Part shown: in pieces, positions 1 through 64,000 of the stretch
How the letters are laid out: each line of letters opens with the position of its first letter
Numbering within the stretch: position 1 is the stretch's first letter
Origin: Aureococcus anophagefferens
Lineage: Eukaryota; Sar; Pelagophyceae; Pelagomonadales; Pelagomonadaceae
Assembly (NCBI RefSeq): GCF_000186865.1
Contig: NW_008705562.1
Location: 2,613,670-2,677,669, forward strand
DNA: 64,000 bases
Reading direction: 5' to 3'
The notes under the pieces: generated by a model
Told to the model about the DNA's origin: nothing
What the model saw: only the letters and a program-made list of their open reading frames with translations
The model's database searches: none
Made by a program: the position numbers and the translations under genes

Positions 1-1830
1 GACGTCTGCGCCGACGCCGTGCCCGCGGACCACAGCTGCCCGGCGGACCCGGAGGTTTTAGCGCAGTGCCTGAATCTGGGCGCGTTCCTCGTCGACCTCC
101 GCGCGGGGTCGCGGGGCGCCGCGCTCGTGGAGCGCGTGCTCGCCTCCACGGGGTCGACCATCGCCAGCGACGCCGCCTTCATGGCGACGGCCGCGGCGGA
201 CTACAACTGCGCGCCGCTCGCGCTCGACGCCGTGCCCGACGACTGGGAGGTGAGCGACCAGTGCGCCGTGACCTACGCGCTCCACGCGGACGCCTTCGAC
301 GCCGCGCGCGACGCCGCCTGCTTCGGCGCGTCCAGGTGGAGCGCGGACGCGGACGCGGACCGCGGCGCCTGCAAGGACGCGTCCGCGGACGTGCCCGCGG
401 ACCTGCAGCAGGTCAACTCGAACCTCGGCGCGGCGTGCCCCTTCGTCGTGAACTGCATCCGGGGCTCGGACCCGGACGCGGACAAGTTCGCCTTCCTCGA
501 CGACCTCTTCGACGTCTACGGCCTCGACAAGGCGGCGATCGACAAGGCGGCGCCCGACGCGGCGAAGTTCGACGCGGCGAAGGTCGACGCGGCGAGCTTC
601 TGGGCCGCGTCGACGACGTCGCCCGCCGCGAAGCTCGCCGCGTCGAACTTCGTCGCGTCGGGCGGTGCCGCGGCGGCCGCGGCCGTGCCGTCGGTCTACC
701 TCGCGGGCGACGGCTGGTCCACGGACTCCGACGAGTCGCTCGCGGACACGCGCGTCCTCGTCACGGGCGCGGCGGGCTTCATCGGCTCCCACGTCGTCGA
801 GGCGCTCGTCGATCCGGCCGCGTTCGGCGCGGCCTGGCCCGGGACGCGGCCCGAGGACGTCGTCGCCATCGACGACTTCAACATGTACTACTCGGCGGCG
901 CTCAAGCGCGCGCGCGCGGCGAACGTGCTCGCGGCGACGGGCGTCGAGGTCCAGGCCGTCGACGTCTGCGACCGCGGCGCCCTCGACCGGCTCTTCGAGG
1001 CGCGGGCGTTCACGCACGTCGTCCACCTCGCGGGCCAGCCGGGCGTCCGCTTCCGCGACACGAGCCCCGGGTCCTACGCGGCGAACAACGTCGACTGCTT
1101 CGTCGCGCTCTTCGAGGCCGCCGCCGCCGCGCCGCTCAAGCCCTACGTCGTCTACGCGTCGTCGTCGTCGGTCTACGGGTCCAACGCGAAGGTCCCCTTT
1201 GCCGAGACGGACGCCGTCGAGCAGCCGTCGAGCCTCTACGGCGCCACGAAGAAGGCCGACGAGCTCGTGGCCTACGCCTACCACACGTCCGCGGGCCTGC
1301 GGTCCACGGGCCTCCGCTTCTTCACGGTCTACGGCCCCTGGGGCCGGCCGGACATGTCCGCGTACATCTTCGCGCGGTCCATCGACGTCGGCGAGCCGCT
1401 GACCGTCTACAACGGCGGCGCCATGGCGCGCGACTTCACCTACGTCGACGACACGGTCCGCGGCGTCCTCGCGGCGCTGAAATACCGCGCGCCGCCGAAC
1501 CTGGACGCGCGCTACGTCGACGACGCGTGCCACGGCGAGCCGCTGCCCGACGTCTTCAACCTCGGCCGCGAGGACCCGGTCTGGCTCAGGGACTACGTCG
1601 CCGCCATCGAGGCGAGCCTCGGCAAGGCTGCTATGATCGTCGACGGCGGCGCGAGCCCGTCGGACGTGCCCGTGACCTACGCGGACGCGTCCAAGGCCAA
1701 GGCGCTCCTCGGCTGGGAGGCCGCGGTCGGCATCGAGGACGGCCTCGCCCGCTTCGTCGCCTGGTACGCCGCCGAGGGCCGCGCGCACGACGAGTTCTAC
1801 ACCGCGGGCGCGTGGCACGGGTCCGCGTAA
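1..1830 (+). CDS. NAD-dependent sugar epimerase (UDP-glucuronate 4-epimerase-like), 5' end outside window
   Basis: The reading frame is open from base 1, so the N-terminus is missing. Counting from the first codon, residues 1-245 are an alanine/aspartate/cysteine-rich region with no family I recognise, including DKAA/DAAK-type repeats near residues 176-200. From about residue 250 an extended short-chain dehydrogenase domain begins: NAD-binding TGAAGFIG (255-262), a serine run YASSSSVYG (385-393) and the catalytic Y413-x3-K417 in SLYGATKKADE. The RFFTVYGPWGRPDM and RDFTYVDD segments are typical of UDP-glucuronate 4-epimerases, which convert UDP-GlcA to UDP-GalA for polysaccharide synthesis. 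The cysteine-rich N-terminal part would fit a luminal location, but no signal peptide is visible because the start is cut off. The stop is TAA at 1828. A related NAD-sugar epimerase activity cannot be excluded. Confidence 0.85.
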   Translation, partial: DVCADAVPADHSCPADPEVLAQCLNLGAFLVDLRAGSRGAALVERVLASTGSTIASDAAFMATAAADYNCAPLALDAVPDDWEVSDQCAVTYALHADAFDAARDAACFGASRWSADADADRGACKDASADVPADLQQVNSNLGAACPFVVNCIRGSDPDADKFAFLDDLFDVYGLDKAAIDKAAPDAAKFDAAKVDAASFWAASTTSPAAKLAASNFVASGGAAAAAAVPSVYLAGDGWSTDSDESLADTRVLVTGAAGFIGSHVVEALVDPAAFGAAWPGTRPEDVVAIDDFNMYYSAALKRARAANVLAATGVEVQAVDVCDRGALDRLFEARAFTHVVHLAGQPGVRFRDTSPGSYAANNVDCFVALFEAAAAAPLKPYVVYASSSSVYGSNAKVPFAETDAVEQPSSLYGATKKADELVAYAYHTSAGLRSTGLRFFTVYGPWGRPDMSAYIFARSIDVGEPLTVYNGGAMARDFTYVDDTVRGVLAALKYRAPPNLDARYVDDACHGEPLPDVFNLGREDPVWLRDYVAAIEASLGKAAMIVDGGASPSDVPVTYADASKAKALLGWEAAVGIEDGLARFVAWYAAEGRAHDEFYTAGAWHGSA

Positions 1831-1881
1831 GGCCGCTGCGCGATCGTCCGATCGCGTCGCGCGGGGCGGCGCGGCGATGCT

Positions 1882-2457
1882 TTACTTCTTCCCCGTCGGC
1901 GGCGGGGGCTCGTCGGCCTCGGGCGCGGGGAGCGCGAAGGTGAGCGGGACGATGGCCTCGGCGTCCTCCGCCGGCGGCGCGTCCTCGGCGCCGTCGTCCG
2001 CCGGCGGCTTGTCCGGCGCGCCGACGCGGACCGCGACGTAGGTCTGTCTGTGGAGGAGCACGTCCTTGGCGTTGACCTTGGGCGTCTTGTTCAGCTCCAG
2101 GTTCTTGCCCGTGTCGTCCTGGAGGTCCACCTCCTGGAGGCCCTTGAAGAGGCCCACGCCCGCCATGAGCGCCTCGGACTGCGCCGCGCCGAGCGCCTCC
2201 GCCTTCTCGAGCTCCGCGAGGCGCTCGGCGACGCCCTCGGCGGGCTCCTCGGCCTCGGCCTGGGGCCGCACGCTCGCCAGCTCCTCGGCCGTCGCCTCCT
2301 GCTGCGCGCGGATCGCCGCGTCCTTCTCGCGGGCGTAGGCCTCCGTGTCCTTGACGACGCGCTTGCGGATGTAGTCGAGCAGGATCGCCGCCTCGCAGTC
2401 GCCGTTGAAGATCGCCGGCGCCATCGTCGCCTCGCCGAACTTGACGTGGAAGATCAT
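1882..2457 (-). CDS. CXorf65/C22orf15-like protein
   Basis: This 191-residue protein starts MIFHVKFGEA and continues with a short beta-rich N-terminal segment, then FNGDCEAAILLDYIRKRV. That layout (hydrophobic strands, a Cys, then LLDYIRKRV) resembles from memory the CXorf65/C22orf15 family, small ubiquitin-like-fold proteins found mainly in ciliated eukaryotes. Residues about 55-105 are Glu/Ala-rich and helical. Around residue 112, VGLFKGLQEVDLQDDTG looks like a second conserved patch. The tail is proline/acidic and ends PPPPTGKK. It is divergent from the gene at 2613, with a 155-bp shared upstream region. The function is not known. Confidence 0.6.
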   Translation of the reverse strand: MIFHVKFGEATMAPAIFNGDCEAAILLDYIRKRVVKDTEAYAREKDAAIRAQQEATAEELASVRPQAEAEEPAEGVAERLAELEKAEALGAAQSEALMAGVGLFKGLQEVDLQDDTGKNLELNKTPKVNAKDVLLHRQTYVAVRVGAPDKPPADDGAEDAPPAEDAEAIVPLTFALPAPEADEPPPPTGKK

Positions 2458-2612
2458 GGCCGATCAGCGCGCGGTGAGACCGAGCGCAGGCAGCCCCAAA
2501 GCTGTTTTGTCTCGCGTTGCGCGCGGGCTGCGGCAAGCGGGAAGCAAGGCTGGCTCGATGCAGGCGCATTGAACATAAGCTGCAGCTCGAGCTCTGCGAG
2601 CTGCTCAACGCG

Positions 2613-3449
2613 ATGGCCGCGACGGGCCCGATCCTCGCGGGCCTCGTCTTCTCCGGCGACTTGCTCGCCGCCGAAGACGACGAGGGCGGCGACTACAACG
2701 AGAACGGCAATCGGCTGGTGCCCGGCCTGAAGACCATGGGCGCCGCCGCGCCCGCGACGGCGCCGACGAGCGCGTCGGGCGACGGCGGCCTGCAGTACCG
2801 CGCCAGCGCCCTGCGCCGCGCCATGGAGGCGGCGCAGTCCGGCGGCCGGAGCCTGGAGGACGTCGTCCGCGAGCGCTGGGGCTCCGTCGCCGAGCTCACC
2901 GGCGGCGTCGAGCCCGACGCGTTCCTGCGCTCCGCCGCCGCCGCCGCGCGGCGCGCGCCGCGCCGCGGCCGGGGCAAGGGCCGCGGGGGCCGCGGCGGCG
3001 CCTACGGCGGCGGCCGCGGGGAGTCGCGGCCGAAGGTCCGCCTCGGGAGGGACCAGACGGACGCGGACGTGCTGAAGCGCTACGGCCAGAAGCTGCAGGG
3101 CAGCCTCGACGCGGCCATGGGCGGGCCGGCGCCGGCGCGGCCGGCGGAGGAGGAGTCGGGCTGGGTCGGCCTCGCGAGCCGGTCGACGTTCGGCATGACG
3201 TCGTCCTTCAAGGACGGCTGGCGCAAGCGCGGCCAGGCCGAGGAGCCGGCGGCCGCGCCGCCCGCGCGGCGGCCCCGGCCCGCCGGCCCCGCGCCCCGGC
3301 CCGCCGCGCCGCCGCCGAAGCCCGCCGCGCCGCCGCCGAAGCCCGCGCCGCCGCCGAAGCCCGCCGCGCCGAAGGAGGAGGTCCGCCAGGGCGACGGCGA
3401 GTCGAATTCCGACGCGGCGGCCGCGCTGCGACGAAACCTCGGCCTGTAG
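2613..3449 (+). CDS. Basic, Gly/Arg- and Pro-rich protein of unknown function
   Basis: A 278-residue product starting at the first in-frame ATG (MAATGPILAG); the frame is open further 5' but has no ATG there. Residues about 65-100 hold RRAMEAAQSGGRSLEDVVRERWGSV, a helical segment that recalls Cwf19-type splicing proteins, though I am not certain. It is followed by an RGRGKGRGGRGGAYGGGRG stretch typical of RNA-binding tails. The C-terminus has three or four PPPKPAA-type repeats and ends AALRRNLGL. The mix of an RGG-like patch and a possible Cwf19 segment suggests a nuclear RNA-related role. This is inference. Confidence 0.55.
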   Translation: MAATGPILAGLVFSGDLLAAEDDEGGDYNENGNRLVPGLKTMGAAAPATAPTSASGDGGLQYRASALRRAMEAAQSGGRSLEDVVRERWGSVAELTGGVEPDAFLRSAAAAARRAPRRGRGKGRGGRGGAYGGGRGESRPKVRLGRDQTDADVLKRYGQKLQGSLDAAMGGPAPARPAEEESGWVGLASRSTFGMTSSFKDGWRKRGQAEEPAAAPPARRPRPAGPAPRPAAPPPKPAAPPPKPAPPPKPAAPKEEVRQGDGESNSDAAAALRRNLGL

Positions 3450-3477
3450 TAACGAGCGACTCTAGGAAACGACCGGC

Positions 3478-3810
3478 TTACTCGTCCAGCGCGGCGGTGT
3501 CGATGAAGCCGCAGATGGGCATGGCGATCTGCACCGCGGGCCCCATGCGCATCACGACGACGACGTCCGTGCCCGCGGGCAGCGTGCCGAGGGGCGGGCC
3601 GGGCTCGGGCATCTCGCGGACCTCCGTCGCCGCCTTGACCTTCGTGCCCGTGGCGTTGCCGGCCATCTGCCGCGGCGGCGTCGCGGCCTGGAGCACGCTC
3701 GCCTCGAAGCCGCGCAGGTCGCTGTCCGTGTTCGTGACCTTCTTCGGCGCCGACGACGCCGCCGCGCGGTGCTTGAAGTTCGGCGGCACGGCCGGGCCGA
3801 AGTCGCTCAT
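3478..3810 (-). CDS. Small protein with SH3-like C-terminal motif
   Basis: A 110-residue protein, MSDFGPAVPPNFKH to FIDTAALDE. The N-terminal half is low-complexity and polar. The last ~38 residues, beginning GTLPAGTDVVVVMRMG and ending PICGFID, have the spacing of a bacterial-type SH3 (SH3b) strand-turn-strand unit. A very similar segment, LPPNARVVVAERQG ending PIVGFVD, ends the folded part of the protein at 9644-10204. The gene is divergent from the large secreted protein at 4066, with 255 bp between starts. No specific function can be given. The stop is TAA at 3478-3480. Confidence 0.6.
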   Translation of the reverse strand: MSDFGPAVPPNFKHRAAASSAPKKVTNTDSDLRGFEASVLQAATPPRQMAGNATGTKVKAATEVREMPEPGPPLGTLPAGTDVVVVMRMGPAVQIAMPICGFIDTAALDE

Positions 3811-4065
3811 GGTCTCGCTTGCGTGTGCGTTGGCGGTCGCGCGAGCGGTTCCGGGCGAGCGCGCGCGAGCGACGTGCACGGTTAGCGATGCGAACGCAGC
3901 GTTCTGCGATGGACGATACAGGGGCGCAGTCGCGTGTGCGTCGAGCGAGTGGCCGTAGAAGTCGACTCGCTGCGACGACCGAGCGCTTGCCACAGGAGCT
4001 CGCGAAGCCGAAGGTGATGCCGAGGCTCTCGGAGCAGCCCCGCCAATCAGCTGCCGATCGCGAGC

Positions 4066-7000
4066 ATGGACATCTCCAGGAAGCCAAAGACGATGGGAGG
4101 CCTGCGCCTGCTCCTCGTGGCCGCGGCCGCCCGCGCCTACGAAGTCCGCCGCCTCGAAGACGCGACGCTCGTGCCGACGCCCGCGCCGCGACCGCCGGCG
4201 TCGCCCGCGCCGACGACGCACGAGCCATCGGCCGCGCCGACGCCCATCCCGACCCCGTCGTGCATGGACTACGCGGACCACATCTACGGCGGCAAGGTCT
4301 GCGCGACGTGGCTCTCCCAGAGCGGCTGGAGCTGCTTGGACGCGACCTTTGCGCCCGGCGGCGCGCTCGAGGGCCTCTGCGACCGCACGTGCGACTTCTG
4401 CCCCGGCGAGCCGACGGCCGCGCCGACGGGCTGCCCGGAGGACGCCGCCGCCGTGCGCATCGCCGCCTTCCGCGAGCAGGGCCACAAGGGCTGGGGGTCC
4501 AACGTGCTGACGCTCTCGGACGACGCCGCGGCCGTCGCGGCGGAGTACGCGCTCCCGGCGGGCGCGACGGCGGCGTCCGNNNNNNNNNNNNNNNNNNNNN
4601 NNNNNNNNNNNNNNNNNNNNNNNNNNNNNTCTTCGCGCTGCCGACGCGCGGCGACGCCGACGCCTGCGGCGACCAGGCCAAGCTCGTCGCGTCCGTCGGG
4701 GGCCTCGGCACGACGACGCGCCACGCCGTGACGCTGACGACGACGCCCGCGGGCGACGGCGTCGCCGTCGCCAACGCGTCGACGTCGTTCTCCGCCTACG
4801 TCGCCGCGGAGGCCAACGCCTGCAACGGCGCCTACCCGAACGCCTACGTGACGAAGCTCGACGCCGCCTGGACGGCGCAGTGGTCGCCGCCGGTGTTGGA
4901 GATTATGGTGACGGCCGCGGCCTCGTCGCCGACGACGGCGGCGGCGGCGGCCGCCGCCGCGCCCGCCGCCGCGACGAACGGCACCTTCGGCGGCGGCGGC
5001 GACCCGGCGCTCGCCCTCACCTTCGTCGACGGCGCGCCCGCGGTCAACACACCCTACGTCTACCGCCTCGTGGACCTCGCCTACAGCGACTCGTTCGGCG
5101 ACGGCTGGAACGGGGCCGCGCTCACGCTCCGGCGCCGCGGCGCGGACGACGACCTGGCGCTCTACGCGGGCACGCTGTCCCGGGGCCACGGCGCCGTGGA
5201 CGAGGTCCTGCTGCCGTCGGGCTGCTACGACCTCGGCGTGTCCGCGGGGTCCTTCGCGGGCGAGATCTCGTGGTCCGCGTGCGACGCCGTCGTCGGAGGC
5301 GCCGCGCCCGCGAGCACCTACTTCTGCGTCGACGGCGCGGGCGCCTGCGTGGGCCCGTCGGCGCCGCCGACGCCGACGCCGCCGTCCCTGGAGACGTCGG
5401 ACGGCGTGACGGTGTCCTGGGCCATCCTCGACGGCGCGGGCGACTGCGACGCGTCCGCGTCGCTGGAGCTGGCCGTGGGCTCCTGCGCCGTGTCCTGGAC
5501 GCCGAAGATGGACGTGTCGAACCCGCACACCTACAACGCGCGCCACGCGCGGCTCGTCGGCGCGAGCGTCGACGACGACCGCATATCGCGCCACGGCGAG
5601 ATCGCCGTCAGCTTACGGTGGGCCGTCGACGAGGACACCTGGTCGCCCTACGGCGCGGGACAGTGCGAGGCGCTCATGACGCAGACGACGACGTTGACCG
5701 TGGCCTACGACGCCCCCGGTCTCACCGTCGAGGTCGTCAACGAGGTCGCGCGCAACGACCGCGCGAACGGGACGTTCCACGAGCAGTTCGCCGCCGGCTA
5801 CGCGTTAACCGGCCGCGAGGGCAAGTTCGTCGACCGCGCGGGCGAGAAGTCGTCGCTCACGGCCGTCTTCGCCTGCGAGGCGCCCCACCGCGCGAGCGAC
5901 GTCGCCGTGGAGATTTTAGCGGGCGCGGCCGTCGCGCGCCGCGGCGACGACGAGGTCGGCGGCGCGTCCGGCGTCCTGGCCGACGCCGCGGACTGCCTCG
6001 GCGTCTCCGAGCTCGTTTTGGACGTGCTCGACGGCTTCGCGGCGGCGACCTTTTCCCTCTGCGGCACGACGGTGTCGACGGACGGGTCGTGGACCTGCGA
6101 CGGCGCGCCCGCGGCCGTCGCGAGGGACGACCCCGGCGAGCCCGTCGAGGGCGCCGTCGCCATCGGCCCCGCGGGCGGCGGCGGCGGGCGCTGCGCGCGG
6201 ACCTTCGACGCGCCCGTCGAGGCGCGGGGCACGCTCGAGCTCGGGGCGCTGGACGCGAGGGTCGCGGCGGACGGCGCCGTCGTCGCCTGGGGCGCGGCGA
6301 CCGCGTCGCTGCCCACGGACTGCGCCGCGCCGGTCCGGCTCGACGTCGCGACGGCGGCGGGCGGCGCGTTGCCGGCGAGCGCCGACCTCTGCGGCGGGGC
6401 CGCGTCGCTCGCCTGGACCTGCGGCGCCAACGGGACGAACGCGACGACGTGGACCCCGAAGACCGCCGCGGCCCCCGGCGACGCGTGCGCCGCGGTCGCC
6501 CTCCCGCGAAACCCCCTGCCCTGCGGCGACGCGCTCGACGACGCCTACGGCGCGGGCACCTGCGCGGGCCTGGCGGAGCGCATGGCCTGCGCGCGCCAGT
6601 TCTGCCCGGGCTGCCCCTACCCGGGCAGGAAAAATCCCAACTTCGAAGGCTCCTCTCTCGGCCGTTTTCTACTCATTTCGGCTGATTTTTGGACGAGCGA
6701 ACATCTCTCGGAGCGCTGTCGAAGCATGGATGCCTTTTCTGGAACGCGCGCGCGCGCGGACCACTCACGTTGAAGCGACGTTGAATCACCCCGTTCCCGC
6801 CCAGGCCCCCACGCGCGGTCGTGCGACGCGACGTGCGGCTTCTGCGCGGGCGCGACGAGCCCGCCGACGTCCGCGCCGGCGTGCCTCGACGTGAGCGTGG
6901 GCATGTACGACACCTTCGGCGACGGCTGGAACGACGCCTACTACCTGCTCCGCGAGCGCTGGAGCGAGGACGTGGAGCGCGACACGTTCCACGCGTCCGG

Positions 7001-9631
7001 CACGCTGAAGAAAGGGTCGAAGAAGGTGGACCGGCGGTGCCTGCCCTACGGCGGCTGCTACGACTTCAGCGTCACGGCGGGCGCGTTCCCGTCCGAGGTG
7101 CGCTGGGAGCTCTGCGACGCCGCGGGCGGCGCGCCGGAGGACTCGCGCTTCTGCGTGTCCGAGGAGTTCGGCTGCGAGCGGGAGCTCGCGCCGGGCATCG
7201 TCGCGTCCATCGTCTGGACGCCCGTCAACGGGTCCTGCTCGGGCGTCGCCGCGCCGTCCGTGGTCCTCCGCGCGCCCGCGCTCTCCGCGGGCGAGATAAC
7301 TACCGTCGCGCCGTACTTCGAGGACCGGACGTCCGCGGACGCGCGCGGGTCCATCTTCAAGGCCGCGGCGACCATGGACTCCTTCGTCATCAAGTGGGAC
7401 GACGCGCCGCCGGGCGCCGAGACGGACTGCGACATGGACATTGTGGCGACGAGCTCGTGGGCCGCGGCCGTCGTCGGCGAGCAAATCGTCGCCGTGACGG
7501 TCGAGAACCAGATCGGCGCCCTCGACAGCGACGACAACGACGGCGCGGGCGTGTCCCTCGACGGCTACGCGCCCGTCGTCGGGCTCAAGGGCCGGCCCGC
7601 GACGACGACGACGTTCCACTACCGCGTCGCGCGCGTCGACACGTCCGCGGACTGGACGCTCCGGGATCTGGCGAGCGGCGACGTGCTGCACACGACGACG
7701 ACGGACGACCTCGTCCTGGCCGACGGCTGCTACGTGCTCAGCGTGCTCGAGGACGCGGCCTGGAGCCTCTGCGACGGCGTCGCGGCGCCGTCCGCGGACC
7801 CGTCGACGGGCTTCGAGTTCTGCGTCGTCGCGGGGGCGTGTTTGCCGGGCACGCGGCCGCCGACGATGGCGGCGACGGAGGCCGCCGAGGAGTCGGCCTA
7901 CAGCGGCCTCGAGAAGCACGTCAAGTTCGTCGCGCGCGAGCGCGGCGAGCCGTCGTGCTCCGACGCGCGATTGGTAGAAGTCGACGTCTCCGTGGACTTC
8001 GCCGCGCCGAGCTGCGCGTTGACGCTCACGCCGGCCTTCGACGCGAGCCAGGCGACGACCTGGGACGGGCGGCCCCTCGGCGCGGGCCAGCTCTACCGCG
8101 CGGCCTACGACCTGGCGGCGCAGACGCTCGAGGTCCAGTGGGAGGACCACGGCGACCACGCGGACTGCGAGATGGACCTGACGGAGGAGCTGCGCTGGAG
8201 CGCGAACTACGCCTACCCGACGCTGACGGTCACGGTCGACGCGGCCGTGACGGCGCTCGACGGCGCCGCGGGCCTCGCCGCGGGCTACGAGGTGGCGCCC
8301 GGCGGCTACGGCCCCCAGCTCTTCCCCTTCCAGGAGCCCGTCGCCTGGACCCGGGAGCAGTTCCTCGTGGACTGCGCCGTCGCCGGGTCCCTCGGCGGCG
8401 CGTCCGCGTCCGTCCGCGCCGCGAACGGCTCAGGGCAGGACAAGGGTGATTCAACGTCGCTTCAACGTGAGTGTTCCGCGCGCGCCCGTTCTGGAAAAAG
8501 CATCCACGCTTCGAGACCGCTCCGAGAGATGATCGCTCGTCCAAAAATCAGCCGAAACGAGTGGAAACCGGCCGAGAGAGGAGCCTTTGAAGTTGGGAAT
8601 TTCGCACTCTTGTCCTGCCCAGGAACGGCTTCGAGCTCTTCGTCAACGGCGTCTTCGTGCGCGCGGCCGCGGGCTGGGCGTCGACTTTTGAGGTCGACGC
8701 GCTGCCCGTCAAGTGCGACGGGTCCGACGTGCTCGCCGTCGCCGCGGACGCGGGCGCGGGCGTCTTCGGCCTCGCGGCGACCTTCGACCTGCCCTGCGCT
8801 TCCGTCGCCACGTCCGACCGCTGGGCCTGCGACGGCGACGGCGGCGGCTCCTACGACTGGACGCGCCGGGGCTTCGACGACTCCGCCTGGGCCCGCGCGG
8901 CCGTCTTGGAAGAAGACCGCGCCGCCCACCTCGACGCGTTCCCGGCCCCGGAGGGCGCCGCGTGGCTCTGGACCGCCGGCCGCGGCTTCTCGCAGGAGTC
9001 GCGCGTCCGATGCCGCTTCGTCGTCGCGGCCCTCGACCCGGCGTCGCCGCGGCCGACGCCCGCGCCGTCGCGCGCGTCGACGCCGAAGCCGTCGCCGGAG
9101 CCGTCGCCCGCGCCCGCGTCGCCCGCGCCGACGCCCGGCCCCGCGGGCGCGCCCGGCCCGACGTCGCGCGCGCCCGCCCCCGCGCCGTCGGGCCCGCCGT
9201 CGCCCGCGCCGACCGCGCGGCCCGCGGCGCCCGGCGCCGCGGCCGACGACGACGACCGCGGCTCGACGAAGGAGGCGACCGCGGGCGCGACGAAGATCGT
9301 CCTCGCGCTCCTCGGCGGCGTCGCGGTCCTGGGCCTCCTCGCCTGCTGCGCGAAGAAGCTCGGCCCGCGGCTCCTGCCGGCCCTCGCGCGCGCGCGGACG
9401 TCCATGTCCGGGTCGGAGAATCGCGCGCGCCGCTTCGAGACGGAGCTCAACGAGATGATGCTCCCGGGATCGTTCTCGCCCCTCCGCGGCGACGAGCCGC
9501 CGCCGGCGCGCGACCCCGACTCGGGGCGCAACAAGTTCTCCGAGCGGCTCAAGGCGCTCCACCGCGGCGACCCGGACGAGCCGTCCTACTTCGCGCCGCC
9601 CGCGAACGAGGACTCGGGCCTCGCCGTCTAA
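4066..9631 (+). CDS. Large secreted, membrane-anchored GDGWN/ShKT-repeat protein (three exons, one internal gap)
   Basis: Likely exons are 4066-6612 (interrupted by N at 4580-4629), 6805-about 8422 and 8623-9631. The start is MDISRKPKT; an internal Met at 4093 begins a signal peptide MGGLRLLLVAAAARA. A Thr/Pro linker follows, then a cysteine pattern like ShKT domains (SCMDYADH ... CDRTCDFC); a second such pattern is split by the first introner (CARQFC ... CDATCGFC). Two clear modules carry DSFGDGWNG (about 5087) and DTFGDGWND (about 6906), each closing with GCYD.x.V.aGsF.sEi.W. Partial related units lie before the gap (GHKGWGSNVLTL) and near 7610-7770. The last exon has a Pro/Ala-rich stalk, a transmembrane helix (KIVLALLGGVAVLGLLACC) and a cytosolic tail. 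Frame 1 before the gap and frame 0 after it are expected because the N count is arbitrary. Role unknown; a cell-surface or matrix protein is likely. Confidence 0.75.
4580..4629. other. Assembly gap (50 N)
   Basis: Fifty unresolved bases inside the first exon of the secreted GDGWN protein. The reading frame differs on the two sides, so the true gap length is not 50, or it hides an exon boundary. Confidence 0.98.
6621..6804 (-). mobile_element. Introner family 1, copy A (antisense to gene)
   Basis: A 184-bp element. Its left end CCGGGCAGG and right end CCCGCCCAG are decayed versions of the family inverted repeat (CWGGGCAGGACAAG). Flanks are GCCCCTAC (6613-6620) and GCCCCCAC (6805-6812), an 8-bp target duplication with one mismatch. 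Removing 6613-6804 (192 bp, GC...AG) restores the frame as ..GGC TGC CCC CAC.. and rejoins the ShKT cysteine pattern. The internal sequence (GGCTCCTCTCTCGGCC, TTTCGGCTGATTTTTGGACGAGCG) is shared with copies B-D. The element contains an in-frame stop, so it must be spliced. Confidence 0.9.
8431..8622 (+). mobile_element. Introner family 1, copy B (sense to gene)
   Basis: A 192-bp element with ends CAGGGCAGGACAAG and CTTGTCCTGCCCAG, a 14-bp inverted repeat with one mismatch. It is flanked by perfect 8-bp duplications GAACGGCT at 8423-8430 and 8623-8630. Exact excision of 200 bp (8423-8622) joins SVRAANGFELFVNG in frame but would need a GA donor. A GC donor at 8435 also keeps the frame and adds three residues. 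A perfect GTGAGT lies 35 bp inside the element, but using it breaks the frame. Confidence 0.9.
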
Positions 9632-9643
9632 GCGCGGGCTTTG

Positions 9644-10204
9644 TTACTGCTGGGCCGCCTCGTCGAGGTCGACGACGGGCTCCTCGTCGCCGGCCTCGCT
9701 CGGCGGCGCCGAGCCGCTCCCGGAGCCGGACGCCGCGCTCCGGCTCGGCGACGACCGCGGCGCCGCGGGCGCGGGCGGCGGGGGCACGCACGCGAGGTCC
9801 ACGAAGCCCACGATGGGGTGGAGGATGTGGGCGGCGCCCTGGCGCTCCGCGACGACGACGCGCGCGTTCGGCGGCAGCGCGCCGACGACCGCGGCGTCGG
9901 CGTAGCGGTCGTCGCGGACCGTCGCGGCCGCGAGGAGCGCCGCCGGCGCGCCGAGCAGGTCCCCGAACTGGTCCTCGAGGTCCCGAATGGCCACGTCGTA
10001 GATGTGGAGCTGGTCCTCGAGCCGGTCGCGCTTGTCGCTCCGCGCGTTCTGCCGCCGCCGCAGCTCGGGCAGCAGCGTCGCGATGCGCTCGCGCTCGACG
10101 ACGAGCTTGTCGATCTCCGCGTCGCACCGCTCCCGGTCCGCCTTGCACCGGCCGAGGGCCTCGCGCAGCGGGTTCAGCGGCGACGGCGTGCAGGCGTAGG
10201 ACAT
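9644..10204 (-). CDS. Coiled-coil protein with SH3-like C-terminal motif
   Basis: A 186-residue protein. Residues 1-80 form a charged coiled coil (REALGRCKADRERCDAEID, LRRRQNARSDKRDRLEDQL). Residues about 108-142, GALPPNARVVVAERQG through HPIVGFVDLA, match the SH3-like tail of the 110-residue protein at 3478-3810 in spacing and most hydrophobic positions. The C-terminus is Ser/Pro/Gly-rich and acidic (EEPVVDLDEAAQQ). The gene converges on the GDGWN gene with only 12 bp between stops. Function unknown; a small adaptor or structural protein is plausible. Confidence 0.65.
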   Translation of the reverse strand: MSYACTPSPLNPLREALGRCKADRERCDAEIDKLVVERERIATLLPELRRRQNARSDKRDRLEDQLHIYDVAIRDLEDQFGDLLGAPAALLAAATVRDDRYADAAVVGALPPNARVVVAERQGAAHILHPIVGFVDLACVPPPPAPAAPRSSPSRSAASGSGSGSAPPSEAGDEEPVVDLDEAAQQ

Positions 10205-10885
10205 CGTGGAACAGCCAAGAGCTGGGCAGCCAGCGTCTCGATGGTCGTCCTTGTCGTCCTACTTCTAACTAGGGCGCTCGGCCGCGGCGCTCGGCGCGCC
10301 CGCCGGCGGCCCGCCGGCGCGAAAGTGCCCGCGCTCGAGCCCGGCCGCCGCCGGACAGAGGCGCCGCGCGGCCGACCAACTTCCCCCGCCCACGAGACGT
10401 GCGAGGCGACTGGTCGTATACATCAGGGCACTTCGTCAGCGCGCGCGCGCCGGCGTCCGGGCCGCGGCCGGCGAAGTGCGGGTGGAGAGGCACGGTGTCG
10501 CTTTCGGGAGGAGTGTGGGGGAGCAATGATCGGGGGTGGTGTTTTTTCTGGTGTTTCGTGTGGCTGTCGGCCGGCGCGGGGCGCGGCCGCGTTTTCTGTT
10601 GTTTCTGGATTTTTTCGCCGTTCGCGGAGCCGGTCGTGCGGCGCGGAGCGCGCGTCGCCCTCGGCTTTGTGGGCGCGGGGCGCGTCGCGGGTGCGCGGGT
10701 GGCCTTGGGTCTTGGTGCGGCGCGCGGCGCCTCGGGCCGGGGGGTCGCGCTCCGCCGCCGCGGCTCCGGGAGCGGGTTCGTTTTTTCGTTTCGTCGTAGC
10801 GGGGACCGCCGCGCGGATCGGGCGCGGTCGTGAGAGTGTCGATGCGAGGGGGCGAGGGGCTTTTGGGGGCGGGGGCGCGCCCCGT
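10205..10885. other. Spacer between two minus-strand genes
   Basis: About 680 bp. It should hold the promoter of the coiled-coil gene (start 10204) and the 3' UTR of the exchanger (stop 10886-10888). The stretch around 10500-10830 is G/T-rich on the plus strand. A 144-codon frame at 10399-10833 has Arg/Gly/Trp-rich composition unlike the real genes here, so I do not call it coding. No repeat or RNA gene is seen. Confidence 0.6.
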
Positions 10886-12757
10886 TCAAGAGATGGACTT
10901 GAACGTGATGGACACGGCGAGGAAGAGGAAGTAGAGGGAGAACATGACCAGCCCGAGCTTCAGGTCCAGCGTCCAGTTGTTCCTCATGACGCTCAGCACG
11001 ACGAGCGCGACCATGCTGAGGAGCATGATCGTGTCGAAGGCGATGCCCGTCGTCGAGAAGTCCCAGCTCGCGTTCTTCAGCGGGTTGCCGATGATCGCGA
11101 CGACGAGGTACTTCGTCAGCGTCGGCACGGGGAGGCCGACGAGGATGTCGAAGACGTTGGAGCCGATGGACGACGAGATGGCCATGTCGCCGCGGCCCTC
11201 GCGCGCCATGTACATGGAGCTCAGCGCGTCGGGGATCGACGTGCCCGCGGCGAGCACCGTGAGGCCCATGATGTAGTCGCCGATGCCGACGACCGAGCCG
11301 ATGATCGTCGTCCAGACGACCATCATGTACGCGAAGACGACGAGCCACATGAGGGACCCGGCGAAGGTGCCGAGGAACCACTTCTTCTTGTCGGGGTGCG
11401 CGCAGTCCGGGAGCGTGCCGTAGAGGCAGACCTTGAGCGGCGCCGCGACGATGAAGAGGATCCGGTCCGGCGCGTCGTCGGGCCAGGCCCAGGGGTCCTC
11501 CCACTCGTCCTCGTCCTCCTCCTCGCCGCCCTTGGCCTCCTCGCCGCCGTTGGCCGCCTTGTCCGCGGCGCCGGGCCCGTCGGGGGGCACGCTGTCGTAG
11601 ATCTGCTTCGAGTAGACGCCGACGCCCGCGCCCGCGTCGGGCCCGGGCGACTCGGCGGCCTCGACGCCCTCGGCGTCGCTCGGCGCGCCGCCGCCCGACG
11701 CCGCGACCTCGACGGTCGTCGCGCCGCCGTCGGACGCGGCCTTCTTGGCCTCCGCGGCCGCGCGCGCGATCGACGGCCGGTCCTCGCCGCCGGGCCGGAC
11801 CTTCGCGTTCTTCTCCATGCCGAACTGGCGCGTCGTGAAGATCTCGAGGGGCTCGTTGTAGGCCATGATGGTCACGTAGCAGAGGTAGAGGAGGAAGAGG
11901 ATGAGAGCCTCGTACCAGACCATGGACTCGTCGGACACGCAGGCCGCGAGCACGAGCAGGCCCATGATGTAGTAGGAGCAGTCGCGGAAGAGGGGCCACC
12001 ACGTGAGCGGCAGCGCGCCGCCGGGCACGACGAGGGCGCACATGCCGATGACGAAGAGCACGTTGAAGACCGCCGACCCGACGATGGTGCCGAAGCCGAT
12101 GTCGGACCGCGACACGAACTGTCCCATGAACGACGTCGCGAGCTCCGGCGCGGACCCGCCCGCGGCCATGAACGTCGCGCCCGCGACGTCGTCGTCGATC
12201 TCCCACTTCTCGACCATGCAGTCCAGCGCCGGGCCGAAGAAGTTGTCGCAGACGATCATGAGCGCGAGGAACATGTAGCAGACGCCGAGCACGTGGAAGA
12301 CGACGAGCGGCGAGTTGCCGTGCTGGTTGCCCTTGCCCTTCTTGTGGATGAAGGCGTCGCCGACCCAGAACGGGTTCTTCTCCTTCTGCTGCTGCGCGTT
12401 CTTGGCGTGGCTCAGGGACCGGGGCGACCGCTCCCCGAGCCTCGGGCGGTCGGGCCCGGGTTCGCCGTCCCGGAGGTCGGCGCCGCCGGGGGCCGGGGGC
12501 GCCCGGGCGGCCCCGGCGCCGGCCGGGGGGTCGCGCGCGCGCGCGTCGCCGCCGTCGCTCCCCGCCGCCGCCCGCAGACTCCTCCCGGGCCCTATCCTCG
12601 GGCCGCGCGCGAGCGTTGAAAGGTCGATAGCGAGGGCCACGGCGAGAAATCCGCCCATCACGCAGAGGAGGCCCCGGGAGCGGAACACCCGCTGTCGTCG
12701 TCGGCCCCGGCACGGCCGGGGCTCACGCCCGCAGGCGCGCGCCACCGCCACCTCCAT
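10886..12757 (-). CDS. K+-dependent Na+/Ca2+ exchanger (NCKX / SLC24 family)
   Basis: A 623-residue membrane protein if translation starts at MEVAVARACG (12757); the frame is open upstream but reads like 5' UTR. The first hydrophobic segment (LLCVMGGFLAVALAIDL) is a signal anchor. The two alpha-repeats that form the ion-binding site are clear: ATFMAAGGSAPELATSFMGQ in the N-terminal half and LTVLAAGTSIPDALSSMYMA with SSIGSNVFDILVGLPVP in the C-terminal half. The acidic residues in GGSAPE and GTSIPD are the cation ligands in this family. Between the halves lies a long cytosolic loop rich in Ala/Gly/Glu, ending in EEEDEDEWEDPWAWPDD. It exports calcium in exchange for sodium at the plasma membrane or an internal membrane. 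No introns are needed. Confidence 0.93.
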   Translation of the reverse strand: MEVAVARACGREPRPCRGRRRQRVFRSRGLLCVMGGFLAVALAIDLSTLARGPRIGPGRSLRAAAGSDGGDARARDPPAGAGAARAPPAPGGADLRDGEPGPDRPRLGERSPRSLSHAKNAQQQKEKNPFWVGDAFIHKKGKGNQHGNSPLVVFHVLGVCYMFLALMIVCDNFFGPALDCMVEKWEIDDDVAGATFMAAGGSAPELATSFMGQFVSRSDIGFGTIVGSAVFNVLFVIGMCALVVPGGALPLTWWPLFRDCSYYIMGLLVLAACVSDESMVWYEALILFLLYLCYVTIMAYNEPLEIFTTRQFGMEKNAKVRPGGEDRPSIARAAAEAKKAASDGGATTVEVAASGGGAPSDAEGVEAAESPGPDAGAGVGVYSKQIYDSVPPDGPGAADKAANGGEEAKGGEEEDEDEWEDPWAWPDDAPDRILFIVAAPLKVCLYGTLPDCAHPDKKKWFLGTFAGSLMWLVVFAYMMVVWTTIIGSVVGIGDYIMGLTVLAAGTSIPDALSSMYMAREGRGDMAISSSIGSNVFDILVGLPVPTLTKYLVVAIIGNPLKNASWDFSTTGIAFDTIMLLSMVALVVLSVMRNNWTLDLKLGLVMFSLYFLFLAVSITFKSIS

Positions 12758-13288
12758 GGCGTCCCTCAACAGGCAGTGGCCGCTGAGCAGCCCAGCCTCG
12801 CGTTGTTGGACGGGAGTGCTTTGTGGAGCGCCCGGTAGATTGAGATACGTAGATACGTCGCCGGGAAACATGGGCTTTTGCCGATAGACGTCGACGGGAT
12901 TTGAGGCGGGACGCTCGATTGCGCGGGTCCAGCGTCGTCCAGCGCCTCCGCGCGGGCGCGCCACGGGTCGCCGCCGCGCGACGGCCTCCCCCGAGGAATC
13001 GCCCTCGGCGGCGCGCTTGGCCGCGCTGTGTTCTGAGGTACGGGGACGGACGATGCTTCGGGCTTGGACGTCGGCGCGGCGCGGCTGCGGATGTGTGCGC
13101 CGGCGCGCCGTCGGTGCCCAGGCCAGACGCCGAGAGGCGACATGTCAGGCGCCGCCGACGACGGCCGATCGGGGCCCCGGTGTAATCTTTTGTCCGTCGG
13201 ACAAAGGATTGGTCCTCGCGAGACGGCCGAGACGCCGCGCGCATGGGCGTCGACTCCAGCCCTTCATGAGAGCCCCGGACGACGTTGA
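12758..13288. promoter_or_regulatory. Bidirectional spacer between exchanger and CAF1 genes
   Basis: 531 bp between divergent starts. Several short open frames occur on both strands, but none has family similarity or consistent composition. The segment GAGATACGTAGATACGTCGCCGGG near 12842 contains a short repeat (GATACGT twice). No TATA-like box is obvious. Confidence 0.5.
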
Positions 13289-14516
13289 ATGAGCGAGAGT
13301 GGTTTGGAGACGGACAGGGAACCCCCGGGTGAGGCCCGGGCCGGTTCTTCTGACAACGGCGTCGAGAAAAATGGCGTGAAGCATGACAAGCCGGCCGACA
13401 AGCCGGTCGACAGCGGGTTTTTCCCCGACAAGGACGGGAAGATGGTCGAGATTAAGGACGTCTGGGCGTCCACGCTAGACGCGGAGATGGCCGTGATCCG
13501 CGAGCTCGTCGAGTCCTACCCGTGCGTTCCGCCGCGTCCGCGAGCCGCGCTTCCGCCGCCGCAGCGCATATCCGCCGCGCGCGCGGCGGCGGCCCCCGCC
13601 GCCCGCGGCGGCGCGCCCCGCCCTCCGGGACGCTCGCGCGCGCCCTCCCGATCGCCCGGGACCCCGTCGCGCCCCCCCCACGCCGCGCCCGCCCCCCAGG
13701 TACGTCGCGATGGACACGGAGTTCCCCGGCGTCGTCGCCAAGCCGATCGGCGACGCGTACAGCACGGGCTACCAGTACCAGACGCTGCAGTGCAACGTGG
13801 ACCTGCTCAAGATCATCCAGCTCGGCATCAGCTTCTGCGACGGCGAGGGGAAGACGCCCGAGGAGGGCTGCTACTGCTTCCAGTTCAACTTCCGCTTCGA
13901 CCTCGCCGAGGACATGTACGCGGAGGACAGCATCCAGCTCCTCAAGGAGAGCGGCATCGACTTCCACCGGCACGCGACGGAGGGCATCGACGTCGCGCGC
14001 TTCGGCGAGCTCGTCATGATGAGCGGCCTCGTGCTCTGCGACGACGTCAAGTGGGTCTCGTTCCACAGCGGCTACGACTTCGGGTACCTGATCAAGATCC
14101 TGACCTGCCAGACGCTGCCCGCGGACGAGCAGGGCTTCTTCGAGCTGCTGGCCCTCTACTTCCCGACGCTCTACGACGTCAAGCTCCTCATGACGCACGT
14201 CGACGGCCTCCACGGCGGCCTCCAGCGCGTCGCCGAGGATCTAAAGGTCGAGCGCATCGGCCCCATGCACCAGGCGGGCTCCGACTCCATGCTCACGAAC
14301 GCGACCTTCTTCCGCCTCGCGGAGCTCGCCTTCTCCTCGCCGGAGAAGGTCGAGGAGAAGTACCGCGGCGCCATCTACGGCCTCGGCGAGCACGCGTACC
14401 GGGGCAAGCAGCACCAGGACGCCGCCGCGTCCAAGTACAACCAGGACAACGGCGGCACGATGAACGGGGGGCACCAGGTCCAGAACGGCGTCGTCAACAT
14501 GCCCAACGACGAGTAG
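13289..14516 (+). CDS. CAF1: CCR4-NOT deadenylase subunit CAF1/POP2 (two exons)
   Basis: Exons are 13289-13521 and 13700-14516 (349 residues). The 178-bp intron runs GTGCGTTCC...CCCCCCAG and the join reads ESYP-YVAMDTEFPG. CAF1 is a DEDD-type 3'-5' exonuclease that shortens mRNA poly(A) tails. The acidic catalytic residues appear in order: MDTEFPG (D and E), HSGYDFGYL (D) and HQAGSDSMLT (D). GDAYSTGYQYQTLQCNVDLLKIIQLG and EDMYAEDSIQLLKESGIDF are hallmarks of the family. Before the nuclease domain, about 55 residues are polar with KPADKPVDSG. The tail after the domain is Gln/Asn/Gly-rich. The exon 2 start GTACGTCG resembles the donor GTGCGTTC, a possible old target duplication. Confidence 0.95.
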
Positions 14517-14772
14517 GCGTGTCGTCCGTCGTCGTGTCCCTGTGTCCTCTCCGTGCTTCGCTCGCGCCTCTCGCCTCCGCCCACGCGGGGGCGCCCGACA
14601 AAAACAAACCTCGATCCTCGCGATCCCGGACGGCGCCGACCGCCGCGTGCTCCGCGGCGCGAGGCGCCTTTCCGGCAACCAATACCGACGCGCGCGACGC
14701 CGCCCTAACGGACGACTGACCGCGCACACGCGGACGGGTGTGGGGGCTCATTTCGAATCGAGATCGCGCCGG

Positions 14773-14784
14773 GGGCAGCCCCGA
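14773..14784 (+). promoter_or_regulatory. GGGCAGCCCCGA motif before the ankyrin-MORN gene
   Basis: An exact 12-mer that recurs at 33952-33963 and 51709-51720, each time 25-41 bp upstream of a start codon. It is a candidate core-promoter or initiator element, inferred only from recurrence. Confidence 0.4.
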
Positions 14785-14809
14785 CCGAAACTTCGAAGAC
14801 CTGTGCACG

Positions 14810-17281
14810 ATGGCGGCGGCCGACGGCGACGACGGCGACGCGCGCGAGGCGCTGTTCTGGGCCTGCCGCGCGGGCGTCGGCGACACGGTGCGCGCGCTGC
14901 TCGAGATCGAGCCCGAGCTCGCGACGGCGGAGCTCGGCGCCTTCGAGGGCCACGACGTCCACGGCGCCGTGCCCCTCGCGGCGAACCGGCGCTGCTACAC
15001 GTTCACGGGCTCGCGCAAGGACGGCCACACCTACGCGCTCCACGTCGCCGCCGAGTCGGGCCACAAGGCCCTCGTCAGGGCCCTCGTCGACGTCCACGGC
15101 GCGGACCCCGGCGCGCGCGACTACCGGGGCCGCGCGGCGCGCGACGTCGCGAACGGCGACGCGCGCGACGCCTTCAAGGAGTTCGCGGGCCTCGAGTACG
15201 ACGTGCGCGAGCGCTACGCGGGGGACGAGGACGAATCCGGCGAGCCCCACGGCGCGGGCAAACTCTACCGCAAGCGCGCGGGCTACGAGGAGCGCGAGTT
15301 CCTATTGTACGACGGCGCGTGGCACCACGGCCGCTACCACGGCGCGGGCGCGCTCTACCACGCGGGCACGGACACGTTGGCCTACAGCGGCAAGTGGGTC
15401 CACGGCGTGCGCCACGGCGGCGGCCGGAGCTTCGGGGAGACGGGCGCGCTCGAGTACGACGGCGCGCACCGCGTGAACAAGCGCCACGGCTTCGGCCGCG
15501 CGTACGCGCAGGGCAAATGCGTCTACGAGGGCCGCTGGCGCCGGGGCTACAAGCACGGCTACGGGCGCCTCGACTTCCTCGACGAGGGCGGCGAGTCCAC
15601 GGGCCACTTCGAGGGCTCGTTCCGCGACGACAAGATGTGCGGCGCGGGCACGTACTTCCACGCGAACGGCGACCGCTACGAGGGCCAGTTCGACGACAAC
15701 GCGCCCGACGGCCACGGGTCCTACTACGACGCCGCGTCGGGACAGCGCACGGACGGCACCTGGGACGACGGGAAGCTCCGCGCGGAGCCCGACGCGGCGC
15801 GGCCCCCGGGCGCGTTCGCCTTCGACGACGTCTACGACCTGCACCTCGTCAACGACTCGTCGGACGAGGACGACGTCATCTCCGACGAGGAGGAGGCGGC
15901 GGACCCGGGGACGCGGCGGCCCGCGGGCCTGTGCCGCATGCCGTGCCGCACGGCGGGCGGCGGCGACCTCAACATCGCCACGGAGTACGTCCACGCGGCC
16001 CACGTCGTCCACGTCGACTTCGTGGACCAGAAGCACGAGCCCGAGGTGCCCAGGGACTTCATGGTCGTCTACGACATCGTCGCGGCCTACGGGCGCCGCG
16101 TCGCGCCCGAGCGGCGGCGGACGCGCGTGAAAACGCGCGAGTCGCAGGCCGAGCGCGACGACGACAGCGGCGACGACGACCTGGAGACGGCGGCGGCGTC
16201 GCCCCTCGAGGCGCGCATCGACTTCATGCGCTTCCTCGCGAACATGACGCGGCGGCGCCACGCGCTCGAGGCGGCGCTCGAGGCGTCGGAGGCGGCGCTC
16301 GTCGCGGGCATGACCGAGGAGCTCGAGGCGCTCGTGGACACGCTGGAGCCGCTCCCGACGGGCGGCAACGACCAGGCCGCCCGCCTGCTCCAGGTGCTCA
16401 TCGAGTCCCGGTCCGCGAAGACGATCTACCCGCCCGTCGACGACGGCGAGGAGCGGGAAAAGGTCGACGCGACGCTCCTCGAGCCGCCGCTGAAGTGGGG
16501 CGACGGCGACGACGAGCCCGAGTACAAAACGCTCGAGGAGGCGCTCCGGTCCGTCGACGCGGTGCTGGCGGAGGTGTCCGCGGAGGTGCTCGCGCAGGAC
16601 GAGGAGGAGCAGGCGCGGAGCCGGCGGCGGGCGCGGGACGACGACGAGCCGGAGGCGCTCGACGAGCTCCTGGCGCAGGTCTGCGCGCGCCACGGCGTCG
16701 CCGACGACGATCTCGCGGACGTCGGCGCGGTCCTCCGGGACGTGCGGGCGAAGCACGGCGTCCCCGGCGACGACCTCGCGCTGCCGCCGCCGCCGCCGGA
16801 CCCGGACGCGGACCAGGCGGACCTGACGCGGCGGCTCGACGCCATCTTCCGCACGGGCGAGCTCGGCGACGACGACGACGTCGTCGTGGACCAGATCCTC
16901 AAGCGCGTCCGCGAGCGGCACGACCTCCCGGACGACGACGCCGTCGCGCTGCGCGCGCCGCCGGAGCTCGAGCACGAGGAGGACCTCGAAAAGCTGCTCG
17001 CGGCCGTCCGCGCGCGCCACGGGCTGCCGGACGTGTCGGAGCACGTGCGGCGGGCCATCGCGTCGGGCGACGTGCCCGCGGACGCGCCGGCCATGAGCGA
17101 CGCCGAGGCCGCGGCCTTCGCCGAGGCCTACGTCGACCCGTCGAAGCTGCCCTACCGCGAGGACATGATGGCCACGGAGGACCGGGCGCTCATCGCCCAC
17201 TACGACGACCTCATCGCGCGCGCCGGGGACGAGAAGGCGGACTTCGCCGCGCTCGAGGCCGAGTATCGGAATCTGCGATAA
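14810..17281 (+). CDS. Ankyrin-MORN repeat protein
   Basis: An 823-residue protein starting MAAADGDDGD; an in-frame Met at 14738 is possible but adds only a polar segment. Residues about 13-125 are ankyrin-like (LFWACRAGVGDTVRALLEIE, ALHVAAESGHKALVRALVD). Residues about 150-320 hold seven or so MORN units, for example YDGAWHHGRYHGAGALYHAG, YEGRWRRGYKHGYGRLDF and YEGQFDDNAPDGHGSYYDA. MORN repeats bind membranes or act as scaffolds in cilia and cell-cortex structures. The rest is charged and mostly helical, with four spaced copies of a VxxRHGxxDDxL-like unit between residues 620 and 760 (CARHGVADDDLADV, RAKHGVPGDDL, RERHDLPDDD, RARHGLPDVS). GGGCAGCCCCGA lies at 14773-14784, 26 bp before the ATG. 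Confidence 0.85.
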   Translation: MAAADGDDGDAREALFWACRAGVGDTVRALLEIEPELATAELGAFEGHDVHGAVPLAANRRCYTFTGSRKDGHTYALHVAAESGHKALVRALVDVHGADPGARDYRGRAARDVANGDARDAFKEFAGLEYDVRERYAGDEDESGEPHGAGKLYRKRAGYEEREFLLYDGAWHHGRYHGAGALYHAGTDTLAYSGKWVHGVRHGGGRSFGETGALEYDGAHRVNKRHGFGRAYAQGKCVYEGRWRRGYKHGYGRLDFLDEGGESTGHFEGSFRDDKMCGAGTYFHANGDRYEGQFDDNAPDGHGSYYDAASGQRTDGTWDDGKLRAEPDAARPPGAFAFDDVYDLHLVNDSSDEDDVISDEEEAADPGTRRPAGLCRMPCRTAGGGDLNIATEYVHAAHVVHVDFVDQKHEPEVPRDFMVVYDIVAAYGRRVAPERRRTRVKTRESQAERDDDSGDDDLETAAASPLEARIDFMRFLANMTRRRHALEAALEASEAALVAGMTEELEALVDTLEPLPTGGNDQAARLLQVLIESRSAKTIYPPVDDGEEREKVDATLLEPPLKWGDGDDEPEYKTLEEALRSVDAVLAEVSAEVLAQDEEEQARSRRRARDDDEPEALDELLAQVCARHGVADDDLADVGAVLRDVRAKHGVPGDDLALPPPPPDPDADQADLTRRLDAIFRTGELGDDDDVVVDQILKRVRERHDLPDDDAVALRAPPELEHEEDLEKLLAAVRARHGLPDVSEHVRRAIASGDVPADAPAMSDAEAAAFAEAYVDPSKLPYREDMMATEDRALIAHYDDLIARAGDEKADFAALEAEYRNLR

Positions 17282-17357
17282 TAAGACGGCGGGGCCAAAC
17301 GCGCGCCGGGGGAAAGGGGCGCGCGCGCTCCAAAGCGTCCGCGGTCGAGGCCCGCGC

Positions 17358-18568
17358 CTAGGCCGCCTTCTTCTTCGGCGCGAGGAGGTCGTCGATGACG
17401 GAGTAGATGAGGACGCCGCCGATGGCGACGCCCGCGCCGATCTTCTGCTCGTCCGTGAGGGCCTTGCCCGTGATGGCGGCCATGTAGATGAGCACGATGA
17501 CGCGCTTCGCCGTGTTGGCGACGGACGCGGTGACCGCGCCCGTCGTCTTGATCGTCATCGTCGCGAGCTCGTTGTAGAGGTAGAAGGCGAGGCCCGACAT
17601 GGCGAGGTTGAACTGGAGCTCCTTGGACGTCTTGAGCAGCTCGAGGAACTTGGGCCACATGTCGCCCTCGGTGTAGAACATGACCGGGAGCGAGATGAGG
17701 AACGCGAGGATCTCCGTGACCGCGTACTGGTTGCCGACGCCGCCGTAGCGCGCCTTGATGTCCTTGTCCGTCATGAGCTTCTTGTTCTCGGAGCCCTTGA
17801 AGGCCGCGAACGCGTTGGCCAGCAGGCCGAACTGGAGCGCGGTCATGTCGAACTTGAGCGTGTAGGCGCCCTCGACCTTCTTCATCGACGCGAACGCGAC
17901 GCCGCCGACGATGATGGGCAGGCAGCACCACTTGGGCAGGCTCGGGGGCTTGCCGTAGAAGATGGTGTTGACGATGGCGCTGAGCACGGGCTCGCCGGCC
18001 TTGACGATCTGGCCGAAGAGCGGGTCGCCGCCTACGACGCGCGACGGTGATGATGGCTCGTCGTCTTCCCGGTCAAAGGCTCTCGAAAATGGGACGCCGG
18101 TCGCCGCCGAGCGCGAAGACGGACGCGCTGTGCGCGGCCGCCGCGCAGAAGCCCACGGGGATGGTCTTGAGGATGTCCGTGAACTTCGTGCCGGGCAGCT
18201 TCTGGCGGTCCGGCGTCTGGAGGCCGCAGAGCTTGATGGGGTTGAAGCTCAGCACCCAGAGCACGATCGCGTAGGCGGCGCAGACGCCGAGCTGCATCGT
18301 CGACACGGTCATGGTCATGCCCGCCGTCTTGCCGCCGACGGCGTCGAGCGCGCCCTTGTTGTACTCGTTGTACTTCGTGTTGCCCGCATACCTGGGGGTT
18401 TGCGTGTGTCGCGCGGCCAGAAAAGGCGGGCCCCGACTTGGTAGACGCGCGCGCCAGCGCTCTCTCCGGCGACCTCTCGCGCGGTCTTTGGAGCGTCTCC
18501 TACGGCGCGGGTGCGCGCCAGAAGACGAAGAAGAGGAGGAGCGCGACGGAATCGGGGGCACCGGCCAT
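17358..18568 (-). CDS. Triose-phosphate/phosphate-type translocator (three exons)
   Basis: Exons (in transcript order) are 18568-18519, 18391-18108 and 18031-17358, giving 335 residues. The N-terminus is MAGAPDSVALLLFFVFW, directly a first transmembrane helix, so no long presequence is present. The exon 1-2 join gives WYAGNTKYNEYNK, matching the family pattern WYxxNxxxNxxNK. Later segments such as GLQTPDRQKLPGTKFTDILK, ALGGDPLFGQIVKAGEPVLS and GGVAFASMKK fit the TPT/drug-metabolite transporter fold with about ten helices. The tail ends LLAPKKKAA, a lysine motif near the terminus that could act in ER/outer plastid membrane retention. Both introns use GC donors (18392-18518 and 18032-18107). 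The probable role is exchange of phosphorylated sugars or PEP for phosphate at a plastid envelope membrane. Confidence 0.88.
18032..18107 (-). mobile_element. Introner family 3 (short), copy in translocator gene
   Basis: A 76-bp GC-AG intron. Its first nine bases GCGGCGACC recur directly after the acceptor AG, the footprint of an 8-9 bp target duplication. Inside it carries CGGCGTCC and ATTTTCGAGAGccTTTGACCGGG; the same two blocks occur in the unrelated 7TM-gene intron at 34462-34543. A clear terminal inverted repeat is not seen. An alternative GT donor seven bases downstream also keeps frame but would add three residues inside a conserved stretch. Confidence 0.65.
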
Positions 18569-18819
18569 GGTTGAGATTGCGAAGAGGCGGAACTGGGGCA
18601 GCGAGCACCGACCGGACACGCACACGCGATCTCTGCGCGATCAGCGAAGTTTGTGGCGAAGTTTGTGCTGAGAGGCAAGCAAAACGCTGAAGCAAAGTTG
18701 CAGTGGGAACCGGCCCCATGATCCCCTGCTTGCTGCCGCGCCGAAAGGAGGGCTCCGAAAAAGCGACCCGCGACTCACATGTTAAAGAAGAACGCCGCGA
18801 GGAAGCGCGCGGCGTCTCC

Positions 18820-20256
18820 CTAGAGCCGGGACGGCGGCGGCCCCGTGCAGCCCGGGTAGTCGCCGTCGGAGAAGTCGAGGTCGACCTGGATGGACCAGCC
18901 CGTGGGGTCGATGATGTAGTGCTGGACGCAGAGGAAGTACCAGTAGCGGTCCGTGAGCGTCGGCGTGTGCTTGGTGAAGTAGTCGACGAGGTAGTCGCCG
19001 GAGACCTTCGCGGGCTGGAGGCCGTCGCCGTCCATGGCGTAGTGGAAGTCGTTGTACTTGTCGCCGTGGTTCGGGCCGTCGATGTTCGCCTCGTGGACGG
19101 CCCAGAAGTTGTCCTCGAAGTCTCGGACGGAGAACGCGGCGTCCGCGTCCGCGGCGCGCTCGACGAAGCAGACGTCGCTGAGCGCCCAGTCGTCGCCCGT
19201 CGGGTCCGGCCCCCACATGAAGCAGCGGCGGTGGGCGCCGTGCGCCGTCGCGTCCAGGGTGACCGTGCAGTTGAGCGCGTCCTCGTAGAACGCCGTGACC
19301 GCGGTGAGGTTCGTCGTCGCGCGGTTGACGTTGACCTCGTAGAGCAGGTTGTTCGGCGTCGCCTTGGCCTCGGTCTTGAGGCGCGCGGCGTTGCGGTCCG
19401 ACATGCGCGTCTCGAGCGTCGCGCCGTCGTCGCCGCCCGTCAGCTCGTCGGAGATGAGCTCGACGACCAGCACGGAGTGGGGCACGGCGACGAAGAGCGA
19501 GTAGTAGGTGTCGCCGCCCGCCGTCGTCCAGGACGCCTTGAGCGTCGGCACGCCGTCCTTCGCGAAGGCGTCGGCGTAGGCGTCGAGGTCTACCGCGTAG
19601 AACGCGACGCCGTAGTCGAGCAGCGGCGAATACGTCGCCAGGTCGCCGATCGCCGCGGCGAACGTCGTCTCGAGCTCGGCGACCTCGAGGCCGCCCGTCG
19701 TCGGCGAGTCCCAGACGTTGACGAGGTGGATGCCGAAGCCCTCGCCCGCGTTCGGCAGGCCCACGCGCGATTCGGCGGCCGCGTAGCGCCAGTTCGCGCC
19801 CGCGCAGCCGTCCGTCGCCGCGCAGGCCTTGCAGCACGTGTCCGCGTCGTGGGCGTAGACGCTGTAGAGGGCCGTGCCGTTGGCGAAGCCCGACGCCTCC
19901 GCGTAGCCGCAGTCGGGCCCGTCGCCGGCCGCGGCCGCGGCCGCGCCGGGCGCGGTGACCGCGGCCTGGTTCGAGTTCGCCGACGCGGCGCCGCCGAGGG
20001 CACTCAGCAGGTCGCACTTGCGCTCGCGCAGGTAGCCCGTGACCACGAGCTGCACGCGGCCCTGGTAGATGCCCGAGGCGCACGTGCCCGCGGCGCAGGA
20101 GTCCTCCGTCGACGTCACGGGCAGGTACTTGAGCAGCCACGACGCCGCCTTGAAGGGCTCGTAGCAGGCGTAGGTCGTCTTCGCGACGCCGTGGCCGGGG
20201 TACTGGGCCAGGGCCGGGGCGGCCACGAGGGCGAGAGCGACGATTGGCTGAAGCAT
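18820..20256 (-). CDS. Secreted protein with VOC/glyoxalase-like C-terminal domain
   Basis: A 478-residue protein with a signal peptide (MLQPIVALALVAAPALA-QYPGH). A cysteine-containing segment (HDADTCCKACAATDGCAGANW, residues about 136-156) resembles PAN/Apple modules. The second half has features of the vicinal-oxygen-chelate fold: VNVNRATTNLTAVTAFYEDALNCT is like the strand-helix of glyoxalase modules, and HYIIDPTGWSIQVDLDF is like their closing strand. An upstream stretch, GIHLVNVWDSPTTGG to VAFYAVDLDAYADAF, may be a degenerate first module. Metal ligands cannot be assigned with confidence. It is head-to-tail with the translocator gene, 251 bp upstream of that start. Likely extracellular or in the secretory pathway; substrate unknown. 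Confidence 0.65.
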   Translation of the reverse strand: MLQPIVALALVAAPALAQYPGHGVAKTTYACYEPFKAASWLLKYLPVTSTEDSCAAGTCASGIYQGRVQLVVTGYLRERKCDLLSALGGAASANSNQAAVTAPGAAAAAAGDGPDCGYAEASGFANGTALYSVYAHDADTCCKACAATDGCAGANWRYAAAESRVGLPNAGEGFGIHLVNVWDSPTTGGLEVAELETTFAAAIGDLATYSPLLDYGVAFYAVDLDAYADAFAKDGVPTLKASWTTAGGDTYYSLFVAVPHSVLVVELISDELTGGDDGATLETRMSDRNAARLKTEAKATPNNLLYEVNVNRATTNLTAVTAFYEDALNCTVTLDATAHGAHRRCFMWGPDPTGDDWALSDVCFVERAADADAAFSVRDFEDNFWAVHEANIDGPNHGDKYNDFHYAMDGDGLQPAKVSGDYLVDYFTKHTPTLTDRYWYFLCVQHYIIDPTGWSIQVDLDFSDGDYPGCTGPPPSRL

Positions 20257-20501
20257 TGCGCCGATGTGAGTTTCAGAATGGGCAGCGTGGTGATGTTACG
20301 AACTTCACTACATCTTCACTATCGCGAGTTGAAGGCCGCGGCGAGCGCTCGAGCTTGATCTTGTGCTCGACCGCGACCGCGTCGCGCCGCCGCCGGCCAC
20401 CGTCGCCGCCGTCGCGCCTCGCGGCTCGTCGTCGCGCCTCGCGGCTCGTCGTCGGCGATTTGCCGCTCATCGCTGCCGCGCGCCGCACCCAAAAAACAAC
20501 C

Positions 20502-21578
20502 ATGCGGCTTCTCGTCGCGGCGCTCGCCGCCGCCGGCGCGGCGGGCATGGAGCTCCGCGTGTCGACGTCCGTCGGCTCGCGGTTCCTGGACAAGAAGGTG
20601 GACCTGAGCCTCGACGACGGCATCGGGTGGACCATCGGCGACGTGAAGAAGCTCGTCGCCGTCCGGTTTCCCGGGCAGCCGCCCGCGTCGCTGCAGCGGC
20701 TCTTCCTCGGCTCGCGGCTGCTGCGCGACGACGACCCCGCGAGCGGCCTCGCGGAGGAGGGCGGCGACGCGGGCGAGCGCATCCCGCTCGTCCTCGACGT
20801 CGTGCCGCCCGTCGCCGCGGGCCGGTCGCGGCCGCCGGACGACCTCGAGGACCGGCTGAAGGCGTACGCGGCCGAGGTGGTCGCGCTCGAGCACGCGCGG
20901 CGGCTCCTCGCCGACGACGTCGTCGGCGCCGCGCGGGCGCGCCTCGACGACGACGACGACGAGGAGGACGAGGAGGAGGAGGAGGACGACGACGAGGCCG
21001 CGCCGCGGGGCGCGTCCGTCGCGGGCGAGATCCGCCGCTACGAGGCGACGCTGCTGGCGACGGTCAAGGACGGCCTGGCGGCGCACGCGGCCAAGGTCAC
21101 GTCGGGCGTCGTCGCCGACGGCCGGGGCCGCCGCGCCGCGGACCCGCGCAAGGCCTTCTTCCTCGACGCGGACGCGACGTCGTTCAGCGACAAGCTCGCG
21201 CTCGGCCTCGACATGAACTGGCGGGAGAGCCTGAAGGTCACGGGGGGGCTCGTCCTCGCGGCGAACGTCGGCGTCCAGGACAAGGGGCGCAAGGCGTTCC
21301 TCCTGTCGCTCGCGCCGTTCGTCTTCCTCGCGCAGACGCGGCCCGCGCGGTTCCTGCTCAAGGCCGCGTGGTACCTCCTCCCCCGCGGGCCGGCGCACGC
21401 CGACGGCTTCTTCAACGTCCTCCTCAACGCGCCCCAGCAGATGATGCTCGCGCTCGACGAGGACTTCTACAAGGCCGAGCTCTTCCGGCCGCTCGTATCC
21501 GACGCGGAGCTCGCGGAGACGGACGGCGCCTTGGACGACGACGACGACGACGACGACGAGGAGGACGACGACGAGTAA
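20502..21578 (+). CDS. Secretory-pathway protein with ubiquitin-like domain and acidic tracts
   Basis: A 358-residue protein. MRLLVAALAAAGAAG is a signal peptide or anchor. Residues about 17-100 look ubiquitin-like: WTIGDVKKLVAVRFPGQP followed by LQRLFLGSRLLRDDD and a hydrophobic strand IPLVLDVV. An acidic run of about 20 Asp/Glu follows (near 20944-20995). A later part has a hydrophobic segment GRKAFLLSLAPFVFLAQTRPARFLLKAAW that could be a membrane hairpin. The tail is again acidic (DDDDDDDDEEDDDE). Ubiquitin-like domains in ER membrane proteins such as Herp or TMUB act in ER-associated degradation; that role here is inference. It is divergent from the secreted VOC-like gene with 245 bp between starts. 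Confidence 0.7.
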   Translation: MRLLVAALAAAGAAGMELRVSTSVGSRFLDKKVDLSLDDGIGWTIGDVKKLVAVRFPGQPPASLQRLFLGSRLLRDDDPASGLAEEGGDAGERIPLVLDVVPPVAAGRSRPPDDLEDRLKAYAAEVVALEHARRLLADDVVGAARARLDDDDDEEDEEEEEDDDEAAPRGASVAGEIRRYEATLLATVKDGLAAHAAKVTSGVVADGRGRRAADPRKAFFLDADATSFSDKLALGLDMNWRESLKVTGGLVLAANVGVQDKGRKAFLLSLAPFVFLAQTRPARFLLKAAWYLLPRGPAHADGFFNVLLNAPQQMMLALDEDFYKAELFRPLVSDAELAETDGALDDDDDDDDEEDDDE

Positions 21579-21589
21579 GGGTGGGGCGT

Positions 21590-21611
21590 GTTCTCTCTCT
21601 CTCTCTCTCTG
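21590..21611 (+). repeat. CT microsatellite
   Basis: About ten consecutive CT units between the ubiquitin-like gene and NDUFA9. On the sense strand of NDUFA9 it is a pyrimidine tract about 110 bp before the ATG, where it could sit in the promoter or 5' UTR. Confidence 0.9.
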
Positions 21612-21720
21612 GATGGTCGCGCGGGCGAACTTGGGCGACGCGTCGCGCGGCGCGCAGCGGCGCGCGGCCGAATGATGCGCCACCGGACCATCGCGATCAG
21701 CCGTGGCTTGTTTTGGCACG

Positions 21721-22905
21721 ATGGCCGCCAAGTCTCTGGCCATTTCGGCCGCCGCGGCGCCCGGGCTGCGCCGGTCCCTGGCCGCCCAGGCGCCGGCCGC
21801 GTCCTTCTTCAGCTCCCAGCCGGCGCGGGCCGTCGTGAGCCCCGCGCAGCACCGCGTGGGCGAGTACGGCCTCGGCGGCCGCCACAGCGTGTCCGGCGTG
21901 CGCTGCGCGCTCTTCGGGGGCATCGGGTTCCTCGGGCGCTACGTCTGCAGCGAGATGGGCAAGATCGGGACGCGCGTGCGCGTCGGGAACCGGGGCTGCG
22001 AGCTCGAGGCGCGCCACCTCAAGGTGAGCTTCGACCACGGCCAGTTCCACGCGCCGTTCTACTCGGCGCGCGACGAGGCGTCCATCGCCGAGGTCATCGG
22101 GCGGGCGAACGTCGTCGTGAACATGGTGGGCAAGTACTACGAGACGCGGAACGTCGTGCCGACGAAGCGCGCGGACGGCGCGTACAGCAACGTCAACTAT
22201 TCGTACGAGGAGGTCAACGTCGACGCGGCGCGGGCGATCGCCCGGCAGGCCAAGGCCGCGGGCGCCGCGGGCTTCGTGCACGTGAGCGCCATGGCCGCCG
22301 ACGCCAAGAGCCCGTCCGAGTGGGCGCGCACGAAGGCCGCGGGCGAGGCGGCCGTGCTCGAGGAGTTCCCCGAGGCGACGATCGTCCGGCCCTGCACGCT
22401 CTTCGGCTGGGAGGACCGGCTCCTCAACTGGTTCGCGGGCATCGCGGGCATGCCCGGGGCCCTCGTGCCCCTCGTGGACGACGGCGCGTCCGTGCTCCAG
22501 CCCGTCTACGCGGTCGACGTCGCGAAAGTCATCAACCAGATCACGCTCGACCCGACCAAGTACGCGGGGCAGGTCGTGGAGCTCGGCGGGCCGGCGGAGT
22601 ACACGCGCCGCGAGCTCGCCGAGTTCACCTTCGACGTCACGAAGCAGAAGGCGACGCTCGTGCCCGTGCCCGCGCAGCTGGCGGATTTCGCCGCGGGCTT
22701 CATGAACCTGGCGCCGTCGCCCATGTGGACCCGCGACGAGGTCGCCCTCGAGACCGTCGACGTCGTCGTGCCACCAGGCACGCCGAACCTCACCTTCGCC
22801 GACTTCGGCATCGCGCCGACGCCCATCGAGAAGATCGCCTTCTCCTACCTCCACCGCTACCGCGAGGGCGGCCACTTCATCATCGCCAAGGGCTACCACG
22901 GCTAG
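21721..22905 (+). CDS. NDUFA9: Mitochondrial complex I 39-kDa subunit NDUFA9
   Basis: A 394-residue protein starting MAAKSLAISAAAAPGLRRSL, a basic, Ala/Ser-rich mitochondrial presequence. The mature part is an atypical short-chain dehydrogenase fold: ALFGGIGFLGRYVCSEMGK is the nucleotide-binding loop, NVVVNMVGKYYETRN and GFVHVSAMAADAKSPSEWARTK follow the family order, and IVRPCTLFGWEDRLLNWFAG is characteristic of NDUFA9. The subunit binds NADPH and stabilises the junction of the peripheral and membrane arms of complex I. Length agrees with other NDUFA9 proteins. No intron is present. Confidence 0.95.
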   Translation: MAAKSLAISAAAAPGLRRSLAAQAPAASFFSSQPARAVVSPAQHRVGEYGLGGRHSVSGVRCALFGGIGFLGRYVCSEMGKIGTRVRVGNRGCELEARHLKVSFDHGQFHAPFYSARDEASIAEVIGRANVVVNMVGKYYETRNVVPTKRADGAYSNVNYSYEEVNVDAARAIARQAKAAGAAGFVHVSAMAADAKSPSEWARTKAAGEAAVLEEFPEATIVRPCTLFGWEDRLLNWFAGIAGMPGALVPLVDDGASVLQPVYAVDVAKVINQITLDPTKYAGQVVELGGPAEYTRRELAEFTFDVTKQKATLVPVPAQLADFAAGFMNLAPSPMWTRDEVALETVDVVVPPGTPNLTFADFGIAPTPIEKIAFSYLHRYREGGHFIIAKGYHG

Positions 22906-23241
22906 GACGCCAGCCCTCTCCCCCGATCACGCTAAGACCCCGGAAGCTCGCGCTCGGTTTCGGGGGTCGCGGGGGCGGGCACGGCGACGCGCGCCGAAGT
23001 GCGCGCCGCCGCCGGCCCTGCCGCCGGCGACGTTTTCGCTTCGAAGGCCATGGAAGCGGGGAGCGCGCCGGCGACGTGTCGCGAGCTGCTCGCTGGACTT
23101 CGTAAAAGGCCGTCGCGTAGTGCGCTCCAGCGCCGCGGGCAAAGAGGCCTCGGGGCGCGCGCGCGCGCTTTTTGGACGGCTCGCAGCAACCGAACGCGCG
23201 CCGACGCCGCAACGAACCGTAGGCACACGCGTTTCTCGACC
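22906..23241. promoter_or_regulatory. Spacer between NDUFA9 and Hsp110
   Basis: 336 bp holding the NDUFA9 3' UTR and the Hsp110 promoter. A heat-shock element could be expected. I see GAAGC and TTCG/GAAC pieces near 23030-23060 (TTTCGCTTCGAAGGCC) but no clean triple nGAAn array. No gene is seen. Confidence 0.5.
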
Positions 23242-25967
23242 ATGGCGGTCGTCGGCCTCGACTTCGGGTGCCTGAACGCCGTGATGGCGCAGGCGGAGCG
23301 CGGCGGCGTGACCGTGCTCCTCAACGAGAACTCGAAGCGCCTCAACGCGAACCTCGTGTCGTTCCAGGGGAAGCAGCGGTTCCTCGGCGCGCGCCCGCGC
23401 CCGGCCGCTCCGGAAGACCCCTCGCGCGCGCGCGCCGCCCGGCGCCCCGCCGACGCGCCCTCCTCGCAGGCGAGGCGGCGTCGTCCATCGCGCGGTCCAA
23501 CTACAAGAACACGATCTCGTGCATGAAGCGCTTCATGGGGCGCAAGATGTCCGAGCCCGAGGTCGCGGCGGAGATCGCGCGCGTGCCCGGCGTCAAGTTC
23601 GTCGAGGTCGACGGCCTCGTCGGCGTCGAGGTCATGTACGACGGCGAGCCCAAGGCGTTGAGCATCCCCCAGTGCGCGGCCATGATGCTCTTCAAGATGT
23701 CGCAGATCTGCGCGGACAGCAACAAGGGCGCGTCGATCGCCGAGGTCGTCGTCTCCGTGCCCGCGTGGTTCACGAACTCGCAGCGCCTGGCCATGCTCGA
23801 CGCCTGCGACGTCGCGGGCCTGCGCTGCCTGCGCCTCATGCACGACACGACGGCGACGGCCCTCGAGTACGGCATCTGGCGGTCCGCGAAGAAGGCCTTC
23901 GACGAGAAGGTCACGCAGCGCGTGCTCTTCGTCGACATGGGCTACAGCTCCTACCAGGTGTCCATCGTCGACTACGTCATCGGCAAGCTGGTGGTGAAGG
24001 CCACGGCCTGGGACCGCACGCTCGGCGGCCGCGACTTCGACGAGGTCATCGCCGCGTGGATCGCCGGCGAGTTCAAGGCCAAGCACAAGTGCGACCCCAT
24101 GGAGAACCCCAAGGCGCGCATGAAGCTGCTGGACACGGCGGAGAAGGCGAAGAAGACGCTGAGCCCCCACGGCGTCGGCGAGGCGAACATCTACTGCGAG
24201 TGCCTCATGAACGACCTCGACTTCTCGATCAAGCTCACGCTCGACAAGTTCGAGGAGCTCATCCAGCCCCTGCTCGACCGCCTCGTGGCGCCCGTGGACC
24301 GCGCGCTCGAGGCGTCGGGCACGGACCCCAAGGACCTGGCGGCGACGGAGATCTGCGGCGGCGGGTCGCGCGTCGCGTCCGTCAAGAAGGTCCTCGCGGC
24401 GCGCCTCGGTTTAGACGCGTCCGCGACGAACTACGGCCTGAAGACGACGCTCAACGCCGACGAGTGCGTGTCCAAGGGCTGCGCCATGCAGGCGGCCATG
24501 CTGTCGCCGCGCTTCAAGGTCAAGGAGTACCAGATCTACGAGGCGACGCCGTTCGGCGTGTCGCTCTCGTGGGACCAGGGCGCGGCCGCGGCCGCCGCGC
24601 CCATGGACACGTCGGCCGACGGCGGCGACGACGACGGCGCCGACGACGGCGCGACGGCGGGCACGTCCGACGTCGTGCTCTTCCCGCGCAACGGCGAGAC
24701 GCCGTCGACGAAGCGGCTCACGTTCCGCCGCGGCGACGACTTCAAGATCACGGCGAGTTACGACGCCAAGGACGCGGCCCTCCTGCCGGCGCAGTGCGAG
24801 GCCTTGATCGGCGAGTTCACGGTCAAGGGCGTGCCCCCGGCCTCCGCCGACGCGCCGTCGCGCGTCCGCGTGAACGTCGCGCACAGCGTCCACGGCACCG
24901 TCGCCATCTCGAGCGCGCAGTTGGTGGTCGAGGTGCCCGACGACGAGCCCGCGAAGAAGGACGACGAGAAGAAGGACGACGCCAAGGCCGACGGCGAGGC
25001 CAAGTCCGAGGAGAAGAAGGACGACGCGCCCGCGGAGTCCAAGGACGGCGAGGCCAAGGCCGAGTCGCCCGCCAAGGCCGACGCCGCGCCCGCGGGCGAC
25101 GCCAAGGCCGACGCCGCGCCGACGAAGAAGAAGCGCAAGTACAAGAAGACGCCCCTCGAGGTCGCGGCGACGCTGCCCAAAATGTCCAAGGCGCAGCTCG
25201 ACGCCGCGCTCGAGCTCGAGGCGCAGATGGCGAACCAAGACCGCGTCATCCAGGAGACGAACGACATGCGCAACGAGCTCGAGGCCTACATCTACAAGAT
25301 GCGCGACGACGTCATCGGCGACCTGCGGCCCTTCGTCGCCGACGACGCCAAGGCCGCCTTCGAGGCCGCCATCGGCGGCGCGGAGGAGTGGCTCTACGAG
25401 GGCGACGGCTACGACGCGACCAAGTCGCAGTACGCCGCGCGCCTCAAGGACCTCCACGCGCTCGGGTCGCCCATCCAGGCGCGCTTCAAGGCCCACGAGG
25501 ACCGGCCCGCGGCCGTGAGCGCGCTCCAGACCAAGATCGAGGACCTCAAGACCTTCGCCAACTCGTCCGACGAGTGCTTCGCGCACGTCGACGACTCGGA
25601 GCGCGCGACGGTCCGCGACGCCGCGACCAAGGCCGGCGACTGGCTCATGGACATGCTGGACAAGCAGGGCAAGCTCGAGCAGCACGACGACCCGGCGCTG
25701 CTGCCCGCGGACGTGTCCGCGAAGCTCGGCGACCTCGAGCGCAACACCAAGGCCATCCTCGCCAAGCCCAAGCCCATCCCCAAGAAGGAGGAGGCCAAGG
25801 CCGAGGAGCCCCCGCCCGCGCCGGACGCGACGCCGAAAGACGACGGCGACGCGAAGATGGACGACGCCTCCGCGCCCGACGTCGACATGCCCGACGCCCA
25901 GGCGGACAAGTCCGACGTCGACATGCCCGACGCCGCCGCGCCGGACGCGCCCGAGCCCACCGACTAG
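23242..25967 (+). CDS. HSP110: Hsp110/Hsp70-superfamily chaperone (two exons)
   Basis: Exons are 23242-23386 and 23470-25967 (880 residues). The N-terminus MAVVGLDFGCLNAVMAQAERGGVTVLLNENSKR and the join FLG-EAASSIARSNYKNT match Hsp110/HSPA4 nucleotide exchange factors. The ATPase domain shows DFG, MLDACDVAGLRCLRLMHDTTATALEYGI and ATEICGGGSRVASVKKVL. The beta domain starts near residue 400 and carries a long Lys/Asp/Glu/Ala-rich insertion (residues about 560-625), as is usual for Hsp110. A helical C-terminal domain and a tail with two VDMPDA repeats follow. The intron (83 bp, 23387-23469) contains no GT dinucleotide at all, so the donor has to be GC. It works with Hsp70 in protein disaggregation in the cytosol. 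Confidence 0.95.
23387..23469 (+). other. GC-AG intron in Hsp110
   Basis: Runs GCGCGCGC to CTCCTCGCAG. Exon 2 begins GCGAGGCG, similar to the donor octamer. It has no GT anywhere, which makes this the cleanest proof that GC donors are used in this genome. Confidence 0.9.
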
Positions 25968-26104
25968 GGCGCGCGCGCGGCCCCCGGGGTTTCGCGAAGC
26001 CCCACACTTTCTTCCTCCCCACGCACTCCGCTCCGACGGGGGCGATCCCCCGTCCGCCTATCTAAACCCCCTCCTCAGATTGACCTCGCCGCGCGGTGAA
26101 ATTT

Positions 26105-29100
26105 TTACTCGGGGTCCCCGCGCCGCGCGGCGATGTCGCGGAGCCTTCGCCGCGCGCCGCTCGGGAGCCGGAGCGCGCCGGTGGCCGTCGGCGGCGGCAG
26201 CATGGCGAGCGCGAGCACCGCGGGCGGGCCCGCGTCCGCCACGCGGCGCCGCCACTCGGCGTAGGGCACGCGGGCCACGGGCGACGCCGGCCGCTCGAGG
26301 CCCGCGACGAGGTCCGCCAGCGGCGCGGGCGGCACGCCGAAGCGCGCCGCGTCGAGGTGGTCGAAGACGACGCCGGGCTCGGCGTCCTCGGCGGCGCGCG
26401 CGAGGAGCGCCCGCGCGGCGACGTCGACGGGCAGCACCGCGACGGCGGCCCCCTTGGCCTCGAGGCCCAGGGGCGCCGCGCGCGTCGCGTCGACGGCCGC
26501 GAGGAGCAGCGAGAGCCAGTCGCGCGCGCCGCCGCGGTTCGCCGGGTCGCGCGTCGGCGGGCCCAGGAGGCCCAGGCGGCAGATCGCCGCGCGGCGGACG
26601 CGGCCCGCGGCCGCCGCGGCCGCGAGGCGGTGCTCGGCGACGAGCTTCGACCGGCCGTAGCCGCTGTCGAGGTCCGCGGCGCACGCCGGGGGCACGAGGC
26701 CCGCGCCGGCCCAGCCGCGCGCGAAATCGGCGCGGGGCACGACGCTCAGCGTCGACGCGAAGACGACGGCCGCGCCGGCGAAGCGCTCCAGGAGCGCGCC
26801 GAGGCCGCCGACGTTCGTCGGCGCGAGCGCGTCGTAGGGCGCCGCGTGGTCGACGACCGCGGCCGCGTGCACGACGACGCCGACGGCCAGGCGCTCGAGC
26901 GCTTTCGCGTCGGCGGGCGCGAGGCCGAGGCCGGGCGCCGACAGGTCCGCGACGAAGGGCCTCACGCGGTCGTCGGCGCGCGGGACGCGAGACGCGTCGC
27001 CGCGCACGAGCACCGCGATCGCCTCCCAAGCGTCGTCCGCGACGGCCGCCGCGAGGAGCTCGGGCCCGAGGAAGCCCGTCGCCGTCGTCAAGAGCAGGAC
27101 GTGGCGGTTCCGCGGTCCCGGGGGCGCGGCCTCCGAGACCGGCGCGCGGGCTTCGACGGCCCAGTCGCGGGCCGCGGGCGCGGTCGCCGCCGCGCCGCCC
27201 CGCGCCTTCGCCCGGAGCGCCCGCGCGTCGAGCGCGAAGACGTCCGCCACACTGAAGCCGCCGCCGCGCCAGGCGCCCGCGAGCCGCGCGGCGGCGACGC
27301 TGTCGCCGCCGAGCGCGGCCCACCAGCCCGCGCCCGCCGGGAGCGCCGGCGCGTCGCCGTCCCGCGCGTCGAAGAACGCGAGCGCGAGCGCGACGGCGTC
27401 CGGGGCCGCGCCCGGGGCCGGGTGCCGCGCCGCGACGACGTGGCGCCGCAGCTTGCCGTGCGCCGAGATGATGTCCTCGTCCCAGGGCCCGGCGTCGACA
27501 ACGCAGGAAAAAGGCACAAACCAGGACGGGAGGCCCGCGGCCGCCGCGGCGTCGCGCATCTCCGCGAGCGCTACTTCCGGCGCGACGTCGCCGAGGACGA
27601 CGGCGCGCGGCGCGGCGTCGCCGGGCCGCGCGAGGAGCACGCAGGCGTCGAGCGACGGGCACCGGGCCGCGAAGAGCCACTCGGTCTCCGAGGGCGCGAA
27701 GAACTCGCCGTTCGCGAGCTTAACCGCGGCGCCGCGCCGGTCGACGACGTCGAGCTTGCCGCCGACCCAGCGGCCCAGATCGCCGGTCCGGAACCAGCCG
27801 CGGTCGAAGCGGTCCGCGGCGGCGACGATGGCCCCCCGCGCCGTCCTGACGAGGATCTCGCCGACGCCGCCCGCGGCGCCGTCGATCCGGACCTCGACGC
27901 CGGCGACGGGCGTCCCGTCGCGCGCGATGCCGCCGGGGACCTCGGCCATGGCGTAGCCGTTGGACACCCGGGCGACGGCGCCGAAGCACCGCTCTAAAAA
28001 GGCGAGGAGCGCCGGCGGCACGCGCGCGCCGCCCGCGGCGACCAGCCGGAGCCGGCGGCCCGCGAGCGCGCGCGTCGCCGCGAGCGCCGCCGCGTCGGTC
28101 AGGCCCCGCGCCACGTGGCCGTCGTAGGCGGCCTCGTAGAGCGCGTAGAACCGCGGCGCCGCCGACAGCTGCGTCGGGGCGACGGCGCGGATCTCCTCCA
28201 GGAACGCGCCCCGCCGCGCGTCGCAGAAGCCGAGGCGCCCGCCGTGGACCAGCTCGCTCCAGGCCGCGCGCCGCGCGAGGCCGTGCGACAGCGGCGCGAA
28301 GAGCGCCTGGCAGGACACGCGCGTCGACCGCCGCGCGAGCGCCCGCCGGCCGCGCCGCGACGCGGGCGGGCACCGGTCGCCCCAGGCCGCCCACGCCTCC
28401 GCGTCGAACCAGAGGGGCTTCGGGTCGCCGCTCGACCCGAAGGACAGCAGGCACGCGACGAGGCCGGCGCGCGGCGGCTCGTCGGAGTCGCGCGGCGGCT
28501 CGTCGGAGTCGCGCGGCGGCTCGTCGGAGTCGCCGTAGAGGGGACCGTCGGCGTCGTCGTCCTTTGGCGGCCGCGACGCGAGGACCGCGACGGAGGGCGC
28601 CGCGGCCTCCCAGGCGGCCGCCCGGTCGCCGTCGACCACGGCCGCGCGGAGCGCCAGGCCCGTGCCGGCGAGCGCCGCCGTCGCGCGGGCCAGGGCGTCC
28701 CGCGGCGGCGTCGCCGCGTCGACGGCGACCGAGGGCAACCCCGCGAGCGCGCACGCCCAGTCCGCGACGAGCCAGCCCGGCCCGTTGCGCGCGCAGAGCG
28801 CGACGGCGCCGCCGGCGGGGCCGCAGGCCTCGACGAGCTCCCGCGCGCGCCGGCTCGCCGCGGCGCCGACGCGCGCGTAGCTCCGCCACCGGAGCTTGCC
28901 GCCGTCGAAGTCGCCGAGGAGCGGGCGGCCCGCGTACGCGCGGAGCGCGCGCCGGACCATGGTCCACGGGTGCACGGCCGCGGCGTCCGACGGCGCGAAG
29001 GCCTCGGCGAAGACCCGCCGTCGCAGCGCGCGCGGGCTCGCGGCGTCGAGGTAAAGCGAGGAGCCAGTGGTTTGGGCGCCGCAGGCCTCGCAGAGCTCCA

Positions 29101-29188
29101 ACTCGTCGTCCTCCGCGCAGCGCCACCGCGGCGCCGACGCAGCAATTGATGCGCTGCACGTACTGCAGGCGATTGGCGTGTCCTTCAT
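26105..29188 (-). CDS. ZZ finger - adenylation - carrier - thioester reductase protein (NRPS/carboxylic-acid-reductase-like)
   Basis: A 1027-residue single-exon protein. Residues about 8-38 form a ZZ-type zinc finger (CSTCSASI, RWRC, ELCEACG). An adenylate-forming domain follows: phosphate loop LLSFGSSGDPKPLWF (near residue 245), NGYAMAEVPGG (A5-like), FRTGDLGRW (A7) and HGKLRRH (A10 lysine). A carrier motif GGDSVAAARL holds the phosphopantetheine serine. The C-terminal 320 residues are a reductase: LLLTTATGFLGPELLAA, STLSVV and YGRSKLVAEHRL (Y-x3-K). Such A-T-R proteins activate an acid as AMP-ester, load it on the carrier and release it reductively as an aldehyde or alcohol, as in carboxylic acid reductases and aminoadipate reductase. 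Three DSDEPPR heptads (28475-28537) sit in a loop of the A domain. The substrate cannot be told. Confidence 0.85.
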   Translation of the reverse strand: MKDTPIACSTCSASIAASAPRWRCAEDDELELCEACGAQTTGSSLYLDAASPRALRRRVFAEAFAPSDAAAVHPWTMVRRALRAYAGRPLLGDFDGGKLRWRSYARVGAAASRRARELVEACGPAGGAVALCARNGPGWLVADWACALAGLPSVAVDAATPPRDALARATAALAGTGLALRAAVVDGDRAAAWEAAAPSVAVLASRPPKDDDADGPLYGDSDEPPRDSDEPPRDSDEPPRAGLVACLLSFGSSGDPKPLWFDAEAWAAWGDRCPPASRRGRRALARRSTRVSCQALFAPLSHGLARRAAWSELVHGGRLGFCDARRGAFLEEIRAVAPTQLSAAPRFYALYEAAYDGHVARGLTDAAALAATRALAGRRLRLVAAGGARVPPALLAFLERCFGAVARVSNGYAMAEVPGGIARDGTPVAGVEVRIDGAAGGVGEILVRTARGAIVAAADRFDRGWFRTGDLGRWVGGKLDVVDRRGAAVKLANGEFFAPSETEWLFAARCPSLDACVLLARPGDAAPRAVVLGDVAPEVALAEMRDAAAAAGLPSWFVPFSCVVDAGPWDEDIISAHGKLRRHVVAARHPAPGAAPDAVALALAFFDARDGDAPALPAGAGWWAALGGDSVAAARLAGAWRGGGFSVADVFALDARALRAKARGGAAATAPAARDWAVEARAPVSEAAPPGPRNRHVLLLTTATGFLGPELLAAAVADDAWEAIAVLVRGDASRVPRADDRVRPFVADLSAPGLGLAPADAKALERLAVGVVVHAAAVVDHAAPYDALAPTNVGGLGALLERFAGAAVVFASTLSVVPRADFARGWAGAGLVPPACAADLDSGYGRSKLVAEHRLAAAAAAGRVRRAAICRLGLLGPPTRDPANRGGARDWLSLLLAAVDATRAAPLGLEAKGAAVAVLPVDVAARALLARAAEDAEPGVVFDHLDAARFGVPPAPLADLVAGLERPASPVARVPYAEWRRRVADAGPPAVLALAMLPPPTATGALRLPSGARRRLRDIAARRGDPE
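28475..28537 (-). repeat. Three 21-bp in-frame tandem repeats (DSDEPPR)
   Basis: Three near-identical 21-bp units (GAGTCGCGCGGCGGCTCGTCG on the plus strand) code for DSDEPPR three times inside the adenylation domain. The repeat is probably a recent slippage product and may differ between strains. Confidence 0.85.
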
Positions 29189-30155
29189 CGATCATGCATC
29201 GCGTTTAGGCAAGCCACCATCGTTTGTTGCCGTGTCGAGCGCGACGTTGACCAAGTTATTGAAGGGGGTGCGCACCCGAAGATCCCGCCCGGAGGCTCAG
29301 ACGGAGGCGTAGCCGGGGGGTTGGCGTTCCCACACCGGCCCCTTCCTCCGACCCAAAGATCGCGCGCGCACTCGGATCGGAGGTGTGGCGGCGGTACACT
29401 CGCGCCAAGCCTGGTACCGACCGCCACGCCGAGAGCACGCCGGGATTGGCGCAAGGCAGTAGCATCCTGAGTCGCCTCATTCAGACGACACTCAACGGAC
29501 TCTCCGTGGACCGGGGGAGGTTGAGAACGAAGGCACCCGCACCCGACGGGCAGGACGTCCGGCTCGACTAGGCCGATTCAACCTCAGGACCACAAGTGGC
29601 TAGCCGAGGGCACCGCCGAAGAGGACACCCGTAGTCAGCGGGACCGAAGAGAGCAAAGACGCCGACGAAGAGAGCGAAGACGCCGACGTCGACGGAGCCG
29701 CACACAGCGCCACGCTACGAAGAGACGCTGCAGAATGCAGAGAAACGAATGGACACGGGCACATCGAAGCCCGCACACCGAAGCCATCGAGGGCGCCGAC
29801 CCCACCAGCTCCCCCCAAGACTCACGCCGAAGGCATCCGAACGAAGCGAGCGCGCGCGGCAGCCCCCCGGGCCCGTGGGCGACGTCGCGCCGACGGCCAA
29901 GCACTGCAAGCTCTCGCGCGCGGCGCCCCGCCGCCCAATCGACGCGCGCAGCGGGACGCTCCTCCCCGAGCGCCCACCGGACCCAACGCGGCGAGCTCCA
30001 CCACCGGTCGCTGCGCGAGACCACCCCCGCGCACCTCCGAAGGCTGCCCATAAGCTACGGCGTCATCCGATTTTGTTGATACATACGTTGAATAGATGGT
30101 GAAGCTGAGCATATGGGCTGTGGCAAAATGCGATAATCACACGCTAGCATAATCG
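29189..30155. other. Unexplained ~1 kb spacer of lower GC
   Basis: No credible gene is seen in this 967-bp stretch between the reductase start and the BAHD start. GC content drops compared with the neighbours. It has a purine-rich imperfect repeat near 29640-29695 (GAAGAGAGCAAAGACGCCGAC, then GAAGAGAGCGAAGACGCCGAC). A 62-codon frame at 29383-29571 (MWRRYTRAKPG..) and a 138-codon frame on the opposite strand have no recognisable motifs. It may be a decayed transposon, a non-coding RNA gene or a long regulatory region. Confidence 0.5.
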
Positions 30156-31589
30156 ATGGCCGCCTTCGCGCCGTCGGAGCTCGCGATTTACACGCCCGCC
30201 GGCAAGCGCGCGGCGCGCGACGACGCGGCGGCGCAGTGCAGCGTGGCGCGCAGCACGCAACCAGAGCACAAAGAGCAGCTCGGCGCCCTCGACGCGCAGT
30301 TCGCCGGCGGCTACCCGTCGATCGTGGAGCTCTTGATCGTGTTGCCCGACCACGGCATCGACGCGGCGCGCTTCGTCGCCGCCGCGACGGCGGCGGCGCG
30401 GGCGTTCCCGGGCTCCGCCGCGCGGCGCGACGGCGCGTCGCTCGCGGGCGACGCGGGCGTCGCCGTGTCCATCGTCGAGGGCGATCACGCCACGCCGGCG
30501 CCGCACCGCCTCTTCGGCGCGCCCGGCGGCGGTATGAGCCTCCGCGTCGCGAACGGCGCGGACGGCGCGACGGTCGGCGTGCGCTTCGACCACGCGCTCT
30601 GCGACGTCTCCGGCGCGGCCCTNNNNNNNNNNNNNNNNNNNNNNNNNNNNNNNNNNNNNNNNNNNNNNNNNNGCGCCGCCGACGACGCCGCGGCGTGCGC
30701 GGCGCGCGTCCGCGCGGCCGTCGACGGCGGCGACGCGTTCCTGGCCGACTCGCGGCGGCCGAGCGACGTCCACCTCACGTCCTGGTGCGTTAGACGCGAC
30801 GTCCGCTTCGGCGCGTCGGACTGCGCCTTCGCCGTGGGGCCGGGGACCGTCGCGACGGCGGCGCGGTTCTCCGCGCTCCGCGGGGGGCAGCCCGTGGCCA
30901 CGGTGCTCCCGGGTTATCGCGGGGGCCTCCGCGTGTCGGTCGTCGCGCCGACGGCGGTCGCGACGAAGCTCCGCGGCCTCCTCGCGGCGACGCCGCGCGC
31001 TCCGAGGGCCGCGCTCGTCTGGCTCCACGGGCTCGGGGATGTTTCGGACCGCTGGCGGACCCACTTCGAGCGCGCGCTCCCGGGCGTCGAGCTTCGCTTC
31101 CCCGCGGCGCCGCCGCGGCCCGTCGCCGCGAGGGGCGGCGAGACCATGCCGTCCTGGTTCGACCTCGAGACGTGGCCCGTGAGCGCCGACGAGCCGGCCC
31201 CGGACCTCGACGGCGCGATCGCCGCGGTCCGCGACGCCGTCGACGCGCTCGGCGTCCCGCCGGGCCGCGTCGTCGTCGGCGGCTTCAGCCAGGGCGGCGC
31301 CGCCGCGATCGCGGCCGCGCTCGCCGCCGCCGCGCCCTACGCGGGCGTCGTCGCCGTCTCCGGCTGGTGCGCCCAGCGGCCGCCGCCGCCGGCCGCGCTC
31401 CCGCGGCTCTTCTTCTCCGCGGGGACCTCGGACCCGGCCGTGACCTTCAAGCTCGCGAGGCGCTCGGGCCAGCTCCTCGCGGCCCTCGCGCGCGAGCCGG
31501 CGGTCTCCCACGTCCAGCGCGCGAAGCACGACCCGACGCCGGCGGAGCTGGCCGCCGTCGACGGCTTCATTCGCGACGTGTTGCGCTAA
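30156..31589 (+). CDS. BAHD-type acyltransferase fused to acyl-protein thioesterase/carboxylesterase (one gap)
   Basis: A single frame on both sides of a 50-N gap. The N-terminal ~280 residues resemble BAHD acyl-CoA transferases: IVELLIVLPDHGIDAARFV... then VRFDHALCDVSGAA with the catalytic H-x3-D (HALCD) just before the gap, and after it TSWCVRRDVRFGASDCAF, in the position of the family DFGWG motif. The last ~190 residues are a phospholipase/carboxylesterase domain: ALVWLHGLGDVSDRW, the nucleophile GGFSQGG, VAVSGW and a final KHDPTPAELAAVDGF where the family has its histidine region. The fusion point (near residue 285) lies well downstream of the gap, so it is not an assembly artefact of the N run. 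The gene converges on its neighbour with 7 bp between stops. Confidence 0.75.
   Translation: MAAFAPSELAIYTPAGKRAARDDAAAQCSVARSTQPEHKEQLGALDAQFAGGYPSIVELLIVLPDHGIDAARFVAAATAAARAFPGSAARRDGASLAGDAGVAVSIVEGDHATPAPHRLFGAPGGGMSLRVANGADGATVGVRFDHALCDVSGAAXXXXXXXXXXXXXXXXXXAADDAAACAARVRAAVDGGDAFLADSRRPSDVHLTSWCVRRDVRFGASDCAFAVGPGTVATAARFSALRGGQPVATVLPGYRGGLRVSVVAPTAVATKLRGLLAATPRAPRAALVWLHGLGDVSDRWRTHFERALPGVELRFPAAPPRPVAARGGETMPSWFDLETWPVSADEPAPDLDGAIAAVRDAVDALGVPPGRVVVGGFSQGGAAAIAAALAAAAPYAGVVAVSGWCAQRPPPPAALPRLFFSAGTSDPAVTFKLARRSGQLLAALAREPAVSHVQRAKHDPTPAELAAVDGFIRDVLR
30623..30672. other. Assembly gap (50 N)
   Basis: Fifty unresolved bases inside the BAHD domain, right after the HALCD motif. The frame is the same on both sides. 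Confidence 0.98.
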
Positions 31590-31596
31590 TTTAGGG

Positions 31597-32055
31597 CTAC
31601 CTCGCCGCGGCCGCCGCCTCCTGCGCCTCGGCGGCCTTCCGTTTCAGCGCCGTCGCCGCGGCCGCCTCCCGCGCGGACACGAAGGCCGCCGCCTCGCGGG
31701 GCCGCTCCTCCATGAGCGCGTCGAGCGAGAGCAGGACCTCGTCGCGGCGCGCGAGCTTCGCGAGCTGCTGCGCGTCTAGGGCGTCGCCCGCGGCGCGACG
31801 CGCGTCGAGCGCCTTGATCGCGTCGTTCGTCTTGAGGAGCGCCGCCATCTTCTTCTCCCACTGCGACTTCTTCTTCGTGAGCTGCTCCGGCGCGCGCTCG
31901 CCGCCCTTGGCGCCGCAGCGCTTCGCCTTGACGACGCGCAGCTCCTCGACGGTCTCCTGGTCGTTCTGCCGCGCCTTGCGCTTGTTGCGCTCCGATTTCG
32001 TCTCGCAGCCGGGCCGCTTCGGCCGCGACTTGCCCGTGACGTTGGAGAAGCCCAT
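31597..32055 (-). CDS. Small basic coiled-coil protein
   Basis: A 152-residue protein from MGFSNVTGKSRPKRPG to EAQEAAAAAR. It is Lys/Arg/Glu/Ala-rich throughout, with a basic patch KSERNKRKARQND near residue 20 that could be a nuclear localisation signal. A long helix covers residues 65-150. I do not recognise a family. Its start is followed by 149 bp before the stop of the next minus-strand gene. Confidence 0.55.
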   Translation of the reverse strand: MGFSNVTGKSRPKRPGCETKSERNKRKARQNDQETVEELRVVKAKRCGAKGGERAPEQLTKKKSQWEKKMAALLKTNDAIKALDARRAAGDALDAQQLAKLARRDEVLLSLDALMEERPREAAAFVSAREAAAATALKRKAAEAQEAAAAAR

Positions 32056-32204
32056 AGTGCCCTGGTTCGTCGGTCCCGGTGGGCCTTGGCAGCGGCTGGA
32101 CACGCTGAGCTTTTTGTCGCCCAGGTTGTCCCCCCGGGCCCCAGTCCTCAATGCTGCATCAATAAAATTGTTGAACCTACAACCGAAATCAACATACACT
32201 CGGC

Positions 32205-33860
32205 TTACCCATCCGCGGGCGCGCCCGCGCCGCCCGACTCGTCGCCCTCCTCGGCGAAGATGTCGGCGACGTGGTGGTTCCAGGCCGCCGACGCGGGCGG
32301 CGGCGCCGGCGGCGGCTTCTGCTTCGAGAAGGAGGGGAAGCGGCGGACCTTCGGCGGCGGCGGCGGCCTCGGCAGCTCCGCGGCTCCGTCGTGGGGCTCG
32401 CGGGACTCGATGTGGTCGCGGTCCGGCATGGGGTTGCTCCCCGCGACGACGCTCGACTGGCGCTCGAGCTCGACGCCGTCGTCCTCGGGGACCTTCTCCT
32501 CGGCGCGCTCCTCGTCGCGGACCTCGACCTGCCCCCCGCTCCGGCAGAGGGCGCCGCAGCGCGCCGGGCATGTCGCGCGCGCCGGCTCGTCGAGGGACTC
32601 GCGCGGCAGCGTCGCCGGCCGGTCCATGTAGGCCGGCCGGCCGCCGTAGAAGCCCTCCGAGGACCGGCGGCTCGCGCCGAACGCGAGGTAGCGCGGCGAG
32701 AACACGGTCTGGAACTTCGCGAGGGCGTCGTTGAAGCCCTGGGACGCGTCGCTCGCGAGGCTCTTCAGCGACCACGCGCCGTCGGCCCCGGCGTTGGCGT
32801 TGAAGACGCCGGACCCCCGGCGCGTCGCCTTCGAGTTCTTCGTCCGCGCGAGCTTGAGCGCGAGCACGAGCAGGTAGCAGTCCACGCCGAGCGCGAGCGA
32901 CATGTCGACGAACTCGAGGAGGAAGTACTCGGAGACGCGGGCCTCGTTCAGGTAGCGCGTGCGGAAGAGGTAGACGTAGGCGTAGACGACCTTGAGGCTC
33001 AGGAGGCCGACGAGGTTGAACGTCATCACCGCGATGCGCCGCATCGCGCCCTTGAGGTGCGACACGACCCGCGCGATGCCCGCGGTCACGTAGAGCAGCA
33101 GGAACGCCGTCGCCAGGTGCCAGACGGCGTTCAGGATCACCCAGGTCCAGTAGGGGTCCTCGGGCCCGGCGATGGGGTACTGCAGCCCCACGCAGAGGAA
33201 GAGCGGCGGGGAGAGGTTGAAGACGAACGCGGCCGCGGCGAGGGCCCGGTGCGGCAGCTCCGCGTGCTGGATCTTCTTGTTCGCCGCCAGCGAGTAGTGC
33301 CAGAAGATGCACAGCACGTCCAAGGCCCAGAGCGTCATGCAGGGGCTCAGGCCCCACATCGCGTAGAGCACGCGCCAGGACAGGTACCAGTAGCCGCGCG
33401 CCTGGAACCCGTGCGCCGCGCCCGTGTACACGAAGGCCGCGGCGTTGCTCACGAGCACGCAGGACGTCAGGATCGTCGCCACGTTGCAGATCGCGTGGGA
33501 CCCGTCCCGGATCCGCGGGAACTGGAGGCCCAGCGCGCCGGCGGCTGCGACCGCGACGAGGCCGTGAAGCGCGGTGAAGCCCCGGAACAGCAGGTGGAAC
33601 CTGCGGCGGGTCGGGGGGTCGCGCGCGCGAGGGGCGGTTCCGCGCGACACGCACTTCATCGGGTGGTCCCGCTCGAGGTGGTACTGGCAGCGGTCCCCGT
33701 AGAGCGGCTCCGTGCAGTAGCAGCGGCGGTGGTGGCATTCCGTGTCGCCGTTCCATTCGACGGGCGAGTCGACGCGGCACTGATGCGTCGCGTTGCACCA
33801 CGCGCCGCACGGCGCGACGCAGCAGGCCAGCCCGACGAGGGCAGCGCCTCCCCGCGCCAT
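32205..33860 (-). CDS. EGF-like/7TM membrane protein, unknown family
   Basis: A 551-residue protein starting MARGGAALVGLACCVAPCGA, a signal peptide. Next is a cysteine-rich ectodomain (CNATHQC, CHHRRCYCTEPLYGDRCQ) that looks EGF-like. From about residue 75 come seven hydrophobic segments, including FTALHGLVAVAAAGALGL, ICNVATILTSCVLVSNAAAF, MTLWALDVLCIFWHY, AAAAFVFNLSPPLFLCVG, VWHLATAFLLLYVTAG, FNLVGLLSLKVVYAYVY and MSLALGVDCYLLVLAL. The C-terminal ~200 residues are cytosolic and polar, with a poly-proline patch. The layout suggests a receptor-like membrane protein. Its start is 128 bp from that of another 7TM gene pointing the other way. An in-frame Met 37 codons upstream is possible. Confidence 0.65.
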   Translation of the reverse strand: MARGGAALVGLACCVAPCGAWCNATHQCRVDSPVEWNGDTECHHRRCYCTEPLYGDRCQYHLERDHPMKCVSRGTAPRARDPPTRRRFHLLFRGFTALHGLVAVAAAGALGLQFPRIRDGSHAICNVATILTSCVLVSNAAAFVYTGAAHGFQARGYWYLSWRVLYAMWGLSPCMTLWALDVLCIFWHYSLAANKKIQHAELPHRALAAAAFVFNLSPPLFLCVGLQYPIAGPEDPYWTWVILNAVWHLATAFLLLYVTAGIARVVSHLKGAMRRIAVMTFNLVGLLSLKVVYAYVYLFRTRYLNEARVSEYFLLEFVDMSLALGVDCYLLVLALKLARTKNSKATRRGSGVFNANAGADGAWSLKSLASDASQGFNDALAKFQTVFSPRYLAFGASRRSSEGFYGGRPAYMDRPATLPRESLDEPARATCPARCGALCRSGGQVEVRDEERAEEKVPEDDGVELERQSSVVAGSNPMPDRDHIESREPHDGAAELPRPPPPPKVRRFPSFSKQKPPPAPPPASAAWNHHVADIFAEEGDESGGAGAPADG

Positions 33861-33951
33861 AATGCTGCCCCCCGGCTGGGTTTTTCGAGTCTGTAACGTC
33901 GTCATCGAGCCTAGCCTGAAGCCAAAGGTGACCAAAGGAATGGGCATAGAT

Positions 33952-33963
33952 GGGCAGCCCCGA
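33952..33963 (+). promoter_or_regulatory. GGGCAGCCCCGA motif before the 7TM gene
   Basis: Second exact copy of the 12-mer, ending 25 bp before the ATG at 33989 and lying between two divergent membrane-protein genes. Confidence 0.4.
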
Positions 33964-33988
33964 CTGATCACGAGCTGATGGTAGATCC

Positions 33989-35612
33989 ATGCTAGACTGC
34001 GCGCCGCACTTCAGCGTCGTCGCCGATGGGACGTCGGGCGACGACGATCGGCTCGAGGGCTTCCACCTCTTCCCGAGCGACGAGGTCATGTATGCCTACG
34101 CGGACTACTTTGCCTACTACCTGCCCGGCGCGAAGCAGCTGCGGTGCGCCTTTACGTGCCCCCTCGAAATCTATACGGACGCCGAGTTCGACCGGATGGA
34201 CAAGCTCGGCGGCTACAGCTCCCTCGTGTCCCTCGTCGTCCTCAGCTACACGTTCGTGACGCTCATCGCGTTCAAGGAGAACCGACAGAACAACATCGTC
34301 CTCGTCGTCTGGCTGCAGATCGTCCTCGTCGCCCCGCACTGCTACAGCGTCTTCCTGCAGCCGCGACGGGAGCGCTTCTGCGTCGACGACACGACGCGGC
34401 GGACGTCGGGCGCCGGCTGGGACCTGTGCACGACCGAGGGCGCGATCGTGACGTGGGTCTGGCTCGTCGGACGGCGTCCTAGTGGCGGTGACGATTTTCG
34501 AGAGATTTTGACCGGGGAAAATCGTGACCGACATGCTTGGTAGGCTCGTCTCCTGCGGCCTCGTCTTCCTCATCGCCGTCGATTTGTACAACAAGACCGT
34601 GGGCGCCTCGGGCAACCGGCGGGGCCTCGGCGGCGGCGGCGGCGACGACCGCAAGCGGGAGTTGCGGAACAGCGCGGGCGTCCTCCTCGCGACGGTCGTC
34701 GTCATGTCCATCCCGAACGTCGTCCTCCATGCGAAGCAGCAGCTCGGCTACCAGAGCGGGTCCCCCTACTGCTGGATCAACGGCACGAAGGACGCCGACT
34801 ACATCTACTCCCACAGCTACAGCCAGGTCGCCTACATCCAGGCCATCTTCGTCGTCTTCGTGAGCACGGTCATCTACGCGCGGAGCCTCTACTTCATCTG
34901 GCGCCACGACCGGACCGTGCGCCGCAGCATGACGATGCGGCCGTCGTCGCCCCTGGGCGCGGGCGGCGCCAAGCGGTCCTTCAACGACTACTGGATCTGC
35001 CGCTACCACCGCGCGGTCATCCACGTGCTCCTCATCGACTTCCAGGCCGTCGCGCTCACGTACATCCGCTACCGCGTCGACGCGGGCGCGCGGGCGTACG
35101 CCGCCGCGACGGCGGACTGGGGCCAGTGCCTCGGCGCGAAGCACACCTACGACCTCCTCGGAGCGCCCTCCCCCGACTGCGGGCCGCACCCCGACGAGCG
35201 GCCGCCCGCCTGGCTCATGGGCCTCGCGCACCTCGTCCTGTACTGCTGGGGCATCTTCCTCTTCCTCCTCTACGGGACGCGCGCCAAGTTCGTCGACCAG
35301 TGGACCGTCGCCTTCAAGCAGGCCACGCGCAGGACCAACTCCTTCCTCGACGGACTCTCGCCCCGCCCGACGCCCGACCAGCCCAGGATGACCTTCTTCC
35401 AGTCGAATCCGAGCGCCGCGCGCCCCGCCGGCGGCGAAGCGGCGAAGGCCGACGGCGTCGAGCTCAAGGACGCGAAGAACGCCCTCACCCCGCCCCACCG
35501 CCCGAGCGACCAGGTCGCCCACGCCGTCAAGGTCGCCCGGGGGCTCCACGCCGTCCGCGACGTCCGCAAGCCCCCCACCCCCGCGCCCCAACCGGGGTCG
35601 GGGGTCGTCTAG
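33989..35612 (+). CDS. Frizzled-like seven-transmembrane receptor (two exons)
   Basis: Exons are 33989-34461 and 34544-35612 (513 residues). The ectodomain is short with spaced cysteines (CAFTCPLEIYTDAEF). Hydrophobic helices follow: SSLVSLVVLSYTFVTLIAF, IVLVVWLQIVLVAPHCYSVF, AIVTWVWLVSCGLVFLIAVDL, SAGVLLATVVVMSIPNVVL, VAYIQAIFVVFVSTVIYA, IHVLLIDFQAVALTYI and GLAHLVLYCWGIFLFLLYG. The AF-KENRQNNIV loop after helix 1 and CTTEGAIVTWVWL before helix 3 recall class F (Frizzled/Smoothened) receptors, so this is my best guess; a cAMP-receptor-like class is the alternative. The long C-terminal tail is cytosolic. The intron at 34462-34543 uses a GC donor, and only that donor keeps frame. Confidence 0.65.
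34462..34543 (+). mobile_element. Introner family 3 (short), copy in 7TM gene
   Basis: An 82-bp GC-AG intron. Donor octamer GCTCGTCG and exon 2 start GCTCGTCT match in 7 of 8 positions, as expected for a target duplication. The core holds an inverted repeat CGGTGACGATTTTC / GAAAATCGTGACCG (one mismatch). It shares CGGCGTCC and ATTTTCGAGAGatTTTGACCGGG with the intron at 18032-18107 in a different gene. Confidence 0.7.
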
Positions 35613-35623
35613 CCCGGTAATTA

Positions 35624-37216
35624 TCAGCCCACGTCCGGCGCGAAGCGCGACGCGCGGGAAAAGTCCGCGCCGGCGATGGTCGGGAAGAGCAGACCGAGGT
35701 CGCGGCGCGCCGCCGGCTCGCAGAAGGCCGCGAGCTTGCGGACGAGCGAGTCCCGCGGCGGCGGGTCGAGCCGCGCGTACGCGCGGAGCGCGAGGTCGGC
35801 GGTTCCGGGCTGGAAGGTGCCGCCCTCGCCCTCGACGGCGAGGTCGAGCTGGGCCCGCGCCTTCGCCGGGACGTCGCGGCCGAGGTCCGGGAGGCTCGTC
35901 AGAGCCGCGAAGAGCTCCGGCGCGCGCATGCGCCGCGCCTCGCGGCCGAGCGCCGCGAGCGCCGCGTCGGCGGCGGCCGCCGCCGCGGGCCGTTCCCCGC
36001 CGCCGAGGCGCGCGAAGCCCGCGAGGGCCGCGGCGACGGCCGCGGGAGAGAGCTTGGGCGCGAGGCGGAGCCCCGCCGAGTAGACGGCGTCGAGCGCCGC
36101 CGCGCCGGGGACCCAGCCGACCGCGCGGACGAGCCGGCAGCAGTTCGCGAAGCCCTGGACGTCAAGCTCCGGGCCGCGCGCCGCGACGGCGTCGCTGAGC
36201 ACGGCGAGCGTGCCCGCGTCGCAGGGCTGGCCGGGCAGCTCCGCCAGCACTCTCACGGCCCAGAGCACGTTGCAGAGCTCCTGCCGGTCGAGCTCCGGCG
36301 CGTGGCGCTGGAGCGCGCGGCGGAGCGCGGCCCAGGTCCGCTCGGGCGGCGCGAGCGACAGCGACGCGAGGCTCCAGAGCACGTTCGTGCAGGCCTGGCG
36401 GTCGAGCGCGTCGTCGTCCGCGAGGGCCGCGGCCGCGGCGAACAGCGCGTCCGCGGCGGCGGCGGCCGGCTTCCGCGCGAGCATCGCGAGGCCCCAGAGC
36501 GCGTTCGCCAACTCCTGCGACTTGAAGCGCCGCGCCTCGCGGGCGACGGCGGCCTCGAGCGCGTCGTGCGCGTCCGGCGACGGCTTGCCGAGCGCGCGGA
36601 GGCGCCCGAAGCCCCAGAGCGCGTTGCCCACGTGCTGCGGGCGCATGCACGCCGCGACGCGCGGCAGCTCGCCCGCGAGCGCGCGGAGGGGCACGTGGCG
36701 CCGCGGCGCGCGCTCGTCGCGGTCGAGCATGGCGTAGCCGTGCACGGCGTTGGCGACCTCGCGCGCGCCGAGCTCCGGCGCGAGGTCGCGGACGCGCCGC
36801 GCGAGCGTCGCCCACCGCGCGTCGCCCGCGCGCGGCTGGAACCGATCCGGCCGCGACCGCCGCGCGAGCCGCGTCACGGCCGTCGCGACGTTGACGCCGT
36901 TGAGCGGCTCGCGCTCGACGATGTCCAGGATCTCGTCGGGCTCGGCGCTCGTGATGCGCGCGTTCCGCCGCACGGCCTCGCCGTGGCCCTCGCGGCGCCG
37001 CGGCGGCGGCCGCCAGCGCGCGGCCGGCGGCGACGGAGACCGGCGACGCGGCGACGGCCGCCGAGGCCAGCGCGGCGGCGAGCGCTCCCTCGGCCAGCGC
37101 TGCGGCGACCGCGACCGCGACCGCTGCAGCGACCGCTGCGGCGAGCGCTGCCGCCGCGCCGGCACGCGCTGCGGCGACCGCGACCGCGAACGCGACTGCG
37201 CGCGGTAGCGGTACAT
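35624..37216 (-). CDS. SR-rich protein with RNA-binding helical repeats (OPR/FAST-type)
   Basis: A 530-residue protein. Residues 1-95 are an Arg/Ser/Pro-rich tract with many SRSRSPQR- and QRSPQRS-like units. The rest has repeated helical pairs with the signature ELANALWGLAML: HVGNALWGFGRLRALG, ELANALWGLAMLARKP, ACTNVLWSLASLSLAPP and ELCNVLWAVRVLAELP, with weaker units before and after. Such repeats occur in octotricopeptide/Tbc2-like and FAST/RAP-type factors that bind organelle RNA. A terminal RAP domain is not evident. The RS domain would be unusual for an organelle factor. The start MYRYRAQ was chosen because it opens the RS tract; an earlier in-frame Met adds 13 residues. Confidence 0.7.
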   Translation of the reverse strand: MYRYRAQSRSRSRSPQRVPARRQRSPQRSLQRSRSRSPQRWPRERSPPRWPRRPSPRRRSPSPPAARWRPPPRRREGHGEAVRRNARITSAEPDEILDIVEREPLNGVNVATAVTRLARRSRPDRFQPRAGDARWATLARRVRDLAPELGAREVANAVHGYAMLDRDERAPRRHVPLRALAGELPRVAACMRPQHVGNALWGFGRLRALGKPSPDAHDALEAAVAREARRFKSQELANALWGLAMLARKPAAAAADALFAAAAALADDDALDRQACTNVLWSLASLSLAPPERTWAALRRALQRHAPELDRQELCNVLWAVRVLAELPGQPCDAGTLAVLSDAVAARGPELDVQGFANCCRLVRAVGWVPGAAALDAVYSAGLRLAPKLSPAAVAAALAGFARLGGGERPAAAAAADAALAALGREARRMRAPELFAALTSLPDLGRDVPAKARAQLDLAVEGEGGTFQPGTADLALRAYARLDPPPRDSLVRKLAAFCEPAARRDLGLLFPTIAGADFSRASRFAPDVG

Positions 37217-37344
37217 CCACTGAGATGACGACGAGCTGCGGTCAAATGCGCCCAAGGCGCCTCATCGATCGCGCGCTGCGGCACTATGACTTCACTTCTT
37301 GGTTGCTTGTACATTCAAGGACGGCTCGTTCGGTGCCCGACACG

Positions 37345-38752
37345 ATGATGAGGGCCACTGTCAAGCCCAAGAGCGGCGCAATCATGAGGGAAGAAGAAAG
37401 CACAGCATCACCACAAATCACCATCGTGCCGACGAATTCCAAAGTCACGATCGTCGAGGACCGCGGCGCGCGCGTGCGCGTGCGCACCGACGATGGGCAG
37501 CACGAGGGCTGGGTCTCCATGAAGACGCTGACGCCGAGCTTTGACAAGGCATCGCCGCCGCGCATGTTCGGGAAGCCCAAGTCGGGGGGCTTTGCGGCGT
37601 TCATGGCCGCGAAGGACAAGGAGGCGCAGCCCCCGCCGTCGACGCGGCCCCCGCCGTCGACGCGGCCCCCGCCGTCGCCGGTCGACGAGCCGCCGCCGCC
37701 GTCGCCGGTCAAGACGCAGCCCCCGCCGCCGTCGCCGGTCAAGACGCAGCCCCCGTCGCCGTCGCCGGTACAGACGCGGCCCCCGCCGCCGGCGCGGTCG
37801 CCGCGGCCCGCGCCCGAGGACGACGACGACGACTCGTCCGACGACGACGACCGCGCCGCGGAGGAGGCCGCGGCGCGGCTCAAGCGCATCGCGGAAGCGT
37901 CCGTGCCATCGACTATCGCCATGTTCGACCAGCCGCCTCTGCTCGACGCCCTCTTCGGGCGGCGCGACTTCGACGACGCGGACGGCGGCTTCGTCAACGA
38001 CGCGGCCGCAAAACGCGCCGGGCTCGTCGAGCTCCGCGGCGGCGTCTTCGGCGGCGGCGCCACGGATCCCGGCGCGGCGGTGGTCCTCGTCTTCGCGCCG
38101 AGCGCGGCGCTCCCGGCGCTCGCGGCCGCGGCCGCGCGCGCGCTCCCTGGCCGCCGCGTCGTCGCCGCCGCGCCGCGGCGCGCGGTGTCGACCTTGGCCG
38201 AGGACGCGGACCGCGCGCTCGCGGGCATCCCCGCGGCGGCGCCGCGCGTGGCCGTGCTCGGCAGCGCCGTCGGCTGCGCCTGCGCGGTCCACGCGGCCGC
38301 CGTGCTCGCGCTGCGGCGGCTGGCCGCGGGCGGCCGCGGCGGCGGGCCGGCGCCGCCGGCCCTCGAGAGCGTCGCGCTCCACAACGGCATCGGCGACGCC
38401 AAGGCGCTCGCCGGCCAGGGCATGTTCGGGTGTCGCGCGCCGGCGTCCGCGGGGTCCCGCCGCCGCGGTCACGCTCGTCGCGCGCCGCGCAGGCATGGCC
38501 GCGACGGATCCGACGGGCGTCGCGGGCAAGCTCCGCGTCCTCGAGAGCCGCGTCCTCGTCTGCTATTCGGACAAGGGCGGCGGCGCGGACAAGCTGAGCG
38601 GCGAACACGCGCCGCGGCACGCGGCCGCGACGCTCGCGGCGCTGGGCCCGCGGACGCCCCAGCTCCAGTGCGACCTCGGCGACGCGCCCCTCGTCGACGG
38701 CCGCGGCGACCTCGCGCCGGCCGTCCGCGAGTTCCTCCGCGAAACGCCCTAG
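37345..38752 (+). CDS. SH3b-like domain, proline-rich linker and alpha/beta C-terminal domain (two exons)
   Basis: Exons are 37345-38419 and 38493-38752 (start uncertain; an in-frame ATG exists at 37225, only 8 bp from the divergent gene). Residues 3-63 look like a bacterial-type SH3 domain: ATVKPKSGAIMREEESTAS, KVTIVEDRGARVRVRTDDG, HEGWVSMKTLTP. A proline-rich linker follows with three PPPSTR and several PSPVKTQPPP units, then an acidic run. The C-terminal ~260 residues alternate hydrophobic strands and helices (AAVVLVFAPSAALPAL, RVAVLGSAVGCACAVHAA, ESVALHNGIGDAKAL, RVLVCYSDKGGG), like a thioesterase or hydrolase fold without a clear catalytic motif. The 73-bp intron starts GCATGTTC and exon 2 starts GCATGGCC. 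Function unknown. Confidence 0.65.
38420..38492 (+). other. GC-AG intron with decayed target duplication
   Basis: A 73-bp intron. GCATGTTC at the donor and GCATGGCC after the acceptor agree in 6 of 8 bases. It joins AGQG-MAATDPTG in the right frame. The interior is pure GC-rich sequence with no visible inverted repeat. Confidence 0.65.
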
Positions 38753-38877
38753 GGGCGGGCGGCGCGCAGATACCATGCCAGTGGAGTACCATATCGCCGG
38801 CGCGCGGGATTCCTCGAGGAGCGGGACCGCGACGCGTACGTGCTGCGGACGTATGTTGATTACTTGCGAGTGTACTA

Positions 38878-40002
38878 CTAGTACATCTCAGTGTGAGTGT
38901 GAGGGTGGGTGGTGCGCGTGCGGTACCTGGCTTCGGACCCTTCGAAGCCGCGGGGCTCGCGGGGGTATTGGAAGAACTTGGCGTAGCCGTCCCTAATGTC
39001 TTTCGGGTAGTACTCCTTGGAGCACAGGTACGCCACAATGAGCGCGAGGCACGGGTCCCATTGCGGCCTCGTCTCGAGGCGGATCGACTTGCTCAGCCAG
39101 CCCTTCATGGCCAACGCGAAGACGGGGTTCTCTTGCACGACGTTCGTTTCTTTGTCCGTTGTGACGTCGTCGCCGGCCGCGGACCACGTCGCGACGCTCT
39201 GGCCCGTCTGCGTCTGTACGAGGTTGAAGTGGAGCGCGTCCACGAACGACTTCGTTTCTTGCCGCCATTTGGGCCTCGCTCCGTCGCCTGACTCGGTTCC
39301 TGTCTCCCAGTGCCAGTGGCAGACGCTCGTGCCGCGCGCGTAGACCTGGAGCTCGAAACCCTCGCCGAGGGCCCGGCCCCGCGTGCCCGGCGCGATCAGC
39401 GCGCGCGTCCGGAGCGTGAACTTGTCCATCTGTTTCTGATCAGTGTTTCCCATGTGGAGACCGAACGCCATCCCGGTCCCCTCCCCCTCTCGGCCCGTGA
39501 TGTGAAGGCGGCGCCAGTAGTCGTAGTCCGGCCTCGCGACGACGCCCGGGTCAGCGACCTGGATGACCTGGCCCGGTGACGACCCGGCGGGCGCCGCGAC
39601 GCGCACCGTCGCTCCGGACGGCATCGTCACGTCGAAGAGGACGGCCGGCTCTGCTCCGGCGGGAATTTGAACGCCCACGCACGTCGTGGCCCAGGGCGGC
39701 GGCGCGCCCTGCGCCTCGTTCATCTCGAACGACGGCTTCGAGTCGAACGCCGCCGTCCAGAGCACCTCGCCCTTCTTGGAACCGTTCGCTCGGACGAAGT
39801 TCTCGAGGTCGACCTTACGCTGCGCCTCCTCCTTGATCTTGTGCAGCAGAAACCAGCGGTCCTTCTTGTCCGTCGAGTCGCCCTTGTACGCGTAGCAGTC
39901 GTTGCTGAACATGCCCGCGGACGCGATCGTGAACACGCATTCTTCGGTGTCGCCCGGGTCCGGTAGGATCTCGGGCGGCAAGGCGCTGGAGGAGCAGCCC
40001 AT
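38878..40002 (-). CDS. N-myristoylated protein of unknown function
   Basis: A 374-residue protein beginning MGCSSSALPPE: Gly2 with Ser5/Ser6 and Cys3 is a standard N-myristoylation plus palmitoylation site, so the protein is probably at the inner face of a membrane. A central segment reads VTMPSGATVRVAAPAGSSPGQVIQVADPG, a beta-rich repeat seen in several algal proteins. Trp-rich strands (VCHWHWETG, KWRQETKSFVDAL) follow. WDPCLALIVAYLCSKEYYP near the end recalls tubby/scramblase-like C-termini, which end in a buried hydrophobic helix. I would not assign that family without a profile search. The C-terminus contains THPHTHTEMY. Confidence 0.6.
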   Translation of the reverse strand: MGCSSSALPPEILPDPGDTEECVFTIASAGMFSNDCYAYKGDSTDKKDRWFLLHKIKEEAQRKVDLENFVRANGSKKGEVLWTAAFDSKPSFEMNEAQGAPPPWATTCVGVQIPAGAEPAVLFDVTMPSGATVRVAAPAGSSPGQVIQVADPGVVARPDYDYWRRLHITGREGEGTGMAFGLHMGNTDQKQMDKFTLRTRALIAPGTRGRALGEGFELQVYARGTSVCHWHWETGTESGDGARPKWRQETKSFVDALHFNLVQTQTGQSVATWSAAGDDVTTDKETNVVQENPVFALAMKGWLSKSIRLETRPQWDPCLALIVAYLCSKEYYPKDIRDGYAKFFQYPREPRGFEGSEARYRTRTTHPHTHTEMY

Positions 40003-40295
40003 CTCGACGCGCCGCGTGGCAGACGTGCACTAGACGCGCGCGGGAGTGTCGCCCGTTCGGATCACCGGCGGCCACCGAGCTACGCCACCGTCGGGGCCGT
40101 CGGGGATGGCTGCAAGAGACTTGGTGGGGCTGCAAGAATCCAGGCCTGAATCCACAAGTGCTTCAAGTCTCGCTTCACTTGAGGTTCACTTAGGCCCCGG
40201 GGAGCTCGAGGCTCGGATTGTCCGGTGACCCCGGGGGATGTGCGCTGCTGCTTTCAGAGCCATCAATTGCTGCGCTGTTCATCAACAAACAACAG

Positions 40296-41816
40296 TTACG
40301 CGGCGGGTCGCATAGCGTAGCGTAGCGTAGCGGCGGGAATCGCGACGACCGATCCGCCGGATCGCGCGGAGGCCATCGCCGCGTCCATGATCGCGTGGGC
40401 GAGGAGCATCGCGCGGTCGTAGTGGTCCGTCCGATTCTTGCCCTGGGCGACGAGCGCGGCGAACGCGTCCCACATGCGGACCTCCTGGCAGCAGTTGAGC
40501 ACGGGGACGTCGGTGACGCAGCCGCGGACGATCGTGTCGTACTCGCTCATCTGCTCGTCGGGGATCTCCTCGATCCGGTACTCGCACCGCTCCTCGCGCC
40601 GCGGGATGACAAAGTCGTCGCAGGTCACGCGCCGACCCGTCGCCGAGCACGCCTCGACCCACTGGCGCAGGTGGTGCCGGAAGCTGCAGTGGAACGTGAG
40701 CACGCGGCGTCCGTCCTCGCCGATGTGGACCTCCACGTCCATGTCGGTCGGCACGCCCTCGCGATCCGCGCGCGAAAACGCCCTCACCGCCGTCGGCCGC
40801 TCGTGGCGGAACGCCGCGAGGCCGTAGCGGATGCAGTACCAGCCCACCTACACAAAAAACGGCGTCGCGTCCTCCCTCGCGCGGCGCGGCGATGGCGCGG
40901 AAGGAAGGAAGTCCGGTCAGTCTATGGGTGGTAAGTCTCTCGTCACGCGTTCGTCGGACTCGAAAGATGGTGATTGATTATGGTGAGTCGTCATTCCGGA
41001 GGCGGCGTGGTAGAAAACGGACGCGGGCGGCGCGCGTCGCCGAGGCAGCCGAGCGGGTCGCCGTCCGGCCGCGTGCGGATGTCGCCGCCGTTCATGAACT
41101 GCGACGGGGGAAAGGGGTTCGACGCGGGGCCTTTCGGGCGCGGAGGGAACGCGCGCGCGCGCGTCGTCGTCGACCGATCGGATCGCCCACCGAAACGCTG
41201 GCTTGTTAATAGCGCCGGGGGCTCGGTCTATTCAGAGTCGATCATTTGGGGAAAGAAGAAACTTCTTGAGTTCGTCACTTCGGTCGGAGGGGGCGTCGAA
41301 CGTTTCCGGGACGCGGGCGCGCGCGGCCTCGTCGCCCCAGAACGTGAAGGCCGAGCTCACGCGCGTCGGGGCCCAGAACTGCTCGTCGGCGAAGAGGCGG
41401 TCCATCTGCTCGAAGCGCGCGTGATGCACGAACATGGTGCCGTCGAGGAGCGCGACGCCCGCCGCGCGGCACGCGTCGACCATGGCCCGCACCTCGGCCG
41501 CCGTCCGCCCGACGGGCTTCTCGACGAGCACGTGCTTGCCGGCGGCCGCGGCCTTGACCACGAAGTCGAGGTGGAGGCTCGTCGGCAGCGGCACGTAGAC
41601 GGCGTCGACGTCCGCCGCGGCGAGGAGGTGCTCGTAGCCCTCGACGCAGCGGCAGGAGGCGCCGAAGCCCAGCTCGGCGACCCAGGCCTCGGCCTTGGCC
41701 AGACTGCGCGACGCCACGGCCACGAGCGAGCAGCGCTCGCTGCGCCGGATGGCGCGCGCATTCTTTTTGGCGATGGACGCCGCGCCCACGATGCCGACGC
41801 GCACGACGAGCGGCGA
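40296..41816 (-). CDS. Gfo/Idh/MocA-family oxidoreductase (three exons, 5' end in gap)
   Basis: Exons in transcript order: from the gap at 41816 to about 41325, 41098-41036 and 40847-40296. Exon 1 gives VRVGIVGAASIAKKNARAIRR (Rossmann loop), ADVDAVYVPLPTSLH and VLVEKPVGR with the family EKP lysine. The small exon 2 encodes FMNGGDIRTRPDGDPLGCLGD and exon 3 starts VGWYCIRYGLAAF; together these match the family segment where a GD-x-GWY stretch follows an NDIR-like motif. Exon 3 ends with a helix VRMWDAFAALVAQGKN and YDRAMLLAHAIMDAAM. This layout fits plant/algal dihydrodiol-dehydrogenase-like members, which oxidise sugars or cyclic alcohols with NAD(P). The exon 2-3 intron (40848-41035) must use a GC donor. 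The exon 1 end could be 41325 or 41328. Confidence 0.8.
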
Positions 41817-42251
41817 NNNNNNNNNNNNNNNNNNNNNNNNNNNNNNNNNNNNNNNNNNNNNNNNNNNNNNNNNNNNNNNNNNNNNNNNNNNNNNNNNNNN
41901 NNNNNNNNNNNNNNNNNNNNNNNNNNNNNNNNNNNNNNNNNNNNNNNNNNNNNNNNNNNNNNNNNNNNNNNNNNNNNNNNNNNNNNNNNNNNNNNNNNNN
42001 NNNNNNNNNNNNNNNNNNNNNNNNNNNNNNNNNNNNNNNNNNNNNNNNNNNNNNNNNNNNNNNNNNNNNNNNNNNNNNNNNNNNNNNNNNNNNNNNNNNN
42101 NNNNNNNNNNNNNNNNNNNNNNNNNNNNNNNNNNNNNNNNNNNNNNNNNNNNNNNNNNNNNNNNNNNNNNNNNNNNNNNNNNNNNNNNNNNNNNNNNNNN
42201 NNNNNNNNNNNNNNNNNNNNNNNNNNNNNNNNNNNNNNNNNNNNNNNNNNN
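41817..42251. other. Assembly gap (435 N)
   Basis: Unresolved sequence that contains the start of the Gfo/Idh/MocA gene and its promoter. It is larger than the two 50-N gaps, so its length may be a real estimate. Confidence 0.98.
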
Positions 42252-42349
42252 CGAGTCCGAGTCGCCCGCGGCCAAGACCCAGGCCACGGCCTCCACCGGC
42301 GACGTCGACCGACGCCCCCCCGCGCCCCGCGCCGGATCGACCCGGGCGC

Positions 42350-43922
42350 TTAGAGCCAGCCCGCCGTGAGCTCGTGGAGCCAGAAGGGGAAGAAGGCGCG
42401 CTCGACCGTCGGCGGCGGGTCCCGCGCCGCGAGGTCCGCCCACGCGGCGTCGAGGAGCGCGGGCGTCACGTCGGCCCAGGACTCGATCTCGAGGCGGGGC
42501 GCGGTTCCGTAGAGGTCGCCGTGGGCCGGGAAGCGCTCGAGCACGGGCACGGCGCCGAGGAGCACGGCCTCCCACTCGCGCATGCACGTCTGGCCGATGC
42601 CGCGCGGCGCGGCCGCGAACTTCGAACCCCGCAGCGCCGCGAGGTAGGCGCCGACGTCGGGCTTGAAGTCCCAGGTGCAGGCGCCGAAGCCGTTGGCCCG
42701 CAACGCGTCGAACTTCTCCACGCGGCCCGGGTGCGCGGCCATGAACGAGCAGACGAGCGGCGCGGCCCGGCCGTCGCGCGTGCTCGCGTTCGCGTAGGTC
42801 GTCGCCAGCCAGGACGCCCAGGACGCGTGCTTGACGCCCTGGGCCAGGGGCCGCACGTTCGACGGGCAGGGCTGCTTGACCCTCGCGTCGACGACGTTCT
42901 GGACGAACGCGGCCGCGACGACGGCGCGGTCGAGGCAGCCGTCCGCGCGGCAGAGCGGCGGCGACCCGCCGCAGAGAGCATCGTGGTAGATGCCGCCGTC
43001 GCCGCCGCCGACGACGGTGACGGGGCTCGGCAGGTGGGCCGCGGCCCACTGCACGTGCTCCCGCAGGTAGTTCCCCGGCGACGTGAAGAGGAGCGTCGCG
43101 TTGACGCGCGGCGCCCGGAAGGTCTCCAGGGGCACGGCCGCCCGGACGGGCTTGCGGTCGTTTGCGCGCGCCGCAATCTCCGGCCGCGGCGACGCGCGGA
43201 GGCCCGCGGCCGTCTTCTCGAACTCGACGGCTCTCACGTGCGCCGCGGCCTGTGTGGAAATCAAATCTTCAACTCGACTTCAATGTGAGCGTAATTGAAT
43301 GGTTTGGACCAGACTTTTTGGCTGTACTTCGAGAACCCGACGAGAGCAATCGATTCGTCCAAAAATCAGCCGAATCGACTTCGATTTGACCGAGCTAAAG
43401 AATTTCAAAGTTTGGTCGGGACGTCCCAAACCAGTGGTTGATTTCCACACAGGCCGCGGCCGTCGCGGCCGCGTAGCGCGGCGACCCCGGCGCCAGCAGG
43501 TTGCTCTTGCCGCGGAATTCGACGTAGTAGTGGGCGAGCGTCGCCACGCGCGAGTTGACGTTGAGCACGGACTCGGGCGGCAGCTCGTCGAGGCCGGACC
43601 GCTTGACGTGTTCGAACGTGAACTTGTCGCGCGGGTGGAGCTCGGCGTTGGCGCGCATCCAGAGCTCGTGGTTCCGCCGGAGGCCGAACTCGTCGAGCCA
43701 GAAGATCATGCAGCATCGGAAGCAGCACTGGACGCGATCGAAGGCCACGGACCAGGCGGGGATCGGCGTCGCGAGGCAGGCGTGGGCGTAGGCGTTGTGG
43801 CGGTCGTCGCAGCGGCGGGCGTCGTCGCAGGGCTGCGGCGACGCGAGGCAGGCGCCGACGTCCTCCTCGGCGGCGAGGCGGGTGAGGAGCAGGCCGGCCA
43901 GCCATGAGGCGCGTCGCACCAT
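42350..43922 (-). CDS. Exostosin/GT47-like glycosyltransferase (two exons, introner between)
   Basis: Exons in transcript order are 43922-43461 and 43249-42350 (453 residues). MVRRASWLAGLLLTRLA is a signal peptide or anchor, followed by a cysteine-rich segment (CLASPQPCDDARRCDDRH). After the join AAATAAA-HVRAVEF the protein has strand-turn motifs (VTVVGGGDGGIY, APLVCSFMAAHPGR). Its end, FAAAPRGIGQTCMREWEAVLLGAVPVL followed by ESWADVTPALL, is the nucleotide-sugar-binding signature of exostosin-type transferases: a PRG box, then a Glu in REWEA, then a W-x-D/E loop. It is probably a Golgi type II enzyme making cell-surface glycan. The exact activity is unknown. Confidence 0.75.
43250..43452 (-). 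mobile_element. Introner family 2
   Basis: A 203-bp element with perfect 15-bp inverted ends CTGTGTGGAAATCAA / TTGATTTCCACACAG. It is flanked by perfect 8-bp duplications GCCGCGGC (43242-43249 and 43453-43460). Removing 43250-43460 (211 bp on the minus strand, GC...AG) joins the two exons exactly in phase 0. The end sequence is unrelated to family 1, but the interior shares CTTCAATGTGAG and TCGTCCAAAAATCAGCCGAA with it, so the two families have a common ancestor or swapped ends. Confidence 0.9.
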
Positions 43923-43982
43923 CGCGTCGAAGCAGCCTGCAACTTGGCTGCTCCGTCGACTCCTTTGCCTCGCCGCAGAAGC

Positions 43983-44870
43983 ATGGCCAGCTCCGTCATG
44001 ATCGTGCTCGGCCTCTGCGCCAGCGCTGCGGCGTTCCGCGTGCCAGGCGGTGCCGCGAAAGCACCACTCAGCGCGTCCTGCGCCACCGCCTTCCGCGTGC
44101 CGGGCGGCGCCGCACGCCCGGCCACCGCGCTGCGCTCCGCGACGATCACCGACGAGGCCCGGGCGCTCCGCGCCGACGGCCTCTACGCCGCCGACCGCCA
44201 CGTGACGACGTCGCGCTTCCTCGTGCCGCGCGACGAGCAGGTCGCCTTCGAGCAGTCCTGGGTGGCCAAGGCCGACGCTTTGCGGGACGCGCCGGGCCTG
44301 ACGTACTTCCAGATGTCCAAGTACGCCGCGGACTTCATGGGGCCGCCGCTCGGCGACGACGAGCCCAACTACCACGCGTACGCGGTCTGGGAGAGCGCCG
44401 AGGCCGCGGCCGCCTTCGACGCCGGCGGCGGCCGCCCCGCGACCTACGACGGCCTCTTCTCGCTCGCGCTCCCCGCGGAGGCGACGGGCGTCCCGCCGCC
44501 GGCGCGCGCCGTCGACGCGGAGAAGCGCCTCCCGCGCGAGGCCTTCGTGGCGTCGAACCGCTTCGGCATCAAGCCGGGCTTCGAGAAGCAGTTCGAGGAC
44601 ATGTGGGCCGGCCGCGACTCGTCGCTGGCCGACCTGCCGGGCTTCGTGAACTTCACGCTGCTCCGCCGCGAGGGCGACGTCGACGACGGCAACACCTACG
44701 TGTCCTACACGACGTGGAAGAACGTCCAGGCCTTCAACAACTGGCGCGGCAGCGACAACTTCAAGCGGTCCCACTCCGGGCCGAAGCCCGCGGAGTCGCC
44801 CTACGCGAAGATGCCCAAGGTCGTCACCTACAAGACTTTCCTCACGTGCGGCGCGGCGGAGGGCATGTAG
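43983..44870 (+). CDS. Plastid-targeted protein with two antibiotic-biosynthesis-monooxygenase (ABM) domains
   Basis: A 295-residue protein. MASSVMIVLGLCASAAAF-RVPGG is a signal peptide with a Phe right at the predicted cleavage site, like the ASAFAP motif used for plastid import in stramenopiles. RVPGGAA appears twice in the following transit part. Two dimeric alpha+beta-barrel domains follow: VTTSRFLVPRDEQVAFEQSW ... YHAYAVWESAEAAAAF and VASNRFGIKPGFEKQFEDMW ... NTYVSYTTWKNVQAFNNW. The second resembles IsdG/HmoB-type haem-degrading monooxygenases (Asn, then Trp in the WxxxxAFNNW segment). A role in haem or tetrapyrrole turnover in the plastid is inference. It is divergent from the glycosyltransferase with only 60 bp between starts. 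Confidence 0.8.
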   Translation: MASSVMIVLGLCASAAAFRVPGGAAKAPLSASCATAFRVPGGAARPATALRSATITDEARALRADGLYAADRHVTTSRFLVPRDEQVAFEQSWVAKADALRDAPGLTYFQMSKYAADFMGPPLGDDEPNYHAYAVWESAEAAAAFDAGGGRPATYDGLFSLALPAEATGVPPPARAVDAEKRLPREAFVASNRFGIKPGFEKQFEDMWAGRDSSLADLPGFVNFTLLRREGDVDDGNTYVSYTTWKNVQAFNNWRGSDNFKRSHSGPKPAESPYAKMPKVVTYKTFLTCGAAEGM

Positions 44871-44935
44871 CTACTACGAGGGGCCTCGCGGGTGTTAGTG
44901 TGCATGATATGTCGCGCGCGGGCCGGTCGTCGGGA

Positions 44936-47030
44936 TCAGGAGAGGAACGTGGTGCAGAATTTTTCGAGCGCGACGTCCGCGAGCGTGTCCGCGAGCTCCG
45001 CGGGCGTCGCCGGCGGCGGGAGGTCCGCGGCCGCGCGCGTCGCGGCGTCGAAGGACGCGCGCCAGATGTCGTCGGGCGAGAGGAGGGGCGCGCCCTTGTC
45101 GCTGTGGAGCGCCCACGCGGCGTCGAGCGGCGCGAGCGGCAGGGGCACGGGCAGCGCGTGGCCGTTGCCGAGCATGCGCTCGAGGTCGACCTTGGCGAAG
45201 GCGACGACGCCCGACGCCGCGAGGACGTCGTCCGGGTCGACGGCGTCGTTCGCGAGCGCGTCGACGACGTCCTTGGCCGAGACGACGTGCGTCGCCTTCG
45301 ACGCGTCGTCGCCGCCCAAGGGCAGGCGGTCGCCCTTGTCGCCCGCCAGGGGCCCGCGCTTGAGCCAGACGACGCCGCCCGCCGCCGTGCGCACCTGGAC
45401 GTCGCCGCCGAAGGCCACCGTCTTCGACCGCTCGCCGCCCTTGTCGAGGCGGAGCGACACGCGGCGCTTCGTCGGCCGGTTCAGCACGCAGCCGATGACC
45501 AGGTCCTGCTGCACGGCGATGATCTGCACGAGCGACTTGTGGAGGAACTGCTTGTCGAGCAGGAAGTCCGCGCCCTTGACGTTCTGGCACGCGAGGAGCG
45601 CGCCGGGGATCACGGAGCCGTCGCGCGCGACGGCGCCGAGCGCCTGCTCCCTGCGCGCCTGGTGCCGCGACGCCTCGAGGAAGGAGTCGGCGTTCATGAC
45701 GGGCGCGTCGAGCTTGTTGTCGATCCAGGCCCGGAGCATCAGGTCGTCGAAGTCGTTCGTCGCCGCGGACTTCTTGGCCGCCGTCGCGACGGACGCCTCG
45801 CGGCCGATGTTCGTCATCAAACTCCGCCAGCACTCCAGGCCGTCGTCCAGCGGAATGTCGCCGTCGGCGCCGCGCTGCTTGTCCTGGAGCTCGCGGACCA
45901 ACGTCGCGCCGTCCGTCGCGGCGACGTACCTGGGCAGCACAAGAGTGATTCAACGTCGCTTCAATGTGAGTGTCCCGCGCGCGCGCGTTACGAGAAAAAC
46001 ATCCACGCTTCGAGACCGTTCCGAGAGATGATCGCTCGTCCAAAAATCAGCCGAAACGAGTAGAAAATGGCCGAGATCGGAGCCTTTGAAGTTGGGAATT
46101 TCGCTCTCTTGTCCGTCGCGGCGACGTACCACGAGTGGCGCTCGAGCTCGCCCTCGAGCTGCTTCGGCGCCCACCCCGCGTAGCCGCAGATGCACACGAA
46201 GTCGTCCTTCTCCGCGACGCCGGACGCCACCGCGGCCTTGGCGTCGCCGAACGACGACGTCCACAGCCCGTTGCCGACCTTGCGGCAGGACTCGGACCCG
46301 GGGAGCTCCTCCGTGCTCAGGCACTCGATGGACGGCGGCCGGCCCGCGCCGGGTTTGCCCAGCTTGTGCGCGGCGAAGAGGCCCCCCTCCTCCACGTCGC
46401 CGCCGCACCACAAACTCCAGCCGTCGACCTCGCGGCGGCTCGGCCTGGGCAGCAAAAGGGTGCGAAATTCCCAACTTCAAAGGCTCCTCTCTCGGCCGGT
46501 TTCCACTCGTTTCGGCTGATTTTTGGACGAGCGATCATCTCTCGGAACGGTCTCGAAGCGTGGACGCTTTTTCTGGAACGCGCGCGCGCGGAACACTCAC
46601 GTTGAAGCGACGTTGAATCACCCTTGTCCTGCCCTGGGCTCGGCCGGTTCACGATGACGCCGCGCGTGAACGCGTCGTCGTACTGCGTCAGGAGGAGCAC
46701 GCACTTGTGGAAGTACTGCTGCCGCAGGCCGAAGCCGAACTCCTGCTCCACGCCGCCCAGGAGCACGCAGCCCTGCTCGAGGAGCGGCGTCTCGTACGCC
46801 CACCCGGCGCCCGCGGCCTCGCGGTCGGACCCGACCTCGAGGCCCTCGCCCTGCGTCCGCGCGATGAGCCGCGCCCGGAAGTCGCGGAAGTCCTCCGTCA
46901 GCTCCGCGGGCTCCTCGTCGTCCTCGCCGCTGCGCAGGGCCGCCAGCTTTGTCGGCGTGTGCGGCGCGACGAAGGCGCAGGCCAGCGACGACCGGAGCGC
47001 CGCGGCCGTCGCGATCAGGGCGGCGCGCAT
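44936..47030 (-). CDS. Plastid-targeted tandem AlgH/UPF0301 (DUF179) protein with two introners
   Basis: Exons in transcript order are 47030-46645, 46444-46130 and 45929-44936 (564 residues). The N-terminus MRAALIATAAALRSSLACAF-VAPHTP is a signal peptide followed by an ASAFAP-like motif (ACAFVAP), so plastid import is likely. Two AlgH/DUF179 domains occur: the first has GCVLLGGVEQEFGFGL..FHKCVLLLTQY and VIVNRPS, with WCGGDVEEGG; the second has GALLACQNVKGADFLLDKQFLHKSLVQII and VLNRPTKRR, with FGGDVQ. DUF179 is single-copy in bacteria (YqgE), with unknown function. Both introns are family 1 introners in opposite orientations; spliced frames are exact at NRP-SRREV and RHSW-YVAATDG. Confidence 0.87.
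45930..46121 (+). mobile_element. Introner family 1, copy C (antisense to gene)
   Basis: Left end CTGGGCAGCACAAG is a normal terminal repeat. The right end should read CTTGTCCTGCCCTG but reads CTTGTCCGTCGCGG, identical to the flanking gene, so the direct duplication grew to 20 bp (45911-45930 and 46111-46130). The underlying 8-bp target duplication is CGACGTAC. On the gene strand this is GTACGTCG, giving a canonical GT donor. The intron is 45930-46129, 200 bp. Confidence 0.88.
46445..46636 (-). mobile_element. Introner family 1, copy D (sense to gene)
   Basis: A 192-bp element with ends CTGGGCAGCAAAAG and CTTGTCCTGCCCTG. It is flanked by perfect 8-bp duplications GGCTCGGC (46437-46444 and 46637-46644), GCCGAGCC on the gene strand. 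The intron 46445-46644 is 200 bp with a GC donor. Using the downstream GT (AAGG-GTGATT) would break the frame, so GC is required. Confidence 0.92.
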
Positions 47031-47580
47031 CGTTGCTGCTGTCTAGGAGTCGCACTTCTGTGCACGCGCGCCGCCCCGAGGGGACCACGACGACGGGCGG
47101 CGCGCAATTAAGCGCGGAGCCCCGCCGAGATGTTCGACGCCGTGCACTGAGGTTGCAAACTTTGGCGCGCCGCGTTGGCTTGTGTCAATTTTAGCTCGGC
47201 GCAGACGGACGGGTCTTGGCCCGCGGCGCAGGGCAAAGTCTAGAGGCAAAGTCGTGCGACGTCAGGACTCCGTTGACCTCCCCGCCGGTGCAACGCCACA
47301 GTTAAGTCCACAAACACGCAACGACAATGCAACAGTTACACGCGCGCGAATCGCCGGCGCGCGACCTGCGGGGGGGGGCGCGCGGTCGGCCGCGAACCCG
47401 GGCGCGCGTCGAAAGCCGCGGAAGCGAACGGAAGCCTCAGTTGGAACGTCCTTGGCAAGTTTCGTCACGCGAGCGTCGGTTCTCACGCCGCCGCCGGTCG
47501 GTTCTCAAACTTTTTTTTGGGATCATCATCAACGGCCACCCCCCGTCGGAAGAAAAGGAAGCGGACGCGGACGACGCGCG
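47031..47580. promoter_or_regulatory. Spacer upstream of the tandem AlgH gene
   Basis: 550 bp between the AlgH start and the stop of the DUF760 gene, both on the minus strand. It should hold the AlgH promoter and the DUF760 3' UTR. Short frames here have no family signal. A G-run GGGGGGGGG lies near 47371. Confidence 0.5.
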
Positions 47581-48879
47581 TCACGCGCCGAGGCGCTTGG
47601 CCGCCTCGCCGCTGGCCTCGAGCTCGCGGAGGCGGTAGCCGACGACGATCTGCCAGCGGCAGATCTGGTCGAGGACGCGCCGCTCGAGCGTGACCTGCTG
47701 GTCCGGCGCGAGCGTCGGGCCCGCGCCCGTGTCGGCGTCCGGGTCGCCGCCGGTGCCCGAGAGCACGTACTTGACGAGCTCCTGGGCGGCGTCGCGGGCG
47801 TCGGGCGTCATCGTCGACGTGAGGAGCTCGCGCTGGGACTCGTCGAGGGACGCGATGTAGGTGCCGATGGACGTCATCGCGTTCGTCGGGCCCGCGGCCG
47901 TCGTCCGCGCCAACGCGGCCTTGAGCGCCGCGGCCTCGGCCTTGAGCTCCGCGACGTAGACCGCGGCGTCGACGACGCGGTCGCCCACCGTAATGTCGCC
48001 GGAGACGTTCGGCGGGAGCTCCGGCGGCGCGTCGTCCGCGGGCCCGAGCTGGAGCTGGGCGGTCCCGCCGAACTCCTCGAGCGCGATCTGCGCCTTGGTC
48101 GCGTCCGCGCCGCCGAGCGCGGCCGTGAACTCGGCGAAGGAGATCTTGCCGTCCTTGTTCGCGTCGAAGAAGCTCAGGAAGGAGGCGACGTCCGCGTCCT
48201 TGTTGCTCTTCATCGCGTTGCGCTCGGCCTTGGTCGTGTCCTCGGGCAGATCGTCGAGGCCGTAGACCTCGCGGAAGAGCGCGTCGACCTCGCCGACGTC
48301 GATGTAGCCCGAGCCGTCGGCGTCGATGCGGCGGAAGGCGTCCCGCAGCGCGCGGGGCGTGCGGCCGGAAGGGTTGAGCCGGAGCACGTTCTGCACCGCC
48401 AAGACGTACTCGGCGTTGCGGAGCATGTAGCCCGTCATCTGCAGGCGGAAGCAGAGCTCCGCGACGCGCCGCCCGTCCGTCGTGAACTCGGCGTCGACGG
48501 CGCCGGCGCCCAGGAGGCCCACGATGGCGTCCTGCATCGCGCCCTGCGCGGCCGGCGACGCGCCCGCGTAAAAGTCGCGGACGAGTTCCGACGGGTGGCT
48601 CCGCGTGAGCAGCTGCACGTACTGCGCCGCGAGCCGGTTCGACCCGCCGGCCTTGGTCTCGTCGCGCTTCGCCTCGAGCTCCTGGGCGAGCATGCGCTCC
48701 CGCAGCTCCGCCATCATCGCGTCGTCGGGCTCGCCCTCGTCGTCCGTGACGATCTCGCCGGAGCCCCGGCTCTTCTTCTCGAGGCTCACGGATCTGCGGC
48801 TGCGCAGGCCGGGCGCGTAGAAGCACCGGCTCGTCGGCGTCAGCGCCAGGAGCGCGACGGCGCGGAGCATGTGGCGCAT
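47581..48879 (-). CDS. Plastid-targeted DUF760 protein with EF-hands
   Basis: A 432-residue protein starting MRHMLRAVALLALTPTSRC-FYAPGLRSRR, a signal peptide with a Phe-Ala-Pro-like cleavage motif (CFYAP), typical of plastid import in this lineage. Residues about 75-165 are a DUF760 domain (YVQLLTRSHPSELVRDFY ... LCFRLQMTGYMLRNAEYVLAVQ). Two EF-hands follow: DADGSGYIDVGE and DANKDGKISFAE, both with good calcium ligands. A second DUF760-like half (IASLDESQRELLTSTMTPDARDAAQELVKYVL ... ICRWQIVVGYRLREL) ends the protein. DUF760 proteins are chloroplast proteins of unclear role; here calcium may control them. It is divergent from the aminotransferase gene with 139 bp between starts. Confidence 0.8.
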   Translation of the reverse strand: MRHMLRAVALLALTPTSRCFYAPGLRSRRSVSLEKKSRGSGEIVTDDEGEPDDAMMAELRERMLAQELEAKRDETKAGGSNRLAAQYVQLLTRSHPSELVRDFYAGASPAAQGAMQDAIVGLLGAGAVDAEFTTDGRRVAELCFRLQMTGYMLRNAEYVLAVQNVLRLNPSGRTPRALRDAFRRIDADGSGYIDVGEVDALFREVYGLDDLPEDTTKAERNAMKSNKDADVASFLSFFDANKDGKISFAEFTAALGGADATKAQIALEEFGGTAQLQLGPADDAPPELPPNVSGDITVGDRVVDAAVYVAELKAEAAALKAALARTTAAGPTNAMTSIGTYIASLDESQRELLTSTMTPDARDAAQELVKYVLSGTGGDPDADTGAGPTLAPDQQVTLERRVLDQICRWQIVVGYRLRELEASGEAAKRLGA

Positions 48880-49018
48880 CGCGAAGCCGGCGCACACCGC
48901 CGGCGACGGGCGCTTCTTCAATATCGCGGCAGCATCGCGACACTTGAGCATCCACAGACTCCGCACCTCGACGCTGAGTCGGTCCGAGCTCCCCACGACG
49001 ATCACCACCTTCTCAACC

Positions 49019-50509
49019 ATGGCACTGCGCGTGGCAGTGCTGGCCGCGCTCGCATGCCACCTCGGCGCGGCGCTCGCGCCGACGCCCAAGACCCCGCTCA
49101 CGAAACTGAACGCGGCCACGATGGAGCCGCTCGTCGCGGAGACGGACATCGCGCCCCCCCCAGCGTTGGCCCTGCGGTCGTCGGCGCTCCGGCGCCTCCC
49201 CGGCGGGGGCACGGCGCCGACGGTCTGGAGCGAGTTCGGCGACCTCGCGCGGCGCGTCGACGCCTCCGGCGCCTTCGACGGCGGCGTCGCGAACCTGGGC
49301 CAGGGCTTCCCCGACTGGGCGCCGCCGCAGTTCGTGAAGACGGCCGCGCGGCGCGCGGCGAGCGACGAGTCGCCGGCGGGCCACCAGTACGCGCGGTCCG
49401 CGGGTCACATCCCCTTGGTGCACGTGCTCGCGCGGCGCTACAGCAACCACATCGGCCGCGACGTCGACGCGCTGTCGGAGGTCGCGGTGACGGTGGGCGC
49501 GACGCAGGCGCTGCTCGTGTCGCTCCTGGCGACGCTCGCCGCGGGCGACGAGGTCGTCATCCCCGAGCCCTTCTTCGACCTCTACCTGGGCCAGATCAAG
49601 CTCGCGGAGGGCGTCGCGCGGCCCGCGCCCATGACCGTCGACGGCGACGGCGAGTGGCGTTTGACGGAAGCCGTGCTCCGCGGGGCCATCACGCCCAAGT
49701 CGCGCGTCCTCGTCGTGAACTCGCCCCACAACCCCACGGGGAAGGTCTTCGACCGCGACGAGCTCGAGATGATCGCGCGCGTCGTCCGCGAGGAGAACGC
49801 GCGGCGCGAGCGGGACCGCGTCGGCGACGAGGACGACACGCTCCTCGTCATCGCGGACGAGGTCTACAAATACATCACCCACGACGCCAACGCGGACCAC
49901 GTCCACTTCGCGTCGCTGCCGGGCATGCGCGACGTCACGCTCACGGTGTCCTCCGCGGGGAAGACGTTCTCGGCGACGGGCTGGCAGATCGGCTGGATCG
50001 TCGGCCCCGCGCGCCTCGTCGCGCCCTGCCAGACGCTGCTGCCCTACCTCCAGTTCTGCGCGCCGACGCCCATGCAGGCGGCGTTAGCGGACTGCCTCGA
50101 CGAGGCGGACCGGCCGCACAAGGGCCAGCCGAGCTACTACGCGTGGCTCCGCGTCGAGTACGCGCGGAAGCGCCAGGTGCTCGCGGCGGCGCTCGAGGCG
50201 GCCTGCATCGCGCCCCTGCCGAGCCGCGGCGGCTACTTCGTCGTCGGCGACGTGTCGAGCCTGCTGCCCCTCGTGCCGGACCGCTACCGGCGGCCGGGCG
50301 GCGACGCGGTCGCGGCGGACTGGGCGTTCTGCCAGTGGCTCGCCGCGGAGCACGGCGTCGTCGCCATCCCCGCGTCGCCCTTCTTCACGGACGCGCCGGA
50401 GCGGCCCCTCGTGCGCTTCGCCTTCTGCAAGACGGACGCGGTGCTCGCCGTCGCCGCGGAGCGGCTCGCGGCCATCGCGGCCATGTGCCAGGCGCTTCCC
50501 GAGGGATAA
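49019..50509 (+). CDS. Kynurenine aminotransferase / cysteine-S-conjugate beta-lyase-like class I aminotransferase
   Basis: A 496-residue protein. The first ~60 residues (MALRVAVLAALACHLGAALAPTPK) are a signal peptide and possible plastid transit peptide. The rest is a fold-type I PLP enzyme: NLGQGFPDWAPPQFV, HQYARSAGHIPLV, TVGATQALLVSLLA, NSPHNPTGKVF (Asn and Pro contacts), VIADEVYKYI (Asp that binds the pyridine nitrogen) and SSAGKTFSATGWQIGW with the PLP lysine. The tail RPLVRFAFCKTD holds the Arg that binds the substrate carboxylate. The sequence order matches kynurenine-oxoglutarate transaminases rather than aspartate aminotransferases. No introns. The gene converges on the next with 12 bp between stops. 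Confidence 0.92.
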   Translation: MALRVAVLAALACHLGAALAPTPKTPLTKLNAATMEPLVAETDIAPPPALALRSSALRRLPGGGTAPTVWSEFGDLARRVDASGAFDGGVANLGQGFPDWAPPQFVKTAARRAASDESPAGHQYARSAGHIPLVHVLARRYSNHIGRDVDALSEVAVTVGATQALLVSLLATLAAGDEVVIPEPFFDLYLGQIKLAEGVARPAPMTVDGDGEWRLTEAVLRGAITPKSRVLVVNSPHNPTGKVFDRDELEMIARVVREENARRERDRVGDEDDTLLVIADEVYKYITHDANADHVHFASLPGMRDVTLTVSSAGKTFSATGWQIGWIVGPARLVAPCQTLLPYLQFCAPTPMQAALADCLDEADRPHKGQPSYYAWLRVEYARKRQVLAAALEAACIAPLPSRGGYFVVGDVSSLLPLVPDRYRRPGGDAVAADWAFCQWLAAEHGVVAIPASPFFTDAPERPLVRFAFCKTDAVLAVAAERLAAIAAMCQALPEG

Positions 50510-50521
50510 GTAGTCGCAAAG

Positions 50522-51556
50522 TTACCGGGGCCCCGTGCCGATGGCGGCGCCGCCGCCGGCGTGCTGCTGCTGCGCGGCCTCGTGGGCCTTGTCGCGCTCG
50601 TAGGACGTCCGGATGTCGTCGAGGTCGTTGAGCCGCTCGCGGATGAGGTCCAGGCAGAGGCCGAGGTGGTGGAGCCGCTCCGCCGCGGGCGTGTTGGGCT
50701 CGTCGCTGAAGTTGATGGGCACGACGCGCGTGTGCATCGTCGCGAGGCACCGGTTGTACAGGTTGCGCACCGCGAGGACGATCTGCGCGGTCTCCCGCGT
50801 CACGTCCTTGACGCGCTCCTCCTGCGTGAGCTTCTGGTCGTCCTGCTTCTTCGTCCGCGCGCGGAGCGCCTCGAGGTGCTTCTGCTTCGCGTGGATCTGG
50901 GAATTTTGCACGAGCGTCGCCGACTGGGTCTTCAGCTTCAGCGCCTCCATCTTCGACCGGAGCTCGTCCATGAGCACGTCGCCGCGCTGCACCTGCTCCA
51001 TGAGGTCCACGTTCGCGTTGCGCAGCGTCGTGTGGCGGTTCAGCAGGTCCCAGATCTCCTCCGCCGTCTCGTCCTCGGCGCTCTCCACCGTGCGCTCGAG
51101 GTACTCCTTGTACTTCCGTAGCTTCTCGAGCTGCTCGATCTGCCGCGTCCGCTCGAGCTCGAGCGCCTCGAGCTCGAGCGTCTGCTTGCGCTGCTCGAGC
51201 TCCTTCTGGTCCAGGACCCGGTGCTCGCCTTTCGCCTTCATGTCCGCGCGCTGGCGCTTCGAGTCGTTCTCCTGGATGAACTTCTCGAATTTCGTGACCT
51301 GCTCCTTCATGTCCGCCTGCCGCCGCTCGAACTTGCGCTGCCGCTGCTCGCAGGCCTCGATGCGCAGCTTGTACTCCTCCTTCATGAAGTCGAGGGCGTC
51401 GTCGACCTCGTGCATCTCCTTCTTCTTCTTCAGGAGCAGCGTCGACTGCGAGATCTGGTTCACGCCGGAGACGAGGGCCTCGAGGGCCTGCGTCTCCTCG
51501 GCGATCTTCGCCATGTTCTCATGCTTCTTGCTCGCGCGCTGCGTGATGAACGCCAT
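50522..51556 (-). CDS. CCDC42/CFAP73-like ciliary coiled-coil protein
   Basis: A 344-residue almost fully coiled-coil protein starting MAFITQRASKKHENMAK. The segment LLKKKKEMHEVDDALDFMKEEYKLRIEACEQRQRKFERRQADMKE...KFEKFIQENDSKRQRA matches, from memory, the conserved N-terminal part (DUF4200) of CCDC42 and CFAP73/MIA2. These proteins belong to the MIA complex that ties inner dynein arm f to the axoneme. The C-terminus (RLHHLGLCLDLIRERLNDLDDI) also fits. Its presence indicates that the organism keeps some flagellar genes. The upstream region is shared with a divergent coiled-coil gene (205 bp). Confidence 0.75.
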   Translation of the reverse strand: MAFITQRASKKHENMAKIAEETQALEALVSGVNQISQSTLLLKKKKEMHEVDDALDFMKEEYKLRIEACEQRQRKFERRQADMKEQVTKFEKFIQENDSKRQRADMKAKGEHRVLDQKELEQRKQTLELEALELERTRQIEQLEKLRKYKEYLERTVESAEDETAEEIWDLLNRHTTLRNANVDLMEQVQRGDVLMDELRSKMEALKLKTQSATLVQNSQIHAKQKHLEALRARTKKQDDQKLTQEERVKDVTRETAQIVLAVRNLYNRCLATMHTRVVPINFSDEPNTPAAERLHHLGLCLDLIRERLNDLDDIRTSYERDKAHEAAQQQHAGGGAAIGTGPR

Positions 51557-51708
51557 GGCCGCACTCCGCGCGCCGTCGGCCGCGGCGGCCCGGGCCTCCG
51601 GACGGGACAGCAGCCCCGCGCGAGCGCAGTTACCTCCAGCGCTTCGCAAGCAAGCTCGACTTGAGAGATTTGCCAAGATCCTTGAGGTTAAGGTCGACCT
51701 GGGTCGTT

Positions 51709-51720
51709 GGGCAGCCCCGA
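51709..51720 (+). promoter_or_regulatory. GGGCAGCCCCGA motif before a coiled-coil gene
   Basis: Third exact copy of the 12-mer, ending 41 bp before the ATG at 51761, in a divergent promoter region. Confidence 0.4.
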
Positions 51721-51760
51721 TGAGCAGTCGGGTCGAGCGCCCAAGCAAACCCCCCCCGAT

Positions 51761-53270
51761 ATGAGCAGTCGGCGGGCCAGCGCCCCGGACTCGGGCCCCA
51801 TCTCGCTCAACGTCGTGTCCCAGCGCGGCTACGTGAGCGTCGACGGCTACCGGCGCGAGATCGCCCAGCTCAAGGCCGAGCTCACGCGGAAGAACTCCGT
51901 CGCCGAGGCGGCGCAGAAGGACTTCGAGCGCCGCGAGGACAAGTACCAGCGGCAGATCCGCGAGCTCCAGAACGCGAGCGCCGTCGCCCAGCTCCGCGCG
52001 GAGCTCGAGGCCGCCCGCGAGGCCGCCGCGGCCGCGGACGCGCGCGCGGCCGCGGCCGAGGACGCGGCCGCGGCGAGCGACGCGCGCGCCGCGGCCGCCG
52101 CGGACGCGCGCGCCGCCGACGACGCGCGCCGCGCCGCGGCCGAGCGCGACCACGTCGCCTACGTCGCCGAGCTCGTCGCGCGCCTCGGCGAGCGCCGCGA
52201 CGCGGCGGACCGCGCGGCCGGGGAGAAGCTCGACGCGCTCGCCGCGCGCATCGCCGCGGCGGCGCGGTCCCTCGACGGCCTGCCCCGCGGCGGCGGCGAC
52301 GACGCCGCGGCCGAGCTCGCGGCCCTGCGGCGCGCCGCCGCCGACGCGAACCGGGCCGCCGCGGCCGCGGAGGCCGCCGCGGCGTCCGAGCGCGGCGCGG
52401 CGGAGCGCGCGCGCGCGGCCGCGGACGCCGCGCACGGCGGCGGCGACGGCCTTCGGCGCCTGCGCCGAGGCCGGCAGGCGCGACCGGGCCACGCGCGAGG
52501 CCGCGGAGCGGGCCGTCGAGGGCCTGGAGCTCCGGCTCTCGACGCTCGACTCGCTGTCGCGCCAGCTCGACGACGCCGAGGCGGCGCTCCGCGCGGAGCG
52601 CGGCATCTGCGCGGGCCTGCGGGCCGAGCTCGTCACGCGGCCCGTGACCATCCCCGCGGCGACGCAGACGGAGGCGCCCGCGCCCGCGGCGCCGCCGCCG
52701 GCCGCGCCGCCGGCCGCCGCGGCGCGCCTCGAGGCCGCGCTCGACGCGGTGCGCGTCGCGGCGGCCGCGGTCGGCGGCGCCGTCGAGGACGAGCTCAAGG
52801 CCGTGCGCGGCTTCAGCCACCTCCACGACCTCATCAAGATCGCGTCGCTGAGCGAGTGCAAGATCGAGATGGACGGCCTCCGGCTCCGCGTCGAGGCGGC
52901 CAAGGAGCGCGAGTCGCTGCTGCGCTTCTCCCTCAGCGCCGCGGAGAAGAGCGCCGACGCGTCGACGCTCGAGCGCCTCGCGGGCTCGAAGCAGAGCCGC
53001 GCGTCGACGGTGGACCAGCGGCTCAACAAGCAGCTCAAGGATCTCGAGCAGCGCGCGCGCCGCGACACGAGCGGCATCTCCGTGGCCCGGCTCAACGAGA
53101 TGCTCCCGGCGGCGAAGCAGAAGCAGCTCGACGCCGCGGCGCGCCGCGCGGCCGTCGTCGACGCGCTCCTCGACGCCGCGGGCGTCTCCAAGCCCGCGCC
53201 GCCGTCGCCGCGGTCGACGAAGCAGCTCCTCAAGGAGAGCGAGCCCCTGCTCCAGGCCGCCGCGGCCTGA
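51761..53270 (+). CDS. Ala/Glu-rich coiled-coil protein, frame break near 52440
   Basis: The N-terminal part reads MSSRRASAPDSGPISLNVVSQRGYVSVDGYRREIAQLKAEL, then long Ala/Arg/Glu coiled coil up to about 52440 in frame 2. From there the coding pattern continues in frame 0 (AFGACAEAGRRDRATREAAER..., ELVTRPVTIPAATQTEAP..., SHLHDLIKIASLSECKIEMDGLRLRVEAAKERESLL) to the stop at 53268. The switch occurs in GGCGGCGGCGACGGCC and corresponds to one extra base. No splice sites are needed if it is a sequencing or assembly error. The family is unknown; the DLIKIASLSECKIEMDGLR stretch looks conserved and may be the best search query. Confidence 0.6.
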
Positions 53271-53304
53271 CTTCTTTTGTGCTAAACCGCCCCGTCCGTC
53301 CGCG

Positions 53305-53970
53305 TTAGACGAGCTCCGTCGCGCCCGGGCCCGCGTCCGCGGCGCGCGCGCGCGCGCGCCGGACGACGTAGTAGGACGCGCCGACCCAGATCAGGCCCAT
53401 CACGCTCGTCACCATCATCCAGTAGCCGTCCGCGAGGCAGGAGAAGGTCGCGTCCGTGTCCGCCGAGCCCTTCGTCGGCGGGCAGATCGCGACGACCGGG
53501 TGGTCGTCCTCGACGTCCGCGACCCACCGCTTGCAGTTGCGGTCCTCCTCGCAGCCCTCGCACTCGCCGTCGCAGGGCTGCTTCGACTTCTCCGGCTCGA
53601 TGACGGCGTAGGCCACGACGAGGAAGACGACCATGCACGCGGCCGACGCGCAGAAGAACGCGACCGCGACCGCGCCCTTGCGCTTCGCGCGCGCCACGGT
53701 GAGCGCGTCCTCCCGCTCCGCGAGCTTCCCGACGAGGACGTACGCGTGGATGCTCGGCGACAGGTGCATGAAGATGTCGCGCGTCGCGAGGACGGCGAGG
53801 AGCGACGAGAACACGGCGCAGACGACGGGCGCGACCCAGCCGATGGCCGCGTAGCTCGGAATCGCGAAGCAGCACATGACGAGCCATCCCGTCGTCGGCG
53901 CGAGCTTCACGAGGTCGACGACGACGCCGCGCGCGGAGGCGCAGGAGTCGGGGCAGCCCATCTCGCTCAC
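53305..53970 (-). CDS. Four-transmembrane protein of unknown function
   Basis: A 221-residue protein, MSEMGCPDSCASARG to GPGATELV. It has four hydrophobic stretches: GWLVMCCFAIPSYAAIGW, VAPVVCAVFSSLLAVLAT, VAVAFFCASAACMVVFLVVAYAVI and GYWMMVTSVMGLIWVGASYYVV. A loop before helix 4 is rich in Cys (CDGECEGCEEDRNC). If translation starts at the Met at 53961, the protein would begin MGCPDSC and could be acylated. No family recognised. Confidence 0.6.
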   Translation of the reverse strand: MSEMGCPDSCASARGVVVDLVKLAPTTGWLVMCCFAIPSYAAIGWVAPVVCAVFSSLLAVLATRDIFMHLSPSIHAYVLVGKLAEREDALTVARAKRKGAVAVAFFCASAACMVVFLVVAYAVIEPEKSKQPCDGECEGCEEDRNCKRWVADVEDDHPVVAICPPTKGSADTDATFSCLADGYWMMVTSVMGLIWVGASYYVVRRARARAADAGPGATELV

Positions 53971-54084
53971 TTCAGCGTAGGCAGTCGGATCGCTCCTTCA
54001 CTGAATTTAGGGTAGGGGGCAGCCCATCACAAAACTCAGGACCATGAGCACGTGCCCCTTCACTTTTGAGGCACCGTTAACCTC

Positions 54085-55036
54085 TCACGACCGGTGCGTC
54101 TCGCAGCGCGCCATGGCGCCGTCGCCGCCGTGGCAGAGGGCCACGTCGCTGTCGCCGAAGATGAGCTCGTCCCAGTCGACGCCGCGGTCCGTCGATACGC
54201 CGTCGAGGAACAGCTTCATCCAGCCGACGACGAACTGGGCCATTTTGGGGTTGTAGCCGTCGTACTCGAGCCAGCCCTCCCAGTTCGACGGCTCCTGGTG
54301 GCCCGCGTCGATCCTATTGACGAGCCCCCGCGGCGTGCCCGCCTTGGCCCGCGCGTAGAGCCGCTCCGTCATGCGGTAGTCCGCCGTCGTGTCGTTCATG
54401 CCCGTGAACGCGAGGAACGGGATCGCCGGCTCCGCCTCGGCGACGGGCACGAAGGCGTGGAGCAGCGCCGCCGCGGAGATGTTGTGCGCCGCCGCGACGG
54501 CCGCCGCCGAGTTCTCGTACGTCGCGCGGCCGCCCATGGAATGGCCGAAGATGCCCACCCCCTTGGAAAAGTCGACCCCGTCGAACGGCGCCGCCTCGCG
54601 GTGTGCCAAGACCCAGTCCACGACGCGCGTCTGCTGCGCCGGGTAGTCGTCGTCCGGGCACACGCCGTCGAGGCACGCGCGCGGCGCCGCGACGACGTAG
54701 CCCCAGCTCGCGACGGCGCGCAGGATCTCGTAGTAGACGAACGGCTGCACGACCGAGCCGCCGCCCGCGCCGTGGGCGAAGCAGAGGAAGCGGAACGGCG
54801 CGTGGTTGCCGCCGGACGCGACGGGGTACCAGACCTACCGGAGCGATTCGAGTCCTTTGCATTTCCAGGCCAGCATCGACGCCGCACCAGACGTCGACGC
54901 GCGACTCGTCGAGCGCCATGCCCGGCACCGTGACCAGCGTCTCCTCGACCTCGTGCGGGCCGTGCAGCACGCCGCGCTGGCTCCAGGCCGACGCGACGCG
55001 CAACCCGAGGAGCAGCGCGAGCGTGCGTGGGAGCAT
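54085..55036 (-). CDS. Secreted alpha/beta hydrolase, chlorophyllase/cutinase-like (two exons)
   Basis: Exons in transcript order are 55036-54893 and 54834-54085 (297 residues). MLPRTLALLLGLRVASA is a signal peptide. The join gives ESRVDV-WYPVASGG, the usual start of the hydrolase domain. CFAHGAGGGSVVQPFVYYEIL is the oxyanion loop, GIFGHSMGGRATYE holds the nucleophile Ser, GMNDTTADY is a plausible Asp loop, and DAGHQEPSNW the catalytic His. This order is typical of dienelactone-hydrolase/chlorophyllase-like esterases. The 58-bp intron runs GTCTGGTG...CGGTAG, and exon 2 starts GTCTGGTA, so 7 of 8 bases repeat. It is divergent from the phosphatase at 55225. Confidence 0.82.
54835..54892 (-). 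other. 58-bp GT-AG intron with target-duplication footprint
   Basis: The donor octamer GTCTGGTG and exon 2 octamer GTCTGGTA differ at one position. The interior has no TIR. This looks like a shrunken introner. Confidence 0.65.
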
Positions 55037-55224
55037 CGTCGTTGCAAGAGGCTGCCAATGGCAGTGGCGCGAGAGCTTGAACGCGGGCTGCCAAGATGGT
55101 CTGCCAATCGGAAGCTACGGCAAGATGCTGTGGTTGAACAGTGTGGTGAAGTCGATTGACGTCGAAGTCGCGCCGCCCTCGACGCTCGTTCCGGCGCGCC
55201 GCACGCCGTGCCAATTCAAAGAGC

Positions 55225-56184
55225 ATGATCGGCTTCGTGCACGCGGCCCTGCGCCAGCTCACCCTCGCGCTCGCCGCGCTGACGGCCCTGCAAACGGCCA
55301 AGCGCAAGAAGAACGCGCCGCTCAAGCTCCTGAAGGACCGGACGTTCGGCGCCGCGCGCTGCGGCGAGGAGCTCAAGACGGTCTACTTCCTGCGCCACGG
55401 CGAGTCGCAGTGGAACGACGCGCAGGCGCGGCGCGACCCCGTGGGCATGTTCGGCAAGTTCGACCACGCGCTGACAGCCGAGGGCGTCGCGCAGGCCGAG
55501 GGCCTCGCCGCGCGCATCCTCGCGTCGCCGCGCTTCGGCGCGGAGCGGCGGGGCTTCGAGGCGGCGACGGCCGTCTACTGCAGCCCCCTGACGCGCGCGC
55601 TGCAGACGGCGCTCGTCGCGCTGCAGGGCCACCCCGCGCTGCGGCCGAGCGGCGCGGGGATCGTGTTGGTGCCCGCGTGCCGCGAGCTCTGCTACCCCGT
55701 CGGCGGCTTCGACAGCCTGCGGGGCACGACGGGCCGCGAGATCCTCAAGCGCGTCGTCCGCCGCGCGCGCAAGGTCGTGCCGAACTCGTCCCTGAGCCCC
55801 CTGCTGAAAGGCACGGTCAAGGTCGACGTCTCCGAGGCCGAGGGCGCGTGGTGGGGGCCCGAGGGCCGGCGGCGCGTGTCGGACCGGCTCCAGTCCTTCG
55901 TCGACCGCCTCGCGGGCTCGCCCGACGACGTCATCATCGTCGTCGGCCACTCGCTCTTCTTCCGCACGGTCTTCGACAACTTCGCGTCGCCCGCGGCGAA
56001 GAGGCGCGACGGCACGCTCCGCCACCTCAGCGCGAAGAAGCTGAGGAACGCCGCCGTCGCGCGCGTCGTCTTCAACTGCAGCGACGCGCGCTACCCGATC
56101 CTCTCCGCGGAGCTCGCCTTCGCCGACGACGACGGCGACGGCGACGCGGAGGCGGAGGAGCCCGAGGACGAGCTCGAGGGCTAA
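55225..56184 (+). CDS. Histidine phosphatase (phosphoglycerate-mutase-like) superfamily protein
   Basis: A 319-residue protein. MIGFVHAALRQLTLALAALTAL is a hydrophobic N-terminus, possibly a signal anchor. The catalytic RHG motif is in VYFLRHGESQWNDAQ, the Arg/Glu pair in YCSPLTRALQTALVAL and ACRELCYP, and the second catalytic His in IIVVGHSLFFRTVF. Length and layout agree with eukaryotic phosphoglycerate mutase-like phosphatases rather than the cofactor-dependent glycolytic enzyme. The C-terminal 30 residues are acidic. Substrate unknown. Confidence 0.88.
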   Translation: MIGFVHAALRQLTLALAALTALQTAKRKKNAPLKLLKDRTFGAARCGEELKTVYFLRHGESQWNDAQARRDPVGMFGKFDHALTAEGVAQAEGLAARILASPRFGAERRGFEAATAVYCSPLTRALQTALVALQGHPALRPSGAGIVLVPACRELCYPVGGFDSLRGTTGREILKRVVRRARKVVPNSSLSPLLKGTVKVDVSEAEGAWWGPEGRRRVSDRLQSFVDRLAGSPDDVIIVVGHSLFFRTVFDNFASPAAKRRDGTLRHLSAKKLRNAAVARVVFNCSDARYPILSAELAFADDDGDGDAEAEEPEDELEG

Positions 56185-56220
56185 CACGCATCTTGCCGCA
56201 GACCAGATAGATGGTTAGGC

Positions 56221-58277
56221 TCAGCGCGACTTGGCGCCCTTCGTCGCCGGCGGGAGCCGGGGCACGGACCCCGACCACTGCTCCGCGGGCTGCGTGCGCG
56301 CGTAGCGCGTCGGCGCCTTGGTCTCGAGGGGCGCCCAGGCCTCGTTGCGGTAGCCCGGCCCGCTGAGCTTGCCCGAGCTGATGCGCTTCCAGATCTGCTG
56401 CTCGTCGCCGCCGGCGACGTAGGACGGCGTCGCCGCGGACTCGACGGACGCGAAGCGCCCGAGCCCCAGGCTCGACGTCGACTTGGAGAACATGGACGAC
56501 CGGCCCGTCGCCGCGCCGACGGCGGGTCCGCCGCGGCGGCCCTGGTCGAGCACGGAGCCCTTGCGGAACTTGCGGAGCTCCGCGCGGCGGAGCCCCAGCG
56601 GCTCCGACGTGCCGGGCCGCGCGCCCGGCGCGCCGCCGCGCCGCTTCGCCGCCGCCGCCGCGGCCTCGAGGGACGGCCCCTTGCCCTGGACGCGCGCGAG
56701 CTGCGCGTTGCGCGCGAGGCGCCGCGCGCGGGGCCCGCCGACCTCGAGCTCGCCGCGCGCGAGCATGCGGCACTGCTCCTCGAGCACCTTGCTGAACCAG
56801 GGCACGGCCCCGAAGGTCCAGGACGTGCAGGGCCGCTGCTGCTGGGGCGGCGGCGGCGCGGCCTCGTCGGGCCCGAGCGCGTCCGCGGGCAGGCCCTCGA
56901 AGCCCGAGAAGTCGTCGAACGCGAGCGCGGGGTCCCCGCGGCGCTCGGGCTTCTCGGGCCGGCGGTGCGGGCTCGACGCCGCGGCCTGGCCGTTCGCGTC
57001 GCCGTGCACGGGCACGCCCTCGGACGGCGGGAAGCGGTAGCGGCTCACGGGCGTCGTCTGCCGCGCCGCGGACAGCGGCTGCGGCACGGGCGCGCCGCGC
57101 GCGCCGGCCGGGTCGCCGTAGGGGCCCAGGGCGCCGCCGGCGGGCGAGGACCAGGTGAGGCCCGCGCCGACGCGCGTGAAGTCCGACGGCGGGAAGAGGC
57201 CCCGCTCGACCGCGGACTCGCGCCGCGCGTCGTAGGTGAAGAACAGGCGCTGGGGCTCCTTCGTCCGCGCGAACTTCGTCAAAAGCTGGGAGTCGGTCTC
57301 CTGCGTCGACTCGGCGCGGCTCGCGAAGTCGCCGCCGTCGCCCGTGAGCGGGCTCGTGGCGTCCAGGGCGCCGCCGCCGGCGCTCGACTCGTCGCTCGCG
57401 CCCCGCGCGCGCGCCTCCGGCGACCCCGGCGCCCACTGGGCCTCGGCGTCGCCGTCGCCGCCGGCGGACTTGATGGAGCCGCCGCCGACGGAGTCGCCGC
57501 CGACGGACTCCTCGAGGCTCGCCGCGCGGCTCCGCTCCGCCGCGGCCGCGGCGTCGCGCTCCGCGTCGTCGCCGCCGTCGTCGCCGCCCTCGAGGCTCCC
57601 TAAACTGCCCCGGCTCTTGGCCGCGGCGCTGCCGGGCCCGCCGCCCGCCGACGCCTCGGAGGCGTCGTCGAAGACGGGCTGGCCCGCGGCCGCCGCGGCC
57701 GCGCCGTCCGGCTCGCCGCCGCCGAGGGGCGACGCGGGGTCGCCGGCGCCGCCCGGGGACGCGTCGCCGCCGTCGTCCAACTCGGCGCCGTCGCCGGCGC
57801 CGCCCAGGGACCCCAGCGAGCCCCCGCGGCTCGCGCGGCTCGCGGACCCCGGAGCGGACGCGTCGTCGCCGCCGGCCGCCGCCGCGCCGCCCGCGGACGC
57901 CTCGCCGAGGGACCGCGCGTCGGCGTCGCCGAGGTCGCCGCCGCCGAGACCGTCGCTGCCGCGGCTGCCCCGGCCGCTGCGCGCGTCCTCGGCCGCGAGC
58001 GCCGCGTCGCCGTCGCCGTCGCCGCCCGCGGACGCGGCCGCGAGCGACGCCGCGTCGTCGTCGACGAGGGCCGCGGCGTCGTCGGCGTCGTCGACGACGA
58101 CGCCCGACGCGCTCCGCTCCGCGGCGGACTTGGCCGACGCCAGCGACGCCGCGTCGTCCATGGGCCGGAACGAGCCCTCGGCGACGGAGCCCGGCCCCGA
58201 CGCGTCGTCGCCCGGCACGGGCGACGCGCGGCCCTCGTCGCCGGGCTCGCCGTCGCCCGTCGACGCGCGGTCCCGGC

Positions 58278-58311
<34 letters not shown>

Positions 58312-58347
58312 CGCGGCGCCGCCCGCGGCGCCGTCGGCCGCGGCGGG

Positions 58348-58389
<42 letters not shown>

Positions 58390-59940
58390 CTTGGACGCCT
58401 TGCCGAAGGCCGCGGCGGCGTCGAGCTTCGTCTTGGACTCCTTCATGGCCTTTTTGGACTTGGAGTCCTTCTTGCCCTTCTTGTCGACGACGGTCTTGCG
58501 CTTCGCGTCGTCCTTCTTCGCGGCCTTCTTCTCGGGCTTGCCCGGCGACTTGGCGCCGTCGGCCGCGACCTTCTTCGCCTCCTCGGCGGCGGAGGCCTTC
58601 TTCTCGATGGCCTCGATGGCCTCGCCGCCGGCCTCGTAGCCGTCGAGGTGCACGCCCTTGCCGACCTTGGGCGCGAGCGAGTCGATGAGCTTCGCGGCGT
58701 CGCGCGCCTCCTTCTCCTTCTTCGACATGAGCGCGTCGAAGGGGTTCGTCGCCGGGTACTTGGAGCCCTTGCCGCTCAGGAGCGACGTGCGCCGCCGCTC
58801 CTCGACGACGCGCATGGGCTCGATCTTCTTCGCCCACTCGGGGTCGCTCTGCCACTTCCACGCGACGACGGACTTGCGCCGGATCTGCCCCCCCGGCAGC
58901 ACCTCCTCGACCTCCTCGAGCTCCGTGCACCGGTCCGTCAGGAAGTCGATGAAGCCCACGTAGGCCTCGCCCGTGATGTCCGGGCCGTCGCGCCACGCGT
59001 CCGCGAGCTGGAAGAAGGACCAGAAGAAGAGGCGCTTGTCCATGGTCTCGCAGCCCTGGCTGTCGAACTCCCACTCGCGCAGCGCGATCTTGCGCCCCTC
59101 GCTCGGGTCGAAGTCGTCCATGACGGCCTGCTGCAGGTTGATGTTGAGCCGCACGTACTCCTCGCGGTCGACGGCGCCCGAGTCGTCCATGTCCACGAGG
59201 TCCCACATGCGCTGGAGCATGGTCTGCACGCCCGGGTCGAAGCGCAGCAGCTCGCGCTCCAGGAGCCGCTTGTCGCTGAACTCGTCGTCGGGCGCGCGCC
59301 GCCGCCGCTCGAGCCAGACGTCGGACGTGTTGAAGAGCCAGCGGTCGAACTCGTCGACCTCGATGCCGCCCGAGCCGTCCGCGTCGAGCTTCTCCATGAG
59401 CGTGTCGATCTCCACCTCCTTGACGAGGATGCCGAGCTTCTTGATCATGGCCGTCATCTCCTCGCGGTCCAGGATGCCGGAGCCGTCCTCGTCGACCATG
59501 TTGAACATGTCCTCGACGCCGAGGTCGAGCTCGCGGCAGAACTTGAGGATGTCGCGCTTGACCATGTGGAGGCGGTACTCCGGGTCGAAGTAGGCCCGCA
59601 GCTCGTGGAACATGGTGAGCTTCGGCCGCGTCAGCCGGTTCTCGAGCTCGCCGACGTCGAAGCTGTGGCGCCGCGTGATCGGCGGCGTCAGCGCCGCGGA
59701 CGTCGCGGACGCGAGGCCCTTGCCGCGCCGCCGCTTCTTCTCCACGGCGATCTCCGCCTCCTCGACGTACATGGCCTTGTCGCTCACGATGCCCAGGGGC
59801 GCCGACGTCGCCAGCTTGAGCCCCGCGGCGCCCAGGCCCGCCAGCGACTTCATAAAGGGCGCGCTCCAGGCGCCCCCGGTCGACTCGCGCCGCCGCATGC
59901 CGATGTCGCCCGTCGTCGCCGACCGGTGCAGCGCGTCCAT
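56221..59940 (-). CDS. Large EF-hand protein with acidic, low-complexity middle region
   Basis: A 1239-residue single-exon protein. Residues about 100-330 hold at least three EF-hands: DEDGSGILDREE, DADGSGGIEVDE and DMDDSGAVDREE, each with Asp at positions 1, 3 and 5 of the loop; a fourth weaker unit follows (MDKRLFFWSFFQLAD). Next come a Lys-rich helix, an APAPAPAP run and about 400 residues of Asp/Gly/Ala/Ser repeats (DAAALVDDDAASLAAASAGGDGDGDAA type). The C-terminal part is basic and Pro-rich with short motifs (RTEPLGLRRAELRKFRKGS, TRYARTQPAEQWSGSVP) reminiscent of axonemal or cortical scaffold proteins. The gene converges on the histidine phosphatase gene with 36 bp between stops. Confidence 0.8.
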
Positions 59941-60273
59941 CGCCCCGGGCGGCGACCCGGAGGACCTCGACCCGCACCGCCGGGCGGCTCCGCAGACGAG
60001 GCAGGCCGCGTTCGAGCTCGCGCTGATTGGGGATATCTGTCAATGGTGCATGCAATACCCGCGGCGCGGCAGCTTCCCTTTGTGTCTCTCGCTTGTGGAC
60101 AAAAGCGAGGCTGTGGCTGTGCGTCGAAGTCCTCTACCTTTTCCACCGCGCCGCGGGACATCGCTCGGCGGCACCTTTCCCTTTGTCTCTCTCGCTTGTG
60201 GACAAAAGCGAGGCTGTGGCTGTGCGTCGAAGTCCTCTACCTTTTCCACCGCGCCGCGGGACATCGCTCGGCC
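59941..60273. promoter_or_regulatory. Divergent promoter region
   Basis: 333 bp between the EF-hand gene (start 59940) and the CS-domain gene (start 60274). Its right two thirds is a 95-bp tandem duplication (see the repeat entry). Confidence 0.6.
60074..60271 (+). repeat. Two tandem ~95-bp copies directly before the CS-domain gene
   Basis: Copies at 60074-60168 and 60177-60271 with a period of 103 bp and about one mismatch (TTGTGTCTC versus TTGTCTCTC). Each contains CGCTTGTGGACAAAAGCG, itself an inverted repeat (CGCTTGTGG / CAAAAGCG). The second copy ends two bases before the ATG, so it includes the whole 5' UTR. The repeat is either a recent promoter duplication or an assembly error. Confidence 0.85.
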
Positions 60274-62100
60274 ATGTCGCGCCCCGGGAACCAGCTCATC
60301 GCGAGCCACCCCATGCACAGCGGCGAGGAGAGCGAGCAGAGCGCCCAGTACCGCGCGGAGCAGCAGAAGCAGCTCGAGTGGTTCCAGCGCAAGGCGAAGA
60401 AGCAGGCGCACTGGGACAGCATGGAGTCCGGGCGCAAGGCGCGCGTCGAGGCGCTGGCGAACCTCATGGGCGGCGCGAAGCCGCCGAAGCGCGTCCAGGC
60501 CGAGGTCGAGCACAGGCGCGTCGGCCGCGGCGCCAAGGCGGCGCTCCGCGCGTACGTCGCGTGGGCCAAGGACCACCCCGGCGCCCTGGAGAAGGGCCAG
60601 AAGAAGGCGCTCCGCTCGCTCATCGCCGCGTGGAACGAGATCCGCGTCGCGGGCCACGACCTCGAGGACCTCGACGCGGACGGTTTGGAGCCGCGCGCGG
60701 CGCCGCCGCACGCGACGCTCAAGGCGCTCCACGAGGCCGTCGCGCGGCACGGCGTCGGCAACGCCGACGTCTGGCGGCGCTACATGGGCGCCGTGAAGAC
60801 GTTGCTCGGCGCGACGGACGCCGCGGGCCGCCCCGCGGACGCGCCGGCCGACGAGCCCGCCGAGGCGGACGACGAGGACTACCGCGACGACCGCGAGTGG
60901 GTGTCCATCGACGACATGAACGACATGATGCAGAAGAAGTGGAGCGAGCACAAGGAGCAGGAGTCGCGGGACCGCGAGGAGAAGAAGCGCAAGGAGGCCG
61001 AGACGCACTTCAAGAAGGAGGCCGAGGCCGCGCGGCTCCGGCGCCTCGACGAGGACGCGGCGCCGCCCGTGCTCGACGACGACGGCTTCGTCGTGTCGCG
61101 GCCGTCGCGCACGGCGACGCCCGCGGCGTCGACGAAGCCCGCGGTGCTGGATGGCTACTCCTGGACCGACGACGAGGTGCTCGTCGTCCTCTACGTCGAG
61201 CTGTCGCGGCCCGTGAAATCGAACGAGCTCACGGTCGCGCTCGGCGCGCGGACGCTCCACGTGACGCACCTCGGCGGCACGGTCATCAAGCGCACCTGGG
61301 CGCGGGGCGTCCAGCACGCCCACGACGACACGGTCTGGTTCCTCGAGGACAGCGGCGACGTGCTCCGCTTCGAGCTCGTCAAGGACCTGGCCGCGGACGC
61401 GGGCGCCGAGGCCTGGCCCTGCGCCTTCGAGGGCGACCCCTACGGCCACCGGCGCACGACGCGCACGGACGAGGAGCGCTACGAGTGGACCCAGAGCGAG
61501 TACGACGTCACCGTGTCCGCGCGCGTCCCCGAGGGCACGACGAAGTTCGACGTGTCCGTGACGCTCCAGCGCGACGCGCTGCGCGTCTACGTCAAGGGCC
61601 TCGGCAGCCTCGTGGACGGCGTGCTCAACCGGGCCATCAACCTCAAGGAGAGCACGTGGGCCCTCGACGACACGGAGCTCGTCGTCGTCCTCGCGAAGCT
61701 CGAGAAGACGCAGGCGTGGCAGCGCCTCATGGTCGGCGGCAACGAGATCACCGTCGAGGCCGCCTACCGGCAGATGGGCGACGAGGCGCCGGAGCGGGGC
61801 GCCGTCGCCTACGACGACATGGACGAGCGCGAGAAGGCCTACGTCCGCGCGCGGCGCGAGCTCGACTACGCGCGCGCGGCCGGCGACGACGAGCTCGTCG
61901 ACGAGATTTTGGCGGACCTCGAGGCCATGGACGTGGCCGTCGCGCCGGACGTCGACCGGCCCTACCGCGACGAGCAGCTCGAGGCGACGCTCGACCTCGA
62001 CGAGGAGGAGGCGCGGCTCCGGGCCGAGCAGTTCGGCGCGGACGACCCCGCGCTCCTCGAGGAGAAGCGGACGCACGCCGCCAAGTTCGGCTGGGCCTGA
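60274..62100 (+). CDS. Protein with two CS (p23/NudC-like) domains
   Basis: A 608-residue protein, MSRPGNQLIASHPMHS to HAAKFGWA. Residues 1-180 are helical and charged; a Lys/Glu coiled coil follows (EQESRDREEKKRKEAETHFKKEAEAARL). Two CS domains come next: YSWTDDEVLVVLYVELSRPV ... LHVTHLGGTVIKRTWARG ... VWFLEDSGDVLRFELVKD and YEWTQSEYDVTVSARVPEGT ... LRVYVKGLGSLVDGVLNRAI ... STWALDDTELVVVLAKLEKTQAW. The second has the W-x-L/I ending typical of NudC. CS domains bind Hsp90 clients or dynein regulators. The C-terminus (DELVDEILADLEAMDV, DLDEEEARLRAEQF) is acidic. Confidence 0.85.
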   Translation: MSRPGNQLIASHPMHSGEESEQSAQYRAEQQKQLEWFQRKAKKQAHWDSMESGRKARVEALANLMGGAKPPKRVQAEVEHRRVGRGAKAALRAYVAWAKDHPGALEKGQKKALRSLIAAWNEIRVAGHDLEDLDADGLEPRAAPPHATLKALHEAVARHGVGNADVWRRYMGAVKTLLGATDAAGRPADAPADEPAEADDEDYRDDREWVSIDDMNDMMQKKWSEHKEQESRDREEKKRKEAETHFKKEAEAARLRRLDEDAAPPVLDDDGFVVSRPSRTATPAASTKPAVLDGYSWTDDEVLVVLYVELSRPVKSNELTVALGARTLHVTHLGGTVIKRTWARGVQHAHDDTVWFLEDSGDVLRFELVKDLAADAGAEAWPCAFEGDPYGHRRTTRTDEERYEWTQSEYDVTVSARVPEGTTKFDVSVTLQRDALRVYVKGLGSLVDGVLNRAINLKESTWALDDTELVVVLAKLEKTQAWQRLMVGGNEITVEAAYRQMGDEAPERGAVAYDDMDEREKAYVRARRELDYARAAGDDELVDEILADLEAMDVAVAPDVDRPYRDEQLEATLDLDEEEARLRAEQFGADDPALLEEKRTHAAKFGWA

Positions 62101-62160
62101 AGCATGGGAGGGGCGCCGCTTTTTTCTTTTGGCTATAATGGTTCCTGGCGCCCTACGACC

Positions 62161-64000
62161 TCACTCGGCGATGGTCACGCGGCGCGCGCCGCGGGGCGCG
62201 TGGATGGGCTGGCTCTGGGGCGCGCGGAGCGTGGCGAGGTTGACGGCGTCGACGACCAAGGGCTCGCGGTAGTTGCGCTCGTAGGCGTCGGCCGCCGCCG
62301 TAATAGCCCGCACCGTGAGCGCCTCGTGGTCGCCGAAGTCGCGCGCGAGGTCGCCGAGCCGGTCGAGCACGGCCCGCGCGGCGCCGGCCATGCGGTCGCC
62401 GTCGCGCGACGCGAGCGCGGCCGCGAAGGTCGCGGCGACGTCGCCGTCGAGCGCCACGCCCGCGTCCGCGAGCGGCGCGAGGTACGGCGGCCGCCCGAGC
62501 GCCGCGGGCGCGCGCAGGGCGTCCTCGACGACGCGGCGCTTGCGCTCGAGGGCGTAGAGCGCCTGGACGAGGCTCTTGGCGCGCGCCTGCACGCGGAGCC
62601 GCGCGGCCGCGGCCTCGAAGGTCCGCAGCGCGGCCGCGTCGTGCGGCCGGTCGCCGCGGAGCTGCTCGAGGAACGCGCGCGCGCCCCGCGCGTCGGCGCC
62701 CGCGGCGGCCCAGGCCTGGCGGTACGCGCGCCGCGCGCCGTCCATCTCCGCGTCGTTCTCGACGGCGAGCGCGGCCTCCGCGGACTCGCGGACCGCGTCG
62801 CGCGCCTCGCGCTCGCTCCGGTCGTCCTGGAGCCGCAGGAGGCGGTCCGTCGCCTCGCTCGCGCGGTCGAGGGCCGCCCGCTCGCGGTCCTCGAGGCCCG
62901 CGGCCTCGGCCTCGAGCGCGCCGAGCTTCTCGGCCCACGCGCGCTCCGTGGAGCCGACGAGCGCGTCGACGCGCGCCTGCGCGTCCGCGCGGCGCGCCTC
63001 GACCCTGGCGAGCACCGCGGCGTCGGCCTCGCGCCGCGCGTCGCTCAGGAGCCGCGCCCAGTAGGCCTCCTGCTGCTTCTCGAGGCGGCTCGCCAAGGTC
63101 GCCTTCCACGCCGGGTCCCCCGCGGGCGCCGCGGACCCGCCGCGGAGCGCGGCGACGTCGCGGCCCAGGGCCTCGACCTGGCGCCGCCGCCGCTTGAGCT
63201 CCTCGCCGAGGACGCGCGTGTTGAGGCGCACGCCCTCGCGGAGCTTGCCAAACTCGTCGCCGACGAGCGCGAGCGTCGCGCGCGCGGCGGCCGTCGCGCG
63301 CTCCGCGGCGCGCCGCGCGTCCGCGAGCTCGTCGCAGCGCAGGCCCACGGCGGCGGCCTTGCCGTGGAGGTCGTTGAGCGAGTAGAAGGCGCCGCCGATC
63401 CTCAGACCCCGGCTCGCCCAGGACGCCTCCGCGTCCGCGGGCGCGGCGGCCGCCGCGGCCGCGCCGCCGCGCGCGGCCGCGGCGGCCCGGATCGCCCCGA
63501 GCCGGCCCTGGAGGTCCCCGGCCGCGCCGACGTCGCCGCCGCCGGCGCGCCGGTTCAGCGCGGCGCGCAGCTCGCCGACGCGCGCGGCCGCGTCGGCCGC
63601 GCGCGCCGCGCCGTCGTCGCCCGCCCAGACGAGGAGCGCGCGGCGCCGCTGGAGCAGGGCCGCCGTCTCCGCCTCGGCCTTGGACGGGCTGCTCCGCTTG
63701 CCCGGCGGCGGCGACCGAGCCCGCGGCGCGGCCGGCGCGGCCGCGGCCGGCGCGGCCGCGGGCCTCGGCGGCGGCGGCACGACGGCGACCGGCGGCGCCG
63801 CGGGCCGCGGCGGCGGCGGGCCCGGCGGCCGCGGGGGCACGGCGAGCGGCGGCGCCGCGGGCCGCGGCGGCGGCGGGCCGGGCGGCCGCGGCGGCGGCGC
63901 CGCGGCCGCCGCGGGCGACGGCCGCGGCGGCGGCGGGCCCGGCGGCCGCGGCGGCGGCGGCTCGGCGACGGGCGCCGCGACGGGCCGCGGCGCCGCGACT
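62161..64000 (-). CDS. Proline-rich coiled-coil protein, 5' end outside window
   Basis: The frame is open to the right edge, with no ATG upstream of residue 1 as seen here. The visible N-terminal part consists of PPPRPAAPP / PPGPPPPRP repeats (63760-64000), so the protein may resemble formin-like or other proline-rich scaffolds in that part. From about 63680 to 62161 it is Ala/Arg/Glu-rich and helical, with units such as LNDLHGKAAAVGLRCDELADARRAAERA and DRASEATDRLLRLQDDRSEREARDA. The end reads DAVNLATLRAPQSQP and ARRVTIAE. No family is recognised. It converges on the CS-domain gene with 60 bp between stops. Confidence 0.6.
   Translation of the reverse strand, partial: VAAPRPVAAPVAEPPPPRPPGPPPPRPSPAAAAAPPPRPPGPPPPRPAAPPLAVPPRPPGPPPPRPAAPPVAVVPPPPRPAAAPAAAAPAAPRARSPPPGKRSSPSKAEAETAALLQRRRALLVWAGDDGAARAADAAARVGELRAALNRRAGGGDVGAAGDLQGRLGAIRAAAAARGGAAAAAAAPADAEASWASRGLRIGGAFYSLNDLHGKAAAVGLRCDELADARRAAERATAAARATLALVGDEFGKLREGVRLNTRVLGEELKRRRRQVEALGRDVAALRGGSAAPAGDPAWKATLASRLEKQQEAYWARLLSDARREADAAVLARVEARRADAQARVDALVGSTERAWAEKLGALEAEAAGLEDRERAALDRASEATDRLLRLQDDRSEREARDAVRESAEAALAVENDAEMDGARRAYRQAWAAAGADARGARAFLEQLRGDRPHDAAALRTFEAAAARLRVQARAKSLVQALYALERKRRVVEDALRAPAALGRPPYLAPLADAGVALDGDVAATFAAALASRDGDRMAGAARAVLDRLGDLARDFGDHEALTVRAITAAADAYERNYREPLVVDAVNLATLRAPQSQPIHAPRGARRVTIAE

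Follow-up and report, generated by a model that had tools for sequence, protein, structure and literature searches.

Probable introners with 8-bp target duplications in Aureococcus anophagefferens and a possible one-base polarity of their ends

A stretch of 64,000 nucleotides of the Aureococcus anophagefferens genome (the 64-kb window, below) contains five short elements in three genes. These elements are very probably introners: non-autonomous DNA transposons which duplicate 8 bp of their target, borrow a 5' splice site from the duplication and carry their own 3' splice site. To judge from sequence, they are cut from the message without a trace, and the creation of introns by mobile DNA is in this case an already known process. 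While the introner system itself is known, the polarity that we describe for one of its families is possibly new: a single base at the tip of the element appears to decide the direction in which it works.

Introner copies in three genes of the window

Four copies of one family (family 1) are located, as had been predicted from the letters of the window, at 6621-6804 (184 bp), 8431-8622, 45930-46121 and 46445-46636 (192 bp each). Aligned in pairs over 172-196 bp, they are 86-95% identical (BLAST E-values between 1e-52 and 6e-88 in a comparison within the window), and the 8-bp duplications that flank them are real: in gene sense they read GCCCC[T/C]AC (with one mismatch), GAACGGCT, GTACGTCG and GCCGAGCC. 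The count of four copies in two genes was correct for the copies and too low as a total, since a fifth element (43250-43452), missed at first reading, brings it to five elements in three genes. The absence of copies from the spacers holds for all five.

Gene A is on the forward strand, and its part after an assembly gap (4580-4629) spans 4632-9631, with exons up to 6612, at 6805-8422 and at 8623-9631; the frame across its two introners is +0, +0, +2. The first of these (6621-6804, reverse strand, Y end upstream) ends in CCCAG and lies between target copies GCCCCTAC (6613-6620) and GCCCCCAC (6805-6812); the former makes up the first 8 bases of the predicted intron 6613-6804 (192 nt) and gives it a GC 5' splice site. 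The second (8431-8622, forward strand), with CAGGG upstream and CCCAG downstream, is flanked by GAACGGCT at 8423-8430 and 8623-8630, and the predicted intron 8423-8622 (200 nt) has a GA 5' splice site. The two copies of gene A, which are the window copies for which this was measured, differ from the family-1 consensus by 12.4% (6621) and 3.2% (8431).

Gene B (44936-47030, reverse strand; exons 47030-46645, 46444-46130 and 45929-44936) encodes a DUF179/AlgH-like protein of 564 aa (PF02622, E 3.3e-25). Both of its family-1 introners are on the reverse strand. The one at 46445-46636, with CAGGG upstream and CCCAG downstream, lies between copies of GCCGAGCC at 46637-46644 (first copy in gene sense, GC 5' splice site) and 46437-46444, in a predicted intron 46445-46644 (200 nt). 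The other (45930-46121) ends in CCCAG and is flanked by GTACGTCG at 46122-46129 (first copy, GT 5' splice site) and 45922-45929, giving a predicted intron 45930-46129 (200 nt). The direct repeat at this copy reaches 45911 and is therefore 19 bp long (45911-45929 and 46111-46129), because target sequence replaces the first bases of the gene-5' inverted repeat.

Gene C (42350-43922, reverse strand; exons 43922-43461 and 43249-42350; 453 aa) has a weak RXYLT1_C-like match, under the Pfam cut-off. The element that it contains (43250-43452, reverse strand, 203 bp) has a core related to that of family 1 and a different inverted repeat, CTGTGTGGAAATCAA, at both ends, and belongs to a sister family (family 2). 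Its duplication, GCCGCGGC, is at 43453-43460 (first copy, GC 5' splice site) and 43242-43249, and the predicted intron is 43250-43460 (211 nt).

Reading frames and outside proteins

A frame scan of the window's five sites shows shifts of the coding frame by 192, 200, 200, 200 and 211 nt; taking out the element along with one target copy preserves the frame at 5/5 sites, and the spliced models of genes A, B and C translate free of stops. Proteins from outside the genome cross the junctions ungapped: P0001 is identical to the product of gene B at 562/564 positions and P0122 to that of gene A at 1499/1535, both introner junctions being crossed in each case, and P0115 matches gene C at 440/453 positions across the family-2 junction. 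These proteins may derive either from spliced transcripts or from alleles that are free of the insert. Based on frames and proteins, the insertions are in coding sequence and would be removed without any change of the protein.

Genome-wide occurrence

The search of the whole genome that was proposed with the original prediction, run as a strict full-length family-1 pattern, gives 708 matches and none with a reversed-pattern control, which establishes that the four copies of the window are not there by chance. A family-2 pattern has 190 matches with T at both ends. Many near-identical predicted introns are thus present in unrelated genes (708 and 190 matches; the elements of the window have three different genes as hosts). 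The clustering of copies in two genes, which had been taken as a sign of intron gain, means little, considering that three genes are involved and that the family-1 matches are scattered over many contigs. The phosphate-transporter primers of PMC3237563 have one match each in this genome, spanning 141 nt as published, which identifies the host as A. anophagefferens.

Among the copies examined, which were picked by similarity or by pattern and are not a random sample of the genome, the 8-bp duplication is present with at most one mismatch in 77/83 and is perfect in 66/83; the inverted repeats are about 14-16 bp long. Once a polarity is assigned to the family-1 copies (5/81 remain without one), 72/76 show their best coding frame on the strand predicted for them, with the two flanks in one frame once the element is removed; 4/76 fail this test. 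All eight family-2 copies tested (8/8) show the same continuity. The elements thus have the anatomy of introners, in Aureococcus itself, as was suspected from the start. The proposal of active intron gain is backed, as far as recent activity is concerned, by the pairs of copies that differ at 1-2 positions only (11/3240, ends masked), by the 66/83 perfect duplications and by the uninterrupted, near-identical proteins found outside the genome.

Predicted splice sites and proposed creation of introns

The first base of the duplication is G in 75/75 copies (those whose polarity is assigned and whose duplication has no more than one mismatch), and the predicted 5' splice site is GC in 41 of them, GT in 33 and GA in one; the predicted 3' end of the intron is the element's own CAG. 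GC and GA together amount to 42/75, which we count against our own explanation and which differs from the canonical splicing motifs attributed to A. anophagefferens introners in PMC7789003. The introns with GT are in phase 0 in 16 cases, in phase 1 in one and in phase 2 in 15; the phase follows the make-up of the codons.

We propose that one splice site is carried by the element and that the other would be borrowed from the duplication. A short non-autonomous DNA transposon with terminal inverted repeats would insert and duplicate 8 bp of its target (the duplication itself is observed). The first target copy, which starts with GC, GT or rarely GA, would then act as the 5' splice site, and the downstream end of the element, for example CTTGTCCTGCCCAG, a pyrimidine-rich tract followed by CAG, as the 3' splice site. 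Excision of the first target copy and the element from the RNA would restore the original coding sequence, as frames and proteins suggest. Family 1 would work one way only, since T at position 2 of the repeat gives AG and the end with A, G or C does not; family 2, which has AG from both ends, could work in either direction.

That 72/76 of the polarity-assigned copies lie in coding sequence in the splicing orientation, none of the other four being shown in a spacer, would also be expected if the elements had spread via RNA, an excised intron entering another transcript by reverse splicing and then being copied into the genome again. However, reverse splicing predicts neither inverted repeats, which are present, nor a duplication, and here each copy has its own 8-bp duplication that matches its own target (77/83, at most one mismatch); moreover, the first 8 bases of the introns are specific to the target and are not copies of a donor intron. 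We consider such a route highly improbable. The same inverted repeats and duplications match those of a MITE, and it may be asked whether the elements are no more than MITEs, which disrupt the genes they enter and stay unspliced. This has hardly any likelihood: the frame is continuous at 5/5 sites of the window and in 72/76 family-1 and 8/8 family-2 copies tested, the outside proteins are uninterrupted over all five junctions, and the G at the first base of the duplication (75/75) would have no reason to be there in an unspliced element.

Relation to known introners and to hAT transposons

Huff et al. reportedly described, in 2016, introners of A. anophagefferens that carry one splice site and borrow the other. 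Introners known by that description are from the same species as the elements of the window, for which a carried 3' and a borrowed 5' site are likewise predicted. According to PMC7789003, A. anophagefferens introners have direct and inverted repeats whose length is constant, as here. A peak of intron length at about 210 bp is characteristic of them (PMC9481584), and the introns of the window, of about 200-211 nt, are close to it. Insertion in both orientations is described for A. anophagefferens introners in PMC10228655 and is also seen for the copies studied here.

PMC9860276 (Gozashti et al. 2022) also treats A. anophagefferens introners and describes two other systems. Those of Symbiodinium microadriaticum have target duplications, inverted repeats, a carried 3' splice site and a 5' splice site that the duplication supplies; they are similar to ours in their repeats and in this scheme, but belong to another organism and make a duplication of 4 bp, against 8 bp here. 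The family 4 introners of Aureococcus sp. (from a TARA MAG) are of the same genus and have the same 8-bp duplication, but they bring both splice sites with them and lengthen the transcript by 12 nt, whereas the introners described here are predicted to leave no trace.

The hallmarks of hAT transposons are an 8-bp target duplication and ends that begin with CA..G. The 8-bp duplication is present in the introners (77/83, at most one mismatch) and one family-1 end starts with CAGGG, which suggests that they may be moved by a hAT-type cut-and-paste transposase. Unlike hAT transposons, the introners have T at position 2 of the repeat at one or both ends, and the search of the genome with one hAT domain found no transposase with introner ends. 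This search gives four matches, at 22-24 bits for a cut-off of 21.4, and no autonomous element with introner ends was found at their loci. Two of the matches correspond to a transposase-like gene present on contigs C1 and C13, which share the 5.4-kb stretch around it at 99% identity. Complete introner copies (L073 and L074) are located upstream of this stretch on both contigs, a few kb from these two hAT-domain matches; introner ends do not bracket the gene in the stretches covered, and we did not take it as the partner of the introners. In the surroundings of the gene on C1, 15 weak candidates combine 8-bp duplications and inverted repeats, where three shuffles give 3, 4 and 2; none of the 15 has introner ends, and no introner ends bracket the other two matches in their 3-kb loci. 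Regarding viral carriers, two exact patterns gave 0 matches in viral contigs, a set which may omit records near this genome.

Polarity of the element ends

The terminal repeat of family 1 was thought to be symmetric (CWGGGCAGGACAAG), but the ends differ: base 2 is T downstream and usually A, rarely G or C, upstream, so that one end reads CAGGG and the other CTGGG; family 2 has CTGTG at both. Away from base 2, the two ends of a family-1 copy are mostly alike, and the interior is found either way round. In the genome, 7/708 family-1 patterns have T at both ends and 0/708 have A at both; of the family-2 patterns, the one with T at either end has 190 matches and those with A at one end have four. 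These 708 matches are the independent measure of polarity, since the lack of agreement between ends at position 2 (0/76) holds by construction, polarity being assigned from that position. Twelve further copies met in loci fetched for other reasons are all polarised: opposite the end with T, ten have A and two have G.

Inspection of the seven matches with T at both ends led us to reject them as a class, L078 being the only clean copy of this type. Three others (L075, L076 and L079) are normal A/T copies with a duplication that ends by chance in CTGGG, a 13-bp direct repeat replaces the upstream end in L077, and L080 and L081 have one extra base.

We propose, tentatively, that the direction of the intron maker depends on a single base: an A-to-T change at position 2 would convert a hAT-type end, ...CCCTG when read outward, into a 3' splice site ...CCCAG. 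Family 2 would have changed both ends and family 1 exactly one, the other being held back, so that transposition would be balanced against splicing. As part of this proposal, and with the same reserve for the two taken together, either family-1 lineages changed opposite ends or the interior was flipped by exchange within the repeats.

The rule may instead be inherited from two polarised founder elements, with no constraint today, a reading that has close to an even chance of being correct. Polarity indeed tracks clades, the tree having 8 changes where shuffled labels give 25.4 on average, and the two orientations differ at internal sites, alignment column 180 being an example; about 8 changes are nevertheless required, on a tree that is weakly supported. 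The variable repeat positions 9 and 11 agree between the ends of a copy in 67/76 and 69/76 cases (38.5 and 39.7 expected), hence the ends seem to exchange or to co-evolve, and yet T at both ends occurs in only 7 and A at both in 0 of 708. Copies with two T could splice either way and should have spread, as in family 2, but are nearly absent. It might also be that the upstream A is kept because a T in its place would mask the 3' splice site by pairing with it in the RNA. In folding calculations, the mean unpaired probability of the terminal AG falls from 0.60 as found to 0.05 if base 2 pairs, and it is lowered in 64/66 copies. However, the family-2 end is paired (mean 0.03, 8 copies) and has the same signs of splicing, which weakens RNA structure as the cause of the upstream A and makes this explanation unlikely.

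Implications

The origin of new introns is an old question, to which the introners of A. anophagefferens are among the clearest answers; reading frames, outside proteins and whole-genome counts add independent checks in a genome with long contigs. Should the one-base polarity rule prove both new and real, it would exemplify the smallest step that turns an ordinary transposon end into a splice site, and nature would offer, within one genome, an intron maker that works one way for comparison with another that works both ways. If our one-base proposal is true, hundreds of copies in a single genome would have transposition and splicing balanced at one base.

Introners in the window

The four copies of a ~192-bp introner (family 1) originally predicted at 6621-6804, 8431-8622, 45930-46121 and 46445-46636 are all found there, with 86–95% pairwise identity over aligned lengths of 172–196 bp. 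Copy 6621 is 184 bp long and lies 12.4% from the consensus, copy 8431 3.2% (the set used for these distances includes these two window copies and omits 45930 and 46445). The 8-bp duplications said to flank each copy are likewise present as direct repeats at all four, with one mismatch at copy 6621. At copy 45930, the direct repeat reaches 19 bp (45911-45929 and 46111-46129), because target sequence stands in for the upstream end of the element; another genomic locus (L077) also has the sequence following the target site in place of the upstream inverted repeat, and a direct repeat of 13 bp, not 8.

The original prediction counted four elements in two genes and overlooked a fifth, in a third gene: a 203-bp element at 43250-43452, of a sister family (family 2) which shares a related interior core with family 1, has different ends (CTGTGTGGAAATCAA) and is flanked here by the duplication GCCGCGGC. 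No further element was found when the window was scanned with both cores, allowing up to three mismatches.

Host genes and predicted splicing

A codon-usage scan, whose codon table was trained on eleven open frames from the window, finds a coding frame on either side of every element, and the frame shift across each corresponds to the element length plus one target copy. In gene A (4632-9631, forward strand), the shift is 192 nt at copy 6621, whose predicted intron starts with GC, and 200 nt at copy 8431, whose predicted intron starts with GA; in gene B (44936-47030, reverse strand), it is 200 nt at both copies, with predicted starts GT (45930) and GC (46445). These four introns are predicted to end in CCCAG. 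In gene C (42350-43922, reverse strand), element 43250 shifts the frame by 211 nt, and its predicted intron starts with GC and ends in CACAG. Spliced as predicted, gene B runs from ATG to stop over 564 aa and encodes an AlgH-like DUF179 protein (PF02622, E 3.3e-25), gene C runs from ATG to stop over 453 aa, and gene A is stop-free over 1535 aa, from an assembly gap to the gene end. The first exon region of gene A is uncertain, because a run of 50 N (4580-4629) falls in its 5' part; the window contains two other such runs, at 30623-30672 (50) and 41817-42251 (435).

The predicted spliced proteins were searched against 5.8 billion proteins, and in each search the 8000 candidates with the most words in common with the query were scored. 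The matching outside proteins are P0001 for gene B (564 aa, 562 identical), P0115 for gene C (453 aa, 440 identical) and P0122 for gene A (1499 of 1535 identical); all align without a gap, and five of five junctions are spanned. They represent either spliced transcripts or insert-free alleles, and the lengths of their source contigs (1727 bp for P0115, 6135 bp for P0122, 12,494 bp for the longest of P0001) do not decide between the two, though 12.5 kb is long for a single transcript of gene B. Whichever they reflect, the predicted removal boundaries agree. The matches among these 8000 scored candidates include no named A. anophagefferens protein; the relatives that do bear a name belong to other algae, among them Pelagophyceae sp. 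CCMP2097 and Chrysophaeum taylorii.

Genome-wide survey

The genome searched comprises 49.05 Mb in 86 contigs; according to the available text of PMC11237714, strain CCMP1851 has 49.9 Mb at 70.5% GC. Phosphate transporter primers published for A. anophagefferens with a 141-nt product (available part of PMC3237563) have one exact match each, delimiting 141 nt on contig 4 (467182-467322). We therefore regard A. anophagefferens as the host.

With up to two mismatches allowed, the family-1 end pattern has 2329 matches, versus 4 in a reversed control, and the strict full-length pattern of this family 708 versus 0; for the ends of family 2, the numbers are 2171 and 9. Copies were located through pattern or similarity searches, an approach biased towards intact ends. 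Of 83 distinct readable family-1 copies, which include all four window copies, 66 have a perfect duplication, 11 show one mismatch in it and 6 more than one. The first base of the duplication is G in all 75 polarity-assigned copies in which it has no mismatch or a single one, the first two bases being GC in 41, GT in 33 and GA in one.

When 81 of these copies were submitted to a frame test (window copies 45930 and 46445 were omitted), 72 proved coding on the predicted strand with one frame on both sides, 4 did not, and 5 had no assigned polarity; as a baseline, the same test finds a single strong frame to the left and right of 1066 of 1598 random window points, whichever the strand. The predicted intron phases (0/1/2) are 16/1/15 for GT introns and 10/16/13 for GC introns of family 1; phase follows codon make-up. 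All eight family-2 copies tested (those of loci L073 and L089 left aside) are coding, on one strand and in one frame, with the interior oriented one way in four and the opposite way in four.

Two loci contain paired elements. In L071, two family-1 elements (1256-1441 and 1501-1692) lie 59 bp apart, with a predicted micro-exon of ~51 nt between them, one target copy being counted as intron. In L089 (292-1036), two family-2 elements are separated by ~350 bp, and the right end of the first is decayed; pairing of their outer ends produced an apparent 745-bp element among the family-2 end matches.

A one-base polarity in family 1

The second base of the inverted repeat of family 1 is not the same at both ends. 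Direction was assigned by the end with T, which reads ...CCCAG outward, so the two ends differ at this base by construction; at the other end, 69 of 76 polarity-assigned copies have A, 6 have G and one has C. Independently of this assignment, the 72 copies with a clear frame have their T end on the coding-3' side. Among the 708 genome-wide matches, 7 have T at both ends and none has A at both, the remaining 701 being obtained by subtraction, not individual reading, with a pattern that allows only A or T at base 2; inspection of the seven leaves one clean copy with T at both ends. Family 2 shows the reverse: 190 full-length copies (380 strand matches, since the pattern is palindromic) have T at both ends, versus 4 with A at one end, these being the two patterns counted.

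Of 78 polarity-assigned family-1 copies, 36 have the interior in one orientation and 42 in the opposite one. Within the repeat, positions 9 and 11 differ from copy to copy and are equal at both ends in 67 and 69 of 76 (38.5 and 39.7 expected), while position 15 mostly accompanies the interior; a putative exchange inside the repeat would give this pattern. A tree of 81 copies, weakly supported and computed with the three outermost alignment columns removed at each end, has 8 polarity changes, versus 25.4 with shuffled labels (minimum 18); polarity is thus mostly inherited, with some switches on this tree.

Relation to known introners

The introner system is already known: A. anophagefferens is reportedly the textbook case, through Huff et al. 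2016. Its introners are also treated in the accessible portions of PMC10228655, PMC7789003 and PMC9860276, and the part of PMC9481584 available gives them a characteristic length of ~210 bp. The accessible text of PMC9860276 describes Symbiodinium introners which carry their 3' site and borrow the 5' site, selection against badly spliced copies, and families in which GC and GA make up as much as 50% and 40% of 5' sites, to be compared with 41 of 75 GC sites in family 1 here. We found no description of the base-2 polarity in the texts consulted on introners, their repeats and splice sites, the founding paper lying outside this coverage, and we claim no priority.

Proposed mechanism

The elements are flanked by duplications that begin with G, have repeats at their ends and a terminal CAG, and sit where the reading frame is preserved; the outside proteins are uninterrupted. 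We propose that they would be removed by the spliceosome and would move by cut-and-paste, probably through a transposase of hAT type; the proteins, splice sites and phases are predicted from sequence.

No partner transposase was found in a search with one domain, hAT. The genome has two copies of a hAT-like transposase gene (C1:941196-943040 and C13:597450-599294; loci L040, L041, L073 and L074), each inside a 5.4-kb stretch that the two contigs share at 99% identity; whole introner copies lie upstream of this stretch in L073 and L074. A 90-aa piece of the gene (99%) is inside a 4294-aa open frame on another contig (C25:342628-342897), and a minisatellite-like tract of CATAGCAGG repeats adjoins a hAT-domain match in L039 (790-1260).

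The lack of T at the upstream end in family 1 may reflect a need of the transposase or inheritance. RNA structure is a third candidate, weakened since family 2 hides its AG in a stem, with a mean unpaired probability of 0.03 (8 copies) versus 0.60 in family 1 (66 copies).

On the sense strand, the downstream end, CTTGTCCTGCCCAG, consists of a pyrimidine-rich tract followed by CAG, and a transposon end can therefore serve also as a 3' splice site. The hAT end consensus underlies the form ...CCCTG; a single A-to-T change in such an end, giving ...CCCAG, would make a 3' splice site.
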